44,383 nt of DNA from Bacteroidia bacterium (GTDB lineage Bacteria > Bacteroidota > Bacteroidia > AKYH767-A > OLB10): NCBI GenBank assembly GCA_016788065.1, contig JAEUTI010000069.1, positions 1 through 44,383 on the forward strand. The letters run 5' to 3'. Under the pieces are notes generated by a model that did not search any database, was not told the DNA's origin, and was given only the letters and a program-made list of their open reading frames with translations. Below, piece by piece: positions 1-44,383 of the stretch. The translations under genes were made by a program, and so were the position numbers. The stretch's first letter is position 1. Each line of letters starts with the position of its first letter.

Positions 1-1
1 G

Positions 2-169
2 TTGAGATATGAAGAAAAGAAGAAAATGTTCGTTTTCGACCATTTGTCTCCTGCCAGCCCTTCTGCCAAAGGTCAATTTCGCTATTATGGGCCCGATTTC
101 ACCTATGATGGTTATCGATTTAAAAAGGGGCTCTGGTATTATAAATCTAATCTCGATATGAGGAATTAA
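2..169 (+). CDS. C-terminal fragment of conserved hypothetical protein
   Basis: The frame is open from the left edge and stops with TAA at 167-169, giving the last 55 residues of a protein whose start lies outside the window. The fragment is rich in aromatic residues: FVFDHLSPASPSAKGQFRYY, then YGPDFTYDGYRF and GLWYYKSNLDMRN at the end. From memory, endings of the form FDHLSP...YGPDxxYDxF...W...D.R N occur in conserved Bacteroidota proteins of unknown function; I cannot confirm this without a search. It reads in the same direction as serC, with an 82-base gap that contains a possible promoter. No function is proposed. Confidence 0.6.
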   Translation: MRYEEKKKMFVFDHLSPASPSAKGQFRYYGPDFTYDGYRFKKGLWYYKSNLDMRN

Positions 170-197
170 TCGGTAGAAATCAGGAATTTTTACCGGA

Positions 198-231
198 TTG
201 ATAAACCATAGATTATAAAAGTGTTAATTTG
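198..231 (+). promoter_or_regulatory. candidate promoter of serC
   Basis: TTG at 198-200 is followed after 23 bases by TTAATTTG at 224-231, which matches the Bacteroidota -7 element TAnnTTTG at seven of eight positions. This would start a transcript about 15 bases before the serC ATG at 252. The spacing is at the long end, so this is only a candidate. Confidence 0.35.
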
Positions 232-251
232 CATTATCAAACAGGAATCAT

Positions 252-1322
252 ATGAAAAAACATAATTTTGGAGCAGGACCGGGTATACTACCTGAGGAAG
301 CACTCCGCAAATCCGCTCAGGCAGTGCTGGATCTAAATGGCACAGGACTTTCCTTACTTGAAATTTCTCACCGAAGCAAAGATTTTGATGCAATAATGCA
401 AAAGACAAAATCTCTTGTAAAAGAATTGCTGGGTGTACCTGATAATTATTCTATTCTTTTTTTACAAGGTGGAGCAAGTACACAATTTGCAATGGTTCCA
501 TACAATTTATTGCCAGTTGATGGCAAGGCCGCTTATGTTGAATCCGGAGTTTGGGCAAATAAAGCAATTAAAGAGGCTAAGATGGTTGGTACTACCGAAG
601 TATTAGCCTCATCAAAAGACAAGAATTTTTCTTACATTCCCAAAAACTTCAGTATTCCTAAAGATGCTGCCTATTTGCATGTGACATCCAACAATACCAT
701 TTATGGAACACAAATGAAATCATATCCTGATTCACCAATTCCTGTGGTTTGCGATATGTCAAGTGATATTTTCAGTAAGCCTGTTGATGTTTCTAAATTT
801 GATCTCATTTATGCCGGCGCTCAAAAGAATATGGGGCCGGCAGGAGTGACTATGGTAATTATTAAAAATGACATTTGTGGAAAAGTTAACAGGACCATTC
901 CTACGATGTTAAACTACCAGACACACATTGAAGCTGATTCTTTGTATAATACGCCTCCGGTATTTCCAATCTATGTTTGTATGGCAACTCTGGAGTGGTT
1001 GCAATCAATTGGAGGGGTACCTGCAATTGCAAAATTAAATCAGAAAAAAGCAGCCATGCTGTATACAGAAATTGATAGCAATCCATTATTTACCGGAACT
1101 ACAGCGGTTGAAGATCGTTCTGAAATGAATGTTTGCTTTGTGATGACAAAACCTGAACTTGAAGAGGAATTTTCTAAAGCAGTGAAAGATGCCGGAATAA
1201 TTGGTATCAAAGGACATCGGTCCGTGGGAGGTTTCAGAGCTTCACTTTATAATGCACTTCCAATTGAAAGTGTAGCAGTGATGACTAAAGTTATGAGGGA
1301 GTTTGCAATGAAAACGGCTTAA
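252..1322 (+). CDS. serC: phosphoserine aminotransferase SerC
   Basis: This PLP-dependent enzyme (class V aminotransferase fold, cytosolic) transfers an amino group from glutamate to 3-phosphohydroxypyruvate, the second step of serine biosynthesis; the same enzyme often serves pyridoxine synthesis. The 356-residue length is typical. The N-terminus [17 protein letters not shown] is the family hallmark, [14 protein letters not shown] (70-83) forms part of the cofactor and phosphate pocket, and [11 protein letters not shown] (188-198) carries the PLP-binding Lys192. [14 protein letters not shown] near the C-terminus contains the substrate-binding arginines. The ATG at 252 gives the expected N-terminus. 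serA follows after 10 bases, so the two are almost certainly co-transcribed. Confidence 0.97.
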
Positions 1323-1332
1323 AATAATTTTT

Positions 1333-2304
1333 ATGATCAGAATTTTAGCTAATGACGGAATCGATGCAGCGGGAAAAAAATTATTTACTGATGCAGGTTT
1401 TGAAATCGTTACTGATAAAGTGCCGCAGGATCAACTTGCAACAGCACTTCTGAATTTCGATGGAATTTTAGTAAGAAGCGCTACTCAGGTTCGGCAAGAG
1501 CATATTGATGCATGCCCGAATTTGAAGTTGATTGGTAGAGCAGGAGTGGGAATGGATAATATTGATGTTGCCTATGCCCGTGAAAAAGGTTTGCATGTTG
1601 TGAATACACCCGATGCTTCATCGCAATCGGTTGCAGAATTGGTATTTGCTCATTTGTTCACCATGACTAGGTTCTTGCACGATGCAAACAGAAAAATGCC
1701 TGCATGTGACTCAAAGGAAATTTTCGACTCACTGAAAAAAAAGTATTCATCCGGTATCGAATTAAAAGGAAAAACTCTTGGGATTATTGGGTTTGGGAAA
1801 ATCGGACAAACCGTTGCAAGAATGGCACTTGGTCTAGGGATGAAAGTTATGCCTTTCAAGCTGAATGCTGCGGATGTTAAAATAGAAATTGATTTTTTTC
1901 AAACACACAGCAATGCTTCACTAATGGTAACAATGAAGTGTGTTCCATTTGAGGAATTGTTAAGCCATAGTGATTTTATCACTTTGCATGTTCCTTTTCC
2001 TAAAGGTGCAGTCCCTGTAATTGCGGCAAAACAAATTGCTTTGATGAAACAAGGAGTTGGAATTGTAAATACCGCCAGGGGTGGAGTAGTTGCTGAGGGT
2101 GATCTTTTGGATGGGTTAAATTCCGGAAAAATCGGATATGCTGCATTAGACGTTTTTGAAGGAGAGCCCATGATTAGAAAAGAACTTCGTGAGCATCCAA
2201 ATGTATCTTTGTCGCCGCATATTGGTGGCTCTACAAAAGAAGCTCAGGAGAGAATTGGTATTGAGCTTGCTGAAAAAGTTATTCAATTGTTTAATAATAA
2301 TTAA
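1333..2304 (+). CDS. serA: D-3-phosphoglycerate dehydrogenase SerA, short form without ACT domain
   Basis: This NAD-dependent dehydrogenase oxidises 3-phosphoglycerate to 3-phosphohydroxypyruvate, the first step of serine synthesis and the substrate source for the neighbouring serC. It is a D-isomer-specific 2-hydroxyacid dehydrogenase. The Rossmann motif GIIGFGKIGQTVARM lies at 150-164, and the catalytic triad is seen as Arg249 (NTARGG), Glu278 (FEGEP) and His296 (SPHIGGST). At 323 residues it ends right after the catalytic core and lacks the C-terminal serine-binding ACT domain of E. coli SerA, so feedback control by that route is not expected. Residues about 175-205 form a longer loop after the cofactor domain strand. 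A palindromic terminator follows. Confidence 0.95.
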   Translation: MIRILANDGIDAAGKKLFTDAGFEIVTDKVPQDQLATALLNFDGILVRSATQVRQEHIDACPNLKLIGRAGVGMDNIDVAYAREKGLHVVNTPDASSQSVAELVFAHLFTMTRFLHDANRKMPACDSKEIFDSLKKKYSSGIELKGKTLGIIGFGKIGQTVARMALGLGMKVMPFKLNAADVKIEIDFFQTHSNASLMVTMKCVPFEELLSHSDFITLHVPFPKGAVPVIAAKQIALMKQGVGIVNTARGGVVAEGDLLDGLNSGKIGYAALDVFEGEPMIRKELREHPNVSLSPHIGGSTKEAQERIGIELAEKVIQLFNNN

Positions 2305-2330
2305 AAAAGGGGGAAATTTCCCCCTTTTTT
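2303..2330. terminator. bidirectional intrinsic terminator, perfect 28-base palindrome
   Basis: An A6-G5-A3 arm is followed directly by its exact reverse complement T3-C5-T6, so both strands give a G/C-rich hairpin ending in a U run. It lies one base after the serA stop and 20 bases beyond the stop of the convergent gene, so it can terminate both. Confidence 0.9.
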
Positions 2331-2349
2331 ATTGAACCCCTTAATCGAT

Positions 2350-3999
2350 TTAGTACTTTTCAATTTTCACAAAGCTTACTTTGTCATTTTCAGTTATTAC
2401 CAATTGATAGAATCCTGAATTTAGATTTGAAAGGTCGATCTGAACAGAATTGGAATATGACGGAACTTTAAGATTCATTATTTTTCTACCAGTAATGTCA
2501 ATAAGTTCAATCCGGGCCTCATTCTCGTTTTGAAGTTTGATAGTTGTTGCTCCATTGGTAGGATTTGGGTATGCAATTACGTTTTTAACTGACTCTTGTG
2601 AATCTGAAATTCCGGTTGTGTTGTTTTCAATAGAAAAAGAAACAGTGAAGCCATCACTACCGCCGTTGCTGGTATACACATTGCTTCCTAAGGTTAAATT
2701 AACTCCTGATTGATTTGCTCCGAAGTAGCCCGAAACAATTAATTCGTTTCCTTCTGTTTGCAAGTCATTGATTAAATCATCCCCCAATGTATTGTAAATT
2801 TCACAACCAATGTTACCATTTATGGTAGATGTGTACAATATAAATGCATCCAGTCCGCCAGAACTGTAAATGTTGTTTCCGTTTACTACCAACATATCTA
2901 AAAAATACCCTGAAATCGCAACATAATTATTGTTGGTTATTGCGATTTTTCCACTTTGTTGATACCCTTGAGATTCGAAATAGGTAGCATTAACAGGGTT
3001 TCCATTGGCATTCATTTCAAGAAGCATCACATTGCGATCGAGACCAGATGATGGTTTACCTGCAAACGAAAAAGTACCTTCATAGAATCCAGCTATATAT
3101 ATGCTCCCATTTCCAGTAGCTGTAATTCCAGTTCCGGCACTCGCGGATGTCATTGCAGATGCTGGTGTATAGTAGAAGACCGGATTACCCAATGCGTTGT
3201 ACTTTGCAATCCATAAGTTCTGATTAGCCGATATGAAATTTTGTGTTCCGTTAAATCCTGCGTTTAAGGTGCCATTAAAATACCCGGTGATATAAATATT
3301 TGCATTTTCATCTGCAAACAAGTCCATTATTTTAACGATACCTGTATTATTCACCGATTCACAAACTGACCAAATTACTACCCCGTTGTTATTCATTTTT
3401 GCGATACAAACTGATTCCCCTATTGCAACCTGATCGCTGTTGGGAAACTGGTATGCGTGGGTGTTTGCCGCAAGAATTAAATTTCCATTCACATCTACAA
3501 CGCATTTTACTCCTTCATCAGTTCCGGTACCACCAAACGATTGTAACCATATGATATTACCTGATTCATTAAATGCTGCGATAAAAATATCAGTGCCTCC
3601 ATTTGATGTAACACTCTCCGTTCCTATGGTTAAAGTATTGTAAAATGAACCTGTCACATATATGATTCCTGTAGCCTGATCACAATCAATAGAATTTAAT
3701 TGTTCGTGACAGGAATTGCCAAATGAAAGTGACCATTCCAATTGATGCTGTTCATTGTAAGCAGTTATAAAACAATCATTGCTTCCTGCTATTGAATTGG
3801 TGATGCCTTGTGAAGTCTCATAGTTTGTCACGAAGTTTCCGGCAACAATATGCTTTCCATTTATTGTAGTTGTTCCTGCAGTTTGTTGGTTGCCTGATCC
3901 ACTTTCAATAGATGACCAATTTTGAACTATGGAAGCATTTCCAGTTTGAATTGACAATAAAGTAATGATTGAGATGATTAATGGAAGGAATTTTTTCAT
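2350..3999 (-). CDS. secreted beta-propeller-like protein with T9SS sorting domain
   Basis: This is a predicted secreted or surface-anchored protein of 549 residues. The start at 3999 is preferred because it places the signal peptide MKKFLPLIISIITLLSIQTG at the N-terminus; an upstream ATG at 4029 would add ten polar residues. The body consists of repeats of the type D-x-F-I-x-x-Y/F-N...G...W...FGG-x-G-x-D...G-N-x-x-x-x-G, resembling SBBP/beta-propeller repeats. The last 75 or so residues form a type A T9SS sorting domain: VIAYPNPTNG, then ELIDITGRKI and GFYQLVITE. No enzymatic motif is visible. It converges on serA and separates the serine genes from the DUF1015 gene. Ligand and role are unknown. 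Confidence 0.85.
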   Translation of the reverse strand: MKKFLPLIISIITLLSIQTGNASIVQNWSSIESGSGNQQTAGTTTINGKHIVAGNFVTNYETSQGITNSIAGSNDCFITAYNEQHQLEWSLSFGNSCHEQLNSIDCDQATGIIYVTGSFYNTLTIGTESVTSNGGTDIFIAAFNESGNIIWLQSFGGTGTDEGVKCVVDVNGNLILAANTHAYQFPNSDQVAIGESVCIAKMNNNGVVIWSVCESVNNTGIVKIMDLFADENANIYITGYFNGTLNAGFNGTQNFISANQNLWIAKYNALGNPVFYYTPASAMTSASAGTGITATGNGSIYIAGFYEGTFSFAGKPSSGLDRNVMLLEMNANGNPVNATYFESQGYQQSGKIAITNNNYVAISGYFLDMLVVNGNNIYSSGGLDAFILYTSTINGNIGCEIYNTLGDDLINDLQTEGNELIVSGYFGANQSGVNLTLGSNVYTSNGGSDGFTVSFSIENNTTGISDSQESVKNVIAYPNPTNGATTIKLQNENEARIELIDITGRKIMNLKVPSYSNSVQIDLSNLNSGFYQLVITENDKVSFVKIEKY

Positions 4000-4404
4000 T
4001 TTGCTTTTTTGGTTAGTTTGATGATGCAAAAGTGAAATTTCCTTTTCAGCAAGATGTTATTAAATGAGTAACCTGTTGTTAATGTTTATTCATTTGCATT
4101 TTCTGTTAGTGATTCGCTATAAATATTTCTAAACTGGTATTTACTCCGGCCAGGTTTATCAATCTGTTGATTATCAGATTTATGAGATTAGGTCTAATTT
4201 CTTGGCAGGTAACGATTGATATATACTGATATTTCGGTTTAATCGTCTAAATAATTGAATAACAATATTATATGACGTTTTTCAGGTGTAAAACTGCCCA
4301 AGTAATTTATAGCATAAAAAGTCTTGAAATGTGTATTTTTAAAAATCATAGCCTTATTATAAGGTATAAAACCTAATTTTGCGTTCCTGAAAAAAAACAG
4401 ATTT
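4000..4404. other. divergent intergenic region
   Basis: This A+T-rich gap separates the starts of two divergent genes. I see a possible leftward -7 element (CAAAAGTG at 4027-4034, seven of eight matches on the minus strand) for the T9SS gene, and a rightward -7 element plus a small palindrome near 4352-4381 for the DUF1015 gene. The centre holds no gene or RNA that I recognise. Confidence 0.5.
4352..4381 (+). promoter_or_regulatory. candidate promoter with overlapping 13-base palindrome
   Basis: TAATTTTG at 4374-4381 matches the Bacteroidota -7 consensus TAnnTTTG exactly and lies 23 bases before the ATG at 4405. Nine bases upstream, CCTTATTATAAGG (4352-4364) is a perfect inverted repeat around a central T, lying between the expected -33 and -7 elements where an operator could act. 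No good -33 TTG is seen at normal spacing. Confidence 0.45.
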
Positions 4405-5649
4405 ATGGCAATATTAAAAGCATTTAAAGGAATTCGCCCGGTAGCTTCTGAAGTTGCGAAGGTGGCCTCCAAACCGTATGATGTACTAAATGAAATTGAA
4501 GCACGCGAAGAATGTAAGGGTAACCCACATTCATTTTATCACGTGATTAAACCCGAAATTGATTTTCCGGACGATTTTGATCATTATGCACCTGAAATTT
4601 ATTTAAAAGGGAAAGATAATTTCAATAAGTTGATCAATGAGGGCGTTTTCTTTCATGATGATAAAGAATGCTTATATATATATCAGCAAACGATGCATGG
4701 GAGAAAGCAAAATGGTATTGTTGGTTGTGCAGCTGTTTCTGATTACGTTAATGACGTAATTAAAAAGCATGAACTAACACGTCCCGATAAGGAAGAGGAC
4801 AGAAAGAAACATGTTCGGGTGAGTGGTATGAATTATGAGCCTGTGTTTTTCGCTTATCCGAAAGTGGTTGCGCTCGACGAAATCGTAAACCGGATCATTC
4901 AGGGTAAGCCTGAATATGATTTTGTTGCTGATGATGGTATCGGACATACCTTTTGGGTAGTCAAAGACGATGCTACAATTCAGGCTATCATTGGCCATTT
5001 TGCAAATATCAAAGCAACTTATGTTGCCGATGGTCATCATCGTACAGCAGCAGCAGCTTTGGTTGGAAAAGAGCGAATGGAAGGAAATCCAAATCATAAA
5101 GGCAATGAAGAATACAATTTTTTCCTTGCAGTACATTTTCCGGATGATCAGTTGGCGATCATGGATTATAACCGGGTGGTGAAAGATCTGAATGGTCATT
5201 CAGCAAGTGAATTTATTGAGAAACTGAAACAAAATTTCGACGTTGCGGAAAAAGGTACCTCTATATTTAAACCCGATCAACTGCATACATTTAGCATGTA
5301 CCTGGAAGGAAAATGGTACTCTTTGAAGGCTAAAAGCGGAACCTATAATGATCAGGATCCAATCGGGGTATTGGATGTGACCATTCTATCGGATAAAATT
5401 CTTGGTCCTTTGCTAAACATTCATGACCTCAGAACCGACAAGCGAATCGAGTTTGTAGGTGGACTTCGTGGCCTAGGGGAATTGGAGAAAAGAGTAAATT
5501 CCGGAGAAATGAAAGTTGCCTTTGCTTTATATCCGGTTACTATGAAGCAATTGATAGATATTGCAGATACCGGTAACATCATGCCACCTAAAACAACCTG
5601 GTTTGAACCAAAGCTCAGAAGTGGACTTGTAGTTCATAGTATTGATTAA
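4405..5649 (+). CDS. DUF1015 family protein (COG4198-like)
   Basis: A 414-residue predicted cytosolic protein. It is recognised by the N-terminus KAFKGIRPVASEVAKVASKP followed by YDVLN, the charged motif IKKHELTRPDKEEDR (119-133) and ADGHHRTAAAA (208-218). The family's biochemical function is not established to my knowledge. In Bacteroidota I recall it close to serC and serA, which fits this location; here a T9SS gene lies between. The DGHHR-x-x-A motif resembles the G-x-H-R-x-x-A nucleotide-binding motif of the ParB/sulfiredoxin fold, which includes archaeal free-serine kinase; that link is my inference. The start ATG at 4405 follows a poly-A leader. The stop overlaps the next reading frame if that gene used its upstream TTG. 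Confidence 0.9.
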   Translation: MAILKAFKGIRPVASEVAKVASKPYDVLNEIEAREECKGNPHSFYHVIKPEIDFPDDFDHYAPEIYLKGKDNFNKLINEGVFFHDDKECLYIYQQTMHGRKQNGIVGCAAVSDYVNDVIKKHELTRPDKEEDRKKHVRVSGMNYEPVFFAYPKVVALDEIVNRIIQGKPEYDFVADDGIGHTFWVVKDDATIQAIIGHFANIKATYVADGHHRTAAAALVGKERMEGNPNHKGNEEYNFFLAVHFPDDQLAIMDYNRVVKDLNGHSASEFIEKLKQNFDVAEKGTSIFKPDQLHTFSMYLEGKWYSLKAKSGTYNDQDPIGVLDVTILSDKILGPLLNIHDLRTDKRIEFVGGLRGLGELEKRVNSGEMKVAFALYPVTMKQLIDIADTGNIMPPKTTWFEPKLRSGLVVHSID

Positions 5650-5653
5650 TGTG

Positions 5654-6601
5654 ATGCAATTGGCATTTTTAAAAATAAGATGGGCCCAGTTTTTGAGAGA
5701 ACTCAAATCACTGGGTCTTTTTTATGCTTTTTTACTTACATCTGGAATTGTTGCTGCTCTGTGGATATTCTATCAGGTTCAGGGAAAGACTGAACCCAGA
5801 TATGGCTCAATGCTGTTTATTGTTGCTTTAATTCTAAGCATTCATCTAAACAGAAAAGATCATAGATTTATCAGGCTCGTTTCTGAACAACCCTATTTTG
5901 TATATATTTCTGAATATGGTTTTTTAGCTTTTGTATTTATTTTTCTTTCATTTTTAAAATCGCAAGCATTTACGATGTTCTTGTTAATTCCGGCAATTGC
6001 TACAATTTCTTTGATTAACGTCAGAGTTATTGGCAATACCAAATCCGGCTTTATGGGCAGATTCATTCCTGCATCAAATTATGAATGGAAATCCGGTATA
6101 AGATCCACCGGCTGGTTTATTCCTTTTCTGATTTTATGTGGCATACTGTTAGCGCCATTACCGTTTGCATCATTGGTTATATGTTGGATAATTCTTGCAT
6201 TAAGTATTTCTTTTTATGAACAGGGCGAATCCAGAGAAATGATCCAGTCTTTCATGCTCCCCGCACGAAAATTTCTATTGCAAAAAACCGGAATTCATGT
6301 GCTGACATTTTTGTTGTGTATTCTTCCTGTATTAATTGCGAACTTTGTTTTTTTTTCTGATAAATGGTGGCTTGGACTCAGTTTTGTTTTATTTTGTATT
6401 ATTAATATTGCTTCATTTGTTGCATCCAAGTATGCAGTCTGGCAACATGGTCAAATCAATAAATCGCAATCTGTGTTAAATTCAATTGGTATGATTGGTC
6501 TTTTTATTCCTTTCTTGTTGCCTATCCCAATTGTTAATTTGGTTAGGAATTACCGTAAAGCAACTCATAACTTAAGAACTCTGCTCAATGATTTCAATTA
6601 A
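5654..6601 (+). CDS. polytopic membrane protein, probable ABC transporter permease
   Basis: A 315-residue hydrophobic protein with about nine predicted membrane segments: SLGLFYAFLLTSGIVAALWI near the N-terminus, then the YGSMLFIVALILSI, FGFLAFVFIFLSF-like, FTMFLLIPAIATISLI, WFIPFLILCGILLAP and LVICWIILALSISFY regions, two more around LTFLLCILPVLIANF and LSFVLFCIINIASF, and a last one at MIGLFIPFLLPIPIV. The ATG at 5654 is preferred over a TTG at 5642 that overlaps the upstream stop. It overlaps the following ATPase gene by 14 bases, so translation is probably coupled and the two most likely form one transporter. The sequence does not tell me the substrate, and I cannot assign a named permease family with certainty. 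Confidence 0.75.
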   Translation: MQLAFLKIRWAQFLRELKSLGLFYAFLLTSGIVAALWIFYQVQGKTEPRYGSMLFIVALILSIHLNRKDHRFIRLVSEQPYFVYISEYGFLAFVFIFLSFLKSQAFTMFLLIPAIATISLINVRVIGNTKSGFMGRFIPASNYEWKSGIRSTGWFIPFLILCGILLAPLPFASLVICWIILALSISFYEQGESREMIQSFMLPARKFLLQKTGIHVLTFLLCILPVLIANFVFFSDKWWLGLSFVLFCIINIASFVASKYAVWQHGQINKSQSVLNSIGMIGLFIPFLLPIPIVNLVRNYRKATHNLRTLLNDFN

Positions 6602-7277
6602 TGGTTTGAATATCGCTTATGGAAGCCATCAGGTCATAGTTGATTTGAATTGGGAACTTCAGGAAGGTCTTATTCATGGACTGGTTGGATTGAATGGTTC
6701 CGGTAAAACTACTTTGTTGCAATCAATGTCCGGCATTTTAAAGCCTCAAGCAGGATCATTAAATTTTCGTGGTGAAAAATTTACACCACAGAATATTTCA
6801 ATGCTTGAAACTGAACCTTATTTTTATAAAGGGATTACAGGTGTTGAATATTTACATCTGTTCAAATCACCGGGGAATACACGTTTTATTGCACAGGAAT
6901 GGCTTGATTTATTTTCAGTTCCAGGTGATGAATTGATTGATAATTATTCAACCGGTATGAGAAAAAAACTTGCCCTGATTGGGATTTGTAAATTAAGCCG
7001 CCCTGTCATTCTGCTCGATGAACCTTTTAACGGACTGGATCTGGAATCATCAAGGATCCTGACTTCTGTTTTGAAAAAGCTGGTTTCAAAAGGGCATACC
7101 ATTATTATTACTTCTCATATATTGGAAACTCTCACAGGTTTGTGCACCTATATTCATTATCTTAGAAATGGTGTGATAGCAAATGTGTTTAATGCTGAGG
7201 ATTCAGCTTTGATTGATAAAACTATTTTTGCTGAACTTGATGCCGGAATTGAAAAGAAAATAGAAGGCATTCTGTAG
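6588..7277 (+). CDS. ABC transporter ATP-binding protein
   Basis: A complete 229-residue ABC ATPase that would power the membrane protein encoded just upstream. Walker A is GLNGSGKT (34-41), the signature is YSTGMRKKLAL (120-130, STGMR replacing the classical LSGGQ), Walker B is VILLDE (140-145) with catalytic Glu145, the D-loop is FNGLD, and the H-loop His177 sits in IIITSHILE. At the Q-loop position the sequence reads SMLETEPYFYKGITGVEYL, with Glu rather than Gln, as is common in ABC-2-type exporters. The gene begins inside the end of the permease gene. The single-permease, single-ATPase layout suggests an exporter rather than a binding-protein-dependent importer. Confidence 0.93.
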   Translation: MISINGLNIAYGSHQVIVDLNWELQEGLIHGLVGLNGSGKTTLLQSMSGILKPQAGSLNFRGEKFTPQNISMLETEPYFYKGITGVEYLHLFKSPGNTRFIAQEWLDLFSVPGDELIDNYSTGMRKKLALIGICKLSRPVILLDEPFNGLDLESSRILTSVLKKLVSKGHTIIITSHILETLTGLCTYIHYLRNGVIANVFNAEDSALIDKTIFAELDAGIEKKIEGIL

Positions 7278-7304
7278 TGAGGATGACCTAAATAATATTC
7301 CTTT

Positions 7305-7991
7305 ATGAAACAAAAAAAGAATCTTTTGCTTTTACATGGTGCTCTGGCAGACCGAAATCAGTTTGAAGGATTAGTTCCTTTACTCGAACAAAAGTTTTCA
7401 GTACATTCAATTTCATTTCCTGGCCACGGCATAGAGGCTCTCAGGCAATATCATTATACAATTGAATCTTTTGCTTTATATGTTCTGGATTATCTTAGAA
7501 CTCATAAAATATCCCAACCTTTAGTTTTCGGATATTCCATGGGTGGATATGTTGGATTGTATCTTGCTGCTAAATTTCAGGATTCAGTATCTGGCATTGT
7601 AACTTTGGGGACCAAAGTTGATTGGACAGTTGAAAGTGCAGCAAAAGAAGTGAAACAACTTGATCCCGAAAAGATTTTAGAGAAGGTTCCTAAATTTGCT
7701 GATCGGTTGAGCAGAATTCATGGTCCTGAGAATTGGAGGAATGTTGTGATAAGCACCGGTCTATTGATGACGGAACTAGGGAGAAGTGCTTTAAATGAAG
7801 ATGATTTCAAATCAATAAATGTTCCGGTTACCATGATGATTGGGGATCGTGATTCGATGGTTGATTTAAATTCTGCCAAAGCTGTGAGTGATTTAATTCC
7901 AGATTCCGGTTTTGTTGTATTTCAGAACACGGAGCATCCATTTGAAAAGGCAGACCTTTCGTCATTAGCTGAATTTTTAATCAATTTTTAG
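7305..7991 (+). CDS. alpha/beta hydrolase
   Basis: A 228-residue cytosolic hydrolase of the alpha/beta fold. The oxyanion region is LLLLHGALADRNQF (7-20), the nucleophile elbow is FGYSMGG with Ser78, the acid is probably Asp183 in MIGDRDSMVD, and the catalytic base is His211 in NTEHPFEK. The cap is small, as in MhpC/BioH-like esterases. The substrate cannot be deduced. It follows the ABC ATPase after 27 bases in the same direction with no terminator between, so it may belong to the same transcript, but no biochemical link is evident. Confidence 0.88.
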   Translation: MKQKKNLLLLHGALADRNQFEGLVPLLEQKFSVHSISFPGHGIEALRQYHYTIESFALYVLDYLRTHKISQPLVFGYSMGGYVGLYLAAKFQDSVSGIVTLGTKVDWTVESAAKEVKQLDPEKILEKVPKFADRLSRIHGPENWRNVVISTGLLMTELGRSALNEDDFKSINVPVTMMIGDRDSMVDLNSAKAVSDLIPDSGFVVFQNTEHPFEKADLSSLAEFLINF

Positions 7992-8042
7992 GCTGCCGAA
8001 ATAAATATTTGGAAAATCGAAATACCCTTGATACATTTGGAC

Positions 8043-9386
8043 ATGAAGTTCAATTTATCTGAAATGCTTCTTTCAAAAAGAGATGCCATCAATCTGGATG
8101 TATTTAGAATTCTTTTTGGTTTAGTTCTGCTTTTTCAATATTATAGTTTCTATAGTGTCGATTTTATTGATCGTGGAATTATTGCTCCTAAATTTTTATT
8201 TAGTTATGACCTGACCCCATTCATTGTGCCACTTCCTGAAGGTATTATGAAAATCATGATGCTGGTAACATTAATTGCACCGATATTTATCATGATTGGG
8301 AGGTTTTTCAAAGTGGCTATATGGAGTTATATTGTTTGCTTCGGATATTTCTTTCTTTTGGATGAATCTTATTATAATAATCACTTCTATGTTATATTAT
8401 TGCTTTGTTTCCTTTTTCTCTTTTACAGCCCTTCAGGATTCAAAAAAGTAAATATGGTTCCATCCTGGTTGCTATTTTTATTTCAGTTTCAAATAGTAAT
8501 AGTGTATTTTTATGGAGGAGTCGTAAAGCTGAATTATGATTGGCTAGTTTTACAGCAACCAGTTAGATCGTTACTGGAGATTAATACTTCTATTTCACCA
8601 TTTCCTGAGCTTCTTAAAAGTGAAGCAGTTATTTATTATCTTACTTATGGGGGTGTTGTTTTTGATTTGCTGATAGGTTTTTTACTATGGTGGAGAAAAA
8701 CCAGGATTGCAGCAATTTTGCTATCGATTATATTTCATTTGACAAATTTGTTTATTTTTAATTTTGGTTATGGAGGAGAAATTGGTATATTTCCTTTTCT
8801 CATGATAGCATCTAATTTACTTTTTCTTGATTCGGATTTATTAAGGAATTATTTCAATAATTGGTTCCCTAATGACAAGAAAGCTGTCAAAGTATCTCTT
8901 GATTCAAATTTAAATAATTCCTGGCATTTTAATCATAAGGCCCTGGTATTTGTGTATTTATATATTTTTATTCAAATAATTCTACCTTTCAGACATTATC
9001 TTTCTCCGGTTCATGTTGACTGGACAGGGCAGGGACAATATTTTGCCTGGCGAATGAAGATTTATTCAAAAACTGTTCAAGTTAAATTTACTGCCAGACG
9101 ATTTCCCGATGATAAACCTGTTACTGTTCAGTTGCAGAAAATGTTAAACACCGTACAGGTTAATATGATGGGACAACATGCAGATATGGTTTATAAGACT
9201 GCTCAATATATTGTACATGATCTGGAGACTCGTCTGAAAATTAAGGATCCAATTATAAATGCAGAAATTAGAGTCTCTTATAACGGCAGGCCATTTGTTA
9301 ATTTTGTGGACCCTGATGTAAATCTGGCCAAAGTTTCTTATAATCCTTATGGAAATAATTCCTGGGTCATGCCTAAGCCTGAATAG
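8043..9386 (+). CDS. HTTM / vitamin K-dependent gamma-carboxylase-like membrane protein
   Basis: A 447-residue protein with several membrane segments in its first 330 residues and a soluble C-terminal part. The ATG at 8043 gives MKFNLSEML; a TTG at 8028 would add five residues. It shows hallmarks of the vitamin K-dependent gamma-glutamyl carboxylase family: DESYYNNHFYVI with His114, VYFYGGVVKLNYDWL with Lys162, IFHLTNLFIFNFGYGGEIGI followed by FPFLMIAS, and LPFRHYLSPVHVDWTGQG then WRMK. By motif alignment from memory, His114 and Lys162 correspond to human GGCX His160 and the catalytic base Lys218. It therefore probably retains the quinol-oxidising half-reaction, but its substrate in bacteria is unknown. 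The stop overlaps that of the convergent GNAT gene. Confidence 0.85.
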   Translation: MKFNLSEMLLSKRDAINLDVFRILFGLVLLFQYYSFYSVDFIDRGIIAPKFLFSYDLTPFIVPLPEGIMKIMMLVTLIAPIFIMIGRFFKVAIWSYIVCFGYFFLLDESYYNNHFYVILLLCFLFLFYSPSGFKKVNMVPSWLLFLFQFQIVIVYFYGGVVKLNYDWLVLQQPVRSLLEINTSISPFPELLKSEAVIYYLTYGGVVFDLLIGFLLWWRKTRIAAILLSIIFHLTNLFIFNFGYGGEIGIFPFLMIASNLLFLDSDLLRNYFNNWFPNDKKAVKVSLDSNLNNSWHFNHKALVFVYLYIFIQIILPFRHYLSPVHVDWTGQGQYFAWRMKIYSKTVQVKFTARRFPDDKPVTVQLQKMLNTVQVNMMGQHADMVYKTAQYIVHDLETRLKIKDPIINAEIRVSYNGRPFVNFVDPDVNLAKVSYNPYGNNSWVMPKPE

Positions 9387-9936
9387 GACCAAAAGGGAAT
9401 TCTTTAGGTATATTTATTGATGGATTTTCTTCTATTGGAAATACATAGTTCAACCAGGGAACCCCATCATAAAGGAGATCTTTTTCATATTTGAGACCTA
9501 ATTTTTCAGTAACTCTTATTGATCTTTCATTTTCTTTGTGAACGCGGGCTACAATTCTTTTGATGCCAAATTCTTCAATTCCAGCTTTTATGCATACAGA
9601 TGCAGTTTCAAGAGCTAAGCCTTGACCCCAGAATTCAGGCAGAAAGCGATATCCAATATCGACTTCGTTTTCTTCAAGAATATACTTTAACCCACACCAA
9701 CCCGCGAATTGATTAGTATCCTTCAGAATTACAGCCCACCTTCCAAATCCTGAAATTTGATAAGCCTTGTAATTTTTTAAGAATGCTGCCGCTTCAGCAT
9801 GATTTTCAAATGGTGGATCTGTAGTAAAACGAAAAATATCTGGATGTAAGTTTAAACGGTAGACTGCTTGTGCATCGTCAGGAGAGAATTCTCTCAGGAA
9901 ACAACGGTTAGTCTCGAAAAGGATATTGCTTTTCAT
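9373..9936 (-). CDS. GNAT family N-acetyltransferase (RimJ/RimL-like)
   Basis: A 187-residue cytosolic acetyltransferase of the Acetyltransf_3 group, which uses acetyl-CoA to modify protein N-termini or small amines. ETNRCFLREFSPDDAQAVYR at the N-terminus is the typical strand 1 and helix 1; VDIGYRFLPEFWGQGLALET contains the acetyl-CoA pyrophosphate loop (QGLA in place of Q/R-x-x-G-x-G/A); and KRIVARVHKENERSIRVTEK leads to the conserved GLKYEKD ending. The gene is convergent with the HTTM gene, the two coding ends overlapping by 14 bases with no hairpin between. The acceptor is not predictable. Confidence 0.9.
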   Translation of the reverse strand: MKSNILFETNRCFLREFSPDDAQAVYRLNLHPDIFRFTTDPPFENHAEAAAFLKNYKAYQISGFGRWAVILKDTNQFAGWCGLKYILEENEVDIGYRFLPEFWGQGLALETASVCIKAGIEEFGIKRIVARVHKENERSIRVTEKLGLKYEKDLLYDGVPWLNYVFPIEENPSINIPKEFPFGPIQA

Positions 9937-9954
9937 TTGTTTATCTTAACTTTG
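9926..9954 (+). promoter_or_regulatory. candidate promoter of yggS
   Basis: TTG at 9926-9928, an 18-base spacer and TAACTTTG at 9947-9954 give a full match to the Bacteroidota -33/-7 pattern. Transcription would start about 18 bases before the ATG at 9980. The -33 part lies inside the 5' end of the divergent GNAT gene. Confidence 0.65.
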
Positions 9955-9979
9955 CGAACCAAATTTACGAAAAGTTTAA

Positions 9980-10663
9980 ATGAATTCAAGTTCAAGTCCA
10001 ATTGCTGATTCTATTTTGAACCTAAAGAATGAGTTAGCTCCATTTAATGCCAAGCTTGTTGCAGTTTCCAAAACGAAACCAGTTGAAATGATTCTTGAAG
10101 CCATTAAAGCGGGTCAGGTTGATTTCGGTGAAAATTATGTTCAGGAACTTGATGTCAAACAGAAACAAATTTCTGCTCCGATCCAATGGCATTTTATTGG
10201 ACATCTTCAAACTAATAAAGTAAAGATTATAGCACCTTATGTAGATTTGATTCATGGTGTTGAAAATGTGAAAGCTTTGGAAGTTATTAGCAGGCAGGCA
10301 TTTGCTTTGGAAAGAGAAATTGCGGTGTTGCTACAGATTCATATTGCAAAAGAGGAAACTAAATTTGGATTTGACGTGGAAGAGGTGGGGAAGGTCGTGT
10401 CTGATTTATTTGAGAATCCCTTGCCTGCTGTAAAGTTATGCGGGTTCATGGGAATGGCAACATTTACCAATGATGAGCAGGTGATCAGAAAAGAATTTCG
10501 TTCGCTTAGAAAATTATTTGAATCGGTGAAGCAGGGGTTTGAATCGAGGGGTATTGCGGGATTTGATACATTGAGCATGGGCATGACATCTGACTATAAA
10601 ATTGCTTTGGAAGAAGGAAGTACCATGGTCAGGATTGGAAGTGCAATTTTTGGCTCGCGATAA
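9980..10663 (+). CDS. yggS: YggS/PLPBP family pyridoxal phosphate-binding protein
   Basis: A 227-residue cytosolic single-domain protein with the alanine racemase N-terminal TIM-barrel fold. This family binds PLP and helps maintain vitamin B6 and amino acid balance; it has no known catalytic activity. The PLP lysine is Lys31 in LVAVSKTKP, followed by family motifs DFGENYVQE, WHFIGHLQTNK, IAKEETKFGF and LSMGMTSDYKIALEEGSTMV with RIGSAIFG at the end. The length and motif order are normal. In many bacteria it neighbours division or proline genes; here it stands between an acetyltransferase and an asparaginase, which says little about its role. Confidence 0.95.
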   Translation: MNSSSSPIADSILNLKNELAPFNAKLVAVSKTKPVEMILEAIKAGQVDFGENYVQELDVKQKQISAPIQWHFIGHLQTNKVKIIAPYVDLIHGVENVKALEVISRQAFALEREIAVLLQIHIAKEETKFGFDVEEVGKVVSDLFENPLPAVKLCGFMGMATFTNDEQVIRKEFRSLRKLFESVKQGFESRGIAGFDTLSMGMTSDYKIALEEGSTMVRIGSAIFGSR

Positions 10664-10678
10664 GTTGTAAGTTATTTT

Positions 10679-10686
10679 TACATTTG
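10679..10686 (+). promoter_or_regulatory. candidate -7 element of the asparaginase gene
   Basis: TACATTTG matches TAnnTTTG exactly, in the 41-base gap after yggS and 18 bases before the next ATG. No TTG is found at a normal -33 distance, so the gene may also be read from the yggS promoter. Confidence 0.4.
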
Positions 10687-10704
10687 TATTATTAAAACGG
10701 AAAT

Positions 10705-11622
10705 ATGTTCACAATTGCAATTCATGGTGGTGCTGGTACCATTTTACCTTCTGACCTGACTGCTGAAAAGGAAATACTTTATCGAAATGGTCTTGATAGT
10801 GCTATTCGGGCAGGAATTAACATTTTGGAAAGCAAAGGAACAGCCATGGATGCTGTTACAGCAGCTGTAACTGCTTTGGAAAATAACCCGTTATTTAATG
10901 CCGGGAAAGGATCTGTTTTCAACCATCTGGGGCGCCATGAAATGGATGCCTCCATAATGGATGGTAAAAATCTTGCGGCTGGTGCTGTTACTTGTGTGAC
11001 CGGAGTTAAAAACCCTGTTCAACTGGCCAGGCTGGTGATGGAAAAAACAGAACATGTAATGCTTTGTGGAAGTGGTGCTGAAGAGCTTGCACATCAATTT
11101 AAATTGCCCTTTGAAAGTCCTGAATATTTTTTCGATTCATTTAGACATGATCAATGGATTGCCATACGTGATTCTGAAGCTACTCAGCTGGATCATTCAG
11201 GTGAAAAGAAATTTGGAACAGTAGGTGCTGTTGCTTGTGATATGCATGGAAATCTTGCTGCCGCAACTTCAACCGGAGGTATGACAAATAAAAAGTATAA
11301 TAGAATTGGTGATACACCTGTCATAGGTGCTGGTACCTATGCCTCTGATTCCAGTTGTGCTGTTTCTTGTACAGGGCATGGTGAGTTTTTTCTGAGAGCA
11401 GTGGTTGCCTATGACATAGCTTGTTTAATGCAATACAAAGGTTGTTCATTAGAAGAAGCCTGCCGGATAGTGGTACTCGATAAATTAGTAAAAATAGGAG
11501 GGGAAGGTGGCGTAATTGCTGCGGATACCAAAGGCAATATCAGCCTTGTTTTTAACAGTGCCGGAATGTACCGGGCTTCTTTCAAGGCCGGAGAAATGGT
11601 TCAGACAGCAATTTATCGCTGA
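10705..11622 (+). CDS. isoaspartyl peptidase / L-asparaginase (plant-type, Ntn hydrolase)
   Basis: A 305-residue N-terminal-nucleophile hydrolase that cleaves isoaspartyl dipeptides and usually L-asparagine. IAIHGGAGTILP (5-14) opens the family; AMDAVTAAVTALENNPLFNA followed by GKGSVFN is the conserved alpha-subunit region. The precursor should cut itself before Thr172 in KKFGTVGAVACD, exposing that threonine as nucleophile. The beta subunit shows AAATSTGGMTNKKYNRIGDT and then PVIGAGTYA, binding the substrate alpha-carboxylate. No signal peptide is visible, so it is probably cytosolic and recycles damaged aspartyl residues or supplies aspartate. No terminator hairpin is seen after it. Confidence 0.93.
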   Translation: MFTIAIHGGAGTILPSDLTAEKEILYRNGLDSAIRAGINILESKGTAMDAVTAAVTALENNPLFNAGKGSVFNHLGRHEMDASIMDGKNLAAGAVTCVTGVKNPVQLARLVMEKTEHVMLCGSGAEELAHQFKLPFESPEYFFDSFRHDQWIAIRDSEATQLDHSGEKKFGTVGAVACDMHGNLAAATSTGGMTNKKYNRIGDTPVIGAGTYASDSSCAVSCTGHGEFFLRAVVAYDIACLMQYKGCSLEEACRIVVLDKLVKIGGEGGVIAADTKGNISLVFNSAGMYRASFKAGEMVQTAIYR

Positions 11623-11663
11623 TTTTCAGAACTTTTGATTGATTTGAGTTGTTTTCTTTCAAA

Positions 11664-11694
11664 TTGAATATTTGAATGGAAAAATGTATCTTTA
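11664..11694 (+). promoter_or_regulatory. candidate promoter of the S8 protease gene
   Basis: TTG at 11664-11666, a 20-base spacer and TATCTTTA at 11687-11694 (seven of eight matches to TAnnTTTG) lie just upstream of the preferred ATG at 11714. If this promoter is real, the upstream TTG start at 11672 would not be in the transcript. Confidence 0.45.
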
Positions 11695-11713
11695 CCATAC
11701 TAAAATGCTTATC

Positions 11714-14518
11714 ATGAGAAAGTTATCTTCATTACTGGTTAGTTTATGCCTGATGTTTTCAGTATTGGTTACCGGGCTCCATGCTTCTGCACCCATTCCT
11801 GCTCCGTATCAGCAAGGGAAAGTCATATTTAGAATGGCTCCTGAATATCGTGCTTCATCCAGAGTTACCGGAATAGACCTTGCTGAATTTCAATTGATTT
11901 TTAATCAGATTAAAGCAGCTTCCGTAAGTAAAAAATTTCCCCGACATGAAAGGCCTGCTACTCATTTTGATGCCAAAGGAAACAAGCTGGTAGACTTATC
12001 ATTAATTTATGAAGTTAGTTTTGATCCAGCAATGCCTGTAAATAAGGTTGTGCAATCATTGCTTGCAACAGGAAAAGTTATTTACGCAGAGCCGGTTTAT
12101 ACTATGGAATTGCTGTACAATCCGAATGATCCTGATACTGCATCTCAGTATTATCTCACATTAATAAAAGCGTTTGATGCATGGGATATTAATCAGGGCG
12201 ATACCAATTTTGTTGTTGGTGTAACTGACACCGGTGCTGATTTAGACCATCCTGATCTTGCTGCGGGAATTAAATATAATTATGCAGATCCGATTAATGG
12301 TGTCGATGATGATGGTGATGGTTTTACAGATAATTTTTATGGTTGGGATGTTGGTGATAACGATAATGATCCCAGTGTAGATGTAGTCCATGGTTCCTTT
12401 GTATGCGGTCTTGCAGGTGCTTCAACAGATAATGGTACCGGAATTGCCGGAACCGGTTTTAAAACAAGATTTCTACCTGTGAAAATTTCATCCAATGGTG
12501 TATTGAATGCAGCATATGATGGAATTGTATATGCTGCTGATCACGGTTGTCAGGTAATTAATTGCTCCTGGGGTGGATTTGGTGGAGGCCAGTTTGGTCA
12601 GGATATTGTTGATTATGCAACTATCAATAAAAATGCTCTCGTTGTCGGAGCCAGCGGTAATTCAAATAATGAAGCTCCATTTTTTCCGGCATCTTACAAT
12701 AATGTATTATCTGTGACCGGTACCAATAATACCGATACTAAGTGGGTGAATTCAAGTTATGGTGCATTTGTGGATATGTGCGCACCGGGAGAAGGTATCT
12801 ATTCAACCATTTTTGATAATAATTATTCTTTTTCATCAGGGACATCTTTTGCGGCACCAATTGTTGCCGCAGCAGCAGCAATTCTCAGAACTCAATTTGC
12901 ATTTTATACGCCTATGCAAATTGCCGAACAGTTGCGAATGACCTCTGATGATATTTATGCTGTTCCTGGAAATGCTTCCTACATAAATAAATTGGGCAAA
13001 GGTCGGTTGAATTTATTCAGAGCTTTAACTGAAAGTCCTAAGTCGGTTAGAATGATCAATCAGACAATCACTGACAATAATGATAATGCTTTTGCAGGTG
13101 ATGATACATTAGATATAACAGTGTTCTTAAGAAATTACCTTGCACCACTTTCGAGTTTGAATGCTACACTAACATGTAACATTCCTGGTATAACTATCCT
13201 GAATGGTAATCTCCCGGTTGGAGCTATGAATACTTTGGCAGATTATGATAATACAGGTACTCCATTCCGTGTGGTCATACCTAATGGGATTGCCTTTAAC
13301 ACCAAGGTTACCTTTACACTTAGTTATGCAGATGCCGGTTATAGCGACTGGCAGATTTTTGATCTTGTTGTTAATGTTGATTACATCAATGTATTAATCA
13401 ATGATGTGGGTACATCAATTACGAGTAAAGGAAGAATTGGATATAATGAGGGTAGTCAGGTACAGGGAATTGGGTTTACTTACAACGACGGAACTTCCTT
13501 GTGGTATGAAGGTGGATTGGTTTTAGGAACCGACACGTCACATGTTTCTGATCACCTTTTTGGTTCACCGGTTTCTGTTATGTCGAATGATTTTATTTCC
13601 ATGATTAATGTCAGGAAAATTATTCCTACAGTTGATTCTGATTTTGATCTTGACAGCAGGTTTAATGATGATGGTGCGGGAACAACACAATTGGATGTGG
13701 AAGTTAATCAGAAAACATACGCATGGAGTACACCGGCAGATAGCAAATATATAATTGTTGAATATATTATCTCTAATAAAGGAACCAATCAACTCACCGA
13801 CTTCTATGCAGGTATTTATGGGGATTGGGATATTGGTGCTGTTATCGATAACAGAGGACAATATGACAGTGGTTTAAAAATGGGATATGCATTTAATACA
13901 GGTACCCCAACCGTGTATGCCGGTGTTAAGCAATTGAATTCCGGGCCTAACAATGTATATGCATTCGATAATGACGGGGCAGGGGGTACCATTGGTATTT
14001 ACAATGGATACACTAAATCTGAAAAGTATCAGTCGTTATCAACTTTAAGAAGTTCCTCAGGTCAGAATGGTGCAGGTAACGATGTTTCCCTAATGGTGGC
14101 TTCCGGACCTCACACAATTCCTGCAGGTGATTCTATCACCGTCGCATTTGCACTATTAGCAGGAAATGATCTGACCTCTTTAACCAATTCTGCAATTGCT
14201 GCCGATATTAAATACAGCACATTAAACTCAATAATTCCATTGCAACCTGTACTAACTACAAGCTTAAGTCAGAATTTCCCCAACCCTTTCAGTGGTCAAA
14301 CAACAATCAATTATTCTTTGGCTTCTGATGAAGTTGTAACTATTGAAATTTACAATGTTTTGGGAGAGCTTGTTCTAAAGCCTGTTAATAATGAAAAACT
14401 TCCTGCAGGTGAATACACATTCGATTTTGAGACTAAAGCTGGTGAAGATGGATTTTATTATTGCCGCATGATAGCAGGTAGTAATAATCAAACGATAAGA
14501 ATGATTTCAATCCAATAG
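11714..14518 (+). CDS. T9SS-secreted subtilisin-like serine protease (S8 family)
   Basis: A 934-residue secreted protease. The ATG at 11714 gives MRKLSSLLVSLCLMFSVLVT, a clean signal peptide; an in-frame TTG at 11672 would add 14 polar residues. Residues about 30-135 form a propeptide-like region. The S8 triad is Asp172 (GVTDTGADLDHPDL), His226 (VVHGSFVCGLAGAS) and Ser378 (SSGTSFAAPIVAAAAA), with oxyanion Asn316 in GASGN. DDDGDGFTDNFYGWD (198-212) is an acidic, possibly calcium-binding insert. After the protease come about 380 residues of beta-rich domains including a recurring WYEGGLVLGTDTSHVSDH-type module, and a final sorting domain NFPNPFSGQTTINYSL...YNVLGE...GFYYCRM. It probably degrades extracellular protein at the cell surface. 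Confidence 0.93.
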   Translation: MRKLSSLLVSLCLMFSVLVTGLHASAPIPAPYQQGKVIFRMAPEYRASSRVTGIDLAEFQLIFNQIKAASVSKKFPRHERPATHFDAKGNKLVDLSLIYEVSFDPAMPVNKVVQSLLATGKVIYAEPVYTMELLYNPNDPDTASQYYLTLIKAFDAWDINQGDTNFVVGVTDTGADLDHPDLAAGIKYNYADPINGVDDDGDGFTDNFYGWDVGDNDNDPSVDVVHGSFVCGLAGASTDNGTGIAGTGFKTRFLPVKISSNGVLNAAYDGIVYAADHGCQVINCSWGGFGGGQFGQDIVDYATINKNALVVGASGNSNNEAPFFPASYNNVLSVTGTNNTDTKWVNSSYGAFVDMCAPGEGIYSTIFDNNYSFSSGTSFAAPIVAAAAAILRTQFAFYTPMQIAEQLRMTSDDIYAVPGNASYINKLGKGRLNLFRALTESPKSVRMINQTITDNNDNAFAGDDTLDITVFLRNYLAPLSSLNATLTCNIPGITILNGNLPVGAMNTLADYDNTGTPFRVVIPNGIAFNTKVTFTLSYADAGYSDWQIFDLVVNVDYINVLINDVGTSITSKGRIGYNEGSQVQGIGFTYNDGTSLWYEGGLVLGTDTSHVSDHLFGSPVSVMSNDFISMINVRKIIPTVDSDFDLDSRFNDDGAGTTQLDVEVNQKTYAWSTPADSKYIIVEYIISNKGTNQLTDFYAGIYGDWDIGAVIDNRGQYDSGLKMGYAFNTGTPTVYAGVKQLNSGPNNVYAFDNDGAGGTIGIYNGYTKSEKYQSLSTLRSSSGQNGAGNDVSLMVASGPHTIPAGDSITVAFALLAGNDLTSLTNSAIAADIKYSTLNSIIPLQPVLTTSLSQNFPNPFSGQTTINYSLASDEVVTIEIYNVLGELVLKPVNNEKLPAGEYTFDFETKAGEDGFYYCRMIAGSNNQTIRMISIQ

Positions 14519-14531
14519 CTACACAACATAT

Positions 14532-14578
14532 CTATAAAGAAAAAGGCTTGCCAATCTGGCAAGCCTTTTTCTTTATAG
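14532..14578. terminator. bidirectional intrinsic terminator, perfect 22-bp stem
   Basis: Two exact 22-base arms (14532-14553 and 14557-14578) are separated by a three-base loop ATC. The inner half is G/C-rich (GGCTTGCCA) and the outer half is A on one side and T on the other, so it works on both strands. It sits between the convergent protease gene and the small T9SS gene. Confidence 0.92.
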
Positions 14579-14590
14579 TCGTTGTTAATT

Positions 14591-15355
14591 CTATCTTGAT
14601 ATAATCATCCGGTTCGTACGCTGAACTTTTCCATCAATCTCGAGAGAATAAAAGTAAAGTCCATTTTTTAATAATGAGCCACTGTTGCTATCGCCGTTCC
14701 AGTTAATTTTGTGCACGCCTGCTTTTTGCGATTCGTTTACAATCGTTTTTACTTTTTGTCCAATTACATCATAAACATTGATTGTTACATTGGAGGCATT
14801 GTTTTTAAGGTTGTATGTGATCAAGGTATTAACCTTTAAAGGATTTGGAAAATTATTCATCACAAATTCTTTAAATTCTATTTCTTCTTCACCTACGCCA
14901 CAAAATCCGGGAATTACACCTGTGAAATTAGATGTTGGTGGATTGGCTGTCATATCAACTATGATATAATTATTGCTGAAATCATAGCCAAACAGGGTGC
15001 CATTAGCATTCCTGAAAAACATGTCGATTGCATATATAGTTGATCCGTTAGGAATTGGTCCTGACAAACCGGAACTATAATACACAAATGGATCTACACA
15101 AATAGACCAGGTATCATTACCCTGAGAAGTCATTAAGCCGATTCCGTTGTCCAAATTAGGGCTGCCAACAATATATTCCCATGCACCGGATGGGCTTGAT
15201 GTAACTGCACCGGAATACATATATACTTTACTTGCTCCGGCTAGTCCGCTGACACCTTGATTGGCGTAATAAGTGATCCTCAGATCATTTTGTTGAGCTG
15301 AAGCCAGCATCACAAACCCATTAAGAAATACTAATAAAGGTAAGAGTCTTTTCAT
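14591..15355 (-). CDS. small secreted protein with T9SS sorting domain
   Basis: A 254-residue predicted secreted protein. The start at 15355 gives the signal peptide MKRLLPLLVFLNGFVMLASA ending AQ; an earlier ATG at 15415 would add 20 residues. The mature N-terminal domain reads DLRITYYANQG...SKVYMYSGAVTS...WEYIVG...GIGLMTSQGNDTWSICVD, then IYAIDMFFRNANGTLFGYD and NNYIIVDM, a pattern like the carbohydrate-binding or starch-associated beta-sandwich modules seen in secreted Bacteroidota proteins; this is a resemblance only. After a linker with EEEIEF, the last 85 residues are a T9SS sorting domain (NNFPNPLKVNTLITYNL, INVYDVIGQKV, NGLYFYSLEI). No catalytic motif is seen. Confidence 0.8.
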   Translation of the reverse strand: MKRLLPLLVFLNGFVMLASAQQNDLRITYYANQGVSGLAGASKVYMYSGAVTSSPSGAWEYIVGSPNLDNGIGLMTSQGNDTWSICVDPFVYYSSGLSGPIPNGSTIYAIDMFFRNANGTLFGYDFSNNYIIVDMTANPPTSNFTGVIPGFCGVGEEEIEFKEFVMNNFPNPLKVNTLITYNLKNNASNVTINVYDVIGQKVKTIVNESQKAGVHKINWNGDSNSGSLLKNGLYFYSLEIDGKVQRTNRMIISR

Positions 15356-15396
15356 ATGTTGAAGATTAGTTTTCGTCTTTGTTTCTATAATATGCA

Positions 15397-15404
15397 CAAA
15401 GTTA
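15397..15404 (-). promoter_or_regulatory. candidate -7 element of the small T9SS gene
   Basis: On the minus strand this reads TAACTTTG, an exact match to TAnnTTTG, 42 bases upstream of the start codon at 15355. No clear -33 TTG is present at normal spacing. Confidence 0.45.
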
Positions 15405-15562
15405 ATGAATTCCACAAGGCTTGTCGAGTCTTTTTAATACATTTCTTTCAACATGCTGATGTTGAACGGAGACAAATCGGTATCATCTTGATAAAGCTTT
15501 GAAAATCAAATATATAGTTGATTTTCCACAGTTGGTTTACCAGATTGCAATTCTAAAAAAAT

Positions 15563-15593
15563 AAATAAAGCCCTGAATATCAGGGCTTTATTT
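15563..15593 (-). terminator. intrinsic terminator of the tRNA gene
   Basis: Two exact 14-base arms (15563-15576 and 15580-15593) with a three-base loop form a hairpin containing GCCCTGA/TCAGGGC. On the minus strand it is followed by a T run, and it begins two bases after the tRNA 3' end. Confidence 0.88.
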
Positions 15594-15594
15594 G

Positions 15595-15668
15595 TAGCGA
15601 AGGGGGGAATCGAACCCCCGACCTTAGGGTTATGAATCCTACGCTCTAACCATCTGAGCTACCTCGCC
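15595..15668 (-). tRNA. tRNA-Met (anticodon CAT)
   Basis: On the minus strand a 74-base cloverleaf is visible. The acceptor arm GGCGAGG pairs with CTTCGCT, the D arm is AGCTCAGATGGTTAGAGC, the anticodon loop is TTCATAA with anticodon CAT, and the T arm is GGGGGTTCGATTCCCCC, followed by discriminator A. The 3' CCA is not encoded. Position 1 pairs (G-U), unlike the C1-A72 mismatch of initiator tRNA, so this is more likely elongator Met. A CAT anticodon can also belong to the isoleucine tRNA modified by TilS; this cannot be fully excluded. The inner pair of the anticodon stem is A-C. Confidence 0.93.
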
Positions 15669-15710
15669 ATTTGAGGAAGTTCCGGCAATTCCCGGTCATT
15701 TTTGAGGGCG

Positions 15711-15740
15711 CAAAGATACTAAAGCCATCTGTAATTCAAA
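15711..15740 (-). promoter_or_regulatory. promoter of the tRNA gene
   Basis: On the minus strand TTTG (15740-15737), an 18-base spacer and TATCTTTG (15718-15711) match the Bacteroidota -33/-7 consensus exactly. The -7 element lies 43 bases upstream of the mature tRNA 5' end. This is the best promoter in the window. Confidence 0.8.
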
Positions 15741-15952
15741 ATTAGAATGTTTAATTCCGTAATTGATTTTAAAGTCAAACTATAATTTTTTGTAGAACAT
15801 TTGCCACAAAAAAACGAACCGTTCACCCCTCTGTTCCTGCTGTTGGCAAAATAAAGAAGGTCTTGAATAAGAGTTCGGGCTAAATTGCCTGATATGCCTG
15901 AATTTCCAGAGGCCAGGACCATATCTGTGAATATAAATTAATGCCCGATCAC

Positions 15953-18900
15953 ATGAAAAAAATGAATTACAAAACAGGAACATTGTCAACCTTTAAAGGG
16001 GTAATGGCAACATTATTATTAGTAACTCTAATAGCAATTGGAACATTTGAAAAAAGTGCTGCGCAAACAGTTCTTATCAGTCCTTCCGGGAATGGTGGAT
16101 TTGAGAGCGGAACAACATTTCCTGCTAACGGTTGGACTGTAGTAAATTCTGCCTCCGGTAATTCCTGGGTAGTGGGAACAGTTGCAAAATCGGCAGGAGC
16201 CAGAGGTGCATACATTTCAAACAACTCCGGAACGTCAAATAACTATTCCAATTTTGGTTTATTCAGCACGGCATCAAGAACGGTACATTTTTACCGTGAT
16301 GTAACTTTTCCTGCTGGCGAAACTCAAATTACCTTAGATTTCAAATGGCGTTGCAATGGTGAATCAGGTGCCGATTATATTAAAGTTTCACTTGCTCCTA
16401 CTTCAGTCACACCTGTTACAGGAACAGATATCAATGCAACCTATCAGGTAGCAGGCCCTTATTCAGGTCAGGGAAGTGTTTTTCAAACAGTTTCAGTAAC
16501 CATTCCGGCAAGCAATGCAGGAACAACCAAACGATTAATTTTTACATGGATAAATAATAATAATCTTATAGGATCCAATCCTGCGGGCGCATTCGATGAA
16601 ATTTCATTAACAACATGTACCCCGCCGGTAGTTTCTGCTTCCAACAATGGTCCAGTATGTGCAGGAGGCGATATCAATCTTTCAGCTACAGGTGGAGGTA
16701 CCTATTCGTGGACAGGCCCCAATGGATTTAGTTCCGCTTCGGCGAATCCTACCGTATCCAATATGGGAATTTCGAAAGTAGGTACTTATACAGTTACGGT
16801 TACAAATTCAGGTTGTTCAGCTACAACAACAACAAATGTTAGTTATAATCCCGCACCATCGGGAACCCCTTCTTCTTCGCCTGCAACAGTGTGCAGCGGA
16901 TCTTCTGTTGCTCTGAATTCAAATCTTGCAGTTGATTTTGGTTCTTCTAACACAACTGATTTTAGTATACCCGATAATAATTCAACTGGTATAACTTCCT
17001 CTACTCTTGCAGTAGGATCAGGTTTGAATGCAAACCAGGTTACATCTGTTAAAGTTAATATTACTCATACCTACACAGGAGATTTAACTCTTACTTTAAG
17101 AGCACCAAATGGTTCTACCATTGATCTTTCAAGTGGAAATGGAGGATCAGGAAATAACTATACAAATACTGTTTTTGTTACCGGTGGCACTCCTGTAACC
17201 TCAGGTGCAGCTCCTTTTACTGGTAATTTTGCGCCAGAGCAGGCATTCAGTGGACTCACCGGAACTGCACATGGAACATGGGCATTGATTGTAAAAGACC
17301 TTGCCGGAACTGATGTTGGTACTTTGCTTGACTGGACTTTGGCAATTCAAACAACATCTGGAATTTCTTATTCATGGACAGCAAACAACAGTGGTTTTAC
17401 AGCATCATCAGCTTCAACCAGTGACTCTCCAACTGCATCAACCATCTATAGTGTACAGGGTACTTATTTAGGTTGTTCAGCTACTCAAAATTTAAACTTA
17501 GCTGTACTTGATTTACCTGTTATTAATGCAACAAGCAACGCTCCGGTGTGCGAAGGAACTGATTTAATCTTAAATGCATCCGGAGGCAATACTTATTCAT
17601 GGACTGGCCCATCATTCGGTTCAGGATCACAAAATCCGGTAATTAACAGCGCCACTCAGTCGAATGAAGGTTCCTATACAGTCGTCGCAACAGATTTGTT
17701 CGGATGTTCAAATTCGCAAACATTGGTAGTAGATATAAATGAAGTACCTGTTGTTTCTTTTGTTTCTCAAACCAATATTACATGTAACGGATGGTCGGAT
17801 GGTGAAATTATTGCCACAGCTACCGGAGGTTCCGGATTCTACTTGTATTCGGATGGTTCAAATATAAATTTCGATGGAATCTTTTCAGGACTACCAGCAG
17901 GAAATTATAATATTACAGCAATTGATGCATTTTCATGCGAAGGTGTTACTCCTGCAACATTAACACAACCTGATCCTACTACTGTAGCGGATGCAGGAAG
18001 TGACAATGTAGTTTGTGATGGCAGCAGTGTTTTACTTAATGCAAATACTGCAGTTGTCGGTGTCGGAACTTGGAGTGTTAGTTCAGGTACAGGTAATTTT
18101 ACTGATCCAAATAATGCTGCTACATCTTTATCAGGAACATCAATAGGTGCCAATGTAATGAGGTGGACTATCGACAATGGTGTGTGCGGATCAAATTTTG
18201 ATGAGTTGGTAATAAATACCAATGAACTTCCTCAGGCAGCAATTAGCGGCTCAACTACAATTTGCTCAGGTCAGAGTGCCCAGCTTACTATTAATTTTAC
18301 CGGAGCAGGTCCATGGACATATTCATACACAAATGGTCTCAATAATTTTGGTCCGTTTACAACCAATAATAATCCCGAAATTATTTCTGTCGCACCAGTT
18401 GTTACCAGAACCTATGTAGTTTCGAATGTTAGCGATCTCAATTGTGCTGGTGTTGTGTCAGGAAGTGCGCAGGTTGTTGTTAATGTTGGTTTGCCCGGAG
18501 GTACAATTGCAACCGGCGCTATTGTTAGCCCGCCAACTGCATGTGCAGGAAATGTAATTAATGTTGCCTGCAATTCCGTTTCAAATGTGAATGGTTATAC
18601 ATGGTCTGTAACTTCAGGAACTTTAATTGATGGTCAGTCTGGTCCTTATACAACCAATACACCTAACGCAACCCTAACATTAGGAAGTGTTCCTCCAAAT
18701 TCTTCCGGTTGGTTGGTTTGTGTGATGGGTTCAAATGCATGTGGTAATACAAATCAAAAATGTTTCAACATTCGCGGAAATCTAAGCACACCAGGAGTTA
18801 TAGCAGGAGATGTTGTTGCGTGTGAAAATTCAGTAAAATCATATAGTGTTCCTGCTGTTGCGGGCGCTGAAAATTATTCATGGTCAGTTTCTCCGGGAAT

Positions 18901-20083
18901 GACTATCGTGAGTGGAGCAGGAACTAACAACATCACGGTTAGTTTTGCTCCCGGATTCACTCAGGGTAACTTGTGCGTTGCTGCAGGATTAAATTGTGGT
19001 TTCACAGGATTATCACGTTGCCTGGTTATCAAAAACATTACTCCTGCTTTAGGTAATTTAACCGGTCCTTTTGCATTATGTCCTGGACAAACCAATCAGG
19101 TTTTCAGTGTGCCTTCAGTAGCAGGTGCTGCAAGTTATAATTGGACGATTCCTTCAAATGTATCTGTTGTTAGTGGTCAGGGTACACCTTCTCTTGTATT
19201 GAATGTTGGAAATAACTTCAACATCGGTCAATTGTGTGTTGAAGTTGTTTCTAATTGTGGTTTGGTTTCATCTACCAGATGTAAAACTATTTATTCTACT
19301 ATTCCTCAAACACCATCCCTGATTGCCGGACAGGCAGGAGGTGTGTGCGGACAAACATTAACTTATGCTGTCCCATCTGCACCCGGAATCAACAGTTACA
19401 ACTGGAGTTTACCTTCAGGTGCAAGTTTTGTATCACCTAATGGTTCGAATTCTGTTGACATAAGTTTCATAAACTCTATGGGTAGTGGTCAAATTTGTGT
19501 GAGCTCAGTAAATAGTTGTGGTTCCAGTATTCCTCGTTGTATGAATGTGAAAGGAATTCCTGCTGATGCCGGAAATATAAATGGAGCTAATTCGGTTTGC
19601 CCTGGTGAACAAGGCTTAATGTTTTCAATAAATGCAGTGCAAGGTGCTAACAACTATATATGGACTGTTCCAACTGGTGCTACAATTATTGCCGGACAAA
19701 ATACAACATCGATTATTGTTGACTGGGGTACTGCCAGTGGTGCTGTAACTGTAAAAGCTTCTAATGATTGCGGATTCTCAGGAACCAAAGTATTTAATGT
19801 TTCTGTTGGTTGCAGAATTGCTTCTACGGCTCCTGAAGGATTTATGGTTTATCCAAACCCTGCCCGCGAAAAGGCAACGATTTCATTTGAATCGAAAACA
19901 AGCTCAACCGCTACAATCAAAATGACTGATATAGCTGGACGGATATTATTTTCTGAAAATATGGAAGTTTCAAAAGGCAAGCAATCTGTACCTGTTAATC
20001 TGTACGGCATTAAGCCAGGTACTTATCTGGTGCAGGTTGAATCAAATGGAGAGCTAATGATTGCAAAACTGACTGTACAATAG
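15953..20083 (+). CDS. giant T9SS surface protein: anchor-J, Ig-like, nested P-domain, SprB, five PKD-like repeats
   Basis: A 1376-residue secreted protein. The ATG at 15953 starts MKKMNYK; an ATG at 15941 would add four residues. Layout: signal peptide to about 38 (ending SAAQ); choice-of-anchor-J-like domain 41-222 (GGFESGTTFPANGWTVVN); Ig-like 225-299; an Ig-like domain split in two (303-324 and 470-519) by a proprotein-convertase P-domain (334-468, DFSIPDNNSTGI...DWTLAI); Ig-like 522-596; one SprB repeat 599-674 (TCNGWSDGEI...NFDGIFSGLPAGNY); a GVGTWSV-type PKD-like domain 676-756; Ig-like 758-844; five PKD-like repeats 846-1287, most with four cysteines; T9SS sorting domain 1295-1376 (VYPNPAREK). 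No catalytic domain accompanies the P-domain. I infer an adhesin or matrix protein. The four genes at 20375, 29204, 34162 and 41723 are partial paralogues. Confidence 0.88.
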   Translation: MKKMNYKTGTLSTFKGVMATLLLVTLIAIGTFEKSAAQTVLISPSGNGGFESGTTFPANGWTVVNSASGNSWVVGTVAKSAGARGAYISNNSGTSNNYSNFGLFSTASRTVHFYRDVTFPAGETQITLDFKWRCNGESGADYIKVSLAPTSVTPVTGTDINATYQVAGPYSGQGSVFQTVSVTIPASNAGTTKRLIFTWINNNNLIGSNPAGAFDEISLTTCTPPVVSASNNGPVCAGGDINLSATGGGTYSWTGPNGFSSASANPTVSNMGISKVGTYTVTVTNSGCSATTTTNVSYNPAPSGTPSSSPATVCSGSSVALNSNLAVDFGSSNTTDFSIPDNNSTGITSSTLAVGSGLNANQVTSVKVNITHTYTGDLTLTLRAPNGSTIDLSSGNGGSGNNYTNTVFVTGGTPVTSGAAPFTGNFAPEQAFSGLTGTAHGTWALIVKDLAGTDVGTLLDWTLAIQTTSGISYSWTANNSGFTASSASTSDSPTASTIYSVQGTYLGCSATQNLNLAVLDLPVINATSNAPVCEGTDLILNASGGNTYSWTGPSFGSGSQNPVINSATQSNEGSYTVVATDLFGCSNSQTLVVDINEVPVVSFVSQTNITCNGWSDGEIIATATGGSGFYLYSDGSNINFDGIFSGLPAGNYNITAIDAFSCEGVTPATLTQPDPTTVADAGSDNVVCDGSSVLLNANTAVVGVGTWSVSSGTGNFTDPNNAATSLSGTSIGANVMRWTIDNGVCGSNFDELVINTNELPQAAISGSTTICSGQSAQLTINFTGAGPWTYSYTNGLNNFGPFTTNNNPEIISVAPVVTRTYVVSNVSDLNCAGVVSGSAQVVVNVGLPGGTIATGAIVSPPTACAGNVINVACNSVSNVNGYTWSVTSGTLIDGQSGPYTTNTPNATLTLGSVPPNSSGWLVCVMGSNACGNTNQKCFNIRGNLSTPGVIAGDVVACENSVKSYSVPAVAGAENYSWSVSPGMTIVSGAGTNNITVSFAPGFTQGNLCVAAGLNCGFTGLSRCLVIKNITPALGNLTGPFALCPGQTNQVFSVPSVAGAASYNWTIPSNVSVVSGQGTPSLVLNVGNNFNIGQLCVEVVSNCGLVSSTRCKTIYSTIPQTPSLIAGQAGGVCGQTLTYAVPSAPGINSYNWSLPSGASFVSPNGSNSVDISFINSMGSGQICVSSVNSCGSSIPRCMNVKGIPADAGNINGANSVCPGEQGLMFSINAVQGANNYIWTVPTGATIIAGQNTTSIIVDWGTASGAVTVKASNDCGFSGTKVFNVSVGCRIASTAPEGFMVYPNPAREKATISFESKTSSTATIKMTDIAGRILFSENMEVSKGKQSVPVNLYGIKPGTYLVQVESNGELMIAKLTVQ

Positions 20084-20123
20084 TCTAAAGCCACAATATT
20101 CCAATGCATAATTGATCAGCGCT

Positions 20124-20182
20124 TACCCTATATATTTCACGTATATAATTAAAAATCAATAATATGTGAAATGTATAGGGTA
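20124..20182. repeat. 17-base inverted repeat with 25-base loop
   Basis: Arms 20124-20140 (TACCCTATATATTTCAC) and 20166-20182 (GTGAAATGTATAGGGTA) are complementary apart from one G-U pair, and the loop can pair further. There is no U run after it, so it is a weak terminator candidate; it could instead be a regulatory or mRNA-stabilising hairpin at the 3' end of the gene ending at 20083. The rest of this gap (20084-20374) shows nothing else clear. Confidence 0.6.
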
Positions 20183-20374
20183 TTGCTTTGAAGTTGATTT
20201 AAAAATAAACAAAAGTGCACAATCAAAAGAAACAGACAGTAATAAATCATGTTTTTACCCTCAATTTGATGCCATTCACATAAAAGTTGAGCATTTCTGA
20301 AAGCCCTGAAAGTAACTTGATCGAAATGATTAATAAAGGCAAAATTTAAAAACTCATCTACAAAACAATAAAAA

Positions 20375-23300
20375 ATGAAAAAATTGAACTCCAACCACAA
20401 AACGATTGCTACTGCCCAACTAACGGGCAGGGGGATCAAACGATTGACAATGGCAGTATTATTACTGCTTGTATCACACTGGGTAACTGCTCAGACAACC
20501 TTTACAAACAGTTCGTCAATTTCAATGTCATCATCATTGGCATCAAATGGATCACCATATCCATCAAACATTACTGTTTCTGGAATGACAGGTGTGATAT
20601 CGAATGTAACAGTAACGCTAACGAACGTTTCTCACACCAATCCAGACGACATTGATGTTGTAGTACAATCTCCGACTGGAGTCAATGTTGTTCTGATGTC
20701 TGATGTAGGAGGAACTGGTGATATCACCAATCGTACCTACACTTTGAGTATGGCGGCGGCTAATTTTTTAAGTGATGGTTCATCTAATGCAGCAGGTACC
20801 TACAAACCTACCAACATTGGTGCTTCCGATGACTGGCCTTCACCTGGACCCGGAACTTTGAGTCAGGGTACTCCAACATTAGCAAATTTTAATGGTGCTA
20901 GTGCTAACGGAGTTTGGAAATTGTTTGTCAGGGATGATGCCTTGTTTGGAACCGGTTCAATCAATGGAGGTTGGTCAGTTACAATTACATCCTGCGTACC
21001 TCCTTCAGCAACTGCTTCAAGTAATAGTCCTGCTTGTGTAGGTTCAGCAATTAACTTAACTGCAACTGGTGGTACATCGTACTCATGGACTGGACCTGAT
21101 GGATTCTCATCCTCATCTGCAACTCCAACAATTGCATCTGCAACGCTAGCGAAAGCAGGAGTTTATACTGTTGTTGTAACTGATGCTGGTTGTTCATCAA
21201 CAACCACAACTACCGTAGTTGTAAATAGTGCACCATCAGGAACACCAACTGCTTCTTCAGCTTCAGTTTGCGAAGGTGGTTCAGTGACATTAAGTGCAAA
21301 TCAATTTAGAAAAGCGGTTGTACAAAATGCTACTGATTTTGCAATTCCTGATAACAATACAACAGGTATAACGTCTACAGTTACTGTTTCTGGTACCGGA
21401 TTAACTGCCGCTCAGGTAGTAAGTAGTGTATTGATTAACATAACTCATCAATTTAATGCTGACCTTGACATTTTCTTAAAAGCTCCAAACGGTTCTCAAA
21501 TTGAATTAAGTACCGATAATGGTGGAAGTGGTCAAAATTATGTGAATACCTTATTTCAAACTGGAGGCGGAAGTATCACTGCTGCTTCTGCTCCAATGAC
21601 TGGCACCTTTGCACCTGAACAAGCTTTTTCAACACTTACAGGAACCGGTGATGGAACATGGAGCCTGGTAGTAAAAGATGATGCTGCGGATGATTTGGGT
21701 ACCTTAACCGATTGGACACTTACATACAATACTCCTGCAGGTGTTACTTATTCCTGGACGTCAACACCATCAGGATTTACTTCAACAGCTGCAAACCCTA
21801 CTGCTAATCCAACTACAACAACTACTTACGAAGTAATTGCAACAGGTAATGGTTGTGCTGGAAGCCCTGCAACTGTAACTGTAACCACGTTAGCTCCTCC
21901 TGTAGCGGTTGCATCTTCAAATACACCTGTTTGTGAAGGCTCAGATTTAAATCTGAATGCTTCAGGTGGTACAAGTTATGCATGGACTGGTCCATCATTT
22001 ACTTCTTCAACACAAAATCCAACTATTTCAGGTGCTTCAATTGCAGCTTCAGGAAGTTATACTGTTGTTGTAACAAATGCATTCGGATGTACAGATGCTG
22101 AAACAATATCTGTAACCGTTAATGATAAACCAGAATTAAGTATTCTTACGCAAACGAATGTTACTTGTAACAGTGGTGCTGATGGAGCAATTGCTTTGGA
22201 TGTTACCGGAGGTACAGGACCATTCTTGTATTTTGATGGAAGTAATTTCAGTTTTGATGGAACTTTCTCTGGATATGCAGCAGGATTGGTTTCAGTAACT
22301 GTAACCGATGATAATAGCTGTGAAGATGTTATCAGTTTCAATATCACTGAGCCTGGTCCAATTACAATTGCTGATGCAGGTTCAGATCAATTGTTGTGTA
22401 ATAGCGGTACTGCTACAATTACAGGTAATACCCCTGTTGTAGGAGTAGGAACATGGACACTTCAAAGCGGAACTGCTGCAATAACTAATCCTGGATCAGC
22501 TTCAACCGGTTTGACAGGAATGGCTGCAGGAGATATTGTATTGCGTTATACAATTGAACAAGTTGGTTGTGGATCTAATTTCGACGAAGTAACTTTAATC
22601 AATAGCGCAGCTCCACCAGCACAACCATTAGCAATCACAGGTGTTACTGTTGCATGTCCTCCATTAGTTGGTGAAACATTTACTATTGATCCAGTTGCAG
22701 GTGCAACTTCATATTTATGGTTTACCGGACCTGGAACAACCGGATTAACATTTACAACTCCTGTAAACGGAACTTCAGTGAGTGCAAATTTTGCAGCTAC
22801 TGCTAACTCAGGTTATTCACTCCGTGTTAGCGCTGTGAATGGTTGTGGAGCAGGAAACCATGTTGGTTCATTCATCAGAAGAACAGTTTCAACTCCGGGT
22901 TTAACAGGTTCATCACAAGCTTGTGCAAGTGATACTAAAACATTTACAATTCCAGAACCTGTTGTTGGTGCAGTGAATTACATTTGGACAGTTCCGGCAG
23001 GTGCAACAATTGATGGAAATGCTTCTCCATATACAAGTTTGAGCACAACTGTTAATGTGGCATTCCCTCCGACATTTGTTTCAGGAAATGTTTGTGTAAA
23101 AGCTGTAGGTCCTTGCGGTATTGAAACAGGTAACAGATGTATCACTGTAAATTCAGTTCCTGCACGTCCAATAAAAATTAATGGAAATAATACAGCATGC
23201 CCTGGAAGTACACAGTCATTCAATGTGCCTCCTGTAGCAGGAGCTACCTCTTATAACTGGACTTTACCTGCTAATGCTACAATCATTAGTGGTGCAGGAA

Positions 23301-24220
23301 CCAGTGCTATTACAGTAAGTTTTGCCGGAAATTATGTTGGTGGAAATATTTGCGCCTCTGCAACCAATCCTTGTACAACAGGACAGCAGGTATGTATCAA
23401 TGTGCAAAGAGCAATTCCAGCAATGCCCGGTTATATTAGTGGTGCAGCACATGGCTTATGTGGAACTACCCAAACTTATAGCATTGCTGCTGATCCCGGA
23501 ACTTTGACTTACAACTGGACTGTACCATCAGGTGCTGTTATCACAAGTGGAGCAGGTACTAATACCGTTGAAGTTGATTTTTCCGGTGTAAGTTTCCCTT
23601 CAGTAGGAAATCAATATCTGCAAATTTCTGTTTCGAAAACCAATGCTTGTTCTACAGGTGTACCAAGAGTGTTGAATATCCAGGGTGTTCCACAAAAAGC
23701 ACCTTCAATCAGTGGTCCTAGTGGAGTTTGTGCAGACGAATCAGGTGTATCTTTCTCTGTTCCTGCAATGTTCGGTGCTAACAACTATAACTGGAATGTT
23801 CCTGCTGGTGTGAATATCATTGCAGGTCAAGGTACAAACTCAATTGTTGTAGATTGGGGTGCAAATCCAGGTGTAGTATCGGTAACTGCTACTAATAGTT
23901 GCGGTAATAGCGGAACAAGAACACTTGCTGTTGGAATCACCTGCAGAGTTGCCGGAAATGAAATTTCAAAACCTGTCTTGACTGCTTACCCAAATCCTGC
24001 TTCCGACAGAGTGCTGGTTAATTTCAATGCTGGTTCTGCAGATCAGACTACAATTTCACTAATTGACATATCCGGAAGAGTAATTAAAACGTTGCAAAAC
24101 GTATCAGAAGTAGGTTTCAATGAAGTTGAGATTGACCTAACCGGAATTGCAAAAGGTGCATATATGTTACAAGTTCAATCAAATGAAATATCAGATCAAA
24201 CCAGGCTGATAATAGAATAA
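20375..24220 (+). CDS. giant T9SS surface protein with two P-domains, SprB and five PKD-like repeats
   Basis: A 1281-residue secreted protein, paralogous to the upstream gene over most of its length. Layout: long signal region ending VTAQ at 40; N-terminal P-domain-like beta-sandwich 44-207 (DIDVVVQSPTGVNVVLMSD...GVWKLFVRDDA...GGWSVTI); Ig-like 209-285; an Ig-like domain (287-309 and 456-506) interrupted by a second P-domain (318-453, DFAIPDNNTTGI...DWTLTY); Ig-like 508-583; SprB repeat 586-661; GVGTWTL PKD-like 663-745; five PKD-like repeats 751-1190; T9SS sorting domain 1199-1281 (TAYPNPASDRV, DISGRVI, GAYMLQV). It lacks the anchor-J domain and the Ig-like domain found before the five repeats in the neighbour. 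The ATG at 20375 follows an A-rich leader. No enzymatic motif. Confidence 0.88.
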   Translation: MKKLNSNHKTIATAQLTGRGIKRLTMAVLLLLVSHWVTAQTTFTNSSSISMSSSLASNGSPYPSNITVSGMTGVISNVTVTLTNVSHTNPDDIDVVVQSPTGVNVVLMSDVGGTGDITNRTYTLSMAAANFLSDGSSNAAGTYKPTNIGASDDWPSPGPGTLSQGTPTLANFNGASANGVWKLFVRDDALFGTGSINGGWSVTITSCVPPSATASSNSPACVGSAINLTATGGTSYSWTGPDGFSSSSATPTIASATLAKAGVYTVVVTDAGCSSTTTTTVVVNSAPSGTPTASSASVCEGGSVTLSANQFRKAVVQNATDFAIPDNNTTGITSTVTVSGTGLTAAQVVSSVLINITHQFNADLDIFLKAPNGSQIELSTDNGGSGQNYVNTLFQTGGGSITAASAPMTGTFAPEQAFSTLTGTGDGTWSLVVKDDAADDLGTLTDWTLTYNTPAGVTYSWTSTPSGFTSTAANPTANPTTTTTYEVIATGNGCAGSPATVTVTTLAPPVAVASSNTPVCEGSDLNLNASGGTSYAWTGPSFTSSTQNPTISGASIAASGSYTVVVTNAFGCTDAETISVTVNDKPELSILTQTNVTCNSGADGAIALDVTGGTGPFLYFDGSNFSFDGTFSGYAAGLVSVTVTDDNSCEDVISFNITEPGPITIADAGSDQLLCNSGTATITGNTPVVGVGTWTLQSGTAAITNPGSASTGLTGMAAGDIVLRYTIEQVGCGSNFDEVTLINSAAPPAQPLAITGVTVACPPLVGETFTIDPVAGATSYLWFTGPGTTGLTFTTPVNGTSVSANFAATANSGYSLRVSAVNGCGAGNHVGSFIRRTVSTPGLTGSSQACASDTKTFTIPEPVVGAVNYIWTVPAGATIDGNASPYTSLSTTVNVAFPPTFVSGNVCVKAVGPCGIETGNRCITVNSVPARPIKINGNNTACPGSTQSFNVPPVAGATSYNWTLPANATIISGAGTSAITVSFAGNYVGGNICASATNPCTTGQQVCINVQRAIPAMPGYISGAAHGLCGTTQTYSIAADPGTLTYNWTVPSGAVITSGAGTNTVEVDFSGVSFPSVGNQYLQISVSKTNACSTGVPRVLNIQGVPQKAPSISGPSGVCADESGVSFSVPAMFGANNYNWNVPAGVNIIAGQGTNSIVVDWGANPGVVSVTATNSCGNSGTRTLAVGITCRVAGNEISKPVLTAYPNPASDRVLVNFNAGSADQTTISLIDISGRVIKTLQNVSEVGFNEVEIDLTGIAKGAYMLQVQSNEISDQTRLIIE

Positions 24221-24245
24221 ATTATTCATCTGCCTGATTTGCCCG

Positions 24246-24279
24246 AATCCCTGTCTCTTTCTGAGGCAGGGATTTTTCA
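24246..24279 (+). terminator. intrinsic terminator
   Basis: Arms AATCCCTGTCTC (24246-24257) and GAGGCAGGGATT (24263-24274), with one G-U pair and a five-base loop, are followed by TTTCATTTTT. It lies 25 bases after the stop of the upstream surface-protein gene. Confidence 0.88.
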
Positions 24280-24656
24280 TTTTTAAGCAAATCTTACAAA
24301 ATTTGATATTTTATTAAATGCACAGATCAAATAATTGATAAACAGTGTTATATGAATTATTTTTGTCATTTTGATCAATTCCGGGTCGCCAATATCAGAC
24401 ATTCGATGAATCAGAAACATATCAACAACATTTCCAGGGTCTGATTAAGGTGAATCGCTTGTAAATTGCTGATATCTAAATGTATAGATGTGTATTAACT
24501 TTTTATTGTTAGTATTTGTTTAATTTTTGACTTTCAATAGTTGGTATATTAGGTTGATTTTATTAACTTTACGTTTATTCAACTAATTGCGAATATTCAA
24601 AAAATCAATTATATTTACCTGATTCTTACAAGTTTCTGATAAAGTTTAACCTTAGC
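24280..24656 (+). promoter_or_regulatory. A+T-rich leader region with candidate promoter
   Basis: This gap contains no reading frame that I believe. A possible promoter is TTG at 24541-24543, a 20-base spacer and TAACTTTA at 24564-24571 (seven of eight matches to TAnnTTTG). It would give a leader of roughly 80 bases before the ATG at 24657. Nothing else is recognisable. Confidence 0.4.
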
Positions 24657-27600
24657 ATGAAATTTACGTACAAACCGGAATTGATTTCAAACAAATTGCA
24701 TCAACTTACTAATAGTAAGCAAATGACCTACCTACAATCTGCCCGATTTTCCGGTTTCATTTCTTTCCGGAAAATAGTATTTATTTTGGCTATTATTTTC
24801 ATATGTCCGCTGACTGTTATGTCGCAGATGAATTTATCCTTACCCGGAGTTGGAAACTGGAATGATCCTGCTCGGTGGAGTTTAGGACATGTTCCATTGA
24901 CAGGGGAGTCGGTAACTATTGTAAATGGCAGCACAATTTCGGTTAATGTTAATACAGCATTGATAGCAGATCTCATTGTAAATGGTGGAGGTGAATTAAC
25001 AATTTTGAATATTGCATCCAGTACACTTTCTATTGATGGAAACATTACTGTAAATGGTATATTAACGAACAATGGTAAAATAGATTTAATTAATCCTGGT
25101 TATGCATTTAATCTGGGACCAGGAGCTACATACACTCACAATCCACGGGCTAATGTTTCCAATGATGAAAACATTTTTGAAAATGGAATTGAGAATTTTG
25201 ATATCAACAGTAACTTAATTATTTTGAAGTGGAATTTATTATCATTGCCATTAGGTGATCCAACCCGAGTGACCGGTAACTTTGGTAATGTAACACTAAG
25301 CGTGCCTGGGGATTGGGACCAGGACGGCCGCTTTGCTACTTCAAGAATCAGAGGTGATTTAACTATTACCAATGGTACTGTAATTATGGACGATGGAACA
25401 CTGGGCTCTAATACTCTTACACTTAATGATGTAGTTGTTACCGGTACCGGGAATATTATTTTTCAGAAAGGTACCAACCGCTCATTGAATCTGACCTGTG
25501 CAAGTTTTACTGACAATAGTACATCAACACTGGTTAGTAAAGTTATGGAACAATCCTATGGAACGCTAACTTGGAATATTTCAGGTGATCTAGCTTTCAA
25601 TCATAAGTTTTTTGTAATTGAAGGAATTGTATCTGAGGCTGCCAGTGCAAATATTAATGTAGGTGGAAATTTCTTTATTTCTGGAGATTCTGTTTCAATC
25701 TTACGTCAGGTTAACGGGGCATTGAATCTCACCGTAACCGGAACAACTTCGATTTTAGGAAATCCTTCCTATGTAAGATTTTTGGAAGGGAATGCCGGGA
25801 TTATGAATTTTACAACCAACGATTTTACAATCGGCGGTGGCTCCAATAATATTTTGGTAGGAGGGAACTCACTTATACCAAGTCCAACCGCAGGGGTTTT
25901 TGTAAATATTCTCAATGATTTAAGTATTACAGGAAATACAAATACGACTATTGTCAATTCTGATGTTAATATCCAGAGAACACAAATATTAATAGGTCGG
26001 AACTTTACATCCTCTGTTTCTACAGCCATATTCACAGCTGCAAATACGAATGGAAATTTATTATTTGGAGTTGGAGGTGACTTTACAATGAATTCAGGAA
26101 ATTTTATCGGTCAGAATTATGCCGGTAATATTAAAGCTGATTCCATCATTGTAGCAGGGAATTTTCTTTTCAACTCCGCAACTCCTACCAATTATTTTTA
26201 TGGAAACAAAGGAGCAGCATCAACCGGAGGAACAGTAATTGATGTTGCTGGAAATTTCACCATAAACAACTCAGGTGTATTGCCAGGCCAAGGCTTTAAT
26301 GGTGTTTATCAGGCGAATTCAGTTCTCAATATGACAATTGGAGGTGATTTTACTATTAATCAGGGAAGATTTAATGGAATCTACAATGGGGATGGAAATT
26401 TAAATATTACGATTAATGGTGCCTTAAATCAGGCTAACGGATATTTTTATGGTATTCATAATCTGGTTTCCCAACAATCAGGAATTGCAAATTTTTCTGC
26501 CGGATCGGTTGATTATAACAGGGGGCAATTTTCATTGTACTATGCAAATTCCCTGGTGTCAAGCACGAACACTTTCACCGTTACTAATAATCTCGATGTA
26601 TCTTTCTTCGGGGTATCAGATACTTTCTCAGTAAATGGAATTGAAATAATTGATTTTACCAATGAGGCCCGATTAATAATGAATGTAGGTGGTAATTTAT
26701 TAATCAGCGGAGCAGCAGGGACTTTTGTATCCAGCAAAGCAAAAGGACGTGAAGTCGTAACAATTGGAGGAAATGTAAATTATTCCGGTGGTGTTTCTAC
26801 TTTTAATTCATCGCTCTTATTCTCATCAAGCAATGGACATCCTGTTATAATGACAATAACCGGTGATGTTGCTGTTTCAGGCGGAACGCACTTTTTCTCA
26901 GCAAGGAGTGATTCTTTGATTTGTAATATAGGAGGTAATGTTTCTGTTACCGGAGGAACTCTTTCAGTTAAGGGAGGTTCCGGTGAAGTGGTTTTGAATA
27001 TTAATGGCGGATACCAGCAATCTGCTGGTGCATTCCATCTTCATAATTCAACTACAATTCCAAATGGATATGCAACTACTGTTACAATAAATGCAGATGG
27101 CGATGCCATTGGTGATTTTACTCAAACAGGAGGAGTGTTTAGTTTCGATAACAATCCTTCTGCATCTTCAATTGCTCCAATAGTTTATGTGAAATCACCA
27201 AACTATTCAATCGGACCGGCAGGATCAATGTCGAAAGTTGCAAACACCAAATATGGATGGCTCATTTTCTCCCGTGCAGGCACAACCGCATTTAGCAGAG
27301 GTAATGGACACACGCTTTCAGAAATCAAACAAAAAGTGGTAAGTGGAACAACATTAGATGTTGTTAGTGGAAATCTTCAGATAACGTCTTGCACCACTAC
27401 TTCAGATGCCAGTGATTGTCTGATGCTTGATAATGGTTCAGTGTTGGATTTGAGAGGTAATAAAGTATTTTCCAACAATCAAAATGGCTTTTCTGCAATT
27501 TTGGTTTTGTTGTCACGGGTAAGAATTCAACATGCAAATGGTTTGTTTAACAATACCAACAATGCAGCGTTTGATGCTACCGGAAATCTGGATTATTATT

Positions 27601-28952
27601 TATTACCAACTTCTGTAGTTGAATATTATGGGGTCGATAATCAAATTGTATCAGGTTGGAACTTGGGTCTTGCAACAAAAAGTCAGCACCAATATGGAAT
27701 CTTGGAAATTAACTTCCAGGGTACTCCCAATACCGAGTGGGTATATCCAACAAGTTTCCCGACAGTAACCTCTGTTTATATCAGAACGCAATTGTTACTT
27801 ACTAACGGAGAATTTAACTTAGACGATGATCATGTACCAACAGCAGGAGGTAAAAATATTTACATCCGGTCTTCTAATATCGCTCCAATAGTTCGAACTA
27901 ACGGATATATCCGATCAGAAACAAATGGTGTAAATGGAAACGTTATCATGCGATTTACAAGTGCGACATCACCATCTGTCACCATTCCGTTTGGTATTGA
28001 TAATGCTGTTGCTAATTACATTCCATTTACTATTGCAGCGACTGCCGGTAAAATCGACTCATTGGTGGTCGGAACTTTTGCTACAAATCCTGCAAACCAG
28101 CCTTTGCCTCCCGGAGTGTTTCATGTAAATAATTTAGGAGGTGTAGATAATAGTAACCAAACAGTTGATAGATTCTGGTATATAAATACTACAGGAACTG
28201 TTAGCGCTGCAAACATTTCATATAAATGCACCGCTAGTGAAGCTGTAGGAATTACAAATCCAAGATCACAAAAATGGGTGCCTTTATCCTTAGGTTGGGC
28301 ATTGCCTGTAGGTACACAAAGTAATTTGGTAACTGGAACTCAGGCTAATGGTCAAAATTCATTAAATGGATGGTGGACATTATCTGCATTGTTAAACCCA
28401 CTTCCTGTAGAACTCGTTTCCTTTGAAGCGAAATGTGTAGATATGCAAATGAATTTATTTTGGACCACTGCAAGTGAAACAAACAATGAATTATTTACTG
28501 TTGAAAGAAGTTCTGATGGATTTGAATTTTCTCCTATTGCAAGTATTAAAGGAGCATTAAACAGTTCTAATTTTATTAATTATTCCATTAAGGATCTGAG
28601 TCCGCTTAATGGCATAAATTATTATCGATTAAAACAAACTGATATTGATGGTGAGTTTGAATATTCTGAAATAATCAGTCAGCAATCTTGTAAAAGTGAG
28701 TCCGGAATTAAATTTTTCACCTATGTTGAAAGAGGAGAAAATATTAATTTGGTTGTAGAAGTTGAAAATGGTGAAAATGCCGCTTTAACAATTACTGATT
28801 TATCCGGCAGGTTAATTTATCAGACTCCTGTTGCTACCAATACTGGATTTAATCAATTTGTCATTCCTGCTTCCAGTTTTTCAAAGGGCATTTATTTACT
28901 AAATTATAACGGTTCAGTTAATAACTTCTCAGACAAGATAATATTGCAGTAA
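24657..28952 (+). CDS. giant T9SS-secreted beta-helix protein
   Basis: A 1431-residue secreted protein unrelated in its body to the neighbouring PKD-repeat proteins. The hydrophobic signal FRKIVFILAIIFICPLTVMS lies at about residues 37-56, so the true start may be the in-frame ATG at 24723, which gives a shorter leader. The mature N-terminus GNWNDPARWSLGHVPLTGES and DLIVNGGGELTI begin a long solenoid to about residue 900. Its units repeat V-G-G-N/D-F-x-I-x-x-G-x-F (for example INVGGNFFISGDS, MTIGGDFTINQGRF, MNVGGNLLISGAA, CNIGGNVSVTGGTL), typical of right-handed beta-helices. Residues 1245-1345 form the LPVELVSFEAKC...NLFWTTASETNNELFTVERS domain common before T9SS sorting domains, which occupies the last 80 residues (LTITDLSGRLI, KGIYLLNYNG) without a YPNP motif. 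Likely an adhesin or polysaccharide-binding surface protein. Confidence 0.85.
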   Translation: MKFTYKPELISNKLHQLTNSKQMTYLQSARFSGFISFRKIVFILAIIFICPLTVMSQMNLSLPGVGNWNDPARWSLGHVPLTGESVTIVNGSTISVNVNTALIADLIVNGGGELTILNIASSTLSIDGNITVNGILTNNGKIDLINPGYAFNLGPGATYTHNPRANVSNDENIFENGIENFDINSNLIILKWNLLSLPLGDPTRVTGNFGNVTLSVPGDWDQDGRFATSRIRGDLTITNGTVIMDDGTLGSNTLTLNDVVVTGTGNIIFQKGTNRSLNLTCASFTDNSTSTLVSKVMEQSYGTLTWNISGDLAFNHKFFVIEGIVSEAASANINVGGNFFISGDSVSILRQVNGALNLTVTGTTSILGNPSYVRFLEGNAGIMNFTTNDFTIGGGSNNILVGGNSLIPSPTAGVFVNILNDLSITGNTNTTIVNSDVNIQRTQILIGRNFTSSVSTAIFTAANTNGNLLFGVGGDFTMNSGNFIGQNYAGNIKADSIIVAGNFLFNSATPTNYFYGNKGAASTGGTVIDVAGNFTINNSGVLPGQGFNGVYQANSVLNMTIGGDFTINQGRFNGIYNGDGNLNITINGALNQANGYFYGIHNLVSQQSGIANFSAGSVDYNRGQFSLYYANSLVSSTNTFTVTNNLDVSFFGVSDTFSVNGIEIIDFTNEARLIMNVGGNLLISGAAGTFVSSKAKGREVVTIGGNVNYSGGVSTFNSSLLFSSSNGHPVIMTITGDVAVSGGTHFFSARSDSLICNIGGNVSVTGGTLSVKGGSGEVVLNINGGYQQSAGAFHLHNSTTIPNGYATTVTINADGDAIGDFTQTGGVFSFDNNPSASSIAPIVYVKSPNYSIGPAGSMSKVANTKYGWLIFSRAGTTAFSRGNGHTLSEIKQKVVSGTTLDVVSGNLQITSCTTTSDASDCLMLDNGSVLDLRGNKVFSNNQNGFSAILVLLSRVRIQHANGLFNNTNNAAFDATGNLDYYLLPTSVVEYYGVDNQIVSGWNLGLATKSQHQYGILEINFQGTPNTEWVYPTSFPTVTSVYIRTQLLLTNGEFNLDDDHVPTAGGKNIYIRSSNIAPIVRTNGYIRSETNGVNGNVIMRFTSATSPSVTIPFGIDNAVANYIPFTIAATAGKIDSLVVGTFATNPANQPLPPGVFHVNNLGGVDNSNQTVDRFWYINTTGTVSAANISYKCTASEAVGITNPRSQKWVPLSLGWALPVGTQSNLVTGTQANGQNSLNGWWTLSALLNPLPVELVSFEAKCVDMQMNLFWTTASETNNELFTVERSSDGFEFSPIASIKGALNSSNFINYSIKDLSPLNGINYYRLKQTDIDGEFEYSEIISQQSCKSESGIKFFTYVERGENINLVVEVENGENAALTITDLSGRLIYQTPVATNTGFNQFVIPASSFSKGIYLLNYNGSVNNFSDKIILQ

Positions 28953-28977
28953 GTTATTGTAAATCATACATATAAGT

Positions 28978-29006
28978 AAAGGGCTGAATTTTCAGCCCTT
29001 TTTTTT
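28978..29006 (+). terminator. intrinsic terminator
   Basis: AAAGGGCTGA (28978-28987) pairs with TCAGCCCTTT (28992-29001) across a four-base loop, followed by a T run. It lies 25 bases after the stop of the beta-helix gene. Confidence 0.92.
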
Positions 29007-29180
29007 ATTAAAATATTTCAAAAACATGACAAAGTTGTTTTGAATTATCGAATTCTTTTTTAAATTGCATACGCTTTTAACTGTCCAAGTGCATACTATG
29101 AATAAGAACAATCACTATTCTTTTAGGGATGATTTTTCGCTTCATCATTCCAATTAATCAGCCTTCATCTTTAATCAATT

Positions 29181-29190
29181 AATACTAACC
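29181..29190 (+). promoter_or_regulatory. shared leader motif AATACTAACC
   Basis: The 10-mer AATACTAACC ends 13 bases before the start codon at 29204 and is followed by TAAATCCAAAC. The same 10-mer occurs at 34138-34147, ending 14 bases before the next PKD-repeat gene. It may be a translation-enhancing leader element. Confidence 0.4.
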
Positions 29191-29203
29191 TAAATCCAAA
29201 CTC

Positions 29204-32200
29204 ATGAAAAGAACAAAACAATTTTTAATGGCACTTACGCTGGCCATTATGGTGCTGACAACGTTCAGTACATCAATCTATGCTGCGTGTCCAACAGTGA
29301 TACTTCCCGGTAATGGAAGTACCTCCGGAAATGCCCGAGCACCGTTAGGGAACTTCAGGTTTGAGCGTGGTGTGTACCTTATTACTGCAGCAGAAATTGC
29401 AGCTGCCGGTTTCGCCTCAGGTCAAACAATTGGAACCATTGCATGGAATTATGCAACCGGACATAATATTAGTGTTGCAGGTAATTTGCAGGTATGGTTT
29501 GAAAACACTTCTGATGTTACTTCAACAAAAAGTACAACATGGGCAACAGCTGTTGGGACTATGTCGAATGCACACAATGCAGCCGCCACAATTCCAGCAG
29601 GGACATCTTTCAGTGTGAATCTGACAGGTGCACCATTCACTTATACCGGTGGTGGTCTTTATGTTGCTTTTGAATGGAGTAATGCCATAAATCCATTATC
29701 TATAGGGGCTGTAGTTTTATGTACTAACCAACCTGTTGCTGCGATGTTGAATAGTGCACAAAGCAATATTTCATTACCAACAACTTTGGCAGCTGCAAGT
29801 AACTTTCGTCCTCAAACGACTATTGTTGCTTCAGGCTTTGCCAATGATGCAAAAGTTGGTTTGATCTATACTCAGGGTAAAATGGCCAACAACTATACAA
29901 CCGGTCATGTTATTCAGGCAAGAATCACCAATGATGGTTCAAACACTCTTACCAATTTAAATGTCAATCTGAATATTTCCGGTGCCAATACTTTCGGTGA
30001 TATTCAAACAATTGCATCACTTGCACCATGTGCTACAACTACTGTGACATTTGCCGGTTATACACCAGTTAACGTTGGAGCAAATACTATTACTGTGTCA
30101 GTTCCAAGTGATGATAATAACGGTAATAATACAGGTACTATGCCGCAAGATATAACGGAATCCATTTCCACTTACCGTTACATCGCACCTATTACAGGTG
30201 GGGTAGGATTTACTGGAGCCACAGGTGATTTTGTTGGTAAATTTACCGCTGCTAACGCTTATGGGAATGCTGACACCTTAAATGGGTTTGAAGTTATTTT
30301 CACAAGTACAGGTCAACCATATACTGTGGGTATTTGGGATGACAATGCCGGTGTTCCCGGAACAAATATTTTCACATCTGCTCCACAGGTGTCAATTGCC
30401 GATACCGTTTTCATTTCATTGCCCGATGTTGTGGTGTCTGGTAATTATTACATTGGTATTCGTCAAACTGGAACAACGAATATCGGTTTCGGATTTCAAA
30501 CAGAAAATCCAGTAAGAGTTGGTTCATTCTTTTTTACGTCACCTACCGGCGGTGCCGTGTGGACGGATTTCAATACAGCAGCTGCAAACTTCAGAATTTC
30601 TGCAACTGTGCAATATAAAACCCCTGTTCCACCAAATTGCGCAGTTTATTTAGCTCCTCTTAATTTAGCGAATGCTTGTAAAAATGGAGTTACATTAACC
30701 TATGGTAGCGGAGGTGGTGGTCCAACAGGATACCGTGTTTATTTTGGCACCAATCAGGCTCTTGTGGAAGCGGAAGATCCATCTACATTGGTACAAAATA
30801 GCGCTGCTACAACTTATGCAACTGGAGTTCTGACAAATAACGCTACATACTACTGGCGTGTTACAGCTTATAATGTTCAAGGCGATGCGACATCCTGTGT
30901 TGCTTCCAAATCATTTAATACAAATTTGGTAAGTTGCTATTGCGCATCTACTGCTACAAATGCAACATTTGAACATATTACCAATGTTCAGTCGGGTGCA
31001 TTCAGCAATCCATCATTAAGTACGTTGTATTCAAATTATACCGGTTTAGGAGTAATAAATAATGTGAATATTAATTCGACATTTAATATTACAGTAACTA
31101 TAGATCCTGCGAATGTTTTCAATGAGGACCGTATCTATGTATTCGCAGACTTCAATCAGGATGGCGATTGGTCAGATGCCGGCGAACTTTGTGGTGATGT
31201 AGATGTTAGCATAGCAGGAGGAAATGTATATGTAGTACCTTGTACTGTTCCTGCTTCTGCTCTTGCGGGCATAACACTTTTGCGTATTAAGTTTGGTGAT
31301 GAAGTTTCCACTACTGCCATGGATAATAGCCCTTGCCAGGTATCTTATACTTTTGGAGAAGTGGAAGATTATTTGATCAATGTTGCTTGTGGTGCTGAGG
31401 CAATTGCTACCAATCCAGCATGCGAGAATTCAGCATTGAATTTAACTGCCTCTTATTTAGGTTCAGGAACTCCTGTTAGTTACAGCTGGACAACAACAGC
31501 TGCAAATGGCTTTACTTCATCTTCAGCAACGCCTGTAGTTACTGCATCTGCTAATCCGATAAATGATTCGGGAGATTATACCGTTGTAATTACTGATAAT
31601 AATGGATGTACTTCAACTGCTACAGTTACAGTTACAGTTTCTAGTGCTCCTTCAGTATCAGTTTCCAGCAATTCACCAGTTTGTGAAGGTTCCTCTCTTC
31701 AGTTAAATGCAATTGGCGGAAACTTCTATTCATGGTCAGGGCCAGGAATATTTGTTCCTAATGGTAATGTTTCAAACCCTGCAGTACTAAGTGTCACAGT
31801 AGCAGATGGTGGAGCCTACACCGTTACTATTACCGACTTGTTTGGTTGCTCAGTAGAAGTTACTGAAAACGTTGTTGTAAATAGTAACCCAGTCATTAGC
31901 CTTGTTAGTCAAACTGATGTAAGTTGTGCTGGTGGTTCTGACGGTTCATTTACTGTGAGTGCTACTGGTGGAGCAGGTATTCCATACCAGTTTGATGAAA
32001 ATGGCAATATTAATTTTGATGGTATTTTCAACGCTTATGCTGAAGGTACATATACTGTAATTGTTTCTGATGGTAACACCTGTGCCGATTCACTTGATGT
32101 TGTTATTGGAGCTATAAGTGTAGGGCCTCCATCGAATACAATTGCAATTACTTCTGCTCCTGCAACTGCTTGTGTTGGTAATGTAGTTGTAATTACAACT

Positions 32201-33718
32201 AACGCAGTAATCGGTGCTACAGGTTATAATTGGTCAGTACCATCTGGTACTTTGGTTAATGGTCAACCTGGCCCTGCAGTTACAACATTGCCAACCGCAA
32301 CATTAACATTAGGACCTGTACCTGCAAATAGTTCAGGATGGTCAGTTTGTGTGAGTGGCTTCAATGGCTGTGGTCAAACCAACACTAAATGTGTTTCTAT
32401 TCGTGGAGTACTTTCTCCTGCCGGACCTGTTTCTGGTGCAACAGTAGCTTGTGAAAATACTTCAGGAGCATATTCAATTGCAGCCATTGGAGGTGCATCA
32501 GGATATCAATGGAGCGGAACCAATGGAATAACTTTCACAGGAACAGGAACGAATGTTGTGGCTAATTTCCCGAACGGATTTACATCAGGAAGCATTTGCG
32601 TGTCAGGAACACTTGCATGTGGATATGTTGGTCCACAAAGATGCATTTCAGTTTCTTCTTCAAGTGGCTTACTAGGTGCAATGGACCCTGCAAGTTCGTA
32701 TTCAGTTTGTCCAGGACAGACAAATGCTGTTTACAGTGTTCCATCAGCTCCAGGAATAGCTTCGTATAACTGGACAGTTCCTGCGAATATGACCATTACT
32801 TCCGGTCAGGGAACAAACAGTATTGTTGCTTCAGTAGGTGCAGGATTTAGTTTAGGACAGGTTTGTGTTACTGCAACTTCTACTTGCGGAGTAGTTTCCG
32901 CACCTCGTTGTAAAGGTGTTTCTACTGCAGCACCTTACACTCCTGGAAATATGACCGGAAACTTAACCGGTGTATGTGGACTCACATTAACATATTCTGT
33001 TCCTGCCAACCCGAACATCACAAGTTATGCATGGACAGCTCCAGCTGGTGCAACTATCAATTCCGGAAATGGAACTAATTCAATTAGTGTAACATTCTCC
33101 AATTCATTTACAACCGGACAAATTTGTGTAACTGCCAATAACGCATGTGGAACAAGTCCTGCTCGTTGTATCAATGTTAAAGGTGCCCCTGGAATTGCCG
33201 GAAATATCACTGGTAATGCTACAGTATGTGCCAATGAAACAGGAATCCAGTATTCTGTTGCAACGGTATTTGGAGCTACATCTTATAACTGGTCTGTTCC
33301 TGCAGGAGCTACTATTATTAGTGGGGCAAACACTAACTCAATTGTAGTTGACTGGGGTGCAGCAAGTGGTAATGTTATTGTAACTGCTTCTAATGCTTGC
33401 GGAAATTCCGGAAGTAAAGTATTAGCAGTCACTGTAAATTGCCGTTTGAGTGCTTCTAATTCAAATATCAATATGAACGTATATCCTAATCCCGTTAGTA
33501 CCGAACTTACATTGGATTTAACAGGAATGAATGATGGTACAGTCGCTATTGAAATTACAGATTTAACCGGACGAGTTATAAATTCATTCACCGGCGAAAT
33601 ACTGAATTCGAAGTTTATTTCCGAAGTAAATGTCAGCAACTATTCTAAAGGAGTTTATTTGTTGAAAGCATCAAATGTAGATGGACAGCAAGCTGCTATC
33701 AGATTTAATGTTCAGTAA
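29204..33718 (+). CDS. giant T9SS surface protein: CARDB-like, Fn3, GEVED, SprB, five PKD-like repeats
   Basis: A 1504-residue secreted protein. Signal peptide to about 28 (MKRTKQFLMALTLAIMVLTT...YAA); an unassigned beta-rich domain 30-205; a CARDB-like domain about 215-315 (VIQARITNDGSNTLTNLNVN); an unassigned domain about 323-470 with YTVGIWDDNAGVPG; an Fn3-like domain 478-572 (GYRVYFGTN...YYWRVTAYN); a GEVED domain 578-727 (CYCAS..., VFADFNQDGDWSDAGEL, FGEVEDYLINV); two Ig-like domains 730-893; an SprB repeat about 896-968; five PKD-like repeats about 977-1418; sorting domain about 1424-1504 (VYPNPVSTEL, DLTGRVI, KGVYLLKA). It lacks the GVGTW PKD-like domain of its paralogues. A 10-base leader motif shared with the next gene precedes the ATG. 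Confidence 0.87.
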   Translation: MKRTKQFLMALTLAIMVLTTFSTSIYAACPTVILPGNGSTSGNARAPLGNFRFERGVYLITAAEIAAAGFASGQTIGTIAWNYATGHNISVAGNLQVWFENTSDVTSTKSTTWATAVGTMSNAHNAAATIPAGTSFSVNLTGAPFTYTGGGLYVAFEWSNAINPLSIGAVVLCTNQPVAAMLNSAQSNISLPTTLAAASNFRPQTTIVASGFANDAKVGLIYTQGKMANNYTTGHVIQARITNDGSNTLTNLNVNLNISGANTFGDIQTIASLAPCATTTVTFAGYTPVNVGANTITVSVPSDDNNGNNTGTMPQDITESISTYRYIAPITGGVGFTGATGDFVGKFTAANAYGNADTLNGFEVIFTSTGQPYTVGIWDDNAGVPGTNIFTSAPQVSIADTVFISLPDVVVSGNYYIGIRQTGTTNIGFGFQTENPVRVGSFFFTSPTGGAVWTDFNTAAANFRISATVQYKTPVPPNCAVYLAPLNLANACKNGVTLTYGSGGGGPTGYRVYFGTNQALVEAEDPSTLVQNSAATTYATGVLTNNATYYWRVTAYNVQGDATSCVASKSFNTNLVSCYCASTATNATFEHITNVQSGAFSNPSLSTLYSNYTGLGVINNVNINSTFNITVTIDPANVFNEDRIYVFADFNQDGDWSDAGELCGDVDVSIAGGNVYVVPCTVPASALAGITLLRIKFGDEVSTTAMDNSPCQVSYTFGEVEDYLINVACGAEAIATNPACENSALNLTASYLGSGTPVSYSWTTTAANGFTSSSATPVVTASANPINDSGDYTVVITDNNGCTSTATVTVTVSSAPSVSVSSNSPVCEGSSLQLNAIGGNFYSWSGPGIFVPNGNVSNPAVLSVTVADGGAYTVTITDLFGCSVEVTENVVVNSNPVISLVSQTDVSCAGGSDGSFTVSATGGAGIPYQFDENGNINFDGIFNAYAEGTYTVIVSDGNTCADSLDVVIGAISVGPPSNTIAITSAPATACVGNVVVITTNAVIGATGYNWSVPSGTLVNGQPGPAVTTLPTATLTLGPVPANSSGWSVCVSGFNGCGQTNTKCVSIRGVLSPAGPVSGATVACENTSGAYSIAAIGGASGYQWSGTNGITFTGTGTNVVANFPNGFTSGSICVSGTLACGYVGPQRCISVSSSSGLLGAMDPASSYSVCPGQTNAVYSVPSAPGIASYNWTVPANMTITSGQGTNSIVASVGAGFSLGQVCVTATSTCGVVSAPRCKGVSTAAPYTPGNMTGNLTGVCGLTLTYSVPANPNITSYAWTAPAGATINSGNGTNSISVTFSNSFTTGQICVTANNACGTSPARCINVKGAPGIAGNITGNATVCANETGIQYSVATVFGATSYNWSVPAGATIISGANTNSIVVDWGAASGNVIVTASNACGNSGSKVLAVTVNCRLSASNSNINMNVYPNPVSTELTLDLTGMNDGTVAIEITDLTGRVINSFTGEILNSKFISEVNVSNYSKGVYLLKASNVDGQQAAIRFNVQ

Positions 33719-33736
33719 TAACTAAGTAAAAGGGTA

Positions 33737-33767
33737 GGGGAGATGCAAATTTGCATCTCCCCTTTTC
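33737..33767 (+). terminator. intrinsic terminator, perfect 26-base palindrome
   Basis: GGGGAGATGCAAA (33737-33749) is followed immediately by its exact reverse complement (33750-33762) and then TTTTC. It lies 18 bases after the stop. Confidence 0.9.
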
Positions 33768-34161
33768 ATTTAATAAAGCAGAAGCATTTTATAATATTGA
33801 CTCTTATTACAACAAATTTGTTTAAAATCTATTTGTTGAAAAATTAAAATATTTTTTACAGTAAAATTTCAAGTTTCTCTGAGAGTATATAACAGATTAA
33901 TTTATAGGCATTTTTCTACTTGGCATAATATTTGTCGCTAAAGTTTTATTTTTTATTTTTTTTAGTTTTAGTTTTTCGGGTTGAATTAATTATTACATTG
34001 CAATCAAATAGAACCTACCACAACCTAATTAACCACAGTAATTATTATAGTTATTCTTGCACTTTTTTGTCCATTTGGTTATGGATTGGTCTATTATATT
34101 TTTAATCATTATTAATTGACCCTTACTTAATTAACTAAATACTAACCAAATCAAACAAACC
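33768..34161 (+). promoter_or_regulatory. A+T-rich leader region with T tract and shared motif
   Basis: No credible gene is seen. The region holds a T-rich tract at 33944-33976 in which nearly all bases are T, and AATATTTG at 33927-33934, which matches TAnnTTTG at seven of eight positions but has no -33 partner. The shared leader motif AATACTAACC lies at 34138-34147, just before the start codon of the next gene. Confidence 0.4.
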
Positions 34162-37100
34162 ATGATGAAAAACAACTACTCATCAGGTAAAACAACAGGG
34201 TGGCGCAAGCTTCTGATGTTGTTTATGATTACAACAACCATGTTGTTATCTGTAAACCTGAATTCGGCAAATGCGCAGTATTGCGCAGCAGCTGGTGGTA
34301 CTTGCGATGAGGCACTAAACAATGTGACTTTCGCAGGTATTAACAACAGCTCTCCTTGCGGGGCTGGAGGCTACACCAATTGGACATCCTTGACAGGAAA
34401 TGTTACAATTGGTTCAACCTACTCTTTCAGTTGCCAAACCACATTATATTATGGTGGTGATGCAGCAGAAGTATGGATCGACTGGAATCAGAACAGTTTG
34501 TTCACTGATGCCGGAGAATACTACTCTACCACCTACACTGGTGCTGGAGGTGTTTTCACAACCTCTATCACTGTTCCTGGGTCAGCAAATGCTGGAAATA
34601 CCAGAATGCGTGTTAGAATGCGCTATTTTGGAACTGCGAATGTGCCTTGTGGAAATGCAGGTAGTAGTTATGGAGAGGTGGAAGATTATACTATAGCTGT
34701 TGCCGGTGGTTCAGCTTGTGTGAATCCTCCAACTGCAGGGTCTGCCAACTCCAATGTTACCTCGACTTGTCCAGCTACTACTATAAATTTATCACTTAGT
34801 GGAAATACCATTGGTACCGGTCAAACTTATCAGTGGCAATCGTCACCTGATAACAGTACCTGGACAAATATCCCAGGTGCTACATCTTCAACTTATGGAA
34901 CGACACAGTCATCTGCAACTTATTACCTTTGTGTAGTAACATGTGGGACTTCAGTTCCTTCTGCTTCAGTATTTGTAAATGTTAATCCTTTTACAGATTG
35001 CTATTGTACTTCAGGTGCTACAAATGCATTTGATGAAGAAATTTATGAGGTAAATATTAATGGCGCGGTGACACCGGCTGCCTATGCTAATACCAACGGC
35101 TGTACTACTCCTGCACCTGGTCCGGGATCTGTTTTGAGCTTGTATTCAAATTTCAAAACTTTGGGTGCATTGACCTCTATTTATAAGACTACATCTGTTC
35201 CATTCAGTATTTTCCAAAGTGAATGTGATGGTGCTACCTATTATCCAAATGGTATTGCAATCTTTATCGACTACAATCAAAATGGGGTCTTTGAAATGAC
35301 TGAGCAAGTATTCGCTGAAGGCGTTACTGCTACCGGTCCCCGTACCGTTAGCGGAAGCTTTATTGTGCCTCCAACAGCATTAACCGGAGTTACCGGAATG
35401 CGTATAATTTGTGCTGAAGGATTTTCTGGTGCTGGTCTTACAGGTTGCCTTAGTTACGGCTATGGTGAAACAGAAGACTATCTGATCGATGTTCAACCAG
35501 CTCCTGCATGTACTGAGCCTCCTGTTGCAGGAACTATCTCAGGATCATCTTCACTTTGTGTTGGAACTAACGGTTCATTGACACTTACAGGTTATACTTT
35601 AGGTACTACTATTCAGTGGCAATCATCACCAGACAATTCAACATGGACAAATATTGGTGGTGCAAATCTGTCAGTTTATAACATTACTTCATTTGCTGCA
35701 CCAACCTATTATCGTGCAGAAGTGACTTGTATTTCATCAGTAACCTCAGCATCTTGGTTTGTTGATCAGAGTGCATTCCTAAACTGCTATTGTACTGCCA
35801 ACCTTGGTGGTTCATGCGGAACGCAATCAATCAACAGTGTTGCAATTGCAACAACCACTTTAAATAATCCGTCAACATGTGTATTCACGGCTCCGGTTTA
35901 TGCTTCTTACCCTGCAAGCGGATCTACAACTGCTACGCTTTTAAAAACTGTTCCTTATTCAATGACAGTTGGAACCGGTAATAATGGAAACCCTGCAATG
36001 ATAGGAGTGTGGATTGATGGTAATCAGAATGGAGTTTTTGAAGCAACTGAATACACTCAAATAGCGGCAAGTTCACCATCAGGTGGAACATCCACTGCTA
36101 TCATCACTGTTCCTGCAACAGCATTAACCGGACAAACCGGAATGCGTGTAAGAAGTAACTGGGCATCTAATCCTTTTACAGGTACAGATGCATGCTCTTT
36201 CTTCTCTTTTGGAGAAACCGAGGATTACATTATTACTATTGATCCGGCTCCTGTGTGTACTGATCCTCCATTAGCAGGAACTATTACAGGCAATTCATCC
36301 TTATGTATTGGTGCTTCCTCTCAGCTTACCCTTTCAGGATATTCACTGGGAACAACTTTACAATGGCAATCTTCTTCTGATAACATTACCTTCACGAATA
36401 TTGCAGGTGAAACAAATCCAATTTATAACATTGCATCGTTTTCCACTCCATTGTATTATCGTGTAGAAGTGACATGTGCCAACACATCTTATTCACCCTC
36501 CTTACAAGTAACACAAGCACCATTTTTTAGTTGCTATTGTGTTCCAACTAATGCGGGTTCAGGTTGTATGACCAATGTTACATTCAATACATTGAATAAT
36601 ACAACTCCGGGTTGTCCAGGTGGAACAAACTATGCAAGTTTCCCTGCTACAACTACAGTACTTCAGGGAGTTTCATATCCATTGTCTATTACTCTGGATG
36701 GAACAGGAGCTGCAATCGGATCGGTTTGGATTGATTACAATCATGACGGTGTTTATGATGCTTCGGAATGGGTACAAATTGGCACCAACATGACGGCATC
36801 AGCTACTACCACTATCAACATTCTCATTCCTTTAACTGCGTTAACAGGAACTACCGGAATGCGTATACGTACTCGTTTGACCGGTAACCAAAATGGTGCC
36901 GGAGATGCTTGTCTCGCAATGGGTTCAGGAGAAACGGAAGATTATACAATCACTATTGATCCTCCTCCACCATGTACTGAGCCTCCTTCAGCTGGAACAA
37001 TCAGTGGAACCTTACAGTTCTGTTCTGGTGGTTCAAGTTTGTTAACTTTAACCGGTTACGATTTAGGTTCTGCAGTGCAATGGCAAACTTCACCTGACAA

Positions 37101-40100
37101 TGCTACATGGTCGAATATCGGTGGAGCAACAAATGCAACTTACACTGCAACAACATTTGCTTACTTCCGTGTTGCCGTTACTTGTGTAACGTCATCTTTC
37201 AGCGCATCTGTTCAAACAACTGCCAATCCATTCTCAGTTTGTTATTGTGCATCGTTGCCAACATTTACCGGTGATGAAGAAATATTTGCTGTTACATTGA
37301 ACGGAAACACAAATTCATCAAGTTGTATAACCACTGGTGGTCCAGGTTCAATTTTGAACAGATATTCGAACTACACCAATTTAGGTACCTTCTTCACAGT
37401 TCAAAAAGATATTACTTATCCAATTTCTATTGATATTGGAACTTGTGGTGGTAACTTTACAAGTGGAACTGCTATTTTCATCGATTACAACCAGAATGGT
37501 TCATATGCTGATGCTGGAGAACAAGTTTATGGAACACCAATCGGAACCAATGGTCCGCATGTTGTGAATGGCTCATTTGCTGTTCCTTCAACAGCCACTT
37601 TAGGTGTTACCGGAATGCGTGTAATTAATGCTGAAGGATTTACTTCAGCAACCATTACTCCTTGTCTCGCATATGGTTATGGTGAAACAGAAGATTATTT
37701 GATAGAAATTCAGGCTGCTCCTGTATGTGTTGATCCTCCGGTTGGTGGAACAGCAACTGCTGCTTCAACTTCTATTTGTGCAGGTTCAGGAACTACCTTA
37801 GGACTTACTGGCCAAACACTGGGAACTACTTACCAGTGGCAGGAATCATCTGACAATATTAACTTCTCTAATATTGCAGGTGCTACCAATGCCTTGTATG
37901 TTGCAGGATCAATTTCGGCAAATACTTATTTCCGCTGTGAAGTGACTTGTGTGGCTTCAACACCTTCATCTTCCATACTTATTAGTGTAGTGCCATGTGT
38001 AAATCAACCTTCATCAGGTACTTCTTCTCTCACAACATGTGCTGCTAATTACTACGATTCAGGTGGTTCTGCCGGAACTTATGCTAGCTCTGAAACAGGG
38101 GTGTATACAGTTTGTCCGAATCCTGGAAATCAATTAAAGGTTGTATTCAGCGTGTTCAATACAGAATCTAACTGGGATCCACTTTATATCCATGACGGTC
38201 CAACAACTGCATCACCATTATTTGCAAGTGCAAACGGAGCATCTAATGGCGGATTCCCAGCCGGCGGATGGTGGGGAACTACAATCCCTGGTGGAGCGGG
38301 AGGGTTTACTTCAACTGATCCTTCAGGCTGTCTGACTTTCGAATTCTTATCTGATGGTTCTGTAAATAATCCAGGATGGCAGGCTGTATTCAGCTGTATC
38401 TCTAACGATTGTTCAGGTCAGCCTGTGATTACCGGAATTTCTCAACCAGGTGTTAACTGTCCAGGAACTTCAACTCTGTTGGAACCTTCTGCAGGTTCTT
38501 CAGGTGGCAATGGTATCACTTACTTATGGGAAGAATCTGATGATGATGGTATTTCTGATCCATGGGCTCCGGCCAGTGGAACAAACAGCAACCGTACCTT
38601 TGTAACTCCAACACTGACGACTGGAATGTATTACCGTCAAACAATGAATTGTACGTTAAGTGGCTTGAGTGCAACTTCCTCAAGCTATCAGGTTCAGTTC
38701 CTTCCTACACCAATAGTTAATGCCGGAAGTAATTCTCCGATTTGCGAAACAGGCACCTTATTCCTTACTTCAAGTAATGATGGTCCTGGGCAAACAGCAG
38801 CAAGTTATTTGTGGGATGGTCCCGGAGGATTCAACGATGTTACCCAAAATCCTCAGATTTCTGGTGTAACTGCATTATATACCGGAACATACACTGTACA
38901 GATTACTAATAATTTTGGTTGTACATCTTCTAATTCGGTAGCAGTTACGGTTAATCCTAATCCAACGCTTGCTGAGATGAGTAATACTGCAGTTACATGT
39001 AATGGCGGAAGTGATGGTGCATTTACTATCCAGGCTTCTAATGGTACTCCGGATTATTTATTTTCAAATGGCATCGATATTAACATCGATGGAATCTTTA
39101 CAGGAGTACCTGCAGGTTCTTATGCAGTTCAGGTAACTGATCAAAACGGTTGCTCATCTGAAATAAGCGTAACTGTAACTGAGCCGGATCCAACAACTAC
39201 TGCGCTTGCAGGTTCTGATCAATCGTTCTGCGCATCTCCATCTGCAACTCTTGCAGGTAATACCGCTTTAGTTGGTGTTGGTAGCTGGAGTGTTGTAGCA
39301 GGTAGTGCAACCGTTACTAATCCTTCTGATCCTAATTCAGGAGTTACAGGATTAAGCAATGGTTTGAATACATTCCGTTGGACTATTGATAACGCAGTTT
39401 GCGGAAACAGCAATTTTGATGAAGTGGATATTCTAAACAATGTTCTTCCAACTGCTTCTTTAAGCGGAACAGCTGATATTTGTAATGGAAATTCAACAAC
39501 TTTATCAATTGTGTTTACAGGTTCTGCTCCTTACACTTATTCTTACAGTAATGGTGTAAGTACATTTGGACCATTCACAACTTCTGCTAATCCTGAGAAC
39601 GTTGTGGTTTCGCCATCCGCTACCAGAACTTATTCATTGGTAAGTGTTGATGATAATTTCTGTGCTGGTTCAGTTTCAGGAAATGCTGTTGTTACAGTTA
39701 CACAAGCTCCTCCAGCCGGAACAATTGCTGCGGTTAACGCCCCTGCAGTTGCTTGCGTTGGTCAGGTAGTTACGGTAACAACTAATGCAGTATCCGGTGC
39801 AGCCGGTTACACCTGGAGTGGCCCTGCCGGAACTTTATTCAATGGTCAGCCTGGTCCATTTACAACAGCAACGAATTCTGTAAGTGTTGAATTTGGAGTA
39901 TTGACTGTTAATTCTGGTTATGACATTTGTGTAAAGGCTGTTAATGCCTGCGGACAAACCAACAACAAATGTAAATGGGTTCGTGGATTGGTATCTACCC
40001 CTGCTCCAATTATTGGTCAGTCTGTTTCATGTCCACTTGATGTTAAAACTTATACAGTTTCTCCTGTTGTAGGTGCATCAAATTATTTCTGGACTGCAAC

Positions 40101-41301
40101 TCCTCAGATGCAGATTTTAGCTGGTCAGGGAACTGCTACAGTAACTGTTCGTTTCTTGGCTCCATTCACTACTGGTAGCATTTGTGTTACAGCTGTAACA
40201 AGTTGTGGTGCAAGTTCTGCTGCTCGTTGTATGACAGTTTCTAAATCTCTTGCTCCATTAGGTGCATTGTCAGGAAGCTTCTCATTATGCCCAGGACAAA
40301 CAGGACAGATATTCTCAATCCCTGCTGCTGTTGGTGCTTCAACGTATACTTGGGCAGTTCCTGCAAATGTTACTATAGTTTCAGGACAAGGAACACCATC
40401 CATTTCTGTTAACGTAGGTGCCGGATTTACTCAAGGAAATCTTTGTGTAACAGTTGCATCTTCTTGCGGTGTTTCTGCTCCTCCGAAGTGTAAAACGATT
40501 AGTTCTGAATTCCCTGCTCTTCCCGGAAATATTACCGGTTCTGCTGCAGGTGTATGCGGTCAAACAATCATTTACTCTATCCCAAGTTCATCTAATGTGG
40601 CTAGTTACAACTGGACTGCTCCAGCTGGTGCTACTATAGTTTCAGGACAAGGAACTAACTCCGTTTCTATTAGCTACACAAATAACTTTACATCAGGACA
40701 GATCTGTGTGGCGGCACAAAATGGTTGCGGCACAAGCCCTGTTCGTTGTATCAACGTTAAAGGTGTTCCTGCTGATCTTGGAGTTATCTCCGGATCTACT
40801 TCAATTTGCAGCTTCGAGTCAGGTGTTCAATATCAGGTTGCCAATACTTTTGGTGCAACCAGTTACTTATGGACAGTACCTGCCGGTGCTACAATTATTG
40901 CTGGTCAGGGAACAAATACCATTTTCGTTGATTATGGTGTTGGTGCTGGTCAAATTACAGTTAAAGCTTCTAATAGTTGTGGTCTGTCCGGAACCAGAAG
41001 CTTGAATGTTATTGTGATCTGTAAACTTTCCGGAAATGAGATTCCAGGTACTGTTGTAAATGCATATCCAAATCCTGCATCTACTGATGTCACTGTTGAT
41101 ATCGAAACAATTTCGGAAGGTGCCTATGCCCTTGAACTTACTGATTTGTCAGGAAGAGTTGTTTTGACTGAGCAGTTAAATGCTGTTTCAGGAATGAATA
41201 AAACCTCACTGGATGTTAGTAACATTGCAAAAGGAATGTATATGCTAAGCATTCGTAACAACGAAGGTTTTGCAAATCAAATCCGTGTTGCTGTTGAGTA
41301 A
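34162..41301 (+). CDS. giant T9SS surface protein: five GEVED domains, CUB-like, SprB, five PKD-like repeats
   Basis: The largest gene in the window, 2379 residues. Signal peptide to about 39 (NSANAQ). GEVED domains begin at about residues 40, 280, 541, 791 and 1027; they show WIDWNQNSLFTDAGEY or FIDYNQNGVFE and end in GE-x-EDY. Each is followed by an Ig-like module of the type WQSSPDNSTWTNI. A CUB-like domain lies at about 1284-1413 (LKVVFSVFNTESNWDPLYIH then DGP). Then come Ig-like domains, one SprB repeat (VTCNGGSDGAFTI...NIDGIFTGVPAGSY), a GVGSWSV PKD-like domain, an Ig-like domain, five PKD-like repeats and a T9SS sorting domain with AYPNPASTDV near 2303. No catalytic motif is seen. I infer a long modular adhesin. 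ATG codons at 34162 and 34165 are both possible starts. Confidence 0.88.
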   Translation: MMKNNYSSGKTTGWRKLLMLFMITTTMLLSVNLNSANAQYCAAAGGTCDEALNNVTFAGINNSSPCGAGGYTNWTSLTGNVTIGSTYSFSCQTTLYYGGDAAEVWIDWNQNSLFTDAGEYYSTTYTGAGGVFTTSITVPGSANAGNTRMRVRMRYFGTANVPCGNAGSSYGEVEDYTIAVAGGSACVNPPTAGSANSNVTSTCPATTINLSLSGNTIGTGQTYQWQSSPDNSTWTNIPGATSSTYGTTQSSATYYLCVVTCGTSVPSASVFVNVNPFTDCYCTSGATNAFDEEIYEVNINGAVTPAAYANTNGCTTPAPGPGSVLSLYSNFKTLGALTSIYKTTSVPFSIFQSECDGATYYPNGIAIFIDYNQNGVFEMTEQVFAEGVTATGPRTVSGSFIVPPTALTGVTGMRIICAEGFSGAGLTGCLSYGYGETEDYLIDVQPAPACTEPPVAGTISGSSSLCVGTNGSLTLTGYTLGTTIQWQSSPDNSTWTNIGGANLSVYNITSFAAPTYYRAEVTCISSVTSASWFVDQSAFLNCYCTANLGGSCGTQSINSVAIATTTLNNPSTCVFTAPVYASYPASGSTTATLLKTVPYSMTVGTGNNGNPAMIGVWIDGNQNGVFEATEYTQIAASSPSGGTSTAIITVPATALTGQTGMRVRSNWASNPFTGTDACSFFSFGETEDYIITIDPAPVCTDPPLAGTITGNSSLCIGASSQLTLSGYSLGTTLQWQSSSDNITFTNIAGETNPIYNIASFSTPLYYRVEVTCANTSYSPSLQVTQAPFFSCYCVPTNAGSGCMTNVTFNTLNNTTPGCPGGTNYASFPATTTVLQGVSYPLSITLDGTGAAIGSVWIDYNHDGVYDASEWVQIGTNMTASATTTINILIPLTALTGTTGMRIRTRLTGNQNGAGDACLAMGSGETEDYTITIDPPPPCTEPPSAGTISGTLQFCSGGSSLLTLTGYDLGSAVQWQTSPDNATWSNIGGATNATYTATTFAYFRVAVTCVTSSFSASVQTTANPFSVCYCASLPTFTGDEEIFAVTLNGNTNSSSCITTGGPGSILNRYSNYTNLGTFFTVQKDITYPISIDIGTCGGNFTSGTAIFIDYNQNGSYADAGEQVYGTPIGTNGPHVVNGSFAVPSTATLGVTGMRVINAEGFTSATITPCLAYGYGETEDYLIEIQAAPVCVDPPVGGTATAASTSICAGSGTTLGLTGQTLGTTYQWQESSDNINFSNIAGATNALYVAGSISANTYFRCEVTCVASTPSSSILISVVPCVNQPSSGTSSLTTCAANYYDSGGSAGTYASSETGVYTVCPNPGNQLKVVFSVFNTESNWDPLYIHDGPTTASPLFASANGASNGGFPAGGWWGTTIPGGAGGFTSTDPSGCLTFEFLSDGSVNNPGWQAVFSCISNDCSGQPVITGISQPGVNCPGTSTLLEPSAGSSGGNGITYLWEESDDDGISDPWAPASGTNSNRTFVTPTLTTGMYYRQTMNCTLSGLSATSSSYQVQFLPTPIVNAGSNSPICETGTLFLTSSNDGPGQTAASYLWDGPGGFNDVTQNPQISGVTALYTGTYTVQITNNFGCTSSNSVAVTVNPNPTLAEMSNTAVTCNGGSDGAFTIQASNGTPDYLFSNGIDINIDGIFTGVPAGSYAVQVTDQNGCSSEISVTVTEPDPTTTALAGSDQSFCASPSATLAGNTALVGVGSWSVVAGSATVTNPSDPNSGVTGLSNGLNTFRWTIDNAVCGNSNFDEVDILNNVLPTASLSGTADICNGNSTTLSIVFTGSAPYTYSYSNGVSTFGPFTTSANPENVVVSPSATRTYSLVSVDDNFCAGSVSGNAVVTVTQAPPAGTIAAVNAPAVACVGQVVTVTTNAVSGAAGYTWSGPAGTLFNGQPGPFTTATNSVSVEFGVLTVNSGYDICVKAVNACGQTNNKCKWVRGLVSTPAPIIGQSVSCPLDVKTYTVSPVVGASNYFWTATPQMQILAGQGTATVTVRFLAPFTTGSICVTAVTSCGASSAARCMTVSKSLAPLGALSGSFSLCPGQTGQIFSIPAAVGASTYTWAVPANVTIVSGQGTPSISVNVGAGFTQGNLCVTVASSCGVSAPPKCKTISSEFPALPGNITGSAAGVCGQTIIYSIPSSSNVASYNWTAPAGATIVSGQGTNSVSISYTNNFTSGQICVAAQNGCGTSPVRCINVKGVPADLGVISGSTSICSFESGVQYQVANTFGATSYLWTVPAGATIIAGQGTNTIFVDYGVGAGQITVKASNSCGLSGTRSLNVIVICKLSGNEIPGTVVNAYPNPASTDVTVDIETISEGAYALELTDLSGRVVLTEQLNAVSGMNKTSLDVSNIAKGMYMLSIRNNEGFANQIRVAVE
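40371..40655 (+). repeat. 24-base in-frame direct repeat spanning one PKD-like repeat
   Basis: The same 24 bases, beginning TACTATAGTTTCAGG and ending CAAGGAAC, occur at 40371-40394 and 40632-40655. The copies are offset by 261 bases, exactly 87 codons, and sit at equivalent places in consecutive PKD-like repeats of the 2379-residue protein. Confidence 0.85.
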
Positions 41302-41344
41302 TTTGGAAATAGAATATTTGAGAATTTCTCAGATATAAATTAAG

Positions 41345-41376
41345 AAAAGGGTGTCTGTTTCAGACACCCTTTTTTT
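41345..41376 (+). terminator. intrinsic terminator
   Basis: AAAAGGGTGTCTG (41345-41357), a TTT loop and CAGACACCCTTTT (41361-41373) form a perfect 13-bp stem running into a T tract. It lies 43 bases after the stop of the 2379-residue gene. Confidence 0.93.
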
Positions 41377-41722
41377 GTGAAAAGTTCGTTTTCAAGTCAA
41401 TTATTTAGCATTAGCGAAATAATTCGTTTACATAAAATACAATCCATCAAAATGTTCACCTACTAAAAAGTATCATTCACCCCAATATTCGGATATCGAA
41501 TAAATGTAACTTTTTCAAATTCAGACATTTAAAAATTTGTCTTTTTCATTGGTCAAAATATTTTTGTTTAATATTGACTGGTATAGAAGATTTACTACCT
41601 TGCTAAAAATTAACCCTAACCTAACCAAGTCATAACTATTCTATTGCCGGAATTCTTTCCTGGATTTATTCATCTGCCTAAGAAATAGTATAACCATAAA
41701 ATAACCCCTAAAACAATTTATT
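41377..41722 (+). promoter_or_regulatory. A+T-rich leader region with candidate promoter
   Basis: No gene is seen. A possible promoter is TTG at 41574-41576, a 19-base spacer and TACCTTG at 41596-41602 (one T short of the consensus). The predicted leader then contains CTAACCAAGTC at 41621-41631, which matches CTAACCAAATC just before the previous gene's ATG at ten of eleven positions, but here it is about 90 bases from the start codon. Confidence 0.4.
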
Positions 41723-44383
41723 ATGAACAAAACAAATTACAAGATCCGAACGTGGATTGATCGATGTTCTCGATTATTCTTGTTTACGATTGCATTGATG
41801 TCGATTACATTGATGACAACCCGAGTTGATGCAACTACATGCGGAGGTGCAGCAAGTATCCCTGCAGTCCCGACATTACCTTACGTAGCGTCACTGACTT
41901 GCGCTGGAACAAATGACATTACTTCGCTGAATTCTACTACCTGTGGAACTGCGGATTACAAAGGTGGACAGGAAGCTGTATTTGTGTGGACTCCAACTTC
42001 ATCTTATACAGGTGTTTCGATTGCTTATGCAGGAGTTTCATGGACAGGAATATTTCTTTACAATGGTTGCCCCACATCAGGTGGTACATGTGTTGGAAAC
42101 ATTACAAGCTCTGGTTCTTCAAAAACGTTATCAGGAATGTCTGTAACAGCTGGAAATACATACTATATTGTAATAGATACCTGGCCTACACCAAATAGTC
42201 CATGTCCAGGAACTATTACATTGAATGGTACAATTGTATCAGCTTGTTCAGGCTCACCAACGGCAGGTTCTGTAACTGCACCTGCGCTGGCTTGTTCCGG
42301 TACGGCTTTCAATGTGACATTGACTGGAGCAACTTCTGGAACAGGAATTGTTTATCAATGGCAAACTGGACCTTCTGGTTCAGGTCCATGGACAAATGTT
42401 GGAACAAACAGTACAACTTATTCTGCTACTCAAGCGGCAACAACTTTTTACCGCGCTGAAGTTAAATGTAATCCAAGTGGACTCTCTGCAACAACTGCTG
42501 CTGTTTCAGTCGGAATGAATTCCCTTCTGAATTGTTATTGTGCATCTGTTCACACAAGTGGTTGTTCAGGTGACGCTATTGTTTCTGCAACACTTGGTAC
42601 TTTGAATAATAATACAGGTTCAAGTTGTCCTGCAAATCCAGCGTATTCTTATTATTTCCCTGGAGTATCTCAGACAACTTTGTATCAGGGATCTTCCTAT
42701 TCTCTGGTAATGACTTTTGGCACAGATGGTAATCAATATGCAGGTGCATGGATTGATTACAACAACAATGGTATACTTGATGCTAGTGAGAATATTGGAC
42801 TTACAGGCAATGCAGGAGCTAGTGGAACAGCTACTATCAACTTTACTGTTCCTCCAACTGCTACAACTGCATTAACCAGATTGAGACTTATTGGAGGGAA
42901 TGATTCACCAGTAACTGCTGTTCAGGCTTGTGGAGCTTCTTCTAGTACCTGGGGAGAGACAGAAGATTATGACATTACTATTGCAACTCCTCCTGTTTGT
43001 TCAGGTTCACCAGCAACCGGAACTGCGAATGCTTCTGCAACAACAGTTTGTCCAGGTGGTACCACAAGCTTATCAGTATCAGGAATTGGTATTGAAACAG
43101 GTTATACTTATCAGTGGTATGACGGCTCTTTCAACATTATTCCGGGAGCAAACACAAATCCTTATGTTTTGTCTCCAACTCAAACCGATACCTACTATTG
43201 TCTTGTAACATGTTCAAATGGTGGAGGGAATACATTTTCAACCGGAGTAACCGTTACCTTTGATGCATCTGCAAATGCAGGAACAATAAGCGGACCTACA
43301 TCAGCTTCTACTTTCGCAAATCTTGCTTATTCAACCAATGCATATCTTGGTAACCTTCAGTGGCAAAGTGCTACTGCGCTTGCCGGTCCATATACTGACA
43401 TTGCCAGTGCAACATTAGATAACGTATCATTGGTTTCAAATGCTGCAGGAACATTCTATGTTCGTTTACGTGCAGCTTCTCCAACGTGTACTACTTATTC
43501 AAATGTGATCACGATTGTGGTTACCATTCCAAATGATAATGCTTGTAATGCAACAGCAATTTCTACCGGTAACAGTGGACCTTATACTAACATTGGCGCT
43601 ACAGGTGAAGTAGGAGAGGTTTCTCCACCACTTACTGGATGTGCAATTCAAAACGGATGGTGTTCAGGTGGAAATACTGTAGTTAACTCTGTATGGTTCT
43701 CTTTTGTTGCACCTCCTTCAGGTCGTGTTTCAATTCGTTTGAATCCCAATTTAACTCTTTGGGATAGTCAGTTTGCACTTTATTCTGCAACTAACTGTGC
43801 TGATTTTGGAACTTATACCTTGATCGCAGCAAATGACGATTCTTTAAATTCTCCATACAACTCTTATATCGCTCCAAAATGTTTAACTCCTGGAGCTACT
43901 TATTATCTAAAAGTTGATGGTTATCAGGCTACCACAAACGGCAATTGGGGTATATTGTTGACTGAAGAAACTTCAATTCTTCCAACCGCTGCAATTACAG
44001 GTTCACAAACAATTTGTAATGGTAACAGTGCAAACCTTTCGATTGCATTTACCGGAGCTTCTTCATGGACTTATTCAGTTAACGGAGGTGCACCAGTAAC
44101 AACTTCAAATAATCCTGAAACAGTTACTGTATCTCCGAATGCTAATACAAGTTATTCTATAACTTCTGTGAGTGATGCAAATTGTCCTGCAGGAACTACA
44201 AGTGGTACTGCTGCAGTACAGGTAGACAATGCACCTCCAGCCAATTCTGTAACCATTACGAGCTTCCCGGTGAATGCATGCGTGGGAGATGTAGTAGTTA
44301 TTAATACAAATGCAGTAATAGGAGCTACAGGATATACCTGGTCAGTAGATGCAGGAACATTGGTTAATGGAAACGCAGGACCT
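41723..44383 (+). CDS. giant secreted surface protein, N-terminal part (cut by right edge)
   Basis: An ATG at 41723 opens a frame that runs 887 codons without a stop to the right edge; I translated it throughout. It starts MNKTNYKIRTWIDRCSRLFL, and a signal peptide ends near residue 37 (TTRVDA). A PPC-like beta-sandwich follows (40-175, VFVWTPTSS...YIVIDTWPTP), then an Ig-like module (VYQWQTGPSGSGPWTNVG), a GEVED domain at about 271-420 (CYCASVH, WIDYNNNGILDASEN, GETEDYDITI), two more Ig-like modules, a second PPC-like domain at about 604-750 (NSVWFSFVAPPSGRVSIRL, YYLKVDGYQ) and an Ig-like domain about 760-841. At the edge it enters the first PKD-like repeat of the shared stalk (NACVGDVVVINTNAVIGATG). 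The rest, probably with a T9SS sorting domain, lies outside. Confidence 0.85.
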   Translation, partial: MNKTNYKIRTWIDRCSRLFLFTIALMSITLMTTRVDATTCGGAASIPAVPTLPYVASLTCAGTNDITSLNSTTCGTADYKGGQEAVFVWTPTSSYTGVSIAYAGVSWTGIFLYNGCPTSGGTCVGNITSSGSSKTLSGMSVTAGNTYYIVIDTWPTPNSPCPGTITLNGTIVSACSGSPTAGSVTAPALACSGTAFNVTLTGATSGTGIVYQWQTGPSGSGPWTNVGTNSTTYSATQAATTFYRAEVKCNPSGLSATTAAVSVGMNSLLNCYCASVHTSGCSGDAIVSATLGTLNNNTGSSCPANPAYSYYFPGVSQTTLYQGSSYSLVMTFGTDGNQYAGAWIDYNNNGILDASENIGLTGNAGASGTATINFTVPPTATTALTRLRLIGGNDSPVTAVQACGASSSTWGETEDYDITIATPPVCSGSPATGTANASATTVCPGGTTSLSVSGIGIETGYTYQWYDGSFNIIPGANTNPYVLSPTQTDTYYCLVTCSNGGGNTFSTGVTVTFDASANAGTISGPTSASTFANLAYSTNAYLGNLQWQSATALAGPYTDIASATLDNVSLVSNAAGTFYVRLRAASPTCTTYSNVITIVVTIPNDNACNATAISTGNSGPYTNIGATGEVGEVSPPLTGCAIQNGWCSGGNTVVNSVWFSFVAPPSGRVSIRLNPNLTLWDSQFALYSATNCADFGTYTLIAANDDSLNSPYNSYIAPKCLTPGATYYLKVDGYQATTNGNWGILLTEETSILPTAAITGSQTICNGNSANLSIAFTGASSWTYSVNGGAPVTTSNNPETVTVSPNANTSYSITSVSDANCPAGTTSGTAAVQVDNAPPANSVTITSFPVNACVGDVVVINTNAVIGATGYTWSVDAGTLVNGNAGP

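Follow-up and report, generated by a model that had tools for sequence, protein, structure and literature searches.

A tandem array of T9SS-tailed stalk proteins with differing heads in a hypervariable island of a Bacteroidia bacterium

We analyzed a stretch of DNA of 44,383 nucleotides from a Bacteroidia bacterium (the window), which is the complete contig C9 of a draft genome of 97 contigs and 4.26 Mb (G000). ORF calling in the window gave six open reading frames in a row, all rightward, of 1380, 1281, 1431, 1504, 2379, and at least 887 aa. This confirmed a sequence-only reading of the same DNA, which had described six consecutive rightward genes of 1281 to 2379 residues, the last one cut by the edge. 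The start given there for the block, 15953, is an in-frame Met of the first gene, but only the second one, and the longest ORF begins at 15941. The features of the region are the following:

15594-15668, minus strand: tRNA-Met (CAT), identified with ARAGORN; left edge of the hypervariable region.
15941-20083, plus strand: G1, 1380 aa; N-terminal domain (~28-232), P-domain, Ig-like repeats, stalk of five PKD_6 domains (859-1287), T9SS type-A tail.
20375-24220, plus strand: G2, 1281 aa; two P-domains, Ig-like repeats, stalk of five PKD_6 domains (748-1186), T9SS tail.
24657-28952, plus strand: G3, 1431 aa; repetitive, without the stalk; weak match to the G8 domain; T9SS tail.
29204-33718, plus strand: G4, 1504 aa; exchangeable N-terminal module (~1-180), GEVED, stalk (984-1409), T9SS tail.
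34162-41301, plus strand: G5, 2379 aa; five GEVED domains and Ig-like repeats, stalk (1856-2283), T9SS tail.
41723-44383, plus strand: G6, at least 887 aa; GEVED-containing head; the contig end cuts the gene within the stalk.
44243-44383, plus strand: repeat of 141 bp at the contig end; the identical sequence also ends contig C90 (head of a seventh gene, G7) and, reversed, starts contig C75 (stalk of G7).

Pfam searches identified five PKD_6 domains (PF19408) in each of G1, G2, G4, and G5, with E-values of 2e-66 to 2e-71. In G6, whose five PKD domains would lie beyond the window edge, the last ~133 residues are 74% identical to the start of the G7 stalk, and the final 141 bp match a neighbouring stalk exactly. 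The earlier claim that five of the six genes share a C-terminal design is thus upheld. Between array members, PKD repeats at the same position are 39-57% identical, against 29-35% at different positions, which shows the stalk to be one inherited unit with positional homology and not a chance run of Ig-like domains. The remaining gene, G3, is by its sequence outside the stalk family and has a single close orthologue in several relatives. It had also been proposed that all genes but the last end in a T9SS sorting domain. Indeed, the tails of G1 to G5 are all above the 23-bit cut-off of the type-A model TIGR04183, including that of G3, which scores 28.7 bits there and is below Pfam's own cut-off, and G6 ends before the position of the tail. 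The N-termini look like signal peptides by eye.

The heads in front of these stalks are of several kinds. Pfam found the P-domain once in G1 and twice in G2, and GEVED once in G4, five times in G5, and once in G6; a role of these domains in binding is putative. Only weak matches were obtained for fn3 in G4 and for a galactose-binding-like domain in G6. Among the labels that had been given to the heads, P-domains and GEVED therefore stand and Fn3 is reduced to the weak match in G4, whereas anchor-J, CARDB, CUB, and PPC had no Pfam match at E<=0.1 in the array heads. As scans of the region for sigma-70 promoters gave results at chance level, and as the motif TAnnTTTG occurs 3 times in the intergenic gaps for 2.2 expected, we make no claim on promoters. 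Strong hairpin-plus-T terminators follow G2, G3, and G4, and the terminator count of the region is at chance level.

The genes next to the contig end could be traced on two other contigs of G000. Contig C90 has a stalk end followed by a head of 1004 aa (G7), and C75 has a stalk end of 526 aa, a stalk protein of 1488 aa (G8), and a T9SS protein of 485 aa. The reference for comparison was G001, the one same-genus genome compared, which is a sister species (a MAG of 350 contigs with ~2% estimated contamination). Its contig C32 carries a stalk end, a protein of 1478 aa that matches the C90 head at 75% identity over its first 1004 residues, and orthologues of G8 (63%) and of the 485-aa protein (65%). 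The joins C9-C90-C75 were inferred from contig overlaps and synteny: the one between C90 and C75 is supported by synteny, and the one between C9 and C90 is the simplest reading, with a short piece missing between the end of G6 and C90. The simplest order of the genes would then be G1-G2-G3-G4-G5-G6-G7-G8, i.e., an array of at least eight genes. The stalk ends of C90 and C75 have 4 differences in 341 bp, after which the similarity stops abruptly. Together with the 141-bp identity, this implies that G7 and the gene before it (G6 in the simplest order) have near-identical stalk DNA; the other array stalks are only ~40-60% identical to each other at the protein level. The head of the G7 orthologue has just a weak Lamin-tail match, and an AlphaFold model of the G7 head (two sequences) has a pLDDT of 32.6 and no confident fold.

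The array is real, but it belongs to a larger hypervariable island, which also includes a polysaccharide cluster. Positions 1-15594 of the window are colinear with contig C338 of G001 (88.8% nucleotide identity with blastn), which ends exactly at the tRNA-Met. Synonymous differences were counted by the plain Nei-Gojobori method, in which a value close to saturation says no more than "large". Outside the island, the left flank has pS values of 0.09-0.52 and the right flank of 0.03-0.40. Inside, pS is 0.61-0.73 for G3, the G4 head, G7, G8, and the 485-aa gene, and 0.74-0.82 for the polysaccharide genes. Hence, the ranges inside (0.61-0.82) and outside (0.03-0.52) do not overlap, and near-saturation extends over all comparable genes, starting with G3 and running through the whole polysaccharide cluster. 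No counterpart of the heads of G1, G2, G5, and G6 was found in G001, whose assembly breaks in the region, which makes their absence uncertain. The island spans at least ~55 kb (~28.7 kb of the window, C90, and the first 24.5 kb of C75). Its right boundary is inside a single contig in both genomes, with C32 of G001 running from the diverged island into the conserved right flank. This boundary cannot be explained by misbinning of the sister MAG, which we rejected for contig C32.

The polysaccharide cluster lies on C75, downstream of the array, and is of the Wzx/Wzy type. It encodes an initiating sugar transferase, glycosyltransferases, a methyl- and a sulfotransferase, a Wzx-like flippase, a Wzy-like protein, a Wzc-like chain-length protein, and a Wza-like exporter. 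That this polysaccharide is the anchor or a ligand of the array proteins would be a guess.

The left border shows no synonymous peak: the genes w10-w13 (window 9980-15415), which adjoin the island, have dS values of 0.10-0.24, below the 0.46-0.90 of genes further left, as if this flank had recombined recently. The right border is modestly raised. Integration linked to the tRNA was considered and is not supported, since the 3' end of the tRNA points to the conserved flank and we saw no integrase. At loci L047 (G007:C13) and L050 (G010:C38), both of other genera, the orthologue of G3 is the immediate neighbour of orthologues of w13 or w12 (a subtilase), which suggests that the stalk genes are an addition between w13 and G3. 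In a genome of a different family, two stalk genes are directly upstream of the G3 orthologue (L043, G020:C23:5431-20000), and part of the neighbourhood may be old. Further left, window 8028-9386 (plus strand) encodes a bacterial gamma-carboxylase-like protein with HTTM and vitamin K-dependent gamma-carboxylase lumenal domains.

We then compared the histories of heads and stalks, including two genomes of another genus (G005 and G012) and the one of a different family (G020). The N-terminal domain of G1 is 62% identical to proteins of G005 and G012, whereas the G1 stalk is only ~28-44% identical to the stalks of these head orthologues. Conversely, it is mostly 40-60% identical to the stalk of G5, whose head is unrelated to that of G1. 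The same was observed among the paralogues of G005, where stalks are mostly 52-76% alike under unrelated heads. In the stalk tree, the four stalks of G020 form one group and those of G005 and G012 another, and an AU test rejects the grouping of G1 with its head orthologues (p-AU 1.4e-7). Stalks group by genome and heads follow orthology across genera; the relationships of the N- and C-terminal parts, whose comparison the sequence-only reading had put forward, are in conflict.

Positional comparisons show where the changes fall. Relative to the sister species, residues 1-180 of G4 are unrelated, whereas ~50 bp upstream are nearly identical and residues 450-800 are 80-94% identical; the swap keeps the frame and a signal-peptide-like start. 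The positional orthologues G012_C46_5607 and G005_C6_14085 lie beside 10 kb of DNA that is 89% identical; their stalk sides are 87% identical over 573 aa, but their heads, of 460 and 760 residues, are unrelated. A stalk gene outside the array, on C25, shows the reverse when compared with C86 of G001: the head is 90-99% identical (dS 0.3-1.0) and the stalk 49-80% (dS mostly >1). The G1 orthologues of G005 and G012, taken as a control, have no such dS jump between head and stalk. Between G7 and its sister counterpart, the head is 77% and the stalk 56% identical. The head swaps in G4 and in the G012/G005 pair, and the stalk change in the C25 gene, indicate exchange on both sides of the junction, also in genes outside the array. 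Duplication with exchange of N-terminal modules, as proposed earlier, is thus half of the picture: two heads were replaced in situ and heads and stalks conflict, but stalks were also homogenised. Nor is exchange a product of the array. In related genomes the stalk genes are mostly scattered or paired, and they still show exchange. Hence, the sequence comparisons support module exchange, but not as a property of the array. The stalk recurs across the order, mostly with four or five PKD repeats. The genus pairs G002/G011 and G014/G017 are too diverged for positional orthologues and have many genes with similar multi-PKD stalks.

G000 encodes T9SS machinery outside the window, where the earlier reading had proposed to look for it: profile searches identified PorU on C1 (1378 bits) and SprA_N on C36 (576 bits). 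It also has at least 150 T9SS tails and 78 PKD_6 matches. PorU is known to cleave cargo of type A, which then becomes attached to the surface; in P. gingivalis this attachment is via A-LPS (PMC11205867). From the type-A tails and from PorU and SprA, we predict that the array proteins are exported and attached to the outer surface. A SprB-type gliding adhesin was rejected, since the tails are of type A and, among the array proteins, the Pfam SprB repeat matched only in G8. The model of the stalk is an all-beta string of beads (pLDDT 88.6). By sequence, the nearest match of the stalk among proteins of known structure is GhpA of Aureispira (profile E 5e-46, 11 stretches).

We think it probable that the array proteins are displayed on the surface as fibrillar-adhesin-like T9SS type-A cargo and that their heads are exchanged by recombination, resulting in fast change of the surface. 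The conserved C-terminal part, i.e., the Ig-like/PKD_6 rod and the sorting tail, would direct export through the T9SS, PorU would attach the protein to the cell surface, and the rod would hold up the variable N-terminal head. The stalk could in addition serve as the stretch of homology for recombination, both within the genome and with DNA from relatives. Such recombination would copy stalks between paralogues and deliver new heads. The heads may bind ligands, and the role in adhesion or in a matrix that the sequence-only reading had suggested is plausible. Selection would then favour turnover of the heads, likely through altered binding and through evasion of surface-recognising phages or grazers. 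Recombination between tandem repeats requires no selective benefit, and the adaptive part of this scheme is offered as a proposal. A wider version is possible but doubtful: the PKD_6 stalk might be a genome-wide recombination platform in uncultured Bacteroidota of this order, where conversion keeps stalks alike, heads exchange at orthologous positions, and the T9SS heads change together with the neighbouring exopolysaccharide cluster.

One might have expected that plain tandem duplication followed by vertical divergence, with heads evolving faster than stalks and no exchange, would be sufficient. The genes are in tandem and in the same orientation, and the stalk repeats keep their positions. 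Yet the G1 head is nearer to another genus than to any paralogue and the stalk shows the reverse, with the AU test (p=1.4e-7) against grouping it with the head orthologues. Whole heads were replaced at orthologous positions in G4 and in the G012/G005 pair, and the stalk DNA of G6 and G7 is nearly identical under unrelated heads, all of which makes this account very improbable. We give similarly little credit to exchange and identity being artefacts of metagenome assembly or binning. It is true that contigs of both same-genus genomes break in stalks and that the sister MAG has ~2% estimated contamination, but C32 of this MAG joins the diverged island to the conserved right flank, the G4 swap retains the upstream DNA, the frame, and the signal-peptide-like start, and the G005/G012 swap adjoins 10 kb of 89% identical DNA.

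Alternatively, the block could have been acquired whole from a distant relative in one lineage, in which case the array would not be a site of continuing variation. This would account for array and polysaccharide genes with near-saturated dS between colinear, less diverged flanks, and the dN/dS of G3 relative to the sister species, only 0.075, indicates that the divergence is old and not a fast adaptive change. We find it rather unlikely, because identity varies widely within single genes (residues 1-180 of G4 unrelated and later ones 80-94% identical; 77% in the head and 56% in the stalk of G7), and the near-identical stalk DNA of G6 and G7 points to recent local recombination. As for function, the proteins could be mainly structural parts of an extracellular matrix, or prey-holding fibres like the grappling hooks of Aureispira, and not adhesins. 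GhpA being the closest sequence relative of known structure and the polysaccharide cluster lying directly downstream are both consistent with this. However, GhpA has 5898 residues in its PDB sequence, against 1281-2379 here, and the match involves repeated Ig-like domains at ~20% identity, which does not carry function; this reading seems unlikely to us.

Several known systems are close to the array. PKD_6 is among the stalk families built for fibrillar adhesin-like proteins, with Por_Secre_tail as one of the anchors (PMC8286594), and GEVED and the shuffling of adhesin domains have been treated as well (PMC10952558). Like those proteins, the array proteins have PKD_6 stalk domains, five in tandem per complete stalk gene, a C-terminal T9SS anchor, and heads variously combined with stalks. 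Unlike these studies, which list architectures, we observe swaps at orthologous positions, stalks that were homogenised, and genes in tandem within an island that varies. In aquatic prokaryotes, replacement flexible genomic islands carry polysaccharide and giant-protein clusters, and a synonymous peak is reported at their borders (PMC4033161). The island described here likewise occupies the same chromosomal place, between conserved borders, with surface polysaccharide and giant-protein genes of highly diverged content. It differs in that synonymous change at the left border falls towards the island, and in that we compared species whereas strains of one species were compared there.

Within the T9SS, the P. 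gingivalis proteins RgpA, Kgp, and HagA have adhesin modules in common (PMC5266723). They too are exported by the T9SS, share modules through recombination, and have repeats that break short-read assemblies. There, however, cleaved-adhesin and DUF2436 modules exchange behind protease domains, whereas here the PKD_6 stalk is constant and the N-terminal head varies; Pfam scans found neither cleaved-adhesin (CAD) nor DUF2436 domains in the array proteins. GhpA (PDB 9flp and related entries), which forms heptameric hooks (reviewed in PMC11205867) and acts in ixotrophy, is also a giant T9SS-secreted protein of Bacteroidota with homologous Ig-like/PKD domains in its shaft. With 5898 aa in its PDB sequence, it is several times longer than the array proteins. 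We found no direct description of the same arrangement in the open-access literature.

The shuffling of adhesin domains was already inferred from catalogues of architectures. What our comparison adds is that head exchange can be observed in place, in two genera: at an orthologous position, with neighbours and stalk unchanged, one head stands where another is found in the relative. It also adds that the stalks group by genome and share an island with a polysaccharide cluster. The case links modular T9SS adhesins to hypervariable surface islands, two subjects mostly investigated separately, and yields a testable prediction as to the part of the protein that recombines and the part that is exposed to the surroundings. 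There is also a warning for genomics: the draft assemblies break exactly at the stalks in both same-genus genomes, and short-read genomes of these bacteria will thus tend to undercount such genes.

A few observations were made elsewhere in these genomes. Two stalk ends outside the array, L025 (start of C18) and L024 (end of C60), have 3 differences in 303 bp and are then abruptly unrelated. The single PKD_6 gene at L037 (C59) has near-saturated synonymous divergence and 67% aa identity relative to L042 (C337 of G001), whereas its neighbours are 94-98% identical in aa, as if one gene alone had been replaced. A second, partial PorU-like match (139 bits) lies in a frame of 1695 aa at C59:74115-78989. 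Finally, G000 has further tandem runs of same-strand genes with T9SS tails, at C7:18261-31771 (~690-890 aa) and C91:52072-66165 (~920-1190 aa).
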